Shown piece after piece: positions 1-44,873 of a DNA stretch of 44,873 bases (positions within the stretch are counted from its first letter, which is position 1; each line of letters begins with the position of its first letter). The stretch is taken from the IMG/VR virus record IMGVR_UViG_3300015245_000016, positions 1 to 44,873 of that record; one strand, 5' to 3'. Origin of the DNA: a virus. The notes below the pieces were generated by a model. The model did not search any database and was not told where the DNA came from. It was given only the letters and a program-made list of their open reading frames with translations. The translations under genes and the position numbers were made by a program.

Positions 1-77
1 CACAGAATATAAACCTGTTAAATATTACCTTGCGAGTAAATAGCACCACGGCCCGACGAGTTCAAAAGGAGGAAGCA
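1..77. repeat. Terminal direct repeat, left copy (circular assembly overlap)
   Basis: Bases 1-77 are identical to 44797-44873. The repeat holds the 3' end of the small gene that starts at 44657 (stop TAG at 41-43) and the ribosome site of the gene at 77. A perfect overlap of 77, a common assembler k-mer length, indicates a circular contig. A true short terminal repeat is possible but less likely. Confidence 0.9.
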
Positions 78-262
78 TGAAGTATGACAAGTCAATGGGA
101 AGCGGTTATTTCTGGTGCTGGAAGGAAAACATGGGATGGAAACCATTTTATATAAATGCTCTATGGGGTGTATGCATAGATGGAATTTATTGTAGAACGG
201 ATAACTTCAAAATAATTCCGTTGCCAGAGCCAGAAGAGCCAAAGGAGGAAGCAAGTGGATAA
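77..262 (+). CDS. Small aromatic-rich hypothetical protein
   Basis: 61 aa. The ATG follows a strong AAGGAGG site at about 66-72. The protein is rich in Trp, Tyr and Phe (FWCW, MGWKPFY, ALWG) in its first 40 residues and ends in a Pro/Glu-rich tail, so it is probably a small soluble or membrane-peripheral protein. It is the first gene after the circle junction and belongs to the rightward operon coming from the helicase gene. I do not recognise the family. Confidence 0.7.
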   Translation: MKYDKSMGSGYFWCWKENMGWKPFYINALWGVCIDGIYCRTDNFKIIPLPEPEEPKEEASG

Positions 263-389
263 AGTTCCGTGGTGGCTCCGGCCAGTAGATCCTGAATATC
301 TTGAACCAATAGAAGTAAAGCAAGCGCGATGGCTGAATAATCTGAGAGAGAAGATCGAAAAGGAGAAAGCGGATGGCAAAGATAAGTAG
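255..389 (+). CDS. Hypothetical microprotein, GTG start
   Basis: 44 aa, starting VDKVPWWLRPVD. The GTG overlaps the end of the previous gene and lies 6 bases after an AAGGAGGA site at 241-248, which decides this start. The C-terminal half is charged and helical (many Lys, Glu, Arg). It overlaps the start of the next gene at 373. Function unknown. Confidence 0.55.
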   Translation: MDKVPWWLRPVDPEYLEPIEVKQARWLNNLREKIEKEKADGKDK

Positions 390-582
390 AGCATATGTAG
401 TAAAGACGGAGTGGGGCGAGAATGTATGGATCGAAGGAAGAATGGTTCGAGCATTCATGTCTGATGATGTAGGATCCGCACAGAATCTTTGCAACGACCT
501 GAATGCATGGCGGGAATCGTATATCCCTCCTGTTGACCTAATCAATATGGAACGAGCACAGAACAACCAGGAGAAGCCATGA
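373..582 (+). CDS. Small hypothetical protein
   Basis: 69 aa. The ATG follows AAGGAGAAAG at 359-368. Mixed alpha/beta composition with no recognised motif. Its stop overlaps the next start (ATGA at 579), showing translational coupling in the operon. Confidence 0.65.
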   Translation: MAKISRAYVVKTEWGENVWIEGRMVRAFMSDDVGSAQNLCNDLNAWRESYIPPVDLINMERAQNNQEKP

Positions 583-680
583 CTAAATCTGAGTTGAAGC
601 GACTGCAGGAAGTTAGGCGCACTGCACTGCCAAAGGTTGCTGAACGCATTGTTGTGATAGCGAAAGAGGCGAGAGCATGA
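579..680 (+). CDS. Basic helical microprotein
   Basis: 33 aa, MTKSELKRLQEVRRTALPKV at the start, Lys/Arg rich and probably a single amphipathic helix. Both ends overlap neighbours by ATGA junctions (579-582 and 677-680), which supports real translation despite the small size. GGAGAAG precedes the ATG. Function unknown. Confidence 0.5.
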   Translation: MTKSELKRLQEVRRTALPKVAERIVVIAKEARA

Positions 681-832
681 GTGTTACTCCGAAAACGATA
701 AATGAGTGGGGAAGCTATGCCAACGGAACCAGATATATTGATTTCTGCCGATTCGCGCGAGAATATGAACCTTTATGGGATGCCGTCAGAACGAACAAGG
801 AATGGGCAAGCTTCGTCAAGGCATCACTATGA
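677..832 (+). CDS. Small hypothetical protein
   Basis: 51 aa, starting MSVTPKTINEWGSYANGT. The ATG overlaps the previous stop, and its own stop TGA (830-832) overlaps the start of the HNH endonuclease gene. Coupling at both ends is the main evidence. No family recognised. Confidence 0.5.
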   Translation: MSVTPKTINEWGSYANGTRYIDFCRFAREYEPLWDAVRTNKEWASFVKASL

Positions 833-1344
833 ATCAACATAACCGGAAAGTCAGAGAAGTAGTGATACCCATAGGGCCTTCTATAGCCTATGTAGAGCTT
901 ACACATGGTCTATATGCTGTTATTGATTCATGGAGAGCTGAAGAGGTTGGTAAATATAATTGGCATGCTGCGCGAGGTATGAAGGATGGTCCATTCTACG
1001 CTCAGATGAAACCATCATCCGGTAAAGTATTTCTCCATAGATTTTTGCTGGAAGCAGGAAATCTCCAGGTTGACCATAGGAATATGGATACCCTATTCAA
1101 TATACAAGCCAATCTCAGAGAATCTACGAACGCTCAGAATAATAGAAATAAGAAAATTAGAAGCGATAGCAGAAATCCATATAAAGGCATAGGAAGATCT
1201 AAAAGCGGGAAGAGATGGGATTCAACGATAAAAGTGGATGGAAAGAAAATATGGATAGGTTCATTCGAAGATCCTAAAGATGCTCATATGGCTTATGCGG
1301 AAGCAGCAGCTAAGCTTCATGGCGAATATGCGAGGTCTATATGA
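829..1344 (+). CDS. HNH homing endonuclease with C-terminal AP2 domain (copy 1)
   Basis: 171 aa. Residues 69-107 hold the HNH core: LHRFLL, then VDHRN, then the QANLR and NAQNNRN block that follows the fold in this family. Residues 116-169 are an AP2/ERF-type DNA-binding domain (NPYKGI, then W in KRWDS, then a DAHMAYAEAAAKLHGEYAR helix). Such enzymes cut DNA and spread their own gene. The usual LDN-R block reads LFNIQ here, so activity may be altered. The N-terminal PIGPSIAYVELT is shared with the second copy at 17014. ATG 829 is chosen because it forms an ATGA overlap with the previous stop. Confidence 0.88.
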   Translation: MNQHNRKVREVVIPIGPSIAYVELTHGLYAVIDSWRAEEVGKYNWHAARGMKDGPFYAQMKPSSGKVFLHRFLLEAGNLQVDHRNMDTLFNIQANLRESTNAQNNRNKKIRSDSRNPYKGIGRSKSGKRWDSTIKVDGKKIWIGSFEDPKDAHMAYAEAAAKLHGEYARSI

Positions 1345-1538
1345 CTCTATCCAAGTTTTTAATGATGTTGATTATGGATGGGCAAAGAGTTATTACATAT
1401 GGACATTGGAAGCCATTTTTCCCTGACGCACAAACATTCAAGTGGATGGTAAGAGATCTTATAACTCTGGGATTTATCTATAAGATCCAGAATAACTATT
1501 TGCTCAGACCGAAGACAATGAAGATGCGGTTTGTTTAG
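1341..1538 (+). CDS. Small protein, possible winged-helix
   Basis: 65 aa. It starts in an ATGA overlap with the endonuclease stop and is the last gene of the rightward early operon, just before a terminator. The TFKWMVRDLITLGFIYKIQN segment looks like a recognition helix followed by a wing, so a DNA-binding role is possible. This is inference from composition only. Confidence 0.55.
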   Translation: MTLSKFLMMLIMDGQRVITYGHWKPFFPDAQTFKWMVRDLITLGFIYKIQNNYLLRPKTMKMRFV

Positions 1539-1584
1539 GGAGTGCAAAGCGGTACATCATAGGGCGAGAGAGAGATGCATAAGA

Positions 1585-1610
1585 AAAGCCTCCTGGGCAG
1601 AGGAGGCTTT
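1585..1610. terminator. Bidirectional terminator between convergent operons
   Basis: Perfect 10-bp stem AAAGCCTCCT (1585-1594) and AGGAGGCTTT (1601-1610) with loop GGGCAG. Read leftward, the stem is followed by a T-rich run (TTTTCTT). Read rightward it ends in CTTTGGTGCTT. It lies between the rightward gene ending at 1538 and the leftward gene ending at 1651. Confidence 0.85.
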
Positions 1611-1650
1611 GGTGCTTCAACACATGAGGACTACTCACAAGAAAAGTATA

Positions 1651-1866
1651 TCAGTTCCCAAGCCATATCAGTGGAGCACCATCAATCGGGCTGAATAGCG
1701 GCTGCGAGATCGGTGCAGCGAATGTATCCTGATCGGCACGCAACTCAATCGGCCAAGAACAAACACTCAGTCCAGATCCGATGTGCACCCAATAGTCATT
1801 TCCCATAGAGAGAACGCTATTGGATGTCTCGCAGAATCGGCCACAATGTCGACAATAGCTGATCAT
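1651..1866 (-). CDS. Small putative zinc-binding protein
   Basis: 71 aa, starting MISYCRHCGRFC. ATG 1866 is preceded by TAGGAGGAAAC, which outweighs longer in-frame starts. The N-terminal C-x2-C-x3-C cluster suggests metal binding; a fourth ligand (Cys at SVCSW) is possible. It is the last gene of the leftward operon before the terminator at 1585-1610. Function unknown. Confidence 0.6.
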   Translation of the reverse strand: MISYCRHCGRFCETSNSVLSMGNDYWVHIGSGLSVCSWPIELRADQDTFAAPISQPLFSPIDGAPLIWLGN

Positions 1867-1874
1867 GTTTCCTC

Positions 1875-2057
1875 CTAGTACCTGCTCACATGCTGTATAG
1901 CTTCGGTTGTTCCCGCCGATGCAAGGCCGATTGCTGCTGCACCGATGAAGAGGATGAGGACTATGCAAGCAATGAAGATCAAAGGGGCCGAATCTCTGCA
2001 TTTGTCGTAGTAATGTCCGGTGAAGCCGAGTCCGAATCGAATCATGAACTTTATCAT
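1875..2057 (-). CDS. Small membrane protein
   Basis: 60 aa. One hydrophobic segment (APLIFIACIVLILFIGAAAI) follows a short charged N-terminus, predicting a single transmembrane helix. The start overlaps the previous stop (ATGA) with GGGGAG upstream. Function unknown. Confidence 0.6.
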   Translation of the reverse strand: MIKFMIRFGLGFTGHYYDKCRDSAPLIFIACIVLILFIGAAAIGLASAGTTEAIQHVSRY

Positions 2058-2224
2058 TTACTCCCCAATTCTGGATATATCTCGAAGATGCATGAGCATA
2101 AGAATTTCGCATGCATTGCTGCGGTTAAAGGTAATCCCTCATTCATTGCACGCTCTACCCGTTCGTGCGCGTCATAGGCTTCCCGCACAAGATAGGCCAA
2201 TGTTGTTATAGGAAGAACGCGCAT
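2054..2224 (-). CDS. Small helical hypothetical protein
   Basis: 56 aa, starting MRVLPITTLAYLVREAYDAH. ATG 2224 lies behind GGAGGACTG; a longer TTG start is less likely. It overlaps both neighbours (TGATG upstream, ATGA downstream). Predicted helical; no family recognised. Confidence 0.6.
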   Translation of the reverse strand: MRVLPITTLAYLVREAYDAHERVERAMNEGLPLTAAMHAKFLCSCIFEIYPELGSK

Positions 2225-2403
2225 CAGTCCTCCATATTCCGGCAAGACTCAGCGCTCTCTGCCATTCCGTAAGAGTCCAGGACTTCAGCCCGAAGTAAGC
2301 GTACTTCCTTGCATCCGGGACGTCCGATAAGCTTCATATGCAGTTGACGGAGTTTTGCTACTTCAGGTCCTCCGCACTCGTACACCAGGGGTTTGCGTGC
2401 CAT
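2224..2403 (-). CDS. Small hypothetical protein
   Basis: 59 aa, starting MARKPLVYECGGPEVAKLRQ. The ATG follows a GGAGGATTT ribosome site. Its TGA overlaps the next ATG by one base (2224). Charged and helical with three Cys. Function unknown. Confidence 0.6.
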   Translation of the reverse strand: MARKPLVYECGGPEVAKLRQLHMKLIGRPGCKEVRLLRAEVLDSYGMAESAESCRNMED

Positions 2404-2414
2404 AAATCCTCCAG

Positions 2415-2570
2415 TTACTTCAAGCCGTTGTAGACGTTCTTGTGGTGATCGTCTGAGTGGGAAAACAGATGGACAATCGTTATCGCTGCAGCCTTCACCG
2501 TAAGTGCGATGAGTAAGGCGAAGAATGCGACGATAGCCAAGGATAGGAAAGATAGAACTAAGTCAGCCAT
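2415..2570 (-). CDS. Single-span membrane microprotein
   Basis: 51 aa. Residues 3-32 are hydrophobic (LVLSFLSLAIVAFFALLIAL), predicting one transmembrane helix with a His-rich tail (HLFSHSDDHHK). GAGG lies upstream of the ATG. It sits in the leftward small-gene operon. Function unknown. Confidence 0.55.
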   Translation of the reverse strand: MADLVLSFLSLAIVAFFALLIALTVKAAAITIVHLFSHSDDHHKNVYNGLK

Positions 2571-2585
2571 AAGAAACCTCAAGAT

Positions 2586-3032
2586 TCATATATATTTATT
2601 CTTCATAGTGGGATGCGATACCGCTTTTTCCTCGTTCCATCCCCTTTTTAATCTTTTCCATATTTGTAGGGAATTAGCTTGATATCTAGTATCACTTCCC
2701 CAATCTTCCATGCATTTGATTTCTCCAAATGCCTTTAGCCAAACATTGTTCCTTTTATTTCTACTTTGAGTACGCAATGTACTCCACTTGCAATTTTCAG
2801 GGCTATAACCTTTCTGATTGTCTTTTCTATCTAAAGTCAACTCATCCGAATATCCATTGCTATATGCCCACTCGATAAAAGGGATGATGCTTTCTTTCCA
2901 TTCTTGACATATATCTATTCCCAAAGCTCCATACCTTGGATATCCAATACATTTCGGATTCAGGCACCGCTGCTTCATATTCTTATAAATGCGCCTTATC
3001 CTTCCCGTTTCGAAATGGAATTGTCTTCTCAT
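2586..3032 (-). CDS. HNH-family homing endonuclease (second type)
   Basis: 148 aa. The pattern KQRCLNP, YPRYGALGIDICQEW, FIEWAYSNGY, LTLDRKDNQKGYSPENCKW, then TQSRNKRNN matches the phage HNH family in which LTLDR-x-DN-x-G-x-Y-x-P-x-NC-x-W forms the metal-binding core. It differs from the HNH-AP2 enzymes elsewhere in this genome. The ATG overlaps the previous stop (ATGA), so it sits cleanly in the leftward operon. Expected role: free-standing mobile endonuclease nicking intergenic or coding phage DNA. Confidence 0.85.
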   Translation of the reverse strand: MRRQFHFETGRIRRIYKNMKQRCLNPKCIGYPRYGALGIDICQEWKESIIPFIEWAYSNGYSDELTLDRKDNQKGYSPENCKWSTLRTQSRNKRNNVWLKAFGEIKCMEDWGSDTRYQANSLQIWKRLKRGWNEEKAVSHPTMKNKYI

Positions 3033-3226
3033 GAAAGATGAAACCTAGATTCTCTAATGTGAACTTTCGATTGTATGATGGATTTTCCGGTAGATATTTC
3101 GTGTAAAAAAACTTCTCTGGCATCTACCTTATCTATCTCATAGGGAATATCTAATTTTAGATACGAACCTTTCGGAAGATGGTGAAAACCAATGCAGATA
3201 TGTGGTTTCAATTGAGAGATTGTCAC
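3029..3226 (-). CDS. Small hypothetical protein, GTG start
   Basis: 65 aa, starting MTISQLKPHICIGFHHLPKG with a GTG. The GTGA junction with the upstream gene's stop (3223-3226) supports the start, and AAGGCGGT is a plausible ribosome site. It has alternating hydrophobic residues suggesting beta structure. No family recognised. Confidence 0.5.
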   Translation of the reverse strand: MTISQLKPHICIGFHHLPKGSYLKLDIPYEIDKVDAREVFLHEISTGKSIIQSKVHIRESRFHLS

Positions 3227-3357
3227 AGGATTACCGCCTTTTGCTGGACTGAATAATAAGTTGCTTCGAGATATGCGAAGTTGAAGTTGTAGAAGTAGTT
3301 TCCTGGCATTCGCATGATGTTCTTAGCCATCTGCGTAAGAATGAGTTCTCTAGTCAT
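3223..3357 (-). CDS. Aromatic-rich microprotein
   Basis: 44 aa, starting MTRELILTQMAKNIMRMPGN and continuing with a Tyr/Phe-rich stretch (NYFYNFNFAYLEATYY). The ATG starts three bases upstream of (outside) the previous gene's stop at 3360-3362, and its own stop overlaps the next GTG. Function unknown. Confidence 0.5.
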   Translation of the reverse strand: MTRELILTQMAKNIMRMPGNYFYNFNFAYLEATYYSVQQKAVIL

Positions 3358-3359
3358 GA

Positions 3360-3734
3360 CTATGCACCCCTAACCATCTTCTGCCATGGTGATTCAATGG
3401 TTGCTTCCAATGCTGCAGGCTCGCGTGATGCCACGAAGTCAACAAGTTCATCCATCGTTAGGTGACCATTCATGACTTCAGTGAACATGTCGGATATTTC
3501 GTACATGATGTCGCCTTCTCCTAGCCATGGCCATATGGCAGCGATGTCGTTAGCACAGACGGTGTGATTCATATGGAATCTTGGCTTACCTTTTGCATCA
3601 AGATATCCACCAACTGCCAGGAAAGCCCTACCTAAAGCACAACCTGATTTCCCATCGTTGTTCACCCATTGGCTGCCGTCGTTAGCGGGATACATAGAAG
3701 AACCAAGCAAAATTGCGTCAGAAGTGCTGATCAT
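3360..3734 (-). CDS. Hypothetical protein
   Basis: 124 aa. GAGGACAAT precedes ATG 3734, which overlaps the upstream stop (ATGA). Sequence such as SKSGCALGRAFLAVGGYLDA and a C-terminal helical region (FTEVMNGHLTMDELVDFV) indicate a small globular cytoplasmic protein. Similar small phage proteins of unknown function exist; I cannot assign a role. Confidence 0.65.
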   Translation of the reverse strand: MISTSDAILLGSSMYPANDGSQWVNNDGKSGCALGRAFLAVGGYLDAKGKPRFHMNHTVCANDIAAIWPWLGEGDIMYEISDMFTEVMNGHLTMDELVDFVASREPAALEATIESPWQKMVRGA

Positions 3735-3943
3735 ATTGTCCTCATTTCATATTGAGATAGCGCATACTGGAACACTTCGGAATACTCAGAGTCTGCGAGG
3801 TTCCGATTCGCGTAACACACCACATCTTCGGTGCTAGGCATGTACTGGCAGATTGCATTCGTCTCGCCATGACCTTCGTCGTAGATGTTCCATACGATCT
3901 TGTCTTGGGATAGGAATGCGGTTAGTAGGATTGCGGTGATCAT
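3731..3943 (-). CDS. Small protein with hydrophobic N-terminus
   Basis: 70 aa, starting MITAILLTAFLSQDKIVWNI. ATG 3943 is preferred to the in-frame ATG at 3955 because GGAGGAAGTC lies just before it, and the upstream ATG is itself part of that site. The first 11 residues are hydrophobic but short for a signal peptide, and three Cys follow. It could be exported; unsure. Confidence 0.6.
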   Translation of the reverse strand: MITAILLTAFLSQDKIVWNIYDEGHGETNAICQYMPSTEDVVCYANRNLADSEYSEVFQYALSQYEMRTI

Positions 3944-4107
3944 GACTTCCTCCATTCAATCTCTTCCTTGAGGTCTTCAATCGCTTCCTGTTCGGTCGAG
4001 CCATATCCAGTAGGAGAGCCAAGATCGTAACTATCTGAATCGTAAGCACACCAGTCAAACTTTCTATCTGGAATCGGCTTTGGATCGAAACTTGTGATGA
4101 TCTTCAT
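3940..4107 (-). CDS. Small conserved-type phage protein
   Basis: 55 aa. The layout (K-I-I-T-S-F-D-P-K-P-I-P-D-R-x-F-D-W, then a YDLGSPTGYG stretch and GSTEQEAIEDL) resembles a widespread phage protein of unknown function, in which PIPxRxFDW-A and T-E-x-E-A-I-x-D-L are conserved. TTGAGGTAACACC precedes ATG 4107. It lies immediately after the tRNA in the leftward operon. Confidence 0.7.
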   Translation of the reverse strand: MKIITSFDPKPIPDRKFDWCAYDSDSYDLGSPTGYGSTEQEAIEDLKEEIEWRKS

Positions 4108-4123
4108 GGTGTTACCTCAAAAT

Positions 4124-4197
4124 TGGTGCGCCCGGATGGGATCGAACCATCTCCCTCGAGTTAAAAGCTCGGTGCTCTACCCTTGAGCTACGAGCGC
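4124..4197 (-). tRNA. tRNA-Lys (anticodon UUU), CCA encoded
   Basis: The reverse strand folds as a full cloverleaf: acceptor GCGCTCG with CGGGCGC (one G-U), D stem GCTC/GAGC, anticodon arm with loop CTTTTAA (anticodon TTT), T arm GATGG-TTCGATC-CCATC, discriminator A and encoded CCA (4124-4126). The top pair of the anticodon stem (C27-A43) is mismatched. It starts five bases after the stop of the gene at 4203, so it is probably processed from the leftward operon transcript. Confidence 0.93.
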
Positions 4198-4202
4198 GTT
4201 TG

Positions 4203-4355
4203 TTAGCTGCGTACGATGATGCGCGGATTAGCGGCCAGATAGCGGCTATCAATGATCTCTGGATTGAAGTAAGGCTTGTTTGCATTCACTGGGGTTGCTT
4301 CGCCGGTGATGTGGTTGATCTGGTAGGTGATCCCGTTCTGTGTGTAGGTCGTCAT
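4203..4355 (-). CDS. First gene of the leftward operon, hypothetical
   Basis: 50 aa, starting MTTYTQNGITYQINHITGEA. ATG 4355 follows AAGGAGAAACATC, deciding this start over longer ones. It lies about 20 bases after the predicted transcription start of the leftward promoter at 4381-4409. N-terminal beta-hairpin-like repeats; function unknown. Confidence 0.65.
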   Translation of the reverse strand: MTTYTQNGITYQINHITGEATPVNANKPYFNPEIIDSRYLAANPRIIVRS

Positions 4356-4380
4356 GATGTTTCTCCTTGCCAACACGATA

Positions 4381-4409
4381 ACTATGTGCCAATCTTTATG
4401 GGAAGTCAA
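4381..4409 (-). promoter_or_regulatory. Leftward early promoter
   Basis: On the minus strand TTGACT (4409-4404), 17-base spacer, CATAGT (4386-4381). The predicted start is near 4374, 19 bases before ATG 4355. It drives the small-gene/tRNA operon and lies back to back with the rightward TTGACA at 4422. Confidence 0.7.
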
Positions 4410-4421
4410 GAGGAAAATGTG

Positions 4422-4450
4422 TTGACACTGCATTTATTTCATGAGATTCT
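4422..4450 (+). promoter_or_regulatory. Rightward promoter, predicted leaderless start
   Basis: TTGACA at 4422-4427 begins exactly 35 bases before ATG 4457. The -10 position holds a poor match (GATTCT, 4445-4450). No ribosome site precedes the ATG, so a transcript starting at the ATG itself is predicted. Confidence 0.5.
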
Positions 4451-4456
4451 TTTGAT

Positions 4457-4627
4457 ATGGAAAAGATAAAGAAAATCCGATTTCATATTGAGATGAATGA
4501 GCGCGAGGCAACTATTCTTGAAGAACTCAGGGCTCACTATTCCGGATCGTTCGGCGTAAAGGTCTCCAAGGCTGAGGCGGTAAAACTGGCAATCAAAACC
4601 ACACATAGAGAAGAGGGGTTAGGATAA
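4457..4627 (+). CDS. Small regulator-like protein, probably leaderless mRNA
   Basis: 56 aa, starting MEKIKKIRFHIEMNEREATI. An N-terminal beta strand followed by two helices (EREATILEELRAHY, then SKAEAVKLAIKTTHR) is the layout of small ribbon-helix-helix DNA-binding proteins. It is the first gene of the rightward operon and lies beside divergent promoters, a typical place for a regulator. No Shine-Dalgarno sequence is present, and an in-frame stop at 4442 rules out an upstream start. The regulator call is inference. Confidence 0.6.
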   Translation: MEKIKKIRFHIEMNEREATILEELRAHYSGSFGVKVSKAEAVKLAIKTTHREEGLG

Positions 4628-4728
4628 TGGGGCCTAAAGTCAAAGAAGGGCTGCTGATTCTGCTTATTACCTGGTCGGCAGCCATACTCAACGTTGGAAT
4701 CTGCGTAGCGCTATTCGGAGGGAAGTGA
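4627..4728 (+). CDS. Single-span membrane microprotein
   Basis: 33 aa, starting MGPKVKEGLLILLITWSAAI. One hydrophobic helix of about 20 residues. It starts in a TAATG overlap with the previous stop and ends in a TGATG overlap with the next gene. Function unknown. Confidence 0.5.
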   Translation: MGPKVKEGLLILLITWSAAILNVGICVALFGGK

Positions 4729-4919
4729 TGGATTATTTCGTAAAGGCAACACTTTGTTCGTGGGTAGTATCCATAGCTTCGACGGTGACATCCTTTGTAT
4801 TTTCAGGCGGTAAAGGAGAAAAGGTTCCTGGGGTGGTAGCTCTATTCATTATTTCGGCACTATTCGTCTCTGTTGGATTATCAGTTTCTTGCTTGATATA
4901 CGAAATCTGGAGGTTCTAA
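4728..4919 (+). CDS. Two-span small membrane protein
   Basis: 63 aa, starting MDYFVKATLCSWVVSIASTV. Two hydrophobic segments are separated by a short charged loop (GGKGEKVPG), predicting a helical hairpin. ATG 4728 is preferred to the GTG one codon upstream; GGAGGGAAG lies upstream. Holin-like topology, but far from the lysis genes, so no role is assigned. Confidence 0.6.
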   Translation: MDYFVKATLCSWVVSIASTVTSFVFSGGKGEKVPGVVALFIISALFVSVGLSVSCLIYEIWRF

Positions 4920-5258
4920 ATGGGGATCGATGGGATCATGGAGACGATTATTTATCTAGCTCTATTTGCGTCATCATTCGCCCTCCTGGGCTTCGTGATC
5001 GGCGAGATGCATGGCAGACCTAAACTGCGTAGGGATAAGCGTACAGGACGATTCACGACCAAAAGCGGCTTGCCTCGTAAAGCCGTGAAGGAGCTTGAGG
5101 ATATTGCCACGTATCAGAGTGCTTTATGGAATAGGCTTGCGAATAAGGAAATTCCTTTGAGCATGAGACAACCATTCAGGGTTCCATTTCATACAAAAGA
5201 CCAGCCTATGCCAGATACCAACTACGATCCTCTATTCATGGAGGTAGATAATGACTAA
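4920..5258 (+). CDS. Membrane-anchored basic protein
   Basis: 112 aa. Residues 7-28 form a transmembrane helix (METIIYLALFASSFALLGFV), followed by a basic segment (RPKLRRDKRTGRF) and a soluble tail. GGAGG lies 6 bases before the ATG. The topology suggests one membrane anchor with a cytoplasmic domain. Unknown function. Confidence 0.65.
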   Translation: MGIDGIMETIIYLALFASSFALLGFVIGEMHGRPKLRRDKRTGRFTTKSGLPRKAVKELEDIATYQSALWNRLANKEIPLSMRQPFRVPFHTKDQPMPDTNYDPLFMEVDND

Positions 5259-5457
5259 ACCTCTTATTTATAAAGGTTTTGGGGAATGGCGCGTAGTAAA
5301 TAGCCTCGGTAGCCAAGGTGAATTTCCTACATGGAGCAGCGCGTTACTTCATGCGCTTCGATTAGCTGAAGGGAAAGCATATTACAAAGCTGATTATGCG
5401 TTGGGTGTAGGAACTTGGCAAGAAGGAATGCCTCGTAGCGGCGGAATATTCAAGTAA
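5251..5457 (+). CDS. Small hypothetical protein
   Basis: 68 aa, starting MTKPLIYKGFGEWRVVNSLG. It overlaps the previous gene by eight bases and has GGAGGTAGATA upstream. Last gene before the control region that precedes the terminase genes. No motif recognised. Confidence 0.6.
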   Translation: MTKPLIYKGFGEWRVVNSLGSQGEFPTWSSALLHALRLAEGKAYYKADYALGVGTWQEGMPRSGGIFK

Positions 5458-5576
5458 TCCTTTTTCTTCAACCTGCATCCAAACACAGCATGTGGATATT
5501 TTCCGCACATCACCACCAGCGCATCGAGCAATTGAGCTAGATACAACTAAATAAATTGTTTGCTTATTAGCCATGC

Positions 5577-5600
5577 CTAAATTAGGTGTGGCTAATTTAG
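5577..5600. promoter_or_regulatory. Paired CTAA-N-TTAG palindromes, candidate operators
   Basis: CTAAATTAG (5577-5585) and CTAATTTAG (5592-5600) are both near-perfect 9-bp palindromes with centres 15 bp apart. A third, looser copy (CTAA, 4 bases, TTAG) follows at about 5606-5617. They lie about 190 bp upstream of the terminase promoter. The protein that might bind is unknown. Confidence 0.4.
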
Positions 5601-5785
5601 TTGAGGCTAAAAGATTAGGTAAAAACCTATTCCATTTGCTACCCTTATGCCGATACCAAAGCCCGCTATCTTTTGTCGTTGCGTTTGCTTCTAATCTTAA
5701 AAAAGAGATATATATCCCGTCGAACAGACGGGAAGCCTCCACGGCGAGTGGGCCCGAGCGGCGAGCGAGTTGTTGCTGTTGCATT

Positions 5786-5794
5786 TGATATACT
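5786..5794 (+). promoter_or_regulatory. Late promoter for terminase operon, extended -10
   Basis: TGATATACT contains the extended -10 arrangement TG-N-TATACT (hexamer 5789-5794). No good -35 is seen. The predicted start is at or one base before ATG 5802, so the small terminase mRNA would be leaderless. Confidence 0.55.
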
Positions 5795-5801
5795 CAATCA
5801 C

Positions 5802-6194
5802 ATGGGAAAGACAGGCCGACCTTCGAGCTACTCAGTTGAGATCGCAGATCAAATCTGTCGAGAACTCGCTGATGGTAAAGGACTTGCTCAAATCTGCACA
5901 AACCCAGATTATCCAGATCATGTAACTGTCAGAAACTGGATATTGAAAGATACGGACGGCTTCTTCAATAAATATGCGCGCGCGAAAGACTTCGGAATGG
6001 ATTATCAGGCCGAAATGATGATGCGAACAATTGATGATGAAGAAGATGTGCTTAGAGCGCGACTTAAAGTAGATACGCTCAAATGGTACATCAGCAAGAT
6101 TGCTCCAAAGAAGTATGGAGACAAGCAAACGATCGAGCATACTGGTGAAGTAGCATTGGCTGATCGCATCTCGAAAGCTCGCAATCGCAAATGA
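5802..6194 (+). CDS. terS: Terminase small subunit
   Basis: 130 aa. Starts MGKTGRPSSYSVEIADQICR, the GRPS-x-Y-S/T opening of a common phage TerS family, with a helix-turn-helix (LAQICTNPDYPDHVTVRNWI, about residues 28-48). It ends with the R-x-K-x-D-x-x-K-W-x-x-x-K-x-x-P-K-K-Y-G-D-K block typical of this family. It recognises phage DNA for packaging and works with the large subunit, whose gene overlaps it by four bases. The start has no ribosome site but sits just after a -10 box. A longer in-frame start exists but falls in the control region. Confidence 0.88.
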   Translation: MGKTGRPSSYSVEIADQICRELADGKGLAQICTNPDYPDHVTVRNWILKDTDGFFNKYARAKDFGMDYQAEMMMRTIDDEEDVLRARLKVDTLKWYISKIAPKKYGDKQTIEHTGEVALADRISKARNRK

Positions 6195-7735
6195 CTCATG
6201 AAGAAGCGCTTATCGACGATATCGCTTCATTCTCTGCCAATCCGTTAGGATTTTGTCGTTACGCGTTTCCTTGGCTTGAAGATGGTGAACTCTCTTCCTC
6301 GAATGGCAGTCGCGCCTGGCAAGCTAATGTTCTCAACACAATCGGCAAACATCTATCAGGCCCGAAACGTTTCACTCCATTACAGATAGGAGTTGCTTCA
6401 GGTCATGGTATTGGCAAGAGCGCTCTCATTGGTCAAGTGATCAATTGGGCGATGTCAACATGTGAGGATTGCCGCGTTGTCCTAACTGCGAACACAGACA
6501 CGCAGCTTCGTACAAAGACCTGGCCTGAAGTGTCGAAATGGTTCAGGCTCGCAATCAACTCACATTGGTGGAACATCACTGCAACGTCTATCTCTGTGAA
6601 AGAGAAGGCGCATGAGCGATTGTGGCGCGCCGACGCGATACCATGGAGCGAGAACAACCCAGAAGCATTCGCTGGTCTTCACAATCAAGGTAAGCGCATT
6701 GTTGTGATCTACGATGAGGCATCAGCGATTGCAGACAAGATATGGGAAGTCACTGAAGGCGCATTGACCGATGAAGGAACAGAGATCATCTGGCTTGCAT
6801 TCGGTAACCCTACACGCAACACTGGGCGCTTCCGTGAGTGCTTCGGACGATATAAGCATCGTTGGATTACGCATCAGATTGATTCTAGAACAGTTGAAGG
6901 AACGCAGAAAGATCTACTCGATAAGTGGATTGCTGATTATGGTGAAGACTCTGACTTCTGTCGTGTCCGCATCCGTGGTGAGTTCCCACGTGCTGGTTCG
7001 ACACAGTTCATATCAGGTGAGGTTGTGCGTGAAGCCCGAATGCGGCAGGTAGATGAGTCGGAGTATCGACGTGAGTGGAAGATCCTATCTGTTGATGTCG
7101 CTCGGTTTGGTGACGACATGACTGTGATCGGACTGCGTCAAGGGAAGAAGTTCACCATTCTTGAGAAGATGCGCGGGCTTGACACGGTTCAGGTTGGCTA
7201 TCGTGTCTGCGCATATATGAGAGAGCATTCTCCGCGCCTTACGGTAATCGATGGTGACGGTGTTGGTGGTGGTGTCGTCGACAATGTGAAGCATCAGATG
7301 CAGGACTGGATGAAGAAGAATGTCCCAGCGCAAGTAGAAGAGTTTCATGGAGGTAACTCGCCAGGCGATGCGTTCGCTTACTTCAACCGTAGAGCTGAGG
7401 TATGGGGCAAGATGCGGGAATGGCTGAAGACTGGTGATATCCCTGACGATCCAGAGATTGATTCTGATCTGTCTGCTCCAGAGTACTTCTTCAGCTCAAA
7501 GAATCAGATTCAGCTCGAGCGCAAGGACGATATGAAGTCGCGTGGTCTATCGAGTCCTGACATAGCTGATACATTGGCAATGACGTTTAGTGCAGATCCA
7601 TGGCCTCAGACGCGAGATGAACGCGTTGCAGAGGAGCAGGCACAAATACAGGATCCGATGGCATTACACTTCGCGCGTCTAGCTGAGACGGAGAAGCGAA
7701 AGAAAAGAAGTGAACCTTTACCGTATTGGAGTTAG
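6191..7735 (+). CDS. terL: Terminase large subunit
   Basis: 514 aa, normal length. ATPase domain: Walker A GHGIGKS at 71-77 and Walker B VVIYDEAS at 171-178. Nuclease domain (RNase H-like): SVDVARFGDD at 300-309 and VIDGDGVGGG at 352-361 supply the acidic metal ligands. It pumps and cuts DNA into the prohead through the portal. The ATG overlaps the terS stop. Together with a circular map and no cos site visible, a headful mechanism is the simplest reading, but that is inference. Confidence 0.96.
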   Translation: MTHEEALIDDIASFSANPLGFCRYAFPWLEDGELSSSNGSRAWQANVLNTIGKHLSGPKRFTPLQIGVASGHGIGKSALIGQVINWAMSTCEDCRVVLTANTDTQLRTKTWPEVSKWFRLAINSHWWNITATSISVKEKAHERLWRADAIPWSENNPEAFAGLHNQGKRIVVIYDEASAIADKIWEVTEGALTDEGTEIIWLAFGNPTRNTGRFRECFGRYKHRWITHQIDSRTVEGTQKDLLDKWIADYGEDSDFCRVRIRGEFPRAGSTQFISGEVVREARMRQVDESEYRREWKILSVDVARFGDDMTVIGLRQGKKFTILEKMRGLDTVQVGYRVCAYMREHSPRLTVIDGDGVGGGVVDNVKHQMQDWMKKNVPAQVEEFHGGNSPGDAFAYFNRRAEVWGKMREWLKTGDIPDDPEIDSDLSAPEYFFSSKNQIQLERKDDMKSRGLSSPDIADTLAMTFSADPWPQTRDERVAEEQAQIQDPMALHFARLAETEKRKKRSEPLPYWS

Positions 7736-7744
7736 AATCGGAAT

Positions 7745-8026
7745 ATGGACATCAAGCGTAAAGTTCGGGAATGGCTTAGCTTGGATGATCTTGCTTCGTA
7801 TTGCAAGAGTACCGACTCGCAACTACGATCTATGCTTACCGAACAGCAACAGATCGCAGCCCACTTGCTTGAATTACTGGCTACTTGCCAACGCCTTGAG
7901 CAGAAAATGTCATTGAATCACCTCGATAAGCCTATTGAACGTGTATCATCTCAATCATATGACTGGGATGCGGTACAGGTCATGGCGCTTCAAGACATGC
8001 AGAAGAATCCTCCGAAGGAGAACTAA
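7745..8026 (+). CDS. Small helical structural-region protein
   Basis: 93 aa, starting MDIKRKVREWLSLDDLASYC. The middle (EQQQIAAHLLELLATCQRLEQK) looks like a coiled coil. It lies between terminase and portal genes in the head operon and is probably minor or regulatory. Only a weak ribosome site (CGGAAT) is present. Function unknown. Confidence 0.65.
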   Translation: MDIKRKVREWLSLDDLASYCKSTDSQLRSMLTEQQQIAAHLLELLATCQRLEQKMSLNHLDKPIERVSSQSYDWDAVQVMALQDMQKNPPKEN

Positions 8027-8386
8027 ATGAAGGCTTTAGAGCATAATGGCAAGTCTTACACGAATGCTGATTCATGGCGCACAGCGAAGAAGACTCAGGC
8101 TCCGATGGCAAAGGCTGTTGGTGGCGGCGTAGAGAACCCTGAAGTTGAGGGTGAAGAGTCTCCTGAGGCTGTTATAGCTGCACATGGTCCAGCTCATCAG
8201 GTTACGATAAACCACGATCACGAGATGGGGATGCATTCGGTTCATTCCGTGCATGGAGACGGTCACGAGCATCATTCTGAGAAGGCATCGGCTGAGGAAG
8301 CTCATGAGCACGCTAAGAACCTTTCAGTCGACGATGCTAACTCGGATGACATGGAAGGCGAGTCCGAGGATGGTTGGGACGAGTAA
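8027..8386 (+). CDS. Acidic, histidine-rich protein of the head operon
   Basis: 119 aa. Residues 60-95 are very rich in His (HDHEMGMHSVHSVHGDGHEH, then HHSE) and the C-terminus is strongly acidic (DDANSDDMEGESEDGWDE). It is likely disordered and able to bind metal. AAGGAG precedes the ATG, which directly follows the previous stop. Position beside the portal hints at a head-assembly or DNA-mimic role; unproven. Confidence 0.7.
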   Translation: MKALEHNGKSYTNADSWRTAKKTQAPMAKAVGGGVENPEVEGEESPEAVIAAHGPAHQVTINHDHEMGMHSVHSVHGDGHEHHSEKASAEEAHEHAKNLSVDDANSDDMEGESEDGWDE

Positions 8387-8715
8387 TGCCATTCAAGAGT
8401 AAAGCTCAACAACGGTGGGGAAACTCATCGACAGGGCAGAAAGCTCTTGGCGGTAAAGAGAACGTATCTGAATGGAATAACGCTACTGATTTCAAACACT
8501 TACCGGAGAAAGCTATGGCGACGAAGGAAGTCAACCTGGGTAAGAAACATGAATCGTTCAAAGTAAAAGAGGGCAGTTTACATAAAATGCTTGGCATCTC
8601 CGAGGATAAGAAGATAGGTGATGAGCGGTTGCATAAGGCGCTGCACTCGCAGAACCCAACCATTCGACGTAAGGCAGCTTCAGGCATCGGCCTATCGCAT
8701 ATGAAAAAGGGATAA
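8386..8715 (+). CDS. Conserved-type phage head-operon protein
   Basis: 109 aa. The start MPFKSKAQQRWGNSS is typical of small phage proteins that begin MPFKSKAQ and lie near terminase and portal genes. Basic throughout, with a C-terminal helix (HSQNPTIRRKAASGIGLSHM). ATG 8386 overlaps the previous stop (TAATG). Function not established. Confidence 0.75.
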   Translation: MPFKSKAQQRWGNSSTGQKALGGKENVSEWNNATDFKHLPEKAMATKEVNLGKKHESFKVKEGSLHKMLGISEDKKIGDERLHKALHSQNPTIRRKAASGIGLSHMKKG

Positions 8716-11244
8716 ATGGCAGAGTTAGGTAAGCCTTCTACAACGAATCCCGAGAATGAAGAATCACCACAGAGTCGCCTGACTCCGTCTAAGTTTCCCG
8801 AAGGATATGTCCCCGGGAAACATGCTGCTTGGTATTGTTCCGATCAGCCTAACTATTTCCCTGAAGATCTAGGCGATTACGCCAATCATATCGAACAGAT
8901 GATCCAGAATGTGAACCGCTGTGATGCTGCGGCTCGTATCTGGGAAGTATTGCAAGCATGGGAGAGCAGGCTGTTTCGCCGTGGTTACCACTTCCTCAAC
9001 GCTGGTTGGAAGGGTTGGGGGATGTTTGGTGGTTCTGGCGGTACGTCAGGTGCAAGCATCATGCAGACACAGAACGCGATGAAGTTGTTTGCTTGCAATG
9101 TTTACGGAGCTAGGCACGATAAGATCTCCGCCTTGTTGAGCCGACAGGTTCCAGGCAGCGAGATTGTTCCCAATGAAGATGATGACCCAATGGATCAGGC
9201 TGCTGCCGAGGCGTCTGAGGATTATGTCAAGATCTTCGATAACCAAGCTAATCTCAAGCAGGCCATTACGCAGGCAGCTAGTTACTTCTATACGGATGCA
9301 CGCGTTCTCTTCCTAACGTATACGGTTGCCGATCAAGCACGCTGGGGCACAGAGATTGCTACACGCGAACAAGAGACATATGGTGTTCCTGAGTCTGAAG
9401 GTATATCACCCGAGACAGAGATGGATCCGCAAGGACCTAGTGGCGATGAGCAGCCCGTACGGCGCGAGACAGTCTTTGTAGGCGGCAAGCTTGAGTCTAA
9501 AGTTCCGCTTATGGCCGATGAAGAGCATGAGATGGGATGGGTGCGGTATCAGCATGAAGTTGGTGTAAATACCCTCAAGGCAAAGTATCCTTGGATTCGT
9601 TCTCAGATCGCATCACAAGGCAATGTTGGCGGTATGGATCAGATTGATCGGCTTGCTCGTATCAATGTACGTCTGGCAGTGCAGGCGTCATCTTCGTCCG
9701 GCGAAGCATATAAGAACGATGCTACTGAAACAGTTACCTTCTTCCGCCCGAGCGAATATGAAGGTATTGAGGATGAAGGAGTTAGAGAGACATTCTTTGA
9801 GGCATTCCCGGATGGCATGGAAGTGTGGCATGCAGGTGGATCACTTGCTTTTGTACGTAACTGCCGCATCAATGAGCATGTAAAAATCATTCATCCTTAT
9901 CCAGGTGATGGACAGAATCGCCGTGCTATTGGAACAAATTATCTGCCACTCCAGAAAGTTCTGAACGCGAACATCTCACTACTTGATCGTTACTTCCGTG
10001 CTGCTGTTCCGCGCCGGTATGGGCTTGAGCCATATATCGATACGCAGGCCATCAATGCGCAATCGAATGACCCAGGTAAGATCACTGCGGTAACCGGCCT
10101 TGAGGGTAAAGGACTTACGATTGACCAGATCACCGGAGTCGAACGTGTACCTCAACCGAATGGAGCAATGTTTGAGTTCATTCAGTGGCTGATCTCTGGT
10201 GCCCCAGAAGTTATGGATGGTGGATCACCTGCTGTCTTCGGTGCCAATGATGGCGAAGAGGGTACGTTTGGTGAAGCAAGGCTCAACCGAGACCAGGCAT
10301 TGCAGGTCTATTCGACTCCATGGGCTTCATTGTGCGAGGCGACATCATGTATTCATCAGCAGGCGATTGAATCGGCTGCCAAGAACCGGATTACGGACAT
10401 ATCGGCATCCTTGCCAGGCCAGCAGAAACTCAAGATTGAACTGAGCAAGTTGCAAGGATCTGTATTGGTCCATCCGGCATCGCTTGAGATTCCAAAGACG
10501 ATTGCAGAACAAGAACAGCAGATGGCGCAGATGTTGGAGCAGTCAGCGAATGTTGGCCTATATAACCAGATTATGAATGATCCATCGAATCTGGCGGTCT
10601 TCTCGAAGTTCCCATCATTATCAGATATGAATGTCCCTGGCGCAGATCAGGTTGAGGCGCAGCAGGGTGAGTTTGAGATTCTGATGAAGTCGGCTCCAGT
10701 AGAGAATCCGAAGATAGCTCAGATACAAACTCAGATATCAATGGCTGCTACCGATCCAGAGGCGCAGACACCTGAAGGGATACAAGCGGTTCAGCAGCTT
10801 CAACAGGCAGCGCAAAGCATGCCTCCATTGGTATCGACAGTGCCAGTAGCACAGGACAATAGCGAGAACCATGCTATCCATGCAGCGATTACGCTTGGAA
10901 TGCTAACATCGCCAACTGGCCGTAAACTCAAGTATGGAGATGATGATCAGAAGGCTATCTGGCAGAATCTAAAACTTCACTGGTCAGAGCATATTGCGAT
11001 CCTGAAGCAGCTTACGCCTCCTCCGCAGGTTCAGATGAAGGCGAATGTCAGCATCGATCCTACGAAGCTTCCACCGGCGGCACAGTCAAAGGCATTCCAG
11101 GCGCTCGGATTAGAGGTATCGCCGCAAGAGCTTATGCCGGACGAACAGACACATGAGATCGTGAAAGAGCAGGAGGGTGTCGATCCTTATACAGGAGTAC
11201 CAACGAAGACGAAGGTATCTCTGGTCGGAAAGCCGTTACAGTGA
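8716..11244 (+). CDS. Portal protein
   Basis: 842 aa, large and in the size class of podoviral (P22-like) portals, directly downstream of terminase. Features include the early RAAARIWEVLQAWESRLF-like helix region (residues 72-95), a long central wing/crown region and a Gln-rich helical C-terminus (about 600-760), as in portals with a barrel. It forms the dodecameric DNA channel at one vertex and docks TerL. Identification rests on position, size and general layout. Confidence 0.82.
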   Translation: MAELGKPSTTNPENEESPQSRLTPSKFPEGYVPGKHAAWYCSDQPNYFPEDLGDYANHIEQMIQNVNRCDAAARIWEVLQAWESRLFRRGYHFLNAGWKGWGMFGGSGGTSGASIMQTQNAMKLFACNVYGARHDKISALLSRQVPGSEIVPNEDDDPMDQAAAEASEDYVKIFDNQANLKQAITQAASYFYTDARVLFLTYTVADQARWGTEIATREQETYGVPESEGISPETEMDPQGPSGDEQPVRRETVFVGGKLESKVPLMADEEHEMGWVRYQHEVGVNTLKAKYPWIRSQIASQGNVGGMDQIDRLARINVRLAVQASSSSGEAYKNDATETVTFFRPSEYEGIEDEGVRETFFEAFPDGMEVWHAGGSLAFVRNCRINEHVKIIHPYPGDGQNRRAIGTNYLPLQKVLNANISLLDRYFRAAVPRRYGLEPYIDTQAINAQSNDPGKITAVTGLEGKGLTIDQITGVERVPQPNGAMFEFIQWLISGAPEVMDGGSPAVFGANDGEEGTFGEARLNRDQALQVYSTPWASLCEATSCIHQQAIESAAKNRITDISASLPGQQKLKIELSKLQGSVLVHPASLEIPKTIAEQEQQMAQMLEQSANVGLYNQIMNDPSNLAVFSKFPSLSDMNVPGADQVEAQQGEFEILMKSAPVENPKIAQIQTQISMAATDPEAQTPEGIQAVQQLQQAAQSMPPLVSTVPVAQDNSENHAIHAAITLGMLTSPTGRKLKYGDDDQKAIWQNLKLHWSEHIAILKQLTPPPQVQMKANVSIDPTKLPPAAQSKAFQALGLEVSPQELMPDEQTHEIVKEQEGVDPYTGVPTKTKVSLVGKPLQ

Positions 11245-11459
11245 GATTGAGAATCTATCCCGACGTACACGAACCTGGGATATTTTGTACAGATGAAGGA
11301 ACGAATGCAACAGAAAAGAGATTCAAGAAAGTTTACATCGTAAGGCGTACAATCAAAAGCGGTTACGATGGTAAGGCGAACAATAGCAATGAACCAAAGT
11401 ATTGGCTCGAATGTAATGGAAGACTGATCACCCTTAGGGGTATCGGAATCATCTTTTAG
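11241..11459 (+). CDS. Small hypothetical protein, GTG start
   Basis: 72 aa, starting with GTG in a GTGA overlap with the portal stop. Beta-rich, basic (KRFKKVYIVRRTIKSGYDGK, then YWLECNGRLITLRGIGIIF). No ribosome site is obvious, so translation is probably coupled to the portal. Function unknown. Confidence 0.5.
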   Translation: MRLRIYPDVHEPGIFCTDEGTNATEKRFKKVYIVRRTIKSGYDGKANNSNEPKYWLECNGRLITLRGIGIIF

Positions 11460-11473
11460 GAGACAAGAGAGAC

Positions 11474-11740
11474 ATGATATCTAATTTGGCTATTTATCTT
11501 GAATTTGCAGCATATGTTCTTCCTGATTCAGTTCGATTTCATGATTGGGGTGCAGGAAACACTACAGTTCATACGCCAGAAATACCAGGCCAAACATATT
11601 TTCATTCGAAAATGATTGGAATTGAGACCAAACAATCTCCTCATAAGATCATAGTTTTTGAACTTGATGGAAGCGAAACAGAAAAACAACTTATTGACCT
11701 GCTGAAAAGCAAGTCGGAAGAACTATTAGCTCAAAGCTAA
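11474..11740 (+). CDS. Small hypothetical protein
   Basis: 88 aa, starting MISNLAIYLEFAAYVLPDSV. GGAGACAAGAGAGAC immediately precedes the ATG, a leader shared in form with the genes at 11753, 14997 and 16048. Composition suggests a small alpha/beta fold with a C-terminal helix. No family recognised. Confidence 0.6.
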   Translation: MISNLAIYLEFAAYVLPDSVRFHDWGAGNTTVHTPEIPGQTYFHSKMIGIETKQSPHKIIVFELDGSETEKQLIDLLKSKSEELLAQS

Positions 11741-11752
11741 GGGAGAAGAGAC

Positions 11753-13078
11753 ATGGAAGACATGATTGAAAATGTTGAATCTACAGAAGTTCTGGACTCT
11801 GGCGCAGAATCAACCGAATCCGATGGTGGCGAACAGCAGGAAAAAGAGGATGATGGCGAGTACGGATCGAAATCCTCTAAAGAATACATATCCTGGCTCA
11901 AGGCAATGCGGGATGCCGACCCCAATAATGCTAAGTTTGCACGTCTATCCAAAGACAATCATGGCCGTCTTTTTCAGCTCAATCAGCTAGAGCCAAAAGG
12001 TATCGATGGCATCCGCGAAAAATATGCGATGCTTGAATCTATCCAGCATGGTGAGATGAAGGGGTTTGAAGCTCTCACTGCGATGCAGGATGAGATCAAG
12101 GGCATGGCTGAAGTCGATAGCCTGCTTGCTGCTGGCGATCCGAAGGCCCTTGAGGCCCTTGGAGAAGACTTCAATGAAGGTCTGGCGAAGCTTACTCCAA
12201 CAATCCTAGACAGGATCAAGGAAAGCGACCCCGCTGCCTATGCTTCTGCGGTACTTCCACACTTCGTAGATGCTTTGCGTGGCTCCGAGCTGGTTGGATC
12301 ATTCAATGGACTTGTTGATGTACTCGAAGAGAAGGCTCCAGCATGGCTTCCTGAAGACAGGAAAGACGCATGGAATGCCGACAAGATGCAGCGCATCACT
12401 GAGCTGGCTGCAAAGATGGGCGGATGGTTCAACAACCAGGAAAAGCGAGCTGCCGATCTTAAAAATGGAAATGCTCCACGTGGAACATCGGGCGAAAAGC
12501 AAGGGCAGAAGACAGCCGCAGGCGACGATGATCGCGCGAAGTTCGATAAAGATGTTCAGGACCATCACTGGAAAACGAATATCTCTCCGAAGTTGGACCA
12601 ACATGCAGATCAGAAGTTCTCTGAGCTATTCAAGCACAATCAGAAACGTCTGAATCTACCCCCGGCGGCACTGGCATCGTTCAAACAGGACGTCGTCAAA
12701 GAGATTATGAAGAAGGCAACATCGAATAAGGATTATATGGCTGGTATTACGCGATACCGCAGCCAGAAGAATCCCGACGCGTCCACAGTCCTCAACTTTG
12801 CCAAGGTGGAGTTCGATAAACATGCCAAGTCGGTAGTCGATTCTATGACTACACAGCGCTATGGGTCATTTCTAAGAGGTAAGCCGGGGCCTAAGCCAGG
12901 CGTTGAAGGATCTGCGCCGTCAAATGGGACAAAGCCGGGTCCGGTAGCGCCCGGCGTGCAGATCGTGACACAGAAACCTCCTATGGATCAGATTGACCAT
13001 AAGAGGACACCTCTCGAGTGGATTCATCAACGGAAGTATCGTTTGACGAACGGGAAAACAGTTCAAGTAAGGCAGTAA
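11753..13078 (+). CDS. Probable scaffolding protein
   Basis: 441 aa between portal and coat genes, where scaffolds lie. The N-terminus is acidic and low complexity (residues 1-45, many Glu, Ser, Asp), the middle is helical, and the C-terminus is basic with a Pro/Gly linker (KPGPKPGVEGSAPSNGTKPG). This acidic-helical-basic layout is usual for scaffolds, which bind coat protein through a basic C-terminal hook. No serine-protease motif is seen. An internal virion role is the alternative. Confidence 0.65.
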   Translation: MEDMIENVESTEVLDSGAESTESDGGEQQEKEDDGEYGSKSSKEYISWLKAMRDADPNNAKFARLSKDNHGRLFQLNQLEPKGIDGIREKYAMLESIQHGEMKGFEALTAMQDEIKGMAEVDSLLAAGDPKALEALGEDFNEGLAKLTPTILDRIKESDPAAYASAVLPHFVDALRGSELVGSFNGLVDVLEEKAPAWLPEDRKDAWNADKMQRITELAAKMGGWFNNQEKRAADLKNGNAPRGTSGEKQGQKTAAGDDDRAKFDKDVQDHHWKTNISPKLDQHADQKFSELFKHNQKRLNLPPAALASFKQDVVKEIMKKATSNKDYMAGITRYRSQKNPDASTVLNFAKVEFDKHAKSVVDSMTTQRYGSFLRGKPGPKPGVEGSAPSNGTKPGPVAPGVQIVTQKPPMDQIDHKRTPLEWIHQRKYRLTNGKTVQVRQ

Positions 13079-13087
13079 AGGCAGTTG

Positions 13088-13211
13088 TGGTATGATTTGC
13101 ATCAGATAGTGGTTCATTACCGGGTTGGCCGGTATATAAATCGCAGCCTAAGCGCTGACCATGAATCCCAGATGTGGTTGAGAGACATCATGCACGGGCA
13201 ATAGCCGCGTG
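13088..13211 (+). promoter_or_regulatory. Coat-gene promoter and structured leader
   Basis: TG-G-TATGAT (13088-13096) is an extended -10 with predicted start near 13103. The leader to the coat ATG at 13234 can form hairpin TACCGG/CCGGTA (13118-13134) and hairpin CACGGGC-AATA-GCC-G-CGTG (13193-13211). An extra promoter before the coat gene would raise its dose relative to portal and scaffold. The hairpins could stabilise or tune the mRNA. Confidence 0.5.
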
Positions 13212-13233
13212 ACTCAATTTACAAGGGTGATTT

Positions 13234-14589
13234 ATGGCACTAGCAACCGAAACAGCAGTTCAGGCTATCGAGCTTGAATCCTTCATCGAAGAGATCGCGG
13301 ATCTCCAGGCGCACTTTGACAAGCTTCAGACACGCCTTGAAAAAGGTGGCAAGAAAGTTCAGTGCTCGAATCAGACCAATCGTGGCGGCGTAGGACGTGC
13401 ACCTTTCTGGGTACCGGTCCGTGTACAGGGTGGAGCAGGCATTCAACAGTTTGCTTCTGACACTGCGACCTCTGCCGCAGCGTGGCCCCGCGGTAGTGGT
13501 TCACAATTCCAGTCGTTCGCGGCATCTCCAGTACGGTTTATCAATGTCTGCGAGATTTCAAATCTTGCACAGGAAGCTACTGACGGTAAAGAGCGTGGCT
13601 TAGTCAAGTTCTCCCGTGAGGAGATGGATAAATCACTTCTGGCTTTCGACAATGGTGTAGAAGGTCTTATCAATCGTGATGGATCTGGCACAATTGATCA
13701 GATTCCGACAACTGCGACTGTAAATAATGGCACCGGCCCCGCTGGACCGCAACTCTCTTCAATTGTTGGCCTGAATACGGCTGCCAGTTTCTCCGATCAA
13801 CAGGTTTGCCAAGTATTCCCTGCTGTCGGCGGTACTGCCCGCACTTCTCCGGCTACCTTTACTATCTCTTATGTCGATCCAGTTTCTCAGACTATTTATA
13901 GTGCTGGAGCGCTTCCGACCGGAACGACCACGGGCGACATTATTGTTGTTCTTGGCGCAACCGGTGCTGCTGGCAGCTCGGTCTATGGCAAGGATTATTG
14001 GATCAACAACGGAAACGTCGGAACGATTGCCGGAATCAACAAGGCATTGTTCCCCGGTCGCTTCTCTACTCCCACCATCAACTTCGCTGGCGCTGGAAGC
14101 ATTGTCAATTCCACAGCACAGCGTATCGAGTCAATTCGCCTCCGCGCTCTGGGTGATGAGTATGACGAGAACAAGGATGGCTTCTGGTACACCAACCCCA
14201 TGCAGGGTGTTGCGCTGTCGATGAACTACTACAATCCTGGCTATACCCGCCTGGATGAAGGTGGTGACCGCGAAGTACCGGATACGGCCAAGATGCATAT
14301 GCAGAAGACTTGGGGCGGACGTGAGGTTGTCTATTCGTCCACTGCCGAGCCTTCCCGGATGGATCTGATCGTTCCGTCTACTTGGTACTTTGGCGAGTTG
14401 TTCCCAACACGTCTCCATGAGTGGACACCGGGTAATCCGATTGCTGCTGTTCCAACGAATGATGGTACTGGGGCAACAACCTACTTCGACTCTCAGATGT
14501 TTGGATACGAACGCGGTTTCAACCTGATCTGTCAGAATCCCAAGGAGCAGTTCTATCTACAGGGACTTCCGATTCCTCAGGATGCATAA
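13234..14589 (+). CDS. Major capsid protein
   Basis: 451 aa. It follows the scaffold and has its own promoter and a good ribosome site (AAGGGTG). Expected HK97-fold coat: a helical N-terminus (residues 1-37), a long Gly/Thr/Ala-rich insertion (about 155-265, TTATVNNGTGPAGPQLSSIV and following), and a conserved-looking core with ARG-type loops near the C-terminus (YNPGYTRLDEGGDREVPDTA). The insertion could be a surface domain. Assignment is from position, size and abundance signals rather than a diagnostic motif. Confidence 0.8.
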   Translation: MALATETAVQAIELESFIEEIADLQAHFDKLQTRLEKGGKKVQCSNQTNRGGVGRAPFWVPVRVQGGAGIQQFASDTATSAAAWPRGSGSQFQSFAASPVRFINVCEISNLAQEATDGKERGLVKFSREEMDKSLLAFDNGVEGLINRDGSGTIDQIPTTATVNNGTGPAGPQLSSIVGLNTAASFSDQQVCQVFPAVGGTARTSPATFTISYVDPVSQTIYSAGALPTGTTTGDIIVVLGATGAAGSSVYGKDYWINNGNVGTIAGINKALFPGRFSTPTINFAGAGSIVNSTAQRIESIRLRALGDEYDENKDGFWYTNPMQGVALSMNYYNPGYTRLDEGGDREVPDTAKMHMQKTWGGREVVYSSTAEPSRMDLIVPSTWYFGELFPTRLHEWTPGNPIAAVPTNDGTGATTYFDSQMFGYERGFNLICQNPKEQFYLQGLPIPQDA

Positions 14590-14614
14590 TGATAGGTTCG
14601 ATTAGTCTGTAAAG

Positions 14615-14652
14615 TAGTGGTCATGTCTCATATAATGGGGGCATGACCACTA
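14615..14652 (+). promoter_or_regulatory. 11-bp inverted repeat enclosing a consensus -10
   Basis: TAGTGGTCATG (14615-14625) and CATGACCACTA (14642-14652) are perfect complements separated by 16 bases that contain TATAAT (14631-14636). In DNA this is a promoter flanked by an operator-like palindrome. In RNA it would be a strong stem-loop after the coat gene. No T-run follows, so a plain terminator is less likely. Confidence 0.5.
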
Positions 14653-14672
14653 AACATATCGGGGAGAAATAG

Positions 14673-14975
14673 ATGTCAGTTTGTATTTGCACTATGGGTA
14701 TCGCGGCTTCAGGTACATTGGTAAATGCTAATCCATTAGGATCTACAATATTCACGATATTGACTGATGGGTTTTATATGGTTGTCGGGAACTGTTCCAC
14801 TTCTGGTGTAAATCCTCAATTCCAAGTGAACGGGTCTTATATAAATTTCTCGACCTCTGCTAGTAACCACATTGTCCCATTGTCCGTAGCCTACATGACG
14901 GCTGGAAATATAGTTCGAGTCACCTCTGATGCAACTGGTGACTGGACGGCACAATACGTAATTTACTCACTGTGA
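14673..14975 (+). CDS. Small beta-rich protein, possible capsid decoration
   Basis: 100 aa, starting MSVCICTMGIAASGTLVNAN. Alternating hydrophobic and Ser/Thr/Asn residues predict a small beta sandwich. It is directly downstream of the coat gene, where decoration (cement) proteins are common, and behind a possible separate promoter at 14631. GGGGAG is the ribosome site. The decoration role is inferred from position only. Confidence 0.6.
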   Translation: MSVCICTMGIAASGTLVNANPLGSTIFTILTDGFYMVVGNCSTSGVNPQFQVNGSYINFSTSASNHIVPLSVAYMTAGNIVRVTSDATGDWTAQYVIYSL

Positions 14976-14996
14976 AATCGAAGGAGACATAGAGAC

Positions 14997-15353
14997 ATGA
15001 GCTTCCCAATCAAACCCATACTTGACCGAGTAATCGTTCAAGAAATTCCCATCGCAGACTATTATGAGCAGCCTGAAGGTTTCGAGATTGCTCTCGATAA
15101 CTCCAATATCAAAGAAGTATCTGACCGCGGCGTAGTTGTTGCTACCGGACAGTTCATGGTTGTCGGTGGCTTGCAGGTTGCAATTCCTGTCGAAATAGGC
15201 GATGTCGTTCGTTATGATGAGTTTAGCCGAACCGATCCAGTGTATTTGAACCCAGCACATAAGAACCGATCCGATCTTCCTAAGTACTATCAGATTCGCG
15301 TAGGTGACCTGAAAGGCATCGAGATCTCACCGGTGCAGGTTGCGAATGCGTGA
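14997..15353 (+). CDS. GroES-like co-chaperonin
   Basis: 118 aa. It aligns by eye to GroES: IKPILDRVIV (5-14, GroES IRPLHDRVIV), a mobile-loop region with a hydrophobic tripeptide in FEIAL (29-33, where GroES has IVL), SDRGVVVATG (42-51), VEIGDVVRY (65-73, GroES VKVGDIVIF) and YYQIRVGDLKGIE (97-109). GroES heptamers cap GroEL. Phage versions such as T4 gp31 reshape the folding chamber for the coat protein. The gene lies two genes after the coat gene, which fits that job. GGAGACATAGAGAC precedes the ATG. Confidence 0.85.
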   Translation: MSFPIKPILDRVIVQEIPIADYYEQPEGFEIALDNSNIKEVSDRGVVVATGQFMVVGGLQVAIPVEIGDVVRYDEFSRTDPVYLNPAHKNRSDLPKYYQIRVGDLKGIEISPVQVANA

Positions 15354-16044
15354 TTGCCCACAGTGGTTCCAGGATGAGCTGACAAATCTGGGAGGGGTGA
15401 ACCAATATGGTGACCCCCTCTTCAAGCTTGTATGGTCACCAGAGCTTCGCATGACCATCGGTGGTCGATTCCATGATGGCTTTGAGGGCTACCAGGAGAA
15501 GCCTCTAATCGGTGGAGAACCCTGCTGGGCTCTCATGATCTACGAACCTGCATCGATGTTCGGTTCACCGGACCGGTGGGAATGGGATTACAGAGATGAA
15601 GAGTCTGGATTACTCGACTGTGGTGGATTCCCGAAGTACGGACAATATCGTCTTCTTCAGAAGTTCCTTCACCGTGAACTCATCGAACAGCAAAAAGAGC
15701 GTCACTGGGTGGACAAGGACTTTGTGATGCGGAAAGAGATTCTTTCGACTCCGAAGATGGTTACATATAGGATGGAACCATGCGGTTTCATGCTGGATGT
15801 GATGCTCCCAATGATCAAAGCATGGAAAAAGCTTTCAAACTCTGCGAAGACTGCGGCAATCAAGCAGGAAGAGCAGTTGAGGGAAGAAGAATACCTCAAA
15901 ACCCTCAAGGATGTACATGATGGAGTTAGAGTACGTCGTGGTTCTCAGTTGGTAGCCAAACGAGCGGAACTGATTGAGAAAGGAATGAAGCAGGCTATGG
16001 CTATGGCTGCTAAATCTGGACTAGGGATGAGAATAGGAGATTGA
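15346..16044 (+). CDS. Hypothetical head/tail-region protein
   Basis: 232 aa, starting MRDCPQWFQDELTNLGGVNQ. ATG 15346 overlaps the co-chaperonin stop by eight bases; a TTG two codons upstream is possible. The N-terminal half is Trp-rich and globular. The C-terminal part (about 160-232) is a charged helical region (EEQLREEEYLKTL), probably coiled coil. Probably structural or assembly related. Family not recognised. Confidence 0.65.
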   Translation: MRDCPQWFQDELTNLGGVNQYGDPLFKLVWSPELRMTIGGRFHDGFEGYQEKPLIGGEPCWALMIYEPASMFGSPDRWEWDYRDEESGLLDCGGFPKYGQYRLLQKFLHRELIEQQKERHWVDKDFVMRKEILSTPKMVTYRMEPCGFMLDVMLPMIKAWKKLSNSAKTAAIKQEEQLREEEYLKTLKDVHDGVRVRRGSQLVAKRAELIEKGMKQAMAMAAKSGLGMRIGD

Positions 16045-16047
16045 GAC

Positions 16048-16917
16048 ATGGCAATTGCAGGGATTAGAAATCTCGGGTTTACAAATACGAAGACGCAAAA
16101 TGCGATGCGGGGTGCCAACCAGGAGAACTTCAACCCAATCGTGAATGGCCGGATGATTCGTCCAGCCTTGCGTCATATTTACCTCTATAGCGTCGCCAAA
16201 CGTGAGTTTGGCCCACTGCATCATCTTTTGTTCCCTCGCCTCATCCTTCGTGGATGCGCTCCAGGAGAGCGCTGGACGCGTTGCGCAGTCATTGCTGACC
16301 CGATCACCCAGGCAAGTCCCGACCAGGAACGTGGTGGGTCACGTATCGACGAGGAAGACGCATGGAGAGCTTCTATCGATCTGCTTTCTCCAAATAATCC
16401 AACAGATGACCCATATTTCAATAATGCCGGATCGCTTCCGTCTTATTTCTCGACAAGCACAAACTGCGATTACATCTCGCAGGGTGTATGGCCATCTTTG
16501 AATGCTGAACCGACTGAGGAAGAGATCTCACGCGCCGAGAAGGCACGGAATGACCGCTACCGGGCTATCACGCAGAAGGCAATTCAGCTCGAGTCGAAGT
16601 CAGTGAAGTCCTTGAATGAGTATCTTGAGACGACACCTGATGTTCATGCAGCGATGGACGTCCTTGGGTTGCAGGCTGGATGGCATAAGGCTCAGGAAGT
16701 TCGGATGGAATGTCCGAATTGCGGTGATACGATCAAATCTGGCATTGCATTCCATCAATCGAGCGCTGGGATTCTCTGCATCATTGATCCTGACCGTGCA
16801 CTGAAGGCTGGTGCGATCAATCGGGATAGATATAACGAACTGACGGGTTCAGACGTGGAGCCATCGGAAGTACGTCGTGGCCCCGGAAGACCCAGGCGGG
16901 TAGAAGACGCCATATAA
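16048..16917 (+). CDS. Hypothetical structural-region protein with C-x2-C motif
   Basis: 289 aa. Residues near 219-240 contain MECPNCGDTIKSGIAFHQSS followed by a further Cys, a partial zinc-ribbon pattern, and the C-terminus is basic (RRGPGRPRR, an AT-hook-like GRP core). GGAGATTGAGAC precedes the ATG. It sits between head and tail genes. Role unknown; DNA contact is possible from the GRPRR tail. Confidence 0.65.
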   Translation: MAIAGIRNLGFTNTKTQNAMRGANQENFNPIVNGRMIRPALRHIYLYSVAKREFGPLHHLLFPRLILRGCAPGERWTRCAVIADPITQASPDQERGGSRIDEEDAWRASIDLLSPNNPTDDPYFNNAGSLPSYFSTSTNCDYISQGVWPSLNAEPTEEEISRAEKARNDRYRAITQKAIQLESKSVKSLNEYLETTPDVHAAMDVLGLQAGWHKAQEVRMECPNCGDTIKSGIAFHQSSAGILCIIDPDRALKAGAINRDRYNELTGSDVEPSEVRRGPGRPRRVEDAI

Positions 16918-16924
16918 GCTTCAT

Positions 16925-16982
16925 GGGTGGCGTTCGCTGTTCCCTTGAGACATGTCTCCTCAAGCACAGTGGGACGCCGCCC
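16925..16982 (+). other. Nested hairpin between structural gene and endonuclease
   Basis: Outer stem GGGTGGCGTTC (16925-16935) with GGGACGCCGCCC (16971-16982), including two G-U pairs that form only in plus-strand RNA. Inner stem CTTGAG (16944-16949) with CTCAAG (16959-16964). A 12-bp palindrome GAGACATGTCTC (16947-16958) overlaps the inner stem. No T-run follows. It may limit endonuclease expression or stop transcription weakly. Confidence 0.5.
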
Positions 16983-17017
16983 TTGAAGAAAGCGAAGATG
17001 ATAAGATCATAGAATGA
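16952..17017 (+). CDS. Possible 21-aa acidic leader peptide
   Basis: ATG 16952 follows GAGAC, and the frame reads an acidic peptide starting MSPQAQWDAALEESEDDK. Its TGA overlaps the endonuclease ATG at 17014 (ATGA). It could be a translated leader coupling endonuclease expression, or the stump of a gene interrupted by the mobile element. The ATG is buried in the inner hairpin. Confidence 0.3.
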   Translation: MSPQAQWDAALEESEDDKIIE

Positions 17018-17514
17018 CCCGTCCAATAATAGTTCCTATTGGCCCATCAATCGCATATGTTGAATTGACACAAGGGCAATACTCCCTGATCGACTCCGAA
17101 GACGCTGAACGCGTTGGAATCCATAATTGGTTTGCGCACCGCAGGCACGGGGAATTCTATGCGGCCACGAATATTTATAGGCCAGGTGGTGGCCAAATCA
17201 CCGTAAGCCTCCATAATTTCATAACTTCATTCAAGATGGTGGATCACCGAAATAGGGTCACCCTAGACAATAGAAAGACGAATCTTAGAGAAGCAACTAT
17301 AGCGGAAAATAATCGAAATCATAAGAATTTGCCAAGAAAACATCCTTATAAGGGAATTAGACCCAACGGGAAGAAATGGGTATCTGTTATTTTCTTTGGA
17401 AAGCCTATCTACCTTGGAACATTCATTACTGCGGAAGATGCTGCAATAGCTTATGATAAAGCTGCGGTCGAATATCATGGCGAGTTCGCCAGTCTAAACT
17501 TTGGAGGTGTTTGA
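17014..17514 (+). CDS. HNH homing endonuclease with C-terminal AP2 domain (copy 2)
   Basis: 166 aa. HNH core 66-101 (SLHNFI, MVDHRN, LDNRKTNLREAT, ENNRN) with the family's LDN-R block intact, unlike copy 1. AP2 DNA-binding domain 111-163 (PYKGIRPNGKKWVSVI, then a AAIAYDKAAVEYHGEFA helix). It shares PIGPSIAYVELT with the copy at 829. It is wedged between two tail-region genes and its last bases carry the GGAGGT ribosome site of the next gene (TGATG overlap at 17512-17516), so the insertion keeps the downstream gene working. Confidence 0.9.
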   Translation: MTRPIIVPIGPSIAYVELTQGQYSLIDSEDAERVGIHNWFAHRRHGEFYAATNIYRPGGGQITVSLHNFITSFKMVDHRNRVTLDNRKTNLREATIAENNRNHKNLPRKHPYKGIRPNGKKWVSVIFFGKPIYLGTFITAEDAAIAYDKAAVEYHGEFASLNFGGV

Positions 17515-18344
17515 TGCAGGCAGCGGTGGGCGGAAATATTAGGTACCCGAGCCTGCAGAGTATCGCCGACTTATTTAGAGTTAAGATAAATGATACCGCT
17601 AATCGGACAACCGGCTCTGGTACTGGCACCGGTAATGATGCTGGCCTGATCATGCCGAATACCAACCCCGACCTACTTACACTTCTCGATTCAGCTATTC
17701 GTGAACTCTACTCGGATCTTCGCAATATCGGCGATCCCGAGCTGATCATCGATAATTACCTTCTTCTTGGCATCCCAGCACTCACTCAACCGAATCCAGC
17801 CGTTCAGGTGGCACTCTCCTATGCTGGGTACTTCAACGGCTTCACCTGGTCGAATACGTGGAAGCTTCCTTTTGAAGCACAGCGCATCCTGGCTGTCTGG
17901 GAGCGCCAATCCAATGTAGGCGAAAGCTTCTCCCCGATGCGTAATGCTGCCTTCGGCCTTCCTGGATGTATGCAAGGTCAGAGAATGGGGCAATGGGAGA
18001 TGCGCGAAGGGATTATGTGGATGCCTGGATGCTTGATGCAGACAGATCTACGTATCCGGTGCCGCATTGAATACCCATCTTTCCTGAATCCAGCTACCAT
18101 TAATTTCGCGTCAGCTTATGTACCAATCCTAGGTTGCGCCAACGCAGTTGCATCGAAGATGATGATCAACTATGCGATGCGGTTTTCGCCAGATCTGTAC
18201 GGGATGGCAGTGAGCGAAGAAGCACGGCAGATGGATAAGCTCAAATTGGAAGTTGTCAGAGCGATGCAATTGCAGGAGAATCAGAGAAGTGAGTTTGGCG
18301 GAGAAGCTGTCGATGACTTTGCCATATCTTGGGCTTGGCTATAA
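17514..18344 (+). CDS. Probable head-to-tail adaptor or tail tube protein
   Basis: 276 aa, starting MQAAVGGNIRYPSLQSIADL. ATG 17514 follows GGAGGTGTTTG; a TTG one codon upstream is possible. Size and order (after the coat region and before beta-rich tail proteins) match the tail-tubular or gp4-like adaptor of podoviruses, which extends the portal channel. Features include ELYSDLRNIGDP and a helical C-terminus. No diagnostic motif, so this is positional inference. Confidence 0.55.
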   Translation: MQAAVGGNIRYPSLQSIADLFRVKINDTANRTTGSGTGTGNDAGLIMPNTNPDLLTLLDSAIRELYSDLRNIGDPELIIDNYLLLGIPALTQPNPAVQVALSYAGYFNGFTWSNTWKLPFEAQRILAVWERQSNVGESFSPMRNAAFGLPGCMQGQRMGQWEMREGIMWMPGCLMQTDLRIRCRIEYPSFLNPATINFASAYVPILGCANAVASKMMINYAMRFSPDLYGMAVSEEARQMDKLKLEVVRAMQLQENQRSEFGGEAVDDFAISWAWL

Positions 18345-18398
18345 CCGTAGGGCGAGGAGCCTGAATAACCGTAACTTAGTCCGAGGAGGACTACTCAA

Positions 18399-19031
18399 AT
18401 GGCAGGAACAAATCTACTTATCGTCAATCCATACGACATGGCAGGCGTCGATACCACGACTCGTAGCACAATTGTGGAAGGATCGATTATCCCCGCCGCC
18501 GTCGCCAGTCCAGTAATCCTGATTACTTCGTGGTCGATTGCGGCCAATGTATTGACGTTTACAGCCAATAATTCCTTGACCGTGGGCGGCGGACAGTCTA
18601 TCAGCGTTTCCGGATTCCCGAGTGCTCTTTCCTTTCTGAATGGAAATTTCACTACTTCTTCCGCGACGGCAACAACGATTGTGGTTCCCTTGACTCACGC
18701 AAATGCATCGGGTCCCGATGATGGGTTGGCTGTCCTTGCTGCTACATATGTAATTGGCGGACTTCCGATTAGCTATGCATTCCTGAATTTGCAGGGTAAA
18801 TCGTCTCCGGTTGGGACAATTGGACCGCGAACATTACCGAAATGGATTGAAGTTCAGAGTGCAATCGGTGGTGGTACTGGAGCACTAGCTCCTCAGCCAA
18901 GTTATTTAGTAAATACATCTGTAGTTCCTAATCTTTTACGTATTTATTCTTCGGGCGCAGAAGCTGCTGTTGGAGTAATTGTTCCTGATGTCGTTGTTTT
19001 CCGCGCTGAATTTGTGAAAAACAACTACTAA
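18399..19031 (+). CDS. Beta-sandwich virion protein
   Basis: 210 aa. GAGGAGGACT precedes the ATG. Residues 40-110 read like an Ig-type module (ANVLTFTANNSLTVGGGQSI, then SVSGFPSALSFLNGNFTTSS and a Thr-rich strand). Similar modules occur in the proteins at 19041, 28760 and 29998. The C-terminal part is a second beta-rich domain. Likely a tail or surface component. Confidence 0.65.
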   Translation: MAGTNLLIVNPYDMAGVDTTTRSTIVEGSIIPAAVASPVILITSWSIAANVLTFTANNSLTVGGGQSISVSGFPSALSFLNGNFTTSSATATTIVVPLTHANASGPDDGLAVLAATYVIGGLPISYAFLNLQGKSSPVGTIGPRTLPKWIEVQSAIGGGTGALAPQPSYLVNTSVVPNLLRIYSSGAEAAVGVIVPDVVVFRAEFVKNNY

Positions 19032-19040
19032 GGGGAATCG

Positions 19041-22000
19041 ATGCACGGTACATCATCAGGCGCACCGATTGTTCTTTCATCCTTCGGCGGACTTACGACG
19101 CTGGCACCTTCGGAGACTCTTCCGGATGGTGCCAGTCCGCGCTGTTATGATGTCGACTTCCTTGCGCAGTCTGTATTCACTCGTAGCGGCCTGGTAAGCG
19201 TTTATCCTCCTGGGGCTCAATCGAGTACTGGTGCGCGCCTTGGCGGTGCCGCTGTGTCTTCTACGTGGCTAAATCCAACGAACATTCTATTGGCCGATGG
19301 GAATTATACGTCACGGACTCCGTTGACAGGCGTCAACCCGCTCAACGTGACACAATTCGGGTTCAATCTGCCAAGTTCAGACTTCATCACTGGCATCCAA
19401 GTACAGCTCACGGGGTTCTGCCCAGTAACATGTAATATCGTAGCTACGTTATTCTCGGGGGGCTTCCCACTTGGCGAAGTGCGGCAGATCGTACTTCCAG
19501 CCTCGAATGGGGTGATGACTCTCGGATCGTTGACTGATACTTGGGGAGTTACGCTTACACAGAGCCTTATCAACTCATCCGGTTTTGGGATTCAATTACA
19601 GGCATCCTCTGCGTTTACAAGCCAAACAGCATTCCTTGACTCCGCGACAGTCAATATCGGCATCATCGCAGGATCGGCAAATTATCAGTTCATTACGACG
19701 TTCACCGCGCAAAATGGAGATATCAAGAATCTATCACTCGATGCCATCGGTAACTTCTGGGTTGAAGATGTAACGAATAACCCCGGTGTACAGACTTTGG
19801 CTGTCTCCGGCATTGCAAATAACTCTTTTGCGGTTGGAGTCAACGGTCCGGATGTTGAGTATCTTGCCTTCAATGATGGCTTCGGCGGCTCAGATATGGG
19901 CCTACAATACACGAGTCGGTGGATCGATAAGATTACGCAGGTTGGTCCCGGTGCTGCGCCTACATTTACACCTATCGTAACTTCGGGAACAACGTATCCA
20001 ATCGTAAATATAACGCAACCAGCGGCCCATAGTCAGGGTTCATCTTATTTCCTCCAGTCTGGGGGGCCCGGATCAACTTCTCCTGGGAACGTAATCACGT
20101 TCTATTATCAAGATTCCACTCTCGGAGGCCAAGACCAGGATCTGGTCAATGCAATCAATTCAGGATTCGCGGTTTTTGCAAATGTCTCTTTTTCTGGAAC
20201 TCCTTCTCCATTTCCTCCGACAATTGTGCAGATATTGAGTGCTGGAATTGCAGCTCCTCCAGGACAGCCACGCAGCTTCTACTACTTCACATTCAATGTG
20301 AGTGCTATTGCATATACGTATTTCAAGGGATCAGGTAATCCGGGATATACGGCAAATTGGCAGAGAACGCTTGCTACTTTGACTACATCGGTACCTGTTC
20401 CAAGCGTTACTGTTGGATCGACAATTACTATTGCAGGAACATCTGTTGCTGGGTATGCCGGAGCCAAAATTGTAACTCAGACACCTAATTCGTCTAGCAT
20501 GGTAATTACTGGATCTATCGTGACGGGTGGGGTTGCTACATTTAATTATTCTGTTGTTGGAGGAACCACGGCTCCTGTAGTAGGACAACTCGTAACGATT
20601 ACCAATACGCTCAATGCAAATGGGCAATTGAATGTCACGGAAGCATCGATTACCGCAGCTTCTGGTGGACTTACGGGAACATTTTCTATCGAAGTATCTC
20701 TCCTCAATTTCGCATTCGCTCCAGAAGACGGTTTAGCAGAAACAGATGGTACTGTTTTCTGCTTTGAACCCAATGCAATATTGGGGACAAGCACCGGTGG
20801 AACTTTAGTATTTACTAATAAGGGATTGTTGATTGATCCTGGGACATATCAGGGTACGGTATTTTTCATCACTCGTAATGGGTACTATACTTCTCCCGCT
20901 CCTCCGGTGACATTTACCGTTACGGATGGTGCTGGAGGTATTCAGGTTTCCAATATACCAATTGGCCCTCCGAACGTGGTGATGCGCGGTATATCTCTTA
21001 CTGAAGCCGGTCAGCTTGGTGTTCCCGGGGCGAACTTCTTTACACTTCCAGCCCCGGTGGATTTCTACGTCTTGAATAAGAAATACACGGCGACATCCTT
21101 CTTTGTGCCTGACAATATTAGCTCCTCCTATAACCTATTCTTTACTGGAGCGATTCTTGATCGGGCGCAGGCTATCGATGTGTATGGATACAACCTGTTC
21201 AATCAGATCGAGATTGGCGATCCTGGCTGGATATGCAGTTACTCATCGCGTAACTTCTATGGATTGTGTCGGAATAAGGTCCAAAACTTCAATAATCTAA
21301 GCTTCGATGGAGGATATCTCTCTGCTGTCAATCCTCTTCCACTTGGATGGACTGTTCCTATGGGTGGTGGTCAGCCAGCGCAAACCCTGGTGATTTCTTC
21401 TAAATTCGGAAATTCCTATTACATCAAACAGTTCACCGGTGCGGCGCAGCCAACTGCAGGCCTGATTTCGCAAACGGCCTATCAGGACGCATACAAGACT
21501 GCGATCATCAATGCGAATACGTTCTATTCGGTTCGCGTAACTGCACGTATCCCATCTGGAATAACGGGTGCAAGTAATCTTGTGGTTTCTTTGACAGATG
21601 GTGGAGCAACAGTAGGAAGTTTCACTCTCCCGTTTTCATCGATGACTCCAGCCTATGCGACATTTACAGGAACTCTTCTTACTTCTGTATTCGCTACAGT
21701 TCCATCAGGATTGACTCTAAATATATATGCTGCATTCACTACATCGACTACGTTCGCAGATGTAGAAATTGACCGTATTGAGATCTTCGACACAAATATC
21801 CCGATTCTGACGACTACGGTATACGGTTCCTATTCTGGACTGCCTGAGCAAGTCGACGCGATCACTGGTAATGTGGTTTTCTCTTCAGAGAACTTCCAAC
21901 CCGTCAACGGTGCCGTTGTTATGTATGACACGTTCTATGCTCTGAAGGGTGATTTGAATGGGACTAGCCTCTATTCTCTTCAGGCATCAGGCAACCTAGA

Positions 22001-22958
22001 GCCTGCGCAGTGGCAGGAGCCTGAGGTTGCCCAGAAATCTGGCTCGATTGGGACATTGGCTTATGATTTCGGTGAACAGTGGATCGTAATGGCGAACCGA
22101 AACGGAATCTATCTCTTTGATGGCGGCCAACCTCATAAGATCACTCAGGAGATTTATCAGATATGGGATTCGATCAACTGGGACGCTGGGCAGACAATCT
22201 GGATAAAGAATGATGTTGTCCATCGTCGCCTATTCGTCGGAGTTCCGATGCCGACGCCAAACTTCTGGCTACCGAATGCACCGGTGAACGCAAATCCCCT
22301 GTCTCCTAATGTAATTCTGACACTGAACTATCAAGGACTTGACTCCGGTTCAGAGGTTCAGACGGGTATGCAGATGCATACAACGATGTTTGGAACCCTG
22401 GCATCGCTCGATATGCGTCGGAAGTGGACTATCTGGCAAATTCCTTCTCCTTATGGAGCGGTAGTCGAGGCATTCAATAGTTCCACCGGCGAACTCGACG
22501 ATTTCGTCTATTTCTGTAATGGTAAAGGGAACTCAAAGGTCTACCGTCTTGATAGCACGGCACCAGATGATGATGGAACCGTTATTGATTCTCTTTATAC
22601 GACGGCCGGGTTGGTTCAGCTTGCCACACGCGCACAAAACCCAGTTCTAGGATATGGACGTACTAGAATAGGCTACATGGTCGCATTTATTGAAAGTCTC
22701 GGCCTGATCAACGTTCGGTTCTATCCAAATCGTCTACTCGGTCCTGGGACTCCACCAGCGGGATACCTCACGTGGGATGTGCCTGGTGGATTTACTCCAG
22801 GAAACCCAGCATTGAATGATGTCGAAGCTCCCTTGAACTTCGCGGCGACACGTACATTCGTTGAGTTCAGAGAGAATGATGGTCAAGGATTCAAGCTGAA
22901 TAACCTGGCACTCCACATAAAGAAAGATATCTGGAATGCGCAGAGAGGAGCTAAATAA
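19041..22958 (+). CDS. Large beta-propeller tail protein
   Basis: 1305 aa, the largest gene. The N-terminus begins with a conserved-looking start (FGGLTTLAPSETLPDGASPR). The middle holds Ig-like modules (about 445-560, VTVGSTITIAGTSVAGY type) and a jelly-roll-like carbohydrate-binding region (about 760-915). The C-terminal third has propeller-like repeats (NRNGIYLFDGGQPHKITQEI, followed by RRLFVGVPMP). This layout resembles podoviral tail hub or tubular proteins of the gp10/gp12 type, which seal the tail and bind spikes. GGGGAATCG precedes the ATG. Confidence 0.6.
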   Translation: MHGTSSGAPIVLSSFGGLTTLAPSETLPDGASPRCYDVDFLAQSVFTRSGLVSVYPPGAQSSTGARLGGAAVSSTWLNPTNILLADGNYTSRTPLTGVNPLNVTQFGFNLPSSDFITGIQVQLTGFCPVTCNIVATLFSGGFPLGEVRQIVLPASNGVMTLGSLTDTWGVTLTQSLINSSGFGIQLQASSAFTSQTAFLDSATVNIGIIAGSANYQFITTFTAQNGDIKNLSLDAIGNFWVEDVTNNPGVQTLAVSGIANNSFAVGVNGPDVEYLAFNDGFGGSDMGLQYTSRWIDKITQVGPGAAPTFTPIVTSGTTYPIVNITQPAAHSQGSSYFLQSGGPGSTSPGNVITFYYQDSTLGGQDQDLVNAINSGFAVFANVSFSGTPSPFPPTIVQILSAGIAAPPGQPRSFYYFTFNVSAIAYTYFKGSGNPGYTANWQRTLATLTTSVPVPSVTVGSTITIAGTSVAGYAGAKIVTQTPNSSSMVITGSIVTGGVATFNYSVVGGTTAPVVGQLVTITNTLNANGQLNVTEASITAASGGLTGTFSIEVSLLNFAFAPEDGLAETDGTVFCFEPNAILGTSTGGTLVFTNKGLLIDPGTYQGTVFFITRNGYYTSPAPPVTFTVTDGAGGIQVSNIPIGPPNVVMRGISLTEAGQLGVPGANFFTLPAPVDFYVLNKKYTATSFFVPDNISSSYNLFFTGAILDRAQAIDVYGYNLFNQIEIGDPGWICSYSSRNFYGLCRNKVQNFNNLSFDGGYLSAVNPLPLGWTVPMGGGQPAQTLVISSKFGNSYYIKQFTGAAQPTAGLISQTAYQDAYKTAIINANTFYSVRVTARIPSGITGASNLVVSLTDGGATVGSFTLPFSSMTPAYATFTGTLLTSVFATVPSGLTLNIYAAFTTSTTFADVEIDRIEIFDTNIPILTTTVYGSYSGLPEQVDAITGNVVFSSENFQPVNGAVVMYDTFYALKGDLNGTSLYSLQASGNLEPAQWQEPEVAQKSGSIGTLAYDFGEQWIVMANRNGIYLFDGGQPHKITQEIYQIWDSINWDAGQTIWIKNDVVHRRLFVGVPMPTPNFWLPNAPVNANPLSPNVILTLNYQGLDSGSEVQTGMQMHTTMFGTLASLDMRRKWTIWQIPSPYGAVVEAFNSSTGELDDFVYFCNGKGNSKVYRLDSTAPDDDGTVIDSLYTTAGLVQLATRAQNPVLGYGRTRIGYMVAFIESLGLINVRFYPNRLLGPGTPPAGYLTWDVPGGFTPGNPALNDVEAPLNFAATRTFVEFRENDGQGFKLNNLALHIKKDIWNAQRGAK

Positions 22959-23542
22959 TGGGGATCGGTGGAGATGATCTTCTAGCTGAAATCGAGAACA
23001 CCTATCCACGCCTTGGCGTTTACCTTCGGCATTATCTTATCCCGTCGATCCAGAAGACCGCGGAGAATGCTGCCGTCGATACAAATACTCAGATCTCTGC
23101 TCCTGCACCCCCTGAGACCGTACAGGTTACGACGGCTGGCGAGATGATGCAGGTTGTAGTCAATCATCAGTCGCCGATCACTAAAGGAGTTCACTACATC
23201 TATAGTGTGGCTACAAATCCTCAGTTTATTGGAGCACAGGTTGAAGTAAAACCGGCTACGCGTGCTCCGATTCACTTTACTTTGCCTGCCAAAAGTACAG
23301 TTCCAGACGATCCAGACCATCCAACAGCAAATAATCATCAATATTATGTTGCCGTCCAGACACAATATCCGGGATCTCCTCCTTCATCTCCTACATATTT
23401 AGGTGGCATATCTCCTGCTCCGGTAATGCTTACTCCTGCAACTCCTACTCGAATGGATATTCAGCCGGGTACGGGAACGGGAACAGCTACTAATGGTGCA
23501 CAGATTCTAGTAGGCTTAGGCAAGGCACAAGTACGCCTTTAG
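22958..23542 (+). CDS. Hypothetical virion-associated protein
   Basis: 194 aa, starting MGIGGDDLLAEIENTYPRLG. A short helical N-terminus is followed by a Pro/Thr-rich fibrous region (about 110-165). It overlaps the stop of the 1305-aa tail gene (TAATG). A tail-needle or fibre-attachment role is possible but unproven. Confidence 0.6.
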   Translation: MGIGGDDLLAEIENTYPRLGVYLRHYLIPSIQKTAENAAVDTNTQISAPAPPETVQVTTAGEMMQVVVNHQSPITKGVHYIYSVATNPQFIGAQVEVKPATRAPIHFTLPAKSTVPDDPDHPTANNHQYYVAVQTQYPGSPPSSPTYLGGISPAPVMLTPATPTRMDIQPGTGTGTATNGAQILVGLGKAQVRL

Positions 23543-23549
23543 GAGTTTT

Positions 23550-23906
23550 ATGGCTTTTTCGTATACTGGGACAGCAACTGTTTCTAGTGGGAATATAGGG
23601 ATTTTCCCCGATGGAACTTCTACAAGTGTAACTTTCGACGTTACTAAACAACCTTTCAACTTACCATTCGCAGCGGGAAACTGCCCATCTTCTGTTGTTG
23701 GGACAACCAGTTATTCTTTAGCTGCAAACCCTCCCGGAAGTCAGGCATATAAATATAACATCACATATTCTTATGACCCTCTAACTTTTGAAGTTACAAT
23801 TACATTCACCAAAGATTTAGGAAGTCTTTATGCATCTGAGCCAGATGCAATGCCTACAATATTGAATCCCGGTGTCAATATTAGTTTTCTTTATACGAGC
23901 CTTTAA
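23550..23906 (+). CDS. Small beta-rich protein
   Basis: 118 aa, starting MAFSYTGTATVSSGNIGIFP. Rich in Ser, Thr, Tyr and Gly with alternating strands. TAGGAG lies before the ATG. Last rightward gene before a strong terminator. Probably a virion surface or tail protein. Confidence 0.6.
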   Translation: MAFSYTGTATVSSGNIGIFPDGTSTSVTFDVTKQPFNLPFAAGNCPSSVVGTTSYSLAANPPGSQAYKYNITYSYDPLTFEVTITFTKDLGSLYASEPDAMPTILNPGVNISFLYTSL

Positions 23907-23925
23907 TTTTGTATTCCTCGGTTTG

Positions 23926-23956
23926 GCCCCTGTGATGAGTGCAGGGGCTTATTTTT
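23926..23956 (+). terminator. Intrinsic terminator ending the first late block
   Basis: Stem GCCCCTG (23926-23932) and CAGGGGC (23942-23948) with a 9-base loop, followed by TTATTTTTG. It stops rightward transcription before the leftward moron gene, so the second structural block needs its own promoter. Confidence 0.85.
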
Positions 23957-24464
23957 GTAATGAAATATGCTGGATCGGCGTCCCAACTGGTGCGATGTTG
24001 CGTGAGCGGGTTAAGTTACGTCCTACAGCGTAGCTCTCTGAGGCCACATCCAGCATGAGAAGCGTTCTCGCCATCTTGTGATGCCCATGTCTATTCAGAA
24101 GCCATGCTCCTCCGTAAACAGCCGCTAGCGCTCCAGCCTGGAATGCAGCTTCGGCAGCAATTGATCCACCTTTGGGTGCAATCGGGTCAGACTCATGGAA
24201 GCACCGGCAAGGATCGTTGAGCAGCTTGACTGTCGAATAGCCATCGAGTGCGCGAACAGTTGCATCTGCCGAGAACAGCGCGATGACGAACTTGGTATTG
24301 AACGTTTCAGGCTTCTGTACCGACACCGTCTTTGCGCTGGCGATCCAAGTGTCCAGATAATCCGGCTTGATGCTGGACGAAACGGTTTGTGTTTGGCCGA
24401 CAAGCACGCCAAGCAGGAAGAACGATCCGATAACTGCTGCTTTGATTATGGTAGAAGATTTCAT
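23949..24464 (-). CDS. Exported or membrane moron protein
   Basis: 171 aa, leftward inside the rightward late region. ATG 24464 follows GAGGGAACCAAA. The N-terminus (MKSSTIIKAAVIGSFFLLGV) is a signal peptide or anchor. A second hydrophobic helix lies in AAFQAGALAAVYGGAWLLN, followed by a His-rich turn (HGHHK). The arrangement resembles small exported proteins of acidobacteria, so it may be host-derived. Plausible role: change of the host envelope or superinfection exclusion. Function unproven. Confidence 0.65.
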   Translation of the reverse strand: MKSSTIIKAAVIGSFFLLGVLVGQTQTVSSSIKPDYLDTWIASAKTVSVQKPETFNTKFVIALFSADATVRALDGYSTVKLLNDPCRCFHESDPIAPKGGSIAAEAAFQAGALAAVYGGAWLLNRHGHHKMARTLLMLDVASESYAVGRNLTRSRNIAPVGTPIQHISLQK

Positions 24465-24658
24465 TTTGGTTCCCTCGAAAACAACTGTCGCACGCATTCC
24501 CTTGTGGAAATAAATAATCTAAGAATTATTTACGAAAAGTAACGTTACCAAAAAAGAACAGCCCCTTCTGTTGTGAGGGGCCGTTGCGGAGTTGTCTGCG
24601 GAGGTCGGCTGAAAGTTCTGAGGGAACCTATTCGGGACCGACTGAAGAGATCTTACCA
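24465..24658. other. Spacer between the two leftward moron genes
   Basis: No gene seen. It contains an AAATAAT/ATTATTT inverted repeat near 24510-24531, the palindrome GTAACGTTAC (24539-24548) and the leftward terminator at 24561. A GTCGG/CCGAC stem (about 24605-24640) lies next to the stop of the second moron. The palindromes may flank the promoter of the moron at 24464. Confidence 0.45.
24561..24581 (-). terminator. Leftward terminator of the second moron gene
   Basis: Stem GCCCCT (24561-24566) and AGGGGC (24576-24581). Read on the minus strand it is followed by TGTTCTTTTTTGG, a U-rich tail. It ends the gene that starts at 24901 before the moron at 24464. Confidence 0.75.
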
Positions 24659-24901
24659 TTATTCTCCTTGCATTTCTCCAAATGTATGCCATCCCGACTT
24701 CTCTAAATAAAGTTCACGCATCGATTGGCGTTCTTTTTCTGCTTCCGATACCTCATCTAGGTCATTCTGCGAAATTATTTCTATTTCCTTCCTCCATCCT
24801 TTTCGCGGAGGCCAAGAAACTCCCCAATCGGCCAATTGTTTTCTTGTCCATCCTCCGTTTTCAGTTTTCGCAGTTTCTATCTGTTCTTTTGTGAATTTCA
24901 T
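24659..24901 (-). CDS. Small phage protein with GGWTRKQLADWGVSWPP motif
   Basis: 80 aa. Begins MKFTKEQIETAKTENGGWTR and continues KQLADWGVSWPPRKGW, a pattern I associate with small phage proteins in which G-G-W-T-x-x-Q-L-x-x-W-G-x-x-W-P-P-x-x-G-W is conserved; function unknown. GGGGAGGAACT precedes the ATG. The C-terminal half is charged and helical. Its upstream flank is the structured-RNA candidate. Confidence 0.7.
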   Translation of the reverse strand: MKFTKEQIETAKTENGGWTRKQLADWGVSWPPRKGWRKEIEIISQNDLDEVSEAEKERQSMRELYLEKSGWHTFGEMQGE

Positions 24902-25244
24902 AGTTCCTCCCCGTTTTTGTTGTTCTTAAGTCTTTCTCTCTAATGCAGTTCTAGACCGTAGACGTAAAAGGTTCTGGGGTAAACCAGCTCAAAGAGTATT
25001 CTCTAAAAAGCTGATTCCAGAACTTTTACTTTCACGTGCATTATCTGAGCCGTGAGAGCAATCTAAACTGAGAACAGGGGCCGTTAGCTTCCTACGAAGG
25101 AATCCAGTATCCGGTTACGAGGCCTGTGGTCGTTAGATTGACCGTTTTCCCCGCGTAGCACTTCGGCATCAATGCCTTATAGCCACGTTTCTATTGACCA
25201 AGTATTCGGGTCAAGAAGCTAAAATATAGAGGGGAATCTCCCAT

Positions 25245-25260
25245 ACATTTTATATTCGCA
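25245..25260. repeat. 16-bp direct repeat inside the RNA candidate, copy 1
   Basis: ACATTTTATATTCGCA, identical to 25346-25361, 101 bp apart. Both copies end at the 3' side just before a C-rich arm (ACTCC or GCCCCTCC), suggesting a repeated structural motif. Confidence 0.85.
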
Positions 25261-25345
25261 ACTCCAGAGTAGACCTTAGCGGATAAATTTGCAATACTGA
25301 TGTGGAGGGGACAGTTTAAGAAACTGATATCCAGCCTGCTCCGGC

Positions 25346-25361
25346 ACATTTTATATTCGCA
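25346..25361. repeat. 16-bp direct repeat inside the RNA candidate, copy 2
   Basis: Second copy of ACATTTTATATTCGCA. Here it lies unpaired on the 3' side of the GTGGAGGGG/CCCCTCCAC helix. Confidence 0.85.
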
Positions 25362-25404
25362 GCCCCTCCACTGAGAGCCGCCATAACTGGTGGCTTTCGT
25401 GCTT

Positions 25405-25410
25405 TATACT
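25405..25410 (+). promoter_or_regulatory. -10 box of second late block, leaderless start predicted
   Basis: TATACT occupies exactly -12 to -7 relative to ATG 25417. No -35 match and no ribosome site. The hexamer equals the one before the small terminase gene, so both may be one class of late promoter. Confidence 0.55.
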
Positions 25411-25416
25411 GTGAAT

Positions 25417-25821
25417 ATGATCCGAGACATGCAGGACAGCGATCACGAAGAAATAAAAGCACTTCATAAACGCCAAGGTTTCCAGTACAATCTACCCAAG
25501 CTCGATTCTCCTCTCATCCTCGTATCCAAGGTGAGAGAAATCGATGGGCGTGTCGTGGCAGCGGAGTTTTTACGCATCACGGCAGAGACGTTCCTTCTAG
25601 TAGAAGGCAGCCCGGTTGAAAAAGGTCGCGCAATCGAGGAATTGCAGCCTGAAGTTGACCGGGAAGCTAAACAGAAGGGGCTTGAAGATTATGTCTGCGT
25701 CGTCCCTCCTGAAATTGAAGAAAGCTTCGAACCGGCACTTCGGAAGATGGGTTGGAATCCAACTCGTGACTGGAAGATGTGGTACAGGAGCTTAGATGAG
25801 ATCAGCGGTCAACCAGGCTAA
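25417..25821 (+). CDS. GNAT-like acetyltransferase-fold phage protein
   Basis: 134 aa. MIRDMQDSDHEEIKALHKRQ (1-20) is the usual start of GNAT proteins (I-R-x-M-x-x-x-D). VVAAEFLRITAETFLLVEG (44-62) matches strand 4-5, and GWNPTRDWKMWYRSL forms the C-terminal strand. The acetyl-CoA P-loop (Q/R-x-x-G-x-G/A) is not clear, so it may be non-catalytic. Such genes are common among phage structural genes. ATG 25417 is chosen from the -10 spacing; an in-frame GTG at 25411 is possible. Confidence 0.72.
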   Translation: MIRDMQDSDHEEIKALHKRQGFQYNLPKLDSPLILVSKVREIDGRVVAAEFLRITAETFLLVEGSPVEKGRAIEELQPEVDREAKQKGLEDYVCVVPPEIEESFEPALRKMGWNPTRDWKMWYRSLDEISGQPG

Positions 25822-26350
25822 TCAGGCGTTTACCGGAGCGCAAAACACTGCCGGGAACGAAGGCGGTCAAGCCTCTTCCATCGAAGGCAACCTAACTCCT
25901 TTCTATACAGAAGAAATGCTCCACCCCCAGGGATACGGTCAGCAAGACTTATCGGCGCAGACGGCGGCGGCAGAAGGTGGGGCGGGTGGTGCAGCATCGG
26001 CATTCACCGGTCAGGCTGCACAAAGGGCTGGAGTATCTCGAAATGCAGGTGGGTTCCAGGCAGCCCTTTCCGAGAACTCCCGTAATGCAGCCCGTGGCGC
26101 AGCGCAGTCTGCTGAACAGATCGCTGCAAACAATGCAGATCTGAAGCAAAAGCAGATACAGCAAGGCGCTGAAGGACTTAGCGGCCTTCATAAGACCGAT
26201 ACAAGCGCGATGCTTGAGGCGATGGGTCAGGAAGCCCCAGACATAAACTCCGAAGTCAATGCAGGAAATAGTGGATGGCTCCAGAATACGATGGGCATCC
26301 TAAACAGTTTGAGTGGTGGCGCATCGGCAGCATCGAAGTTCCTAAAATAA
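25796..26350 (+). CDS. Small Ala/Gln-rich ejection-type protein
   Basis: 184 aa, low-complexity Ala/Gly/Gln/Ser and helical (AAAEGGAGGAASAFTGQAAQ). AGGAG precedes the ATG, which overlaps the previous gene. It begins a three-gene set (with 26350 and 27666) resembling the P22 gp7-gp20-gp16 ejection proteins, which leave the head with the DNA. Assignment is by composition and order. Confidence 0.6.
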   Translation: MRSAVNQANQAFTGAQNTAGNEGGQASSIEGNLTPFYTEEMLHPQGYGQQDLSAQTAAAEGGAGGAASAFTGQAAQRAGVSRNAGGFQAALSENSRNAARGAAQSAEQIAANNADLKQKQIQQGAEGLSGLHKTDTSAMLEAMGQEAPDINSEVNAGNSGWLQNTMGILNSLSGGASAASKFLK

Positions 26351-27666
26351 TGGCAAATACGACACGTACACCTAACGTATTCGACCTCGACAGCGCTCCT
26401 CCGATAGTCTCATCAGGAGCAGTCTTCGACGCGCCTCCAGCGATACCAACAAGTCCTGTATGGGCTTCCAATGCTCCCGAGTTGCCCGCTCAGGCGGCTC
26501 CGGCCGTAAAGGCTGCGCCAAGTCCCTTTGAAGAGAACCTGAACCAGAACTACACGGCCCTGAATAAGCTTCGTGAACAGAAGGCCAATCCCTGGGGAAC
26601 CGAGAACAATCACCCTGGGACACTTGGCAAGATCGGCCACATCTTCTCAACAATCGGCAATATCGCCGGTGACGTCGTTGCTCCGGGCGTGATGGCACGT
26701 ATCCCCGGAACCCAACTCAATCGGGATATGATGACAGGCCAGCTTCAGGATCGCATTGAGCAGGAAGAGCAGGAAAAGGGTCAGCTCAAGAGTCAGGAAC
26801 TCAAACCACAGCTCGACCAGGCTAAGCTTGCCCTTTCACAGGAAAAGCAGAGTCAGACGCATGAACATCAGCAGACTCAAGATGAGCAACAGCTCCGTAA
26901 GGCTGGTCTGACGCGTGACGCATCTGGCGCAATCGTCCCAGTGCCTTATGAGCAGCTTGCACCGCATGAACAAGCAACAACCGATCTTCAGAATGCCCGC
27001 TCTGAAGCACAGCAGGCCCAGGAAGATTACCGGAAGGCGCAGACAGCCAATATGCCGGAACAGATGGAGATCGCCAAGGGGCGACTTGCAAACGCACAGA
27101 AGAATGCGAATACGGCTATTGCCCGTCTTGGCCTATCTCAGCAAGAGTTTGGATTCAACCAGGATAAATTCTATAATCCACAGCCAACCGCAAATGAGCG
27201 CAAATCGGGTGATCTTGCTGAATCGGCGGTCAATCAGGTTCATACGATGCGTTCGATCATCGCAGCCCATCCAGAGATGTTTGGCCCGGGCGGCGCAGCA
27301 AAGCAACAGCTTACGCGTTGGCTGTCTTCGGGTGCTGAGGATGCTGGTAAGTTCAACGCTGCTAAGGATTACCTCGCAGAGCACAGTGCGGGTGTCTTTG
27401 GCGGCCGCGGGGCATACATCATCAAGGAACTCCAGAACATCACGAATCCGAACCAAGATCCTTCGGCGCTGCGTGGAGCACTTGATCAGGCCGAACAGAC
27501 TGCAACCCACTTTGTGAATAAAGGTGCAGTGCATGGTAAGGGTGGCGGTCAATCTGAAGGTGGTGGAGGGCAATCGGCACCCAAGGTTGGTGATGTTGTT
27601 GATGGGTATAGATTTAAAGGTGGTGCTCCGCATGACAAGAATAGCTGGGAGCAGGTGAAGAAATAA
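26350..27666 (+). CDS. Probable DNA ejection/internal virion protein
   Basis: 438 aa, starting MANTTRTPNVFDLDSAPPIV. ATG 26350 overlaps the previous stop (TAATG). Residues 130-290 are a long Gln/Glu/Ala coiled coil (QDRIEQEEQEKGQLKSQELK, then AQQAQEDYRKAQTANMPEQM). The C-terminus is Gly-rich. Long coiled coils with this neighbourhood fit ejection proteins that build a channel across the envelope. Confidence 0.62.
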   Translation: MANTTRTPNVFDLDSAPPIVSSGAVFDAPPAIPTSPVWASNAPELPAQAAPAVKAAPSPFEENLNQNYTALNKLREQKANPWGTENNHPGTLGKIGHIFSTIGNIAGDVVAPGVMARIPGTQLNRDMMTGQLQDRIEQEEQEKGQLKSQELKPQLDQAKLALSQEKQSQTHEHQQTQDEQQLRKAGLTRDASGAIVPVPYEQLAPHEQATTDLQNARSEAQQAQEDYRKAQTANMPEQMEIAKGRLANAQKNANTAIARLGLSQQEFGFNQDKFYNPQPTANERKSGDLAESAVNQVHTMRSIIAAHPEMFGPGGAAKQQLTRWLSSGAEDAGKFNAAKDYLAEHSAGVFGGRGAYIIKELQNITNPNQDPSALRGALDQAEQTATHFVNKGAVHGKGGGQSEGGGGQSAPKVGDVVDGYRFKGGAPHDKNSWEQVKK

Positions 27667-28751
27667 TGGCTGAGCCCTGGAAAAACTATTCCGCACCTGC
27701 CGCACCCGAGGATTCCGGCCCTTGGTCAAAGTATGCTGCACCCGCGACCTCCGCACCGCCTCAAGTGGCACCCGCTGCGGCCTCGCCTGCGCCACAAAAG
27801 GGGTTCATGGAGACGGCGGCAGAGGGGTTTTCTCCGCAGATGGATGTCGCTAAGGGGGTGATCAAAGGGGCTGCCGGTACTTTGGCGAATGTCGACGAAG
27901 CAGCGCGCAAGCACCTTCCCGCATTCATGACAAAGCAATGGTTCGGTTTCGGCCAACCAACGGATATCGAAAAAGAGAAGCAATTCGCGCAACCACAGAA
28001 TATTGGCGAGAAGATCGGCAAGTACGGAGAGCAAGCCGGTGAGTATCTTCTTCCAGGCGGCGCAGAGGAAAAGGCAGCTTCGAGTCTTGTGAAGGCATTC
28101 CCGCAGGCAGGTAAGGCTGCTGCACCCCTGGCACGCATCGCCACCAAATCTCTAGGTTCTGGGGTTGTCGGTGCCGGTCAGGGAACTGGGTTCGGTACCG
28201 GTGCTGCTATTGGCGCTGTAGGCGGGGCATTGCCAGAAGTTACTGCTTTGGTTCCGACTAAGGCCAAGGCAGGGAAAGTATTCCAGAGCGTAATGGAAGA
28301 CGCCAAGGATCAACCGATCTCACTGACTAACTCGATGCCTTATCTCCAGCGTGTTCAGGAACTGGGTGAACGAGGTGCTACTCAGCCGCGGGTAACCCAA
28401 CAACTCTTCAGCCGTGCCGGACAGGAAAACCCGATTCTTTACCCCGAAGCACGCGATTTCGCTTCGAATCTATCCCGCATGTCGGCTGCCGACAGAATGG
28501 CGATCAATCCGACAATGGCACGAGAAGTTGGGAATGCGTCCAAAGCTTTCAATCAAGATGTCGGTGCGGCGGCATCGGCTGTAGGCCGTGGTGAAGACTA
28601 CAGCAGGGCTATGCGGGATTACGCAAGAGCCGCAGCGCTTCGAGAAGGTACTATTAAAGCAGCAAAGGCTGCTGCGAAATATGGACTACCAGCCGCAGGT
28701 GCAGGTTATGGCCTGAGCCACCTTGCACATGTAATGGTTCCAGATCGATAG
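27666..28751 (+). CDS. Probable ejection/internal virion protein
   Basis: 361 aa. The N-terminus is repetitive and Pro/Ala-rich with W-K-x-Y/WSKYAAP repeats (residues 3-35: AEPWKNYSAPAAPEDSGPWS). A glycine-rich hydrophobic stretch (GSGVVGAGQGTGFGTGAAIG, about 160-185) may insert in membranes. It starts in a TAATG overlap with the previous gene. Third member of the ejection-like set. Confidence 0.6.
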   Translation: MAEPWKNYSAPAAPEDSGPWSKYAAPATSAPPQVAPAAASPAPQKGFMETAAEGFSPQMDVAKGVIKGAAGTLANVDEAARKHLPAFMTKQWFGFGQPTDIEKEKQFAQPQNIGEKIGKYGEQAGEYLLPGGAEEKAASSLVKAFPQAGKAAAPLARIATKSLGSGVVGAGQGTGFGTGAAIGAVGGALPEVTALVPTKAKAGKVFQSVMEDAKDQPISLTNSMPYLQRVQELGERGATQPRVTQQLFSRAGQENPILYPEARDFASNLSRMSAADRMAINPTMAREVGNASKAFNQDVGAAASAVGRGEDYSRAMRDYARAAALREGTIKAAKAAAKYGLPAAGAGYGLSHLAHVMVPDR

Positions 28752-28759
28752 GAGAAAAG

Positions 28760-29440
28760 ATGCCAGCATATAACAGCCCGTTCCGCCCTCCGGTTCTCCT
28801 CTCTAAAGGAGTGCCTTGCTATCTTCTCGGTTCGTTCGACTATAAAGTTGGGCGCACCAAAGCCTATGTCACCAATGTCGCCTCTACCGGTGGCGTAGGG
28901 ACGGTTACACTCCAGATTCTGAATGGACCATTGCCGACAATTGGCGAGTATATCTCTATTCTGAATGCGACCAACGCTGCGTTCAACGTATCTCGTGCAA
29001 TCATTACCGCGGTTACAATCAATACGGCCACCGGTGCGGGGACAGTAACTTTCGCGCTTGCTGGAACTGTTGTATCTGTTGCAGATACGGGCACTGTTTT
29101 GATTGAGCCGACAGAGGTTGGGGAAACCCTTGTGGCTGGAGCGTCAATTCCTTGCTGTGTACAAGCTCCTGAGGGAGATTCCCAGTTTACGATCACGACT
29201 GCAGTTGGATTCGTTGGGGCATTCCCAACGGCGGTTACGGTATCTCTTCAAGAAGCGGTTCGAGATATCAACGCTGAATATACGACCTTGACACCAGTGG
29301 CGGCAACGGTAACAGCAGGTGCATTTTCACCTACCGGACCGGGGCCAGTGGCTTCATTCACGCTGACCCGCGGCAACTTCTATCGGTTCCTAGTCTCCGG
29401 GATTACGGGAACAGGCTCCATCGTGGCAAAGATCGTCTAA
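28760..29440 (+). CDS. Beta-sandwich virion protein
   Basis: 226 aa. AGGAGAAAAG is the ribosome site. An Ig-like module (about 30-105, with GEYISILNATNAAFNVSRAI) repeats the theme seen at 18399 and 19041, followed by a second all-beta domain. Probably a tail or decoration component placed before the tailspike genes. Confidence 0.6.
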   Translation: MPAYNSPFRPPVLLSKGVPCYLLGSFDYKVGRTKAYVTNVASTGGVGTVTLQILNGPLPTIGEYISILNATNAAFNVSRAIITAVTINTATGAGTVTFALAGTVVSVADTGTVLIEPTEVGETLVAGASIPCCVQAPEGDSQFTITTAVGFVGAFPTAVTVSLQEAVRDINAEYTTLTPVAATVTAGAFSPTGPGPVASFTLTRGNFYRFLVSGITGTGSIVAKIV

Positions 29441-29449
29441 GGGGAAGAT

Positions 29450-30001
29450 ATGGCTATTGGGCGCGACGATAGATACGTTACGGACGGACTAGGGAGGGCG
29501 CTCAGCGGGGCACAGGTATTTTACCTAACTCAGCCAGCTAACACGAGCGTATACCCTCCTACGCCGCTTGCTGCAGTGTTCTCAGATGAAACTGGATCTA
29601 CCCCCGTTGCTAATCCAGTGATTACGGATGGATTCGGTCATGCTTTCGGCTATCTGAATAATGCTGCACAGTATACGGTCTATATCGCTCACCCACTTTT
29701 CGGAAATTTCCCAATTATCCTTCCAGATCAGGCGATCACTGGGGGTAATTCGGTTCCCGGTGTCGTTTGGCAGGGATCCCTGTCCGGTACGATCAATGGC
29801 ACGAACCACGTATTCACTTTGACGAACAATGGTATACCTCTTTCTGGGACTCCTTCTCAGGCGACTGTGTGGCTCAATTTCCCGTTGATTCCTGGTGGAG
29901 GATATACGATTACCGGAAACCAAGTTACATTTGCGAATGCACCGCAACCCGCCGCTGGTGGAAATCCTGCAGATATTCTGTATGCCCAGGGGATACTATG
30001 A
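29450..30001 (+). CDS. Tail protein, probable spike/fibre adaptor
   Basis: 183 aa, starting MAIGRDDRYVTDGLGRALSG. The DGLGRALSGAQVFYLTQPAN and TDGFGHAFGYLNNAAQYTVY stretches resemble tail-fibre N-terminal adaptor regions that present a plug to the virion. AAGGGGAAGAT precedes the ATG. The stop overlaps the tailspike start by four bases, so the two are probably translated together. Confidence 0.6.
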   Translation: MAIGRDDRYVTDGLGRALSGAQVFYLTQPANTSVYPPTPLAAVFSDETGSTPVANPVITDGFGHAFGYLNNAAQYTVYIAHPLFGNFPIILPDQAITGGNSVPGVVWQGSLSGTINGTNHVFTLTNNGIPLSGTPSQATVWLNFPLIPGGGYTITGNQVTFANAPQPAAGGNPADILYAQGIL

Positions 30002-32508
30002 AAAAACTTGCAATCCTCCTTCTCTTGTCTGTATCAGCATTCGCACAACAGATAAATCTTGGGCCAACGAATCCGCAGGTGAAGGGATACCTCCAGCCTA
30101 ATAATGGAGGTATTTCTGGAGGTGCATGGGTAAGTGGGCCATACGCTCAAGGTTCGATAGTTACCTTCAACGGCTCTACGTATCTTGCCTTAGCTTTCAA
30201 TACAGGTGTGACGCCAGGGACGAATCCTACTTACTGGACATTGCTGCCCGGAATAGTAAACAGTGTTCCCTTGGCAGCACAGAATGTATCTCAGCCGGGA
30301 ACAACATCCCTTGGCGTAAATACTTTGAATAATGTTCTTTACGCCGCGCAGTGGTGCACGACACCGGGAGTTCTAGATCAGAGCTGCTTGTCGAATACGG
30401 TTACTGCAGTCGGATCTTCCAATGTCACTATTTCTGTAAATTCAATCATACCTATTACATCAACATTTACTGTACCTGCGAATATCTCTCTGCGTGTGGT
30501 TGGTTCCGGTGGGTTCAATATCTCTGCTGGGCAATCTCTCATCATCGGTGGTCCTTTTGATGCACCCATCCAGAAAGTATTCTTCGGAACCGGTTCACCT
30601 TACTTTTACGGAAGCAATGTATCTGTGCTTGTTCTTCCGCAATGGTTTGGAGCCACCGGCAACGGTAAGGCGATGGGATATAACGTAACGGCAGGTAACG
30701 CAACAATTACTCTGCGCCCTCTGTCGGTCAACAACTTCGTTACTGGCGATGTAGTAACAATGGTTGGGGCTGGGACATCAGGAGCAAATCTTACAGCAAC
30801 CTTGACTGTATCCGGTGGAGTTATAACAACTTCTCCTGCGGCCATAACAACCGTTTCAGATCTTCCTATCTACAATGAGGACGATTCTGCGGCATTGAAC
30901 GCATGGACGAACTCGGTAAGAGGCAATACTGTCCTAGGGGCTTTCTATGACAATCGCTCTGGATATGGTCCCGCAAAGCTCTACATGCCCAAAGGGGTAT
31001 ATCAGGTTTGCACTACTCCGGTACTTGTATACGCATCGACAGTAATCGAGTCGGAAGAGGGAAGCACTAATGTAGGAGGTTCATTCTCGCAGTGCAATCC
31101 CTCCATTAGCGTTCTTAAGATAAGCGCTAATAACTTCGATCCTCAGGGAGTTCCCCATAACTTTGGCAATGGAAACTCATTCTTCAAGCATGTGCAAATC
31201 AGAGGAACTTATAATGCAGGCTCTATTACGAGATTCCCTACTATTCAATATTTGAATGCGGCTAATCTCCATAGCGATAATCGCTGGGACCATCCTATGT
31301 TTGAATCTGTAAACGGCCCAGGCTTCGGTTTGGGGTTCTCAACCACCGGGTCAGGAACTATAACTTCTGGATCTACTACTATGACTATCACAGATGCTTC
31401 TACATTTTGTAGTGCCGCATTCGCTGCTTCTATAGCTCAACCGTGCAATCAAGTGATCATTGTGGGTGCCGGAGCTGCGGGGGCGAATCTTACTGTTACG
31501 TTTACTGCTGGAGGAACTATTCCAGCTACGCCACTTCCTGGAAATCCTGCGGGAGCATCCTATACGGTCACTTTTACTCCAGCGACTTCGACGACAGTGA
31601 CAAACCCTGTTATCTATCCCGTAAAGGATGTAATAGGTGCTCTCACAATTGAGCATGCCGAAATGGATGGTGGCCAGTACTTCCTATTAGCCCAGAATAA
31701 TGCATCTGGTGATTTCACCATAATGGATTCTGAGATCTTCAATGCAAATAACGGAGCAATCATCTCAACAGCGTTGAAGCCGTTTAGCATGGCTCTGAAC
31801 AATATATTCTGTCAGGGATGCGGCGATGCTGTTGCGAGTGGTGTTGTTGGAACAGCAATCAATATGGTTGACCCATCGAACGCGAAGACAAATAACATCA
31901 GTATTCGTAATAGCCAATTTCTTCCTCTATTAAGTGGAGGGATTCAGCTTGGCGGTACGGTTCAGATCATTGGAGCGAATAGTATCGCTATCAGCAACAA
32001 TCGCTTCTATAACACCGATACGGTTGGCGCGAACAAAGCAATTTATATGCAGAATGCTTTCGACATCCATGTATCGGATAATCAGTTCTACTGGGATACG
32101 ACATTCAATACTGGATGGAATACTTCTAACCTTATTGAAGTCAATGATTCTAATTCACTTGTCCCGAACACGACGATTACGAACAACTCTTTCGTGAATA
32201 ACTCTGCGACTGCCTTCAATCTCGGAATAGCTCCGGATATCGCTCTTCCTGGATCAGTAATCGTTGGTAATGCATTCAGAGGTACTGGAACGTATACAAC
32301 ACTTTATAACGCTAATATTACTGGAGTCGGTATTCGTAACACATTTACTACCCAAAACTTTGTAGTAAAACAGAGTTCTGTCATACCAACTGTGGCAGGA
32401 CAAGCTGGTGATATTGTTTGGAATAGTGCACCAGCCCATACGGTTCCAATGGGATGGATTTATTCAGCATCGGTTCCAGGATGGCTCCCAATGGCAAATA
32501 TACCCTAA
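29998..32508 (+). CDS. Tailspike-like protein with signal peptide, CBM and beta-helix
   Basis: 836 aa. Residues 1-16 (MKKLAILLLLSVSAFA) form a Sec signal peptide with cleavage expected before QQ. Residues about 38-85 resemble a CBM5/12-type carbohydrate module (GSIVTFNGSTYLALAFNTGV, then PTYWTLL). From about 200 on, WFGATGNGK, NEDDSAALNAW and KLYMPKGVYQV mark the head of a right-handed beta-helix (pectate-lyase type), followed by Asn-rich coils. VGAG-x-x-GANLT occurs twice. It probably binds or cuts host polysaccharide. A signal peptide is unusual for a virion protein. Confidence 0.8.
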   Translation: MKKLAILLLLSVSAFAQQINLGPTNPQVKGYLQPNNGGISGGAWVSGPYAQGSIVTFNGSTYLALAFNTGVTPGTNPTYWTLLPGIVNSVPLAAQNVSQPGTTSLGVNTLNNVLYAAQWCTTPGVLDQSCLSNTVTAVGSSNVTISVNSIIPITSTFTVPANISLRVVGSGGFNISAGQSLIIGGPFDAPIQKVFFGTGSPYFYGSNVSVLVLPQWFGATGNGKAMGYNVTAGNATITLRPLSVNNFVTGDVVTMVGAGTSGANLTATLTVSGGVITTSPAAITTVSDLPIYNEDDSAALNAWTNSVRGNTVLGAFYDNRSGYGPAKLYMPKGVYQVCTTPVLVYASTVIESEEGSTNVGGSFSQCNPSISVLKISANNFDPQGVPHNFGNGNSFFKHVQIRGTYNAGSITRFPTIQYLNAANLHSDNRWDHPMFESVNGPGFGLGFSTTGSGTITSGSTTMTITDASTFCSAAFAASIAQPCNQVIIVGAGAAGANLTVTFTAGGTIPATPLPGNPAGASYTVTFTPATSTTVTNPVIYPVKDVIGALTIEHAEMDGGQYFLLAQNNASGDFTIMDSEIFNANNGAIISTALKPFSMALNNIFCQGCGDAVASGVVGTAINMVDPSNAKTNNISIRNSQFLPLLSGGIQLGGTVQIIGANSIAISNNRFYNTDTVGANKAIYMQNAFDIHVSDNQFYWDTTFNTGWNTSNLIEVNDSNSLVPNTTITNNSFVNNSATAFNLGIAPDIALPGSVIVGNAFRGTGTYTTLYNANITGVGIRNTFTTQNFVVKQSSVIPTVAGQAGDIVWNSAPAHTVPMGWIYSASVPGWLPMANIP

Positions 32509-32524
32509 ACCTGAAAGGATTTAT

Positions 32525-32845
32525 ATGAATATAGATTTTATTAAAAATATATCTGATGGGGTTATATCAATTCCTTTTGTAACTAATGAGATATTCACAA
32601 AGGTATTTGTGACTCTCAAGATAAATTCTCCTGATACTTCATCTACGGTTACGATAGATATATCTACTCCGTATAATGTCTGCTACTACACTCCTAATGT
32701 CTTTTCATTGAATGGGAATCCAAATTCTACTGTAGTTTTTGGTTTTTCTGCTGGTCTATTTTCACTCTATAGGGTTCCTGTCTCTATAACTCTTACACCT
32801 ACTGGAACTTCTGGTTCGTATGAAATATTCGTTCATGTTGAGTAA
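32525..32845 (+). CDS. Small beta-rich tail-region protein
   Basis: 106 aa, starting MNIDFIKNISDGVISIPFVT. GAAAGGATTTAT precedes the ATG. All-beta composition (Ser, Thr, Ile, Val). It lies between the tailspike and fibre genes and could be a fibre accessory or chaperone. Family not recognised. Confidence 0.6.
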   Translation: MNIDFIKNISDGVISIPFVTNEIFTKVFVTLKINSPDTSSTVTIDISTPYNVCYYTPNVFSLNGNPNSTVVFGFSAGLFSLYRVPVSITLTPTGTSGSYEIFVHVE

Positions 32846-32857
32846 CTTAGGAGAAAT

Positions 32858-34444
32858 ATGAAGAAGCTAATCTTTATTCTCGTTTTTATTGGCTCTTCTG
32901 CAATAGCGCAACAGACTGCGACAATTACAGATTCTGATGGAATCGTGTGGATCAATGGTACTTGGTCTGCAACACTAATCTGCCCTGCCGGGCAGCCAAC
33001 AGTCAACAGGATTCCTCTTACGGCGCAACAGCAATACGCCCAGGGGACACTCAACGGATCAGGTGCATTGTCGGCTACGCTGATTCCGACAAATACTCTG
33101 GATCAGAGTGGGGCAACTTGGAAGTTCACCATCAATCCTAATGCGGGTGTAATGGGTAACATTGTATCCACAACGGTGACGAGTACTACTCAGAACCTTA
33201 CCTCGATATTATCGGCAGGAACTACGGCACCACGGTTTCCGGCTAACGCAACGGCGTTCGGCTACGCTGACGTGGAAATCTATCCTACACCTGCATTGGG
33301 GGCGACTTACTACAATACCACCACGCCAACTCTGCGACAGTTCAGCTTGAATGGTTGGACATCCCCAGCCAGCGGTGGTGGGGCTGGTACTGTGACCACT
33401 GTAGGAGCCACAGGGAATGCCATCGTCGCCGTGAATGTGACTAATCCTACGACGACACCATTGATTGTATTGACGCTTCCGAATCAGGCAGCGAACTGCG
33501 CGCTCGGGAATTTCACTGGATCGGCAGCCGCACCTAGTTGTAGTTCGACTCCACAGTTCAATGGAGTGAACATCACTGGCTTGAACTTTACTCAATTGGG
33601 CGGTACAGCTTCTATAGCCCAGCTTCCTGCGACAGTAATGCAAACGGTGGGGACTGCTACGGCCAATGTGATTCTCAAGCGAACCACGAGTAATACCTCT
33701 ACTGACTCTTCCTTGACAGACAATGGGACAGCTATAACAACGGCTGAACCTATAACAGCAGCATCGTTTACTGGTCCGCTTGTGGGGAATGCGACAACGG
33801 CGACAACGGCGACAAATTTGCCCGGTGGACTTCTGGGCTCAATGCCATATCAGTCTGCGGCGGCAACCACCGCGATGCTTGCTGGAAGTACTTCTTCTGC
33901 GCTAGCGGTTCTTACTCAGACGGGAACAGGAACAATAAGCGCCGTTCCGGCCTGGAATGCTACTACGGGAACGGGAGTAGCTGTATTTGCTACTTCGCCA
34001 ACTATCACAGCGCCTACATTGTCAGGAACTACGAATAGCGGTCCAATAACGGCTAATGGTGCTCTTACTACCAATCTCAGCTTGGTATCTACTCGCGCAA
34101 CCGGCACAGCGCCTCTGACAATAACGTCAGTGACTCCAGTGGCGAATATGGTTGTTGCAAAACATCCGACTGAACTGTATTGCGGAACCACGGTAACTTG
34201 CTCTGCTACAGCACAGACTGGTGGGCAGATTGTCTATGGCACTGTGCAGCTATCCTCTGGAGCAGCTATAGTTACGGGAATTTCCCCGGCTTTCGCAGAT
34301 CTATTATATTCATGCACGGCAACCGTTAAAGCAGCTGCAATTGTAACTAATGTTTTAGCGGTAGCTAATACTTCCACTAGCTCTATAACAATTACTGGAG
34401 CTGCTGCCTCTTCTGATATCGTAAGCTATATCTGTATTCGCTGA
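32858..34444 (+). CDS. Tail-fibre-like protein with signal peptide
   Basis: 528 aa. MKKLIFILVFIGSSAIA (1-17) is a Sec signal peptide before QQ. The rest is Thr/Ala/Gly-rich fibre sequence with repeats (NATTATTATNLPGG, TGTGTISAVPAWNATTGTGV), ending in a compact domain with two Cys pairs (about 448-528: YCGTTVTCSATAQTGGQIVY). Such tips often bind receptors. TAGGAGAAAT is the ribosome site. The start and tip both look like those of acidobacterial exported proteins. Confidence 0.72.
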   Translation: MKKLIFILVFIGSSAIAQQTATITDSDGIVWINGTWSATLICPAGQPTVNRIPLTAQQQYAQGTLNGSGALSATLIPTNTLDQSGATWKFTINPNAGVMGNIVSTTVTSTTQNLTSILSAGTTAPRFPANATAFGYADVEIYPTPALGATYYNTTTPTLRQFSLNGWTSPASGGGAGTVTTVGATGNAIVAVNVTNPTTTPLIVLTLPNQAANCALGNFTGSAAAPSCSSTPQFNGVNITGLNFTQLGGTASIAQLPATVMQTVGTATANVILKRTTSNTSTDSSLTDNGTAITTAEPITAASFTGPLVGNATTATTATNLPGGLLGSMPYQSAAATTAMLAGSTSSALAVLTQTGTGTISAVPAWNATTGTGVAVFATSPTITAPTLSGTTNSGPITANGALTTNLSLVSTRATGTAPLTITSVTPVANMVVAKHPTELYCGTTVTCSATAQTGGQIVYGTVQLSSGAAIVTGISPAFADLLYSCTATVKAAAIVTNVLAVANTSTSSITITGAAASSDIVSYICIR

Positions 34445-34510
34445 TTCACTTTGTCTTTGATCTGCCTCCTGAACGATGAATAAGGGAGAAACCAATATAC
34501 GGAGCTGAGA

Positions 34511-34882
34511 ATGTCCCCACTGCCCGAGTACTTCCCGAATGAAGGAGTCGAGTCTCTTACGATCCTTACGAAAGGTACCGGCGGCGGTAAATCCGTCATA
34601 GCTCGTATAGAAGTTCTTGAAGATAGAGATAGGGAACAGAGGATAGGATATGCAGAATATAGACTACAAACCCGTGAATCCATCAGCAGGATTGAGAATG
34701 AGATGGATAATCGCATGAAAACATTACAGTTAGACATTGATCAAGAGATGAAGGAGATCCGCAAAGACAATGCGGAGATCGAGAATGAGCGCCATGCTGA
34801 GATGAAGAGATATATGCAGGCCATCATTGGGATGCTCTTTATAGCTCTTGGCACAGTTCTCTGGAAGCTAATCGAGAAATAA
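34511..34882 (+). CDS. Coiled-coil protein with C-terminal membrane anchor (XhlA-like)
   Basis: 123 aa. Residues 30-98 are a charged coiled coil (ISRIENEMDNRMKTLQLDID and onward), and 101-119 (QAIIGMLFIALGTVLWKLI) a transmembrane helix. This order matches XhlA-type proteins that help holins or tether lysis complexes. It begins the lysis region. GGAGCTGAGA precedes the ATG. Confidence 0.65.
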   Translation: MSPLPEYFPNEGVESLTILTKGTGGGKSVIARIEVLEDRDREQRIGYAEYRLQTRESISRIENEMDNRMKTLQLDIDQEMKEIRKDNAEIENERHAEMKRYMQAIIGMLFIALGTVLWKLIEK

Positions 34883-34900
34883 GGCCCCGTCACCGAGGCC
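34883..34900 (-). terminator. Leftward terminator after the membrane-protein genes
   Basis: On the minus strand GGCC-U-CG-GUGA-CG-G-GGCC pairs with one U-G wobble and is followed by TTATTTCTC. On the plus strand the same bases give a C-A mismatch, so it serves leftward transcripts better. Confidence 0.55.
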
Positions 34901-34907
34901 CTACTAG

Positions 34908-35033
34908 TTATTTAGGGTCTACTGGCTTAGGTGGGTTGATCGGTGGAGGAGAGGGCGGTTTCGGCCCCACTGCTGGACTATAACCGGGAGGAACGATAGG
35001 CGGTTTTGGCCCTACCGAAGCTGCTTCAATCAC
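34908..35033 (-). CDS. Proline-rich 41-aa reading frame
   Basis: GTG 35033 overlaps the stop of the upstream membrane gene. The frame reads VIEAASVGPKPPIVPPGYSP and continues with PKPPSPPPINPPKPVDPK. Proline content this high is unlikely by chance in this base composition and recalls proline-rich periplasmic linkers of spanins. It may be a coupled gene or a frameshifted tail of the membrane protein. Confidence 0.4.
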   Translation of the reverse strand: MIEAASVGPKPPIVPPGYSPAVGPKPPSPPPINPPKPVDPK

Positions 35034-35466
35034 TGACAACATAATGCCCCTTTCTGCGATATAAGATACCGCATACATAGATCATGCACGATAGATAGAG
35101 AGGACGCAAAACATCTGCGAATCTCACGGCTATATGCCAATTGTGCGTAAGGAACATGCTGATGTGGATTGTCTCTGGAATGATATAGATCATCATGGCC
35201 TGACCGATGAAGCTCTTTACTATCAATCTCTTGCATTCGAGATATGCCAATAGGAATAGAAAGAACCCCACAATCTCAAAGCTATAGTAGAGATAGAAAT
35301 AGGTTATCGGCCCCATTGGCGTCAAGAGAATGTAGTCGCAGAAGACCCGAGCGATCAGCATCGTCATGAGCCAGCGCATCATAAGCGAAGTCTCCCGCCA
35401 GATCATGAGCCAGAGAAGAAAAGTGTGAACTAGAATGGTTGACCAAGAAAAGAAGGAATCGATCAT
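35026..35466 (-). CDS. Multi-span membrane protein, leftward in the lysis region
   Basis: 146 aa with about four or five hydrophobic helices (WSTILVHTFLLWLMIW, WLMTMLIARVFCDYILL, YSFEIVGFFLFLLAYL, AMMIYIIPETIHISMFL and PLYLSCMIYVCGILY). There is no ribosome site. TATACT (35479-35474) lies seven bases before ATG 35466, predicting a leaderless transcript. It diverges from the lysozyme gene 21 bp away. Possible roles are antiholin, lysis control or exclusion; unproven. Confidence 0.68.
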   Translation of the reverse strand: MIDSFFSWSTILVHTFLLWLMIWRETSLMMRWLMTMLIARVFCDYILLTPMGPITYFYLYYSFEIVGFFLFLLAYLECKRLIVKSFIGQAMMIYIIPETIHISMFLTHNWHIAVRFADVLRPLYLSCMIYVCGILYRRKGHYVVSD

Positions 35467-35473
35467 ACCATCA

Positions 35474-35481
35474 AGTATAAT
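35474..35481. promoter_or_regulatory. Overlapping divergent -10 boxes
   Basis: AGTATAAT holds TATAAT rightward (35476-35481, exactly -12 to -7 from the lysozyme ATG 35488) and TATACT leftward (35479-35474, seven bases from ATG 35466). Four of six bases are shared, so polymerase could serve only one direction at a time. Neither gene has a ribosome site. Confidence 0.55.
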
Positions 35482-35487
35482 GGCCCC

Positions 35488-35925
35488 ATGACGCGTATAG
35501 CATCATCTCGTGGCCGCGATCTGATCGAGAGCGTAGAAGGCTTGCGGATGAAAGCGTACCAAGATGGTAATGGTGTCTGGACCCTCGCTTACGGCCATAC
35601 TGCCAATGTCCACCCCGGCGATACCTGCACACAGGAACAGGCCGATGCCTATCTCGCCGGTGACCTCCATCAGGCTGAATGGGCTGTCAATACCTTCGTC
35701 AAGATGCCGATCAACCAGAACCAGTTCGATGCCCTATGTTCCTTTGTTTACAACATAGGATCTGGCAATTTCAGCAAATCAACGATGTTGAAGCTGTTAA
35801 ACGAAGGGAAGTACGAAGAAGCCGCACAGCAGTTCTTTGTGTGGGTCAAAGTGGCTGGTAAGTTTAGCCAAGGACTCATGAACCGTCGGATCAAGGAAGA
35901 AACATTGTTCATGGAGGCAGTATGA
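35488..35925 (+). CDS. Endolysin, GH24 lysozyme
   Basis: 145 aa. The catalytic layout of T4/P22-type lysozymes is present: Glu17 in SVEG, Asp26 in AYQDGNG and Thr32 in WTLAYGHT, with the expected E-9-D-6-T spacing. NQNQFDALCSFVYNIGSGNF (about 75-95) matches the C-lobe signature. It cleaves peptidoglycan at the end of infection. No signal-anchor sequence, so release needs a holin, matching the small membrane genes that follow. Confidence 0.93.
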   Translation: MTRIASSRGRDLIESVEGLRMKAYQDGNGVWTLAYGHTANVHPGDTCTQEQADAYLAGDLHQAEWAVNTFVKMPINQNQFDALCSFVYNIGSGNFSKSTMLKLLNEGKYEEAAQQFFVWVKVAGKFSQGLMNRRIKEETLFMEAV

Positions 35926-36020
35926 TCACAGCGTTTTTCGTAAAGGCTTATAACTCAGTCGTTTCCTTCTTCTCATCGGTAAAGGCTTGGTTCAAGAAGA
36001 TGTTTGTGAGACAGGCATGA
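35922..36020 (+). CDS. Amphipathic 32-aa peptide in lysis cassette
   Basis: MITAFFVKAYNSVVSFFSSV then KAWFKKMFVRQA. GGAGGCAGT precedes the ATG, and both ends overlap neighbours by ATGA. Phe, Val and Lys spacing makes an amphipathic, membrane-active helix. It may be a small holin, holin modulator or toxic peptide. Inference only. Confidence 0.55.
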   Translation: MITAFFVKAYNSVVSFFSSVKAWFKKMFVRQA

Positions 36021-36205
36021 ACGATCAAGCGGGAACGATAACTCAGATTATTTCTGTGGTGTTGATCGTCTTGGGACTAGGGGCCATAGCCTCGGCAGAT
36101 CACTTCAACATGCGCGATCTGGCTAATGCTGGAACCGTTGTCGTCGGCGCAGGTGTCGGTTTGCTTACCGGTAAAGCGTTGAGAAATAAGGATCCTCAAG
36201 TATGA
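36017..36205 (+). CDS. Putative holin (two-span)
   Basis: 62 aa, starting MNDQAGTITQIISVVLIVLG. Two hydrophobic helices (TQIISVVLIVLGLGAIASA and ANAGTVVVGAGVGLLTGKAL) are joined by a short loop, with a basic C-terminus: the small class II holin layout. It lies directly downstream of the lysozyme gene. ATG 36017 is chosen for the ATGA overlap. It would form membrane lesions that release the lysozyme. Confidence 0.62.
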   Translation: MNDQAGTITQIISVVLIVLGLGAIASADHFNMRDLANAGTVVVGAGVGLLTGKALRNKDPQV

Positions 36206-36906
36206 GTGCCTTCCTGAAGTTGCATGAGAGATTGATTCTTATCGTCCTGGGCCTGCTTGTTGCAGGCTTTCTTGTTTGGAAGTTCCTTGATCATTCCGCA
36301 GCCGTCGCCGATAAGAAGTCGCTTCAGGCCGATGCGGTACTCCAGCAGCAAACAGTGATAAATAACAATCTGGCTGCGCAGGTCAAGAGCCAGGGAGATA
36401 CTCTGACGCAGCTGGTAGTGCAAGTCTCCCAGGAGAATGCGGCGCTCCTACAGGCCATTCAGGTGAGATCTACGGCCACCGTGGTGCAGCAAAAGGTCGA
36501 TAAAAATCTTCCTTTACCAGAACTAGCGACTCGTTGGGAGAATCTAGCATCACTACAGCCCACAGACATCACCGCAACGACGTCAGGATTGGTTGTGAGC
36601 GACGCAGGAAGCCGGATGACAGTCCAGGCCCTTGAAAACCTTCCTACGCTCACCCAGAACCTTGCTGACACCCAGGCTATAGTCCAAAACAAGGATTCTC
36701 AGATATCTAGCATGACGGAGTTCCAGGGAACTCTCCAGACGCAAGTCAAAGGGCTCAACCTACAAATCACTGACGCGGACAAGGCATGTAAGCTTCAGGT
36801 ATCGGCAGTAAAGTCCGATGCCCGTAAATCGAAGATGAAGTGGTTCCTCACCGGTATAGGTATTGGTATCGGCGGCGGGGTCGCCATTATGGCGAAGCTA
36901 CTTTAA
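36202..36906 (+). CDS. Membrane-anchored coiled-coil protein (spanin-like)
   Basis: 234 aa. N-terminal transmembrane helix (LILIVLGLLVAGFLVWKFL, 11-29), a long Gln/Val-rich coiled coil (about 35-190), and a C-terminal Gly-rich hydrophobic helix (WFLTGIGIGIGGGVAIMAKL). Rz-type inner spanins have the first two parts. Unimolecular spanins instead carry a lipobox, absent here. The position after holin and lysozyme supports an envelope-disruption role. Confidence 0.58.
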   Translation: MSAFLKLHERLILIVLGLLVAGFLVWKFLDHSAAVADKKSLQADAVLQQQTVINNNLAAQVKSQGDTLTQLVVQVSQENAALLQAIQVRSTATVVQQKVDKNLPLPELATRWENLASLQPTDITATTSGLVVSDAGSRMTVQALENLPTLTQNLADTQAIVQNKDSQISSMTEFQGTLQTQVKGLNLQITDADKACKLQVSAVKSDARKSKMKWFLTGIGIGIGGGVAIMAKLL

Positions 36907-37070
36907 TACGGGAAGAAATACTCTAGGGCCTTCCAGCCATAAAATAACCCCGTCAGAACTGCGATAGGACTATACAGTATAACTACACCGATGAAAGCCC
37001 ACCATAGCATCCGCATGGTTCGCATAGCATCTTCTTTTACTCTTGCTTCAATAAGCTCGTCGAATGACAT
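36903..37070 (-). CDS. Single-span membrane protein
   Basis: 55 aa, starting MSFDELIEARVKEDAMRTMR with a hydrophobic helix (MLWWAFIGVVILYSPIAVLT). GGAGGTACCACA precedes ATG 37070. Its stop overlaps the stop of the convergent spanin-like gene by four bases. Last gene of the leftward operon. Confidence 0.58.
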   Translation of the reverse strand: MSFDELIEARVKEDAMRTMRMLWWAFIGVVILYSPIAVLTGLFYGWKALEYFFPY

Positions 37071-37237
37071 TGTGGTACCTCCAATGCAGATAAGATCTCG
37101 TCAGCGATTGCTAAAAGATCAAATATTCCATCCAATCCAACTCCTTTATAATCTTCATCGCTAAAGTCTCCATAACAGCAAACTTTCTGTTTCATGGCCT
37201 CGACCAAGATTATTTGAGCGATCTCATCTCGTGTCAT
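37037..37237 (-). CDS. Small acidic hypothetical protein
   Basis: 66 aa, starting MTRDEIAQIILVEAMKQKVC. Acidic helical protein. AGAGGTTACTCG precedes the ATG, and its 3' end overlaps the next gene's ribosome site and start. Function unknown. Confidence 0.6.
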   Translation of the reverse strand: MTRDEIAQIILVEAMKQKVCCYGDFSDEDYKGVGLDGIFDLLAIADEILSALEVPQCHSTSLLKQE

Positions 37238-37431
37238 CGAGTAACCTCTTGCTCTATTATGCGCTTGGCAGCCTCAACCCAATGAGCTTCATTAAGGTCA
37301 TTGTTGTACTTCCGCGAGTCCGAAAGCGCAATTCCTTCTACGCCATCGACCAGGTGTAGGCCGCTAAACGACTGAACGAACGCCTTCGGGTATTTTGTGA
37401 GAACGATACGTTTTGCAGCTCTGATATCCAC
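37234..37431 (-). CDS. Small hypothetical protein, GTG start
   Basis: 65 aa. The GTG start directly follows the previous TAA. It starts MDIRAAKRIVLTKYPKAFVQ and includes SDSRKYNNDLNEAHWVEAAK, a small alpha/beta layout like other phage proteins with an A-W-x-x-A-A ending. Function unknown. Confidence 0.6.
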   Translation of the reverse strand: MDIRAAKRIVLTKYPKAFVQSFSGLHLVDGVEGIALSDSRKYNNDLNEAHWVEAAKRIIEQEVTR

Positions 37432-37668
37432 TTAGTTCACTCTCTTTTCTTCGCATCTAACGTAGCGTACCGGTTTGTAATGGATGTGAGGGAACTCTTT
37501 ATGCCATCGGTCACAACTCGCCTGGCAAGTTTCTAGGCTTACGAATGGCATATCTTCCACATTGTCCACAGTAAAAGTTTTTATGCCATTATTCGCTTCG
37601 GCAAGCCAGAACTCTTGATATACCTGCGGATTGAGATTCAAATGCTGTATGCCCATCTCTACTGTCAT
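37432..37668 (-). CDS. Small hypothetical protein
   Basis: 78 aa, starting MTVEMGIQHLNLNPQVYQEF. The end (FPHIHYKPVRYVRCEEKRVN) resembles the C-terminus of the 60-aa gene at 44657 (TEYKPVKYYLASK), and both carry a central segment in which a Cys-containing helix precedes W-K or W-H. They may be distant paralogues. GAGGACTATTCT is the ribosome site. Confidence 0.6.
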   Translation of the reverse strand: MTVEMGIQHLNLNPQVYQEFWLAEANNGIKTFTVDNVEDMPFVSLETCQASCDRWHKEFPHIHYKPVRYVRCEEKRVN

Positions 37669-37868
37669 AGAATAGTCCTCGATCCTGTCAATTCAACGTA
37701 AAACTCTTCAACCAACTTCGTCCACGGAACAAACACTTCATACTCACGATTGAATACAAAGTATTGATCGCACCGCGTGCAATGCTGCTTCCAGCTACCG
37801 TTCTCGAACGTCTGCACGGTGCGGAGTTTGTGGCGTAGATGGCTGCACAGGAAATCTTTGAAGCTCAT
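37665..37868 (-). CDS. Small zinc-finger-like protein
   Basis: 67 aa, starting MSFKDFLCSHLRHKLRTVQT. The pattern C-x2-H-x2-H plus HCTRCDQYF supplies Cys/His ligands for one zinc site. ATG 37868 forms an ATGA overlap with the upstream gene; a longer start at 37892 is less likely. Unknown role. Confidence 0.6.
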   Translation of the reverse strand: MSFKDFLCSHLRHKLRTVQTFENGSWKQHCTRCDQYFVFNREYEVFVPWTKLVEEFYVELTGSRTIL

Positions 37869-38026
37869 AAATGAGACCCCAATTCCTTGCATGCATTACG
37901 CCAGAAATCTATGCTCGTCTGCATTATTTTAATCTCTCGAAGGTGGTCCTCATATAGGACATATTGTCCATCTTGTACTGGCTCCATGCATGCATCATGC
38001 CCATAGCTATCAAATCTTGCGATCAC
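37865..38026 (-). CDS. Small hypothetical protein, GTG start
   Basis: 53 aa, read from GTG 38026 in a GTGA overlap. It runs VIARFDSYGHDACMEPVQDG, then a charged helical end (YEDHLREIKIMQTSIDFWRN). The helix resembles coiled-coil tails of small phage proteins. GGAGGATAAGGC precedes the GTG. Confidence 0.55.
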   Translation of the reverse strand: MIARFDSYGHDACMEPVQDGQYVLYEDHLREIKIMQTSIDFWRNACKELGSHL

Positions 38027-38247
38027 GCCTTATCCTCCAACTCGATAACTGAATTGCACTGGGGGCAATAATCATGCCCATCATTCAAGGCCAGCTCTCC
38101 ACATTCGCAATGTGGTAGGCAATCTTCGCATCGGATCTCGGTTTGTGTCCCATGCCGATATGTATAAATAGGGCCCTGCGTCGTATCGCATACGTCACAA
38201 ATCATGTTTTCCTGGTAGATGGACGAATATATCTCTGCAGTAGCCAT
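38023..38247 (-). CDS. Double zinc-ribbon protein
   Basis: 74 aa with eight Cys in C-x2-C pairs: ICDVCD, RCEDCLPHCECGE and YCPQCNS. This can hold two zinc ions. Such proteins may bind nucleic acid or host factors. ATG 38247 overlaps the previous stop (TAATG). No specific function assigned. Confidence 0.68.
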   Translation of the reverse strand: MATAEIYSSIYQENMICDVCDTTQGPIYTYRHGTQTEIRCEDCLPHCECGELALNDGHDYCPQCNSVIELEDKA

Positions 38248-38540
38248 TAGATTAGACCCATCTTTCTCGCGTTCGGCAGAGTCTGTATCTCGTTGAAGTG
38301 CGCGATCATCTCGAATGAATCATGGTAATCATCGTATCCATTCATGCAATCCAGCATCAGATCCATGGCCCGGGAAGGTACCACCATACCGAGATTGACA
38401 GCATAATCGACTACCGCATCGATTCGTGTGGCCGCGGCGTCTAGGCAGCGTTTCTGGCCGTCCAGGTTGCGGTTCTTTGCGTGGCCTCCAGCGATCTTTA
38501 TGTCGGCTGAGGCAGAGTCTAATGTCATTGTGATTTCCAT
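38247..38540 (-). CDS. First gene of second leftward operon
   Basis: 97 aa, starting MEITMTLDSASADIKIAGGH. A helical protein (RCLDAAATRIDAVVDYAVNL). CTGGAGACACGCAA precedes ATG 38540, about 15 bases after the predicted transcription start. As the first early gene it may act against the host. Family not recognised. Confidence 0.62.
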   Translation of the reverse strand: MEITMTLDSASADIKIAGGHAKNRNLDGQKRCLDAAATRIDAVVDYAVNLGMVVPSRAMDLMLDCMNGYDDYHDSFEMIAHFNEIQTLPNARKMGLI

Positions 38541-38561
38541 TTGCGTGTCTCCAGTTCCTCA

Positions 38562-38590
38562 ACAATAGAATAGATGGAATAATAAGTCAA
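38562..38590 (-). promoter_or_regulatory. Leftward early promoter of second operon
   Basis: On the minus strand TTGACT (38590-38585), 17-base spacer, TATTGT (38567-38562). The predicted start near 38555 leaves a 15-base leader with GGAG before ATG 38540. Near-consensus, probably strong. Confidence 0.78.
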
Positions 38591-38598
38591 GTATTTAT

Positions 38599-38627
38599 TT
38601 GACAACCAAAAGGTTTCATGCCAATAT
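38599..38627 (+). promoter_or_regulatory. Rightward early promoter, predicted leaderless start
   Basis: TTGACA at 38599-38604 begins exactly 35 bases before ATG 38634. The -10 position has a weak CAATAT (38622-38627). There is no ribosome site. The layout mirrors the promoter at 4422. Confidence 0.5.
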
Positions 38628-38633
38628 CTATTC

Positions 38634-38825
38634 ATGGCTAAAAAGTACATGACTGCAGAAGAGGTTCTTGCGTATCTGGCCGAACACTATACAGCGAAAG
38701 ATCTGTCTATTGTGGCCGATATATCGACTCAACATGCTCACAGCATTATCAAGAAAGGCGTTTTCCCATCCGCCCGGGTTTTGGATATGGTTGGAATCAA
38801 TAGAATTTACGAGGTGCAGAAATGA
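38634..38825 (+). CDS. Small helix-turn-helix protein, probable regulator
   Basis: 63 aa. KDLSIVADISTQHAHSIIKK (about 22-41) reads as a helix-turn-helix, followed by VFPSARVLDMVGI. It is the first gene of the replication operon, next to divergent promoters, the position of Cro/CI-type regulators. The start lacks a ribosome site and is predicted leaderless. It may bind the promoter region itself. Its target is unknown. Confidence 0.68.
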   Translation: MAKKYMTAEEVLAYLAEHYTAKDLSIVADISTQHAHSIIKKGVFPSARVLDMVGINRIYEVQK

Positions 38826-39481
38826 GCGCAAAGATAGCAGCAAAGATGGCGGGGGCGATGAAGGAGATCGATGCTGTCACAAAGAAGGGCCGAAATGAGA
38901 ACCAGAAATATAATTACGTTCGTGCCGCCGACGTGGCGAACGAAGTCCGTACGGCTCTCGTAAACAATGGCATTGCATTCACTTACGATGTATCGGAGTG
39001 CCGTAACTGGGAGAAGGCTTCTAATAGCGGTTCGATGTTGAACTACTGCCATATCAAGGTAGATTGCCTTTTCATCGATTCAGAGTCTGGTGAGTCGGTT
39101 ACGGCCGGTGCGGTAGGCTGGGGTATGGATTCAGGCGACAAGGCTCCTTATAAGGCTATGACAGGCGCACTGAAGTACATCATGCGTATGACGTTCCTTA
39201 TTCCTGATGAGAGCGATCCTGAGAATGAGAAGGAAGAGTCTCCGAAGATGCAGATTGTCAAGCCACAGCCACCACCTCCAAAAAATCTCAAGGCTGCGTT
39301 GACCGAGAGCAACCAATTCATAACCGAGGAACAACGTCTTTACTTCATCGAAGTTGCGACGAGGCGTGGAAGAACAAAACAAGATATTGTAGCTGCACTT
39401 AAGGCTGCTGGCATTTCTAAGACGGATCAAATACCGTCTGAAAGCTATGAGTCTTGGATAAGTTGGACCGATGCTAATTGA
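38822..39481 (+). CDS. erf: ERF-family single-strand annealing recombinase
   Basis: 219 aa. The ERF core is clear: KKGRNENQKYNYVRAADVAN (21-40) and GMDSGDKAPYKAMTGALKY (101-119). These proteins anneal complementary DNA, for recombination and circularisation of phage genomes. GAGGTGCAGAA precedes the ATG, which overlaps the previous stop. It pairs with the nuclease gene directly downstream. Confidence 0.92.
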   Translation: MSAKIAAKMAGAMKEIDAVTKKGRNENQKYNYVRAADVANEVRTALVNNGIAFTYDVSECRNWEKASNSGSMLNYCHIKVDCLFIDSESGESVTAGAVGWGMDSGDKAPYKAMTGALKYIMRMTFLIPDESDPENEKEESPKMQIVKPQPPPPKNLKAALTESNQFITEEQRLYFIEVATRRGRTKQDIVAALKAAGISKTDQIPSESYESWISWTDAN

Positions 39482-40208
39482 ACATGAGTTCTTCGAAGAT
39501 ACACACGAATACATCGTTCCAGGCCGACAAGTTATATCGACCTCGGATGTTATTCAACTCGCTGGCCTATCTAACTTCGATGGCATACCTAAAGCAGTGC
39601 TCGACAATGCGCGGTGGAGGGGACAACAGGTGGATACCGCAATCAAAGGGTACGAAACTATGCTGCGAGATCACAACGAAGAGGCAGCATTGGATTGGAT
39701 CTACGATCAGATGGAGGGCGACTTAGCAGAAATACGTTTGCAATTTGAGGCTTATCGAGGATGGAAACATAGCGTTGGATTCGAACCGATATTTCCTATC
39801 GATCAGAGTCTTGTATATGAGGTAATGAACGGCCGAGTTTATATTGGAGCAACGCCAGATCTAAGAGGATTCATGATCCAATGCGGACGACGTATTCCTG
39901 TAGTTATTGATATAAAATGTACCTCTCGACTATATGGCATCAAGTTGAAGGAGAAGAAGATAGCTTGGAATATGCAACTGGAGTCTTATCTTATGGCTTC
40001 GGATATGGATGATAAGTTGCAAGAGATAGCTCCTAGCTGGCTTATCGAAGCAGAGAGGAAGATTCTTCAGCTCAATCCTTCCTTCAAGGACGTCGGATAC
40101 TTCCAGCATGATTTCGATACTGAAGACTGGGATCGATATGAATGGATCGGCCTAGCACTAAACGCACAAAGTAAAATAGACGCCGGTATTTTGCCGGAAC
40201 GGAGATAG
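39471..40208 (+). CDS. PD-(D/E)XK exonuclease-like protein
   Basis: 245 aa. GATPDLRG (126-133) and VVIDIKCTS (144-152) supply the D and D-x-K of a RecB/YqaJ-like nuclease core, followed by NMQLESYLM (167-175) with the family's Q-x-x-x-Y motif. It likely makes the single-stranded ends annealed by ERF, like a lambda Exo/Beta pair. It overlaps the ERF gene by 11 bases. Confidence 0.82.
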   Translation: MLIEHEFFEDTHEYIVPGRQVISTSDVIQLAGLSNFDGIPKAVLDNARWRGQQVDTAIKGYETMLRDHNEEAALDWIYDQMEGDLAEIRLQFEAYRGWKHSVGFEPIFPIDQSLVYEVMNGRVYIGATPDLRGFMIQCGRRIPVVIDIKCTSRLYGIKLKEKKIAWNMQLESYLMASDMDDKLQEIAPSWLIEAERKILQLNPSFKDVGYFQHDFDTEDWDRYEWIGLALNAQSKIDAGILPERR

Positions 40209-40210
40209 AT

Positions 40211-40522
40211 ATGAACGAAGTAAAGTTGTCAGGCGAAATATACAGTGACATCAAAAAGGGAACGGCCAAAGACGGCTCTACCTGGTCAGCATTCAAGCTG
40301 AAAGTCATGAACGGCAAATACTACAGTCTTATCCCGATCTACGCTCCTGGGGTAAACCTGAATGCAAACAAGGGAGATTCTGTATCGGTAAAAGGCGAGT
40401 TAGTCGAGCAGTATCGGGCTAATAAGTCAGATCCTGTCCAGTTTCAGGTAAAGATTCATGGATGGGAAGAAAATTCACGCGGCACTAACCCAGAGATTGA
40501 CGACATCGATCTCGCATTTTGA
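40211..40522 (+). CDS. ssb: Short OB-fold single-stranded DNA-binding protein
   Basis: 103 aa. MNEVKLSGEIYSDIKKGTAK, KDGSTWSAFKLKV and SVSVKGELVEQYR fit the strands of a compact OB fold. The C-terminus ends DDIDLAF, echoing the bacterial SSB tail DDDIPF that recruits repair and replication proteins. Context among recombination genes supports the call. Shorter than host SSB (about 170 aa). Confidence 0.75.
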   Translation: MNEVKLSGEIYSDIKKGTAKDGSTWSAFKLKVMNGKYYSLIPIYAPGVNLNANKGDSVSVKGELVEQYRANKSDPVQFQVKIHGWEENSRGTNPEIDDIDLAF

Positions 40523-40574
40523 GCAAGCAGCCGAACAGCCAGACGATGAGATATGGGAAAGTGGGAGAGAGTGA
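40458..40574 (+). CDS. Possible overlapping 38-aa microprotein
   Basis: The frame starts at ATG 40458 inside the SSB gene (MDGKKIHAALTQRLTTSISH) and ends in TGATG with the next gene at 40574. It fills the 51-base gap after the SSB gene. AGGTAAAG lies upstream. Support is limited to the end-to-end coupling. Confidence 0.3.
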   Translation: MDGKKIHAALTQRLTTSISHFEQAAEQPDDEIWESGRE

Positions 40575-40834
40575 TGAAAGAAAACTTTGACGAGAAATGG
40601 AGCTATCTAATGGCAGCAAGGACGAGAATAATGGATATTCCGAAGCAAGATGAAGAACAGAATCTCAGATGCGCCGAGGATTTAGTGCGGTACATGGGAA
40701 AGAAATTTTATCCTGAGATTGCACAATTTAGACCTTTATCGGGTGATATGTTTGGTCTGTTATCCCAGATATCCAACATGGTTATTCGGCTGCGGAGAGA
40801 GCTCACTGTTGAGCCTCCAAAGGGAGGATTCTAA
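40574..40834 (+). CDS. Small helical hypothetical protein
   Basis: 86 aa, starting MKENFDEKWSYLMAARTRIM. ATG 40574 is preferred over 40553 because GGGAGAG lies 5 bases upstream. All-helical composition. Its stop overlaps the next ATG (TAATG). Function unknown. Confidence 0.6.
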   Translation: MKENFDEKWSYLMAARTRIMDIPKQDEEQNLRCAEDLVRYMGKKFYPEIAQFRPLSGDMFGLLSQISNMVIRLRRELTVEPPKGGF

Positions 40835-41028
40835 TGGCCGGTGAAGCGATACTGCCTGAAAAGGTATCCGATAGGCACTGTGTCCTCTGTGGACATCCAC
40901 AATACGGCCACGAAGATTACCTAGGTAAATGCACTACGAGGACAACGCAATATGATAGTGACCATAAACAGATACTCCCGTCTGTGAAATGTGGGTGTCC
41001 CATGTTTTCTAGTAAGAAGGATGCATGA
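40834..41028 (+). CDS. Small zinc-binding protein
   Basis: 64 aa. HCVLCGHPQYGH, then GKCT and CGCPMF provide five Cys and several His for a zinc site. AAGGGAGGATT is the ribosome site. First of two zinc microproteins in tandem. Unknown role. Confidence 0.62.
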   Translation: MAGEAILPEKVSDRHCVLCGHPQYGHEDYLGKCTTRTTQYDSDHKQILPSVKCGCPMFSSKKDA

Positions 41029-41204
41029 GCATATTCAAGAAATGTATTGTTTGCAGAGTTAATCCTCCAACCGTTCCTGATCGAGGAAAGATGGGTAAAC
41101 CTATAAAGAGAATTTGCCTGCAATGCCATGCGAAACGGTTGTTAGGCGATCTCGATCATTGCATCCAGTTAGAAACGGAAAGAAGGTTACGAAATGAACG
41201 GTAA
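41025..41204 (+). CDS. Zinc-ribbon microprotein
   Basis: 59 aa, starting MSIFKKCIVCRVNPPTVPDR. Two C-x2-C knuckles, CIVC (7-10) and CLQC (37-40), separated by a basic linker, form a zinc ribbon. Basic C-terminus. ATG overlaps the previous stop (ATGA). May bind nucleic acid. Confidence 0.58.
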   Translation: MSIFKKCIVCRVNPPTVPDRGKMGKPIKRICLQCHAKRLLGDLDHCIQLETERRLRNER

Positions 41205-41364
41205 TGAGATGAAGGAGTTTGAAGTGAGGATCTGGCAGCAATTCTTTATTTCTGCATTAGGTGGTAGATCGTCTATTCGGGGGAATAGCAAAGATTGTGT
41301 CGTGGCTGCGATGATGGATGCAGACGAGTCCATTATTCAGCTTCGAAAGAGAAATCTTTTATGA
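41194..41364 (+). CDS. Small helical hypothetical protein
   Basis: 56 aa, starting MNGNEMKEFEVRIWQQFFIS. It overlaps the previous gene by 11 bases and the next by four (ATGA). AAGG lies before the ATG. Two amphipathic helices predicted. Function unknown. Confidence 0.5.
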   Translation: MNGNEMKEFEVRIWQQFFISALGGRSSIRGNSKDCVVAAMMDADESIIQLRKRNLL

Positions 41365-41708
41365 CAATTCCTAGCTACCGCAAGTACTCAAACAAGAAAG
41401 TAGTCACTGAATCCGGCATCAAGTACGACAGCAAGCGCGAGGCGAGGCGTGGGGCCGAATTGGAGTTGCTTGAGAAAATTGGGGCTATTAGTGACTTGCG
41501 GCGACAAGTAAGTTATGAATTGATTCCCAAACAAGACGGTGAGCGATCTGTTTCCTATAAAGCTGATTTCAGATATGTCGAGATCGGGCAAGATGGACAT
41601 CCTATACGAGAGTGTATAGAAGACGTTAAAGGTGTCCGCACACCTGAATACATCATCAAGCGCAAACTCATGAAGTACGTGCATGGGATAACCATTAATG
41701 AGGTATAG
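41361..41708 (+). CDS. DUF1064-type PD-(D/E)XK nuclease
   Basis: 115 aa. YRKYSNKKVVTESGIKYDSK, REARRGAELELLEKIG, YKADFRYVE and CIEDVKGVRTPEYIIKRK follow the DUF1064 pattern closely, with Glu27, Asp69 and E87-D-V-K90 as candidate catalytic residues. This family is thought to resolve or nick branched phage DNA, like RusA. ATG 41361 (ATGA overlap) replaces a TTG start upstream. Confidence 0.85.
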   Translation: MTIPSYRKYSNKKVVTESGIKYDSKREARRGAELELLEKIGAISDLRRQVSYELIPKQDGERSVSYKADFRYVEIGQDGHPIRECIEDVKGVRTPEYIIKRKLMKYVHGITINEV

Positions 41709-41746
41709 AATAGTCTCGTAACAACTACTTACGCAGGAGATGAACA

Positions 41747-42028
41747 ATGGCAAATATCAGTTGGAGAAACTCGAAGATCGTCTATTACGGCCCTAACGAA
41801 TGTCTGAATTGTGGCACTGCTATCGCAAAGATGGGCGCCGAGTGGGGCTCTAATGCTTTCACCTATCCCAAAGGACCAATATATCCAAACACTGAATGGC
41901 ATCCCCACGTATGCGATCCTGTGCGCGTATATCATTGGTCGCAGGTTAGGCCATCCGATGGTATCTCCAGGACATGTATCAATGGAGATATTTACGATAT
42001 GGAAAACGATTACCCAACTCCTGAATAG
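41747..42028 (+). CDS. Small Cys/His-containing protein
   Basis: 93 aa, starting MANISWRNSKIVYYGPNECL. CLNCG with later H-P-H-V-C suggests one zinc site (C19, C22, H54, C56 approximately). Trp/Tyr rich. CAGGAGATGAAC precedes the ATG. Last gene before the structured 197-bp spacer. Confidence 0.62.
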   Translation: MANISWRNSKIVYYGPNECLNCGTAIAKMGAEWGSNAFTYPKGPIYPNTEWHPHVCDPVRVYHWSQVRPSDGISRTCINGDIYDMENDYPTPE

Positions 42029-42061
42029 TTATTTAGGCATGTAGTACTTTCGTAACTTGTG

Positions 42062-42092
42062 ACCGATACATAACACTTGTGTTGGTATCGGT
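42062..42092. promoter_or_regulatory. Nested hairpin overlapping a candidate promoter
   Basis: ACCGATAC (42062-42069) pairs with GTATCGGT (42085-42092), enclosing AACAC/GTGTT (42072-42083). TTGTGT (42077-42082), 17-base spacer, TATAAC (42100-42105) is a candidate promoter whose -35 lies in the hairpin. A second stem AATGTAG/CTACATT (42110-42137) follows the predicted start. Terminator use for the upstream gene is possible, but there is no T-run. Confidence 0.45.
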
Positions 42093-42173
42093 TGTGTAAT
42101 ATAACTAGCAATGTAGAAACCTCTCCAGGACTACATTTGACGGCAAACATTTAGGTAGCTCCTAGATGCAGTG

Positions 42174-42213
42174 GCCGAGGGACTGATAGACCTCGGCCTG
42201 CCTTCACTATCAG
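42174..42213 (+). promoter_or_regulatory. H-type pseudoknot at a ribosome site
   Basis: Stem 1 is GCCGAGG (42174-42180) with CCTCGGC (42191-42197). Its loop carries CTGATAG (42183-42189), which is complementary to CTATCAG (42207-42213) downstream. Loop lengths (2, 1 and 9 bases) fit a classical H-type pseudoknot with two 7-bp stems. Stem 2 ends on the first base of GGAAGGAAG, the ribosome site of the gene at 42226. Similar leader pseudoknots control T4 gene 32. Confidence 0.6.
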
Positions 42214-42225
42214 GAAGGAAGTAAG

Positions 42226-42615
42226 ATGAAGGAACTTTATTCACGAATCGCCAACTCGACACCTATAGATAGAACAGCGGCTCAAGTTGTTCAAAAAGGC
42301 GTCCATTATGATCCCACGCATGAAGATGTTAGGTGGTTCTCGGAATTACCTCCATGCGGAAACCCTCCCCACGGAATTCCAAACTATATCGGCATAAAGG
42401 CCGGATATTTGACCGTTATTGGATACTCTAACCGCGAAGGGGCTAAATGGGTATGTCGCTGTGTTTGCGGTCGATATGAGCATAGAAACGCTAAGTCACT
42501 GAAGAAGAACAAGCACTCCGAATATGGTCAATCGTGTACCGTTTGCAATAATACGCAGCGTGTTCGTGAAGGAAACAAGTCTTCTCTTCTGCATAAGGCG
42601 GCGAAGAATGGCTAA
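42226..42615 (+). CDS. Zinc-binding protein related to HNH-associated domains
   Basis: 129 aa. IGIKAGYLTVIGYSNREGAK, WVCRCVCGRYE and KHSEYGQSCTVCNN follow the pattern G-x-L-T-V-I-G...W-x-C-x-C-x-C-G...S-C seen in many phage zinc proteins, often attached to HNH or AP2 homing endonucleases. No HNH residues follow, so it may be a DNA-binding remnant or regulator. The pseudoknot at 42174 sits on its ribosome site. Confidence 0.68.
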   Translation: MKELYSRIANSTPIDRTAAQVVQKGVHYDPTHEDVRWFSELPPCGNPPHGIPNYIGIKAGYLTVIGYSNREGAKWVCRCVCGRYEHRNAKSLKKNKHSEYGQSCTVCNNTQRVREGNKSSLLHKAAKNG

Positions 42616-43342
42616 TTCGTGGTTCAGGTTCCATAATGAGTTTTCTAGCGACCCAAAAGTACAGATGATGTCTGAGGTCATGCAACGCCGACTAGTGATG
42701 GTCTTCTGTCTTCGATCAGGAAACGTTCTTGAAACGTTACATGAAACAGAAATAGCGTTTCATCTTCGTATCTCAGATCCAGAATTAGCTGAGACTAAGG
42801 CCTTATTCCTTGCTAAGGAGTTCATCGATGAGGATTGGAATGTATTGAATTGGAATCGCAGGCAATACCTTTCAGATTCGTCCACAGAGCGAGTTCGTGA
42901 ATATAGACAGCGCATGAAACAGGATGAAACGTTTCAGAAACATGATGAAACCGTTTCAGTAACGCCTGTAACGGAAGATGAAACGGCCCCAGAACAGAAC
43001 AGAACAGAACATAAAAAGAATTGGTCGACGCAAGACGTCGAATCGATCTATCTTGCCTATCCTCGTCGCGTAGCTCCAGATCCTGCTAAGAAGGCAATAG
43101 AGAAGAGTCTGAAGAAGATACATGCGAGGGGAGAAGAAAGCCCCGCAGTATTTCTCATGGATAGAGTTGTTTCTTTCTCCAAGCAGGTTCAGCGCGATGG
43201 GACAGAGATGAAATATATCAAGATGCCTCAAGGTTGGTTCAATGAGGGTCGCTATGACAATGACGAGCTAACCTTTAGCTCAAACGGACACGAACCAAGA
43301 CCGCGCACAATCGCGGAGAAGATGGCGGCACAGAATGGCTAG
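42608..43342 (+). CDS. Replication initiator / helicase-loader protein
   Basis: 244 aa, starting MANSWFRFHNEFSSDPKVQM. The N-terminus (1-90) resembles winged-helix domains of phage replisome organisers (W-F-R-x-Y/H-x-E-x-x-x-D-P-K). A linker with repeated DET residues follows. The C-terminal YLAYPRRVAPDPAKKAIEKS matches the Y-P-R-K-x-x-x-x-x-A-x-K-A domain common in such proteins. The gene sits directly before dnaB, as in lambda O-P or P22 18-12 arrangements, and its DNA carries iteron-like repeats. Confidence 0.82.
   Translation: MANSWFRFHNEFSSDPKVQMMSEVMQRRLVMVFCLRSGNVLETLHETEIAFHLRISDPELAETKALFLAKEFIDEDWNVLNWNRRQYLSDSSTERVREYRQRMKQDETFQKHDETVSVTPVTEDETAPEQNRTEHKKNWSTQDVESIYLAYPRRVAPDPAKKAIEKSLKKIHARGEESPAVFLMDRVVSFSKQVQRDGTEMKYIKMPQGWFNEGRYDNDELTFSSNGHEPRPRTIAEKMAAQNG
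42720..42761. repeat. Origin-like repeat cluster A
   Basis: GAAACGTT occurs at 42720-42727 and 42731-42738, GAAACAG at 42743, and the inverse GCGTTTC at 42755-42761, inside the initiator gene. Confidence 0.55.
42913..42986. repeat. Origin-like repeat cluster B (iterons)
   Basis: ATGAAAC recurs with starts at about 42914, 42924, 42945 and 42978, two of them within palindromes GAAACGTTTC (42926-42935) and GAAACCGTTTC (42947-42957). Direct spacing of two copies is 21 bp, two helical turns. Four AGAAC units follow at 42991-43010. An origin inside the initiator gene is known for lambda and relatives; here it is inferred. Confidence 0.55.
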
Positions 43343-44657
43343 TTTCGCAAGCATCATCGAACAGCAAGGTCTACCAGCATCGGTTCACACGGAGCGCGTC
43401 ATCCTTGGAAGCTGCCTGTCTGACGCACAGGCTGTACAGGACGCATCCGCAGGGCTTGAAGTGGATGATCTATCATTGGACTCTCACCGACGCCTCTACG
43501 GTGCCATTCTGTCTCTTTTCGATGCAGGGACGCCAGTTGATCTAGTAACCGTCTCGAACTACCTCCGAAAGCGTGGAGAATTGCAGGCTATCGGCGGGAT
43601 GGAATATATTTCCCATCTTACTGAATCATTACCTCGTTATCTTGCAATGGGAAACTACATACGCATCGTCAAGGACAAGTCTGTTCTCCGCAGCATGATG
43701 AGTTTGGCAGAGGAAATAGGAAAGCGGTGCATAGATGAATCCGAGATTGCCGGTGATCTGATTGCCGAGTTCGCATCCAAGCTTGGACGTATCGAGGCTG
43801 GTTCATCGCCATCGAACTATTCACCGATCTGCGATCATGTAATTGCTCTGACCGAGACAATGAGGACGCAGCGCAACCGAAAACAGGATCTACTCGGCAT
43901 TACGACCGGAGTTGAGCCCCTAGACGAAGTTACCGGTGGTTACCATGACGGGGAGTTGACATACATTGGAGCTGCTCCAGGACAAGGTAAGACATCCGAG
44001 ATTATAGGATCTTGCTATGCTGCATCCTCAACTGGAACTAAGTGCGGAATTATCTCTCTTGAGATGCGCACCTCGGCGATCCTTCGGCGTCTAGCCATCC
44101 TTCACAGCAAGCTAAAGCCTCATCTTATTCGTGATCCCAAGCTGATGAATGAGATGGACTTCCGGTTTGCACTTGACCGCATCATCGATCTTGGGAATCT
44201 TCCAGTCTTCGCTTGCGACCAATCCTATCTACGGCCCCACGAGATTCGCTCCATTGCTCGGCGCATGGTAGAGAACGATGGCGTGCAGATCCTCTATGTG
44301 GATTTCGTGCAGATCATTGCCGGACAGGGTAAGACGGAGCGCGAGGCAATAAATCAAGCATCGGCAGCTCTCCGCGACATTGCCAAGATTCACAACATCC
44401 CTGTGATCGCGGCCAGCCAGCTTACTAGGCGCGATGGAGATATGAATCGTCGACCGACCATGCGCGATCTTCGTGAGTCTGGAAACCTTGAACAGGATGC
44501 CCACAATGTGCATCTTGTTTATAGACCAAAAGATACAAAGACTGGCGAGGACACCTACGAGGACGAAATCATTGTGGGTAAGGCTCGAGAGGGTATGGTT
44601 GGGCCAGTAGCGGTTCGATACGACGACACAACACTTACATTCAAGAGGAGAAGCTGA
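43335..44657 (+). CDS. dnaB: Replicative DNA helicase, DnaB family
   Basis: 440 aa, full length. The N-terminal helical domain (15-105: LPASVHTERVILGSCLSD and on) is followed by the RecA-like motor: Walker A GAAPGQGKT (212-220), ISLEM (240-244), Walker B ILYVDFVQ (319-326) and the arginine-rich C-terminus with RESGNLEQDA. It unwinds phage DNA ahead of host polymerase, loaded by the upstream initiator. The two genes overlap by eight bases. Confidence 0.95.
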   Translation: MASFASIIEQQGLPASVHTERVILGSCLSDAQAVQDASAGLEVDDLSLDSHRRLYGAILSLFDAGTPVDLVTVSNYLRKRGELQAIGGMEYISHLTESLPRYLAMGNYIRIVKDKSVLRSMMSLAEEIGKRCIDESEIAGDLIAEFASKLGRIEAGSSPSNYSPICDHVIALTETMRTQRNRKQDLLGITTGVEPLDEVTGGYHDGELTYIGAAPGQGKTSEIIGSCYAASSTGTKCGIISLEMRTSAILRRLAILHSKLKPHLIRDPKLMNEMDFRFALDRIIDLGNLPVFACDQSYLRPHEIRSIARRMVENDGVQILYVDFVQIIAGQGKTEREAINQASAALRDIAKIHNIPVIAASQLTRRDGDMNRRPTMRDLRESGNLEQDAHNVHLVYRPKDTKTGEDTYEDEIIVGKAREGMVGPVAVRYDDTTLTFKRRS

Positions 44658-44839
44658 TGCTAGACGAAATATGGATGATACAAGCGAAGATGGGGAAAAG
44701 GACTTGGATGGTATTCGGATCTTCCCAGTTACCCGTATGCGATGAAGAGGAAGCGCAGAGATTGTGCAATATGTGGAAAGAATCTGCAGTAGTACCCACA
44801 GAATATAAACCTGTTAAATATTACCTTGCGAGTAAATAG
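44657..44839 (+). CDS. Small hypothetical protein
   Basis: 60 aa, starting MLDEIWMIQAKMGKRTWMVF in a TGATG overlap with dnaB. The ending EYKPVKYYLASK and a central EAQRLCNMWK recall the 78-aa gene at 37432. The gene is complete across the contig end, and its stop recurs at 41-43. Function unknown. Confidence 0.65.
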   Translation: MLDEIWMIQAKMGKRTWMVFGSSQLPVCDEEEAQRLCNMWKESAVVPTEYKPVKYYLASK

Positions 44840-44873
44840 CACCACGGCCCGACGAGTTCAAAAGGAGGAAGCA
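44797..44873. repeat. Terminal direct repeat, right copy
   Basis: Identical to bases 1-77. Joining the two copies gives a 44,796-bp circle and makes the operon that ends the window continue directly into the gene at 77. Confidence 0.9.

Follow-up and report, generated by a model that had tools for sequence, protein, structure and literature searches.

Leaderless initiation is a known but uncommon mode of starting translation. In phage lambda, the cI mRNA made from PRM is leaderless and lies adjacent to a divergent promoter. In bacteria, leaderless (TA-led) genes of many phyla carry a TANNNT element some 12 nt ahead of the start codon (Zheng 2011, PMC3160421). Such genes are operon-proximal, and operon-distal genes usually need a Shine-Dalgarno (SD) site (PMC3160421; PMC12340547). 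ORFs adjacent to a -10 element have been surveyed in Deinococcus-Thermus (Zhong 2025, PMC12340547), and silence on read-through transcripts has already been proposed as a benefit of leaderless genes generally (PMC3160421). Among phages, most middle and late mRNAs of Thermus phage phiYS40 have no leaders (review PMC3594737), and the middle and late promoters of Thermus phage P23-45 are of the extended -10 class (PMC7403470).

We analyzed one window, the complete 44,873-base IMG/VR virus record IMGVR_UViG_3300015245_000016, and consider it very probable from the sequence that most of six operon-leading genes have leaderless mRNAs, with the promoter joined to the start codon. The arrangement belongs to a known kind, since Thermus phages already show leaderless middle and late mRNAs. 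In contrast to phiYS40 and P23-45, however, the heads of apparently early units are also predicted to be leaderless here, and leadered and leaderless units lie back to back. An initial annotation of this DNA had named lambda cI as the precedent, but the Thermus phages are closer. The window resembles lambda in having a predicted leaderless mRNA beside a divergent promoter and differs from it in that possible HTH, packaging and lysis genes, rather than one repressor gene, are concerned. The bacterial surveys (Zheng 2011; Zhong 2025) dealt with cellular genes, whereas the present case concerns a phage lineage whose first genes appear to have been swapped at the ATG. This exchange, and the presence of the arrangement in early as well as late unit heads, are the less usual aspects.

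Gene content and relatives of the record

The window encodes an Sf6-type terminase small subunit (TerS), a terminase large subunit (TerL), a PF00959 lysozyme, an Erf-like annealing protein, a DnaD-like loader and a DnaB helicase. A DNA search of the phage collection with the window gave no match, and neither did tblastn of 13234-14589. The best TerL matches among phages were Klebsiella prophages and epsilon15-like phages (about 50% identity), and TerL relatives among genome contigs were 44-66% identical and spread over several groups; the TerL and DnaB matches among phages indicated no single host. An Rfam search of the window returned a tRNA as its sole match, and the six mRNAs showed no exceptional folding at their 5′ ends.

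None of the six genes has a usable SD site upstream, as the initial annotation had reported, and all six start with ATG. Strong SD sites, which the initial annotation gave to nearly all operon-internal genes, were counted for 54 of the 66 called genes, but the count is partly circular because the gene caller itself rewards SD sites. The early or late timing of the units was inferred from gene content only.

Early-type promoters and their divergent partners

Two of the six genes and two leftward genes divergent from them have the following layout.

4422-4456, plus strand: early-type promoter; TTGACA (4422-4427), 17-nt spacer ending in TGA (4442-4444), GATTCT (4445-4450), 6 nt, ATG
4457-4627, plus strand: 56-aa gene, predicted leaderless, no SD, head of a rightward unit
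38599-38633, plus strand: early-type promoter; TTGACA (38599-38604), 17-nt spacer ending in TGC, CAATAT (38622-38627), 6 nt, ATG
38634-38825, plus strand: gene for a 63-aa protein, predicted leaderless, heading the unit with the Erf-like, DnaD-like and DnaB genes
4203-4409, minus strand: gene 4355(-), leftward, divergent from 4457; TTGACT-N17-CATAGT (4409-4381), 25 nt from -10 to ATG, AAGGAG SD
38247-38590, minus strand: gene 38540(-), leftward, divergent from 38634; TTGACT-N17-TATTGT (38590-38562), 21 nt from -10 to ATG, GGAG SD

The TTGACA hexamers reported before 4457 and 38634 were confirmed at 4422-4427 and 38599-38604, and in both cases the first base lies exactly 35 nt ahead of the ATG. 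Only three of the six bases match in each -10 hexamer (GATTCT and CAATAT), and both are preceded by an extended -10 TGN. The early-type promoters would combine a consensus -35 and a 17-nt spacer with an extended -10 element of weak hexamer.

The 38634 product is possibly a Cro/C1-type HTH protein; the indication is a weak match, and it comes solely from the L104 homologue. Upstream of its homologues in L084 and L104 stands TTGCAA, a 17-nt spacer ending in TGG, CAGTAT or CATGAT, 6 nt and the ATG. The distance of 35 nt from the start of the -35 to the ATG, the spacer length, the TGN and the final 6 nt are thus kept, whereas the letters of the -35 and -10 elements differ from those of the window, and the spacer itself is largely of different sequence. 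The more distant relative L013 has both TTGACA-N17-TAGAGT-N6-ATG and TTGCAA-N17-TACAAT-N7-ATG. For the 4457 gene, a homologue search found none; its start was placed by eye, by position ahead of a gene common to L003, and the equivalent slot of L003 is occupied by another gene, which is SD-led with GGGG upstream of its start. An operator common to 4457 and 38634 was also sought by eye, and TTTCATG in register was insufficient.

At 4355/4457 and at 38540/38634, an SD-led leftward promoter stands back to back with a predicted leaderless rightward promoter. A third leftward operon-first gene, 24901(-), has a GGGGAGG SD. Genes 38540(-), 4355(-) and 24901(-) are apparently leadered as well as SD-led, and therefore the phage would use both initiation modes.

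The head of the late operon

For the other four genes, it was confirmed that TATACT or TATAAT ends 7, 6, 6 and 7 nt before 5802, 25417, 35488 and 35466(-), respectively. The late operon begins as follows.

5786-5801, plus strand: late-type promoter core TGA-TATACT; TATACT (5789-5794), 7 nt to the ATG, no recognisable -35
5802-6194, plus strand: terminase small subunit (PF20901, phrog_1482), predicted leaderless

The 5802 start is aligned with the starts of the homologues in L005, L007 and L011; GTG 5748 was ruled out as the TerS start because the homologues start at the 5802 Met. The late-operon heads of L005, L007, L008, L011 and L012, whose TerL proteins are about 60% identical to that of the window, have no strong SD and carry TACAAT-N6 (L005, L008 and L011), TACAAT-N7 (L007) or TAGAAT-N7 (L012). 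In L003 and L004, the head consists of a terminator hairpin, TAGAAT-N6-ATG and a GIY-YIG gene, followed by terS. The TerS genes of relatives L029 and L102 have a strong SD.

The first genes differ behind these promoters. L005, L008, L011 and L012 begin the operon with proteins of PF20901, PF03592 or PF18932, and over all late-operon heads four Pfam families are represented (PF20901, PF03592, PF18932 and PF01541). In pairwise comparisons of L005, L008 and L011, DNA identity is 75-95% in the last 60 nt upstream of the ATG, 40-60% in the first 20 nt after it and 15-35% in the next 20. Because identity collapses after the ATG, the start codon marks where the conserved module ends, which fits a promoter and start codon that make up one unit. 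Within the conserved 60 nt lies a dyad, GTCCAGACCTGGAC (GTCCAGACCTAGAC in L011), roughly at the position expected for a -35 or activator site.

The lysozyme pair and the gene at 25417

The remaining three genes comprise a divergent pair and a single gene.

35474-35481, both strands: back-to-back overlapping -10 elements, AGTATAAT; TATAAT on the plus strand (35476-35481), TATACT on the minus strand (35479-35474)
35488-35925, plus strand: phage lysozyme gene (PF00959), predicted leaderless; TATAAT ends 6 nt before the ATG
35026-35466, minus strand: gene for a 146-aa protein, predicted leaderless; TATACT ends 7 nt before the ATG
25373-25398, plus strand: terminator-like hairpin immediately before the -10
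25405-25416, plus strand: TATACT (25405-25410), then 6 nt to the ATG
25417-25821, plus strand: 134-aa gene, predicted leaderless, no Pfam or PHROG match

By eye, the 35466(-) product is hydrophobic and probably a membrane protein, and that of 25417 looks acetyltransferase-like. In L083, about 465 bp of other DNA separates the homologues of 35488 and 35466, and each has its own -10 element at 6 nt. The DNA upstream of the L083 lysozyme gene is unrelated to that of the window, yet it reads TGATATACT-TCAATC-ATG, that is, TGATATACT-N6-ATG; the L083 homologue of 35466, 72% identical, is preceded by TATAAT-TGGTAG-ATG (N6). This homologue rules out 35466(-) as a spurious antisense ORF, and ATG 35548 was ruled out as the lysozyme start by homologues that align from residue 1. 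The closest homologue of 25417, in L108, is 65% identical and begins at the same Met, which rules out GTG 25390 and GTG 25399 as starts, but it is without the -10 element.

The starts of 5802, 25417, 35488, 35466 and 38634 thus coincide with those of homologues. The initial annotation had suggested looking for the same spacing in related phages, and it is conserved for the 5802 slot, 35488, 35466 and 38634 but not for 25417 (L108) or 4457 (L003). TGN is present at 5802 and at the L083 lysozyme gene and absent at 25417, 35488 and 35466. Terminator-like hairpins adjoin the -10 element at 25417, in L003 and at the L083 minus-strand gene.

Frequency of the arrangement

The spacing is not a chance effect. 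All statistical tests were devised after the sites had been seen. Distances were taken to the first ATG of every window ORF of at least 60 aa. The window has 21 copies of TATAMT, both strands counted; four of them lie at distance 6-7 from large ORFs against about 0.06 expected, although two of these four matches are not independent because 35466 and 35488 share one AGTATAAT element. All other distances from 0 to 59 together gave one match, where each distance has an expectation of about 0.03. When the window was pooled with related records, 15 matches fell at distance 6-7 against 1.13 expected, using a hexamer set (TATAAT, TATACT, TACAAT and TAGAAT) picked after inspection; the pooled P value is not a strict probability because the pool includes related sequences. 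Within the lineage, the motif clusters at 6-7 nt, with no such build-up at adjacent distances. The controls, 66 more distant TerL relatives (L016-L081), gave 6 matches against 4.03 expected.

A simple sigma-70 score built from the -35, spacer, TGN and -10, from which the host's sigma preference may differ, reached at least 20 at 14 sites in the whole window, two of which are those of 4457 and 38634 at distance 6. The late-type promoters score only 16-17, a range where chance matches occur.

Discussion

We provide a putative mechanism for initiation at these operon heads. Sigma-70-type promoters would start transcription on, or 1-2 nt from, the A of the ATG and thereby yield a leaderless mRNA; the +1 is predicted at the ATG because taking its A as +1 gives the usual promoter-to-start distance. 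Ribosomes would then enter on the 5′-terminal AUG of the first gene, and the downstream genes of the unit would use SD sites. The late-type promoters (5802, 35488, 35466(-) and 25417) have a strong TATAMT with no recognisable -35, and a near-consensus -10 element of this kind suggests an extended -10 or activator-dependent class. Since the promoter ends at the ATG, promoter and start codon may act as a unit behind which first genes are exchanged. We infer the transcription start point, 5′-terminal AUG initiation and any regulatory benefit from sequence, and a regulatory role is speculative. The earlier proposal that operon-first genes are leaderless is supported in part. Geometry, SD absence, enrichment and spacing conservation speak well for leaderless initiation, but three leftward operon-first genes have short leaders with an SD, and relatives do not keep the arrangements of 25417 and 4457. 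The suggested coupling of how translation begins to where the transcript starts may follow from the arrangement.

It could be argued that the six genes have ordinary leaders made from promoters further upstream, that SD-less translation proceeds through an A/U-rich start region, and that the TATA-like motif either acts in translation as an A/U-rich element or is there by coincidence. The late sites are indeed without a -35, and SD-less initiation is generally known. However, adjacent distances do not share the concentration of the lineage motif at 6-7 nt, and at 38634 and its homologues the -35, the 17-nt spacer and TGN are kept together with the motif. In addition, the hairpins described above for 25417, L003 and the L083 minus-strand gene would cut transcripts arriving from upstream. 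We therefore regard ordinary leaders as very improbable. A narrower reading, which we think unlikely though less so, is that genuine leaderless initiation is confined to the 38634 promoter and the late-operon head, with 25417, 4457 and the 35466/35488 pair owed partly to a shared AT element and to chance. It accords with the single AGTATAAT element at 35474-35481 serving both strands, so that two of the four window matches are not independent, with the absence of the 25417 arrangement from L108 and with 4457 being without a homologue; the separated L083 genes, about 465 bp apart and each with its own -10 at 6 nt, argue against it. Whether the arrangement has any phage-specific meaning is a different matter, and we give even chances to a host habit, in which leaderless first genes are common in the host (e.g. 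Acidobacteria, delta-proteobacteria or Actinobacteria). In many phyla, leaderless genes can be recognised by TANNNT at about 12 nt from the start codon on its upstream side (PMC3160421), although leftward first genes of the same phage use SD leaders. A host habit is compatible with most of the six genes having leaderless mRNAs.

Leaderless starts of this kind would keep first genes silent on read-through RNA. A stronger proposal is that early and late promoters fused to the start codon are portable cassettes: the first gene would be swapped by recombination exactly at the ATG, and a leaderless gene would be translatable only from transcripts of its own promoter, read-through from neighbours remaining silent. 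We hold this proposal to be unlikely. The lineage is a natural setting in which to ask whether a leaderless start shields its unit from read-through. Provided that the 5′ ends are confirmed, leaderless initiation would be found at the heads of early and late units beyond the known Thermus phages. Moreover, a -10 element ending 6-7 nt before an ATG without an SD would serve as a simple sequence rule for finding promoters and true starts in uncultivated phages, useful where SD-weighted gene calling errs. On the window, the SD-rewarding gene caller shifted the starts of three of the six genes and missed two more.

A candidate structured RNA in the window

24902-25416: stretch of 515 nt between divergent genes, no gene called

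The folding of this intergenic stretch was better than that of all shuffled sequences (100/100; z -3.3), and long hairpins are present within the predicted fold. A 28-nt direct repeat, with copies at 25238 and 25339, is arranged around CATTTTATATTCGCA. Comparison of the stretch with Rfam gave no match, and we suggest that it could be an unknown structured RNA.

Late operons of the window and related phages

Window 7745: TAGAAT-N6-ATG directly at the terL stop codon
L003:6330-7085, likewise in L004: GIY-YIG endonuclease gene, first in the late operon, ahead of terS
L005:1234-1247, L008:4155-4168, L011:1587-1600: dyad GTCCAGACCTGGAC, 5′ of the late-operon -10

The TAGAAT-N6-ATG at the terL stop also occurs in L002-L004, and an SD-like GGAG is located rather distant 5′ of it in the window; the arrangement is possibly an internal leaderless start or else chance. 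Upstream of the GIY-YIG gene, a terminator is followed by TAGAAT-N6-ATG. The dyad is a candidate regulator site close to the -35 position; similar copies are found in L008 near 2783 and 3035 (minus strand).

Other loci

L083:9536-10000: extra DNA (~465 bp) between the lysozyme and divergent (probable) membrane-protein genes
L104:169-548: two related small genes in tandem, occupying the 38634 slot
Window 4124-4197 (minus strand): single tRNA-Lys (UUU) gene inside the leftward unit

In the window, the lysozyme and membrane-protein genes share one 8-bp promoter core, whereas in L083 they stand ~465 bp apart. At the 3′ end of each tandem L104 gene, the YEVQK codons double as a GAGGT SD for the following gene.

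Follow-up and report, generated by a model that had tools for sequence, protein, structure and literature searches.

The window analysed here, a complete soil phage genome of 44,873 nucleotides (IMG/VR record IMGVR_UViG_3300015245_000016) with a 77-bp direct terminal repeat at 1-77 and 44797-44873, carries a candidate structured noncoding RNA of about 500 nt. Gene order, folding and comparison with a second phage make us confident of its anatomy: the RNA most likely runs leftward from ~25404 into a small gene, m80, its transcript ending at a terminator near 24549, and RNA and gene together form a mobile cassette placed antisense in the late block. As for its role, we tentatively propose, with a probability of roughly 0.35 and by analogy with the RNA origins of certain mycobacteriophages, that the window RNA serves as an RNA-type replicator or as the RNA that controls one. 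The persistence of phages that have neither an integrase nor RepA is poorly understood.

Folding and conservation of the noncoding region

About 515 bases separate the ATG of the leftward 80-aa gene (24901) from the start of a GNAT-like gene, placed at ATG 25417 by the starts of its orthologues. The stretch 24902-25404 is without a supported gene, and an ORF scan gave no frame longer than 52 aa wholly inside 24902-25416, in agreement with the gene-free gap between 24901 and 25417 described in an earlier note on this DNA. That note, written from the sequence alone, had proposed a multi-domain structured RNA of about 450 nt on account of complementary arms. The arms are found in the sequence, TAATGCA/TGCATTA, GTAAAAGGTTCTGG/CCAGAACTTTTAC and CAATCTAA/TTAGATTG among them, and folding of both strands against shuffled controls, the check it had suggested, gives minimum free energies better than those of the shuffles on the plus strand (-161.1 against -136.1 kcal/mol, z -4.24) and on the minus strand (-159.9 against -136.9, z -3.48), with 0 shuffles equalling either. 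When the genome is cut into 97 non-overlapping windows of 460 nt, 24941-25400 comes first on the minus strand and third on the plus strand. At the 200-nt scale the region is not unique; because several coding windows show similar z, folding taken alone is only suggestive of an RNA.

A scan with the 80-aa m80 protein found a fragment of a different phage, L129, in which positions 1998-2502 match the noncoding region with 87% identity over 505 nt. The match stops at window 25404, and leftward the conserved unit extends into the start of the minus-strand m80 gene, so that the earlier assignment of 24941-25400 stands as a structured unit and not as to its borders. Identity is 98% in the core (24941-25170, minus strand), 66% in the 5' half and 62-66% in the m80 protein. 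The compensatory changes lie in the variable half, where arms are altered on both sides. In the RNAalifold consensus of the two sequences, a structure fitted to the same two sequences that it scores, 14 of the 133 pairs are changed on both sides and none is broken. The compensatory change that the earlier note had wished to see among homologues is therefore present, in one homologue. The fold of the window alone has 9 compensatory pairs, where permutations average 3.3 and 2 of 1000 reach 9; it is only partly correct, because 30 of its pairs are broken in L129. In the core, the helix 25059-25066/25133-25140 and the longer arms of the minus-strand fold are alternative predictions. The two-sequence comparison is, as alignment evidence, an argument for structure rather than a solution of the structure itself.

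Parts of the cassette

The structured region (24902-25404) is best described from its 5' end at ~25404 on the minus strand. Its edge is formed by a border hairpin at 25372-25399, which is better paired on the plus strand and is terminator-like there, with 12 pairs and the tail TGCTTTAT; the closing hairpin with a short U-rich tail that had been noted before is thus real, and it recurs in L129 with changed sequence. Next comes a hairpin domain at 25301-25371, closed by GTGGAGGGG/CCCCTCCAC (arms 25302-25310/25363-25371), the closing arms of which become ATGGAGAGGG/CCCTCTCCAT in L129 as read by eye on the alignment. A 16-nt motif absent from the earlier note, ACATTTTATATTCGCA, occurs twice, as repeat M1 at 25346-25361 (TGCGAATATAAAATGT on the minus strand) and as the identical repeat M2 at 25245-25260. 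Both are complementary to a segment P (CTCTATATTTTAGC, 25218-25231, minus strand), which pairs over 9 nt with M1 and 9 nt with M2. In L129 segment P reads CTCTAAATCATTGC and both M copies are altered along with it, giving pairings of 7 and 9 nt; crosses of P and M between the two genomes pair over just 4-7 nt. A phage promoter (TATAAAAT on the minus strand) was considered for the repeat and rejected, and an RNA role is preferred because there are only two copies in the window and they change together with P. An exact 25-mer of the repeat found nothing in viral contigs, and the 16-mer found six matches there, apparently coding and with no similarity to the region beyond the 16-mer. Further downstream are a hairpin at 25194-25214 (TTGACC/GGTCAA, changed on both sides to CTCCC/GGGAG in L129) and the core, with long arms at 24941-24947/25037-25043, 24964-24977/25017-25029 and 25059-25066/25133-25140.

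The RNA is followed directly by m80 (24659-24901, minus strand), an 80-aa ORF of the GGWTRxQLAxWGVxWPPxKGW family, with a Shine-Dalgarno sequence, GGGGAGGA, at ~24904-24912, in a region about half unpaired in the local fold. A probable intrinsic terminator of the RNA-m80 transcript lies at 24549-24583 on the same strand (CGGCCCC...GGGGCTG, then TTCTTTTTT); its loop exceeds the length allowed in the hairpin scan, and the call is one made by eye on the sequence. Beyond it is a second cargo gene, m182 (23949-24497, minus strand), a 182-aa ORF with a hydrophobic stretch at its N-terminus.

The RNA very probably belongs to the minus strand: a minus-strand ORF with a Shine-Dalgarno sequence follows it directly, the two travel together, and the terminator after m80 is a further pointer. 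The choice of strand, left uncertain before, thus rests on gene order and co-mobility; covariation alone does not settle it, as the counts are close (14 compensatory pairs on the minus strand and 11 on the plus strand). Four core pairs are kept on the minus strand through G-U alone. For a minus-strand RNA, the role in late infection suggested previously is unlikely, since the cassette would then be antisense to the late genes.

The cassette as a mobile insert

The cassette of RNA and m80 occurs in two different phages, in each of them antisense to late genes, and its context differs in L129, where it lies between what we take, from their sequences, to be portal and scaffold-like genes. The suspected tie to adjacent morons is borne out in so far as the RNA is linked to the moron-like m80 gene and the two co-occur in both phages. 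Relatives of the window phage were collected via the terminase and via a 1305-aa virion protein. In these, the counterparts of the genes that flank 23550-25416 in the window (22958-23542 on one side, the GNAT-like gene on the other) are direct neighbours or have unrelated cargo between them. The cargo hotspot, 23543-25416, lies between a 194-aa gene and the GNAT-like gene; it is at the same place in L104-L122, and the cargo of relatives consists of HNH/AP2-type genes, small ORFs or nothing. Judged from this gene order, the cassette region is an insert relative to the relatives. A near relative, L103, carries the 182-aa cargo gene at 96% identity, and its contig ends there. The m182 gene accompanies the cassette in both phages, yet in opposite relative orientation: its counterpart (L129:2848-3393, 80% identity) is inverted relative to m80.

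Searches of RNA and nucleotide collections

The earlier note had likened the region to GOLLD and ROOL and had named the Rfam models of GOLLD, ROOL, HEARO and OLE as a check. None of these matched, either at the gathering level or at E<=10, where the one hit was sub-threshold and irrelevant. The region shares with the ornate large RNAs GOLLD, ROOL and OLE (PMC12286853) its size and multiple branches, and with GOLLD and ROOL the phage setting; unlike them it has no Rfam match and is paired with a small ORF whose family is undescribed. It resembles HEARO, the HNH-associated RNA and ORF, in that the RNA is directly 5' of an ORF in a mobile unit, and differs in having no Rfam match and an 80-aa ORF without HNH or a Pfam match. 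Searches of the region by blastn gave nothing in phages and only chance matches of 17-19 nt in 46 terminase relatives. A single-sequence scan for relatives of 25390-25821 and 27666-28751 found none. R2, a model of the window/L129 core, matches those two sequences only.

The m80 protein family

The m80 protein has the signature EIEAxxTPxGGWTRxQLAxWGVxWPPPKGWR and conforms to the family signature defined here, GGxxxxxxLxxWGVxWPPxxGW, with invariant residues G17, L23, W26, G27, W30, P31, P32, G35 and W36. With a profile built from six homologues, 24 loci were detected in bacterial genomes and another 64 in viral contigs, and the family occurs in 307 plasmid records (Salmonella 150, Escherichia 107), 184 of them conjugative. 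No relative was found in Pfam, PHROGs or PDB. The AlphaFold model (overall pLDDT 76.7, pTM 0.42) predicts a short three-helix domain at residues 5-40 (pLDDT ~86) with a helical tail, and it matched nothing in PDB below E 6. By these profile and signature searches the family is undescribed and widespread, being absent from Pfam, PHROGs and PDB.

Most members are in ordinary operons, and most are without a structured upstream region. Upstream RNA structure is nevertheless enriched, with a mean z of -1.11 for 71 upstream regions of the family against -0.36 for 323 controls (p = 0.0017), and z falls below -2.5 in 18% of the former against 6% of the latter. The strongest structures are those of L219, L130, the window, L188, L176 and L131. 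Directly before an m80-type ORF, L219:1950-2210 is structured, with a perfect 16-bp closing stem, CTGAGTTGAGCAGTGG/CCACTGCTCAACTCAG. An int-alpA RNA lies near this region, at 1696-1763 on the opposite strand; as an explanation of the L219 structure it was rejected, being elsewhere and on the other strand. L192 (z -6) was discarded as a low-complexity GCC-repeat region. L216 (z -1.3) and a Saccharothrix plasmid (z -1.9) have only weakly structured upstream regions and therefore count by motif or position only.

Comparison with mycobacteriophage RNA origins

To our knowledge, RNA-based prophage origins are known from a single phage group. The regions concerned, in RedRock, LadyBird and Gladiator, express an ncRNA antisense to parA and virion genes; ~600 bp are enough for plasmid replication with no ORF or protein required, and deletion of the ori destabilises lysogens, so that it is needed for stable lysogeny (Wetzel et al. 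2020, PMC7157519). By those authors' statement such origins had been shown in one phage group only, with no named partner there (PMC7157519). In Rahalelujah, BengiVuitton and Keziacharles14, we find an unannotated m80-family ORF directly 3' of a long noncoding region beside parA and on the same strand (L131:2492, L132:2492 and L133:2492, respectively). This noncoding region shares homology with the origins of RedRock, LadyBird and Gladiator, and the ORF occupies the 3' part of the RNA-based ori. The remaining phage records with this ori gave no such ORF. In our alignment the ori core is structured, with compensatory changes in 9 of 32 pairs. The double GGCTCCATA motif of the mycobacteriophage ori is the same in L216/L218, where GGCTCCATA..GGCTCCATACGA lies upstream of an m80-type ORF; the 1.48 Mb of fetched loci contain no further occurrence of this motif.

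Like the origins of RedRock, LadyBird, Gladiator and Alma (non-RepA parABS cluster A phages, PMC7157519), the window has a structured noncoding region of ~500-600 nt, antisense within the virion-gene block, with a 5' hairpin that resembles a terminator when read on the opposite strand, a duplicated short motif and, as in Rahalelujah, BengiVuitton and Keziacharles14, an m80-family ORF immediately 3' of the region and in the same orientation. Unlike them, it has no detectable sequence or covariance-model similarity to the origins, and no parABS was found in its phage. The covariance model of the mycobacteriophage ori core, R1, reached at best 3.6 bits in the window region with filters off, which is no match, and found nothing in L129, L130, L188, L219 or L216. 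Because of this failure to match, the likeness is one of layout and partner gene, and not of shown homology. The link through the ORF is only suggestive, since most mycobacteriophage origins are without the ORF and most m80-family ORFs are without a structured upstream region. The structure of the window RNA and its antisense position within the virion block are computed, and a Fromanvirus ori is defined by transcription as well.

Discussion

In the proposal that we tentatively prefer, the RNA would allow the phage genome to replicate as a low-copy plasmid during periods without late-gene expression, much as ncRNA origins do for non-RepA mycobacteriophages. The transcript would work where it is synthesised; a persistent RNA:DNA hybrid serving as primer is suggested by the ColE1 analogy only. 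The identical M1 and M2 would compete for P, and the two exclusive folds could work as a switch or regulate copy number. The 5' hairpin may halt late transcripts before they run head-on into the cassette, and m80, encoded at the 3' end of this RNA, would serve as accessory or regulator rather than as initiator. RNA II/RNA I control of ColE1 offers a proposed analogy in its long structured RNA with alternative folds acting as a replicator, but no sequence relation to it was found and no equivalent of RNA I was identified. Among the ORFs scanned in the complete genome, some short ones of which had no match at all, no ParA/ParB, RepA, integrase or repressor was recognised. This absence and the lack of a match to R1 count against a replicator, as do two further results: the phage encodes its own DnaD-like and DnaB-like proteins, and blastn of the region against a plasmid collection gave no match. 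How common the m80 family is on plasmids speaks in favour of it.

Two rival readings carry serious weight. In the first, the RNA may be a cis-acting leader, a very large 5' UTR controlling m80 in a riboswitch-like or attenuator-like way with M1, M2 and P as the switch. Its position directly 5' of m80 on the same strand, the shared terminator, the half-unpaired Shine-Dalgarno region and the RNA-ORF order shared by both phages and part of the family are consistent with this. However, a core 98% identical beside a protein 62-66% identical means that the RNA is more constrained than the gene it would serve; in addition, the mycobacteriophage RNA works without the ORF and most m80 genes are without such a leader. 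We therefore regard a leader as possible though doubtful. The strict 3' placement of the ORF and the extreme conservation of the core could also reflect a trans-acting ribonucleoprotein, in which the RNA is processed to a free ncRNA with m80 as its protein partner, in counter-defence, superinfection control or similar; mobility and antisense placement are typical of prophage-expressed moron genes. This appears rather unlikely, as the m80 domain mostly occurs without a structured RNA and no known ribonucleoprotein family was matched by sequence, Pfam, PHROGs or fold.

A plus-strand RNA, part of a late transcript ending at 25372-25399 and serving late infection, would account for the better pairing and U-rich tail of that hairpin on the plus strand, which folds equally well and keeps its 11 compensatory pairs. 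Yet an efficient terminator there would cut off the downstream virion genes, the same hairpin is at the same place in L129 despite different flanking genes, and comparable hairpins, terminator-like on the opposite strand, are found at the 5' ends of the ori RNAs of mycobacteriophages; we consider this reading improbable. The phage setting, the branched folds and a size near the lower end of the range would fit a GOLLD/ROOL-like giant ornate RNA forming an RNA-only multimer, but the lack of even a sub-threshold Rfam match to those families and the different gene context make it very improbable indeed.

Returning to the replicator reading, its extension is more speculative: mobile RNA replicons that combine a large, structured and fast-evolving RNA with a 'WPPxKGW' microprotein gene may form a previously unrecognised class across unrelated phages (soil phages, Fromanviruses and others) and probably plasmids, with the mycobacteriophage origins as one branch and the window as another. 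We hold this class to be conceivable rather than likely. As far as the libraries searched go, the RNA family and the protein family are undescribed; the kind of system may be a known one. A small-protein signature pointing to candidate RNA origins in unrelated phages would allow such systems to be found and tested, and new small replicons might follow. If the replicator idea is wrong, what was found is still a structured RNA with covariation and a widespread family of small proteins, both of them undescribed.

Other features of the genome

A second strongly folded region, 41961-42420 (intergenic part 42029-42225), lies between small early genes; its plus-strand z is -6.7 with 18 shuffles and -3.6 with 100 shuffles, and its hairpins include ACCGATAC../GGTATCGGT and GGCCGAGG../CCTCGGCC. 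The phage also encodes a Cpn10 (GroES-like) co-chaperonin at 14997-15353, above the Pfam cut-off, and a candidate HNH/AP2-type homing endonuclease at 17014-17514, within the virion gene block and just under the Pfam cut-offs.
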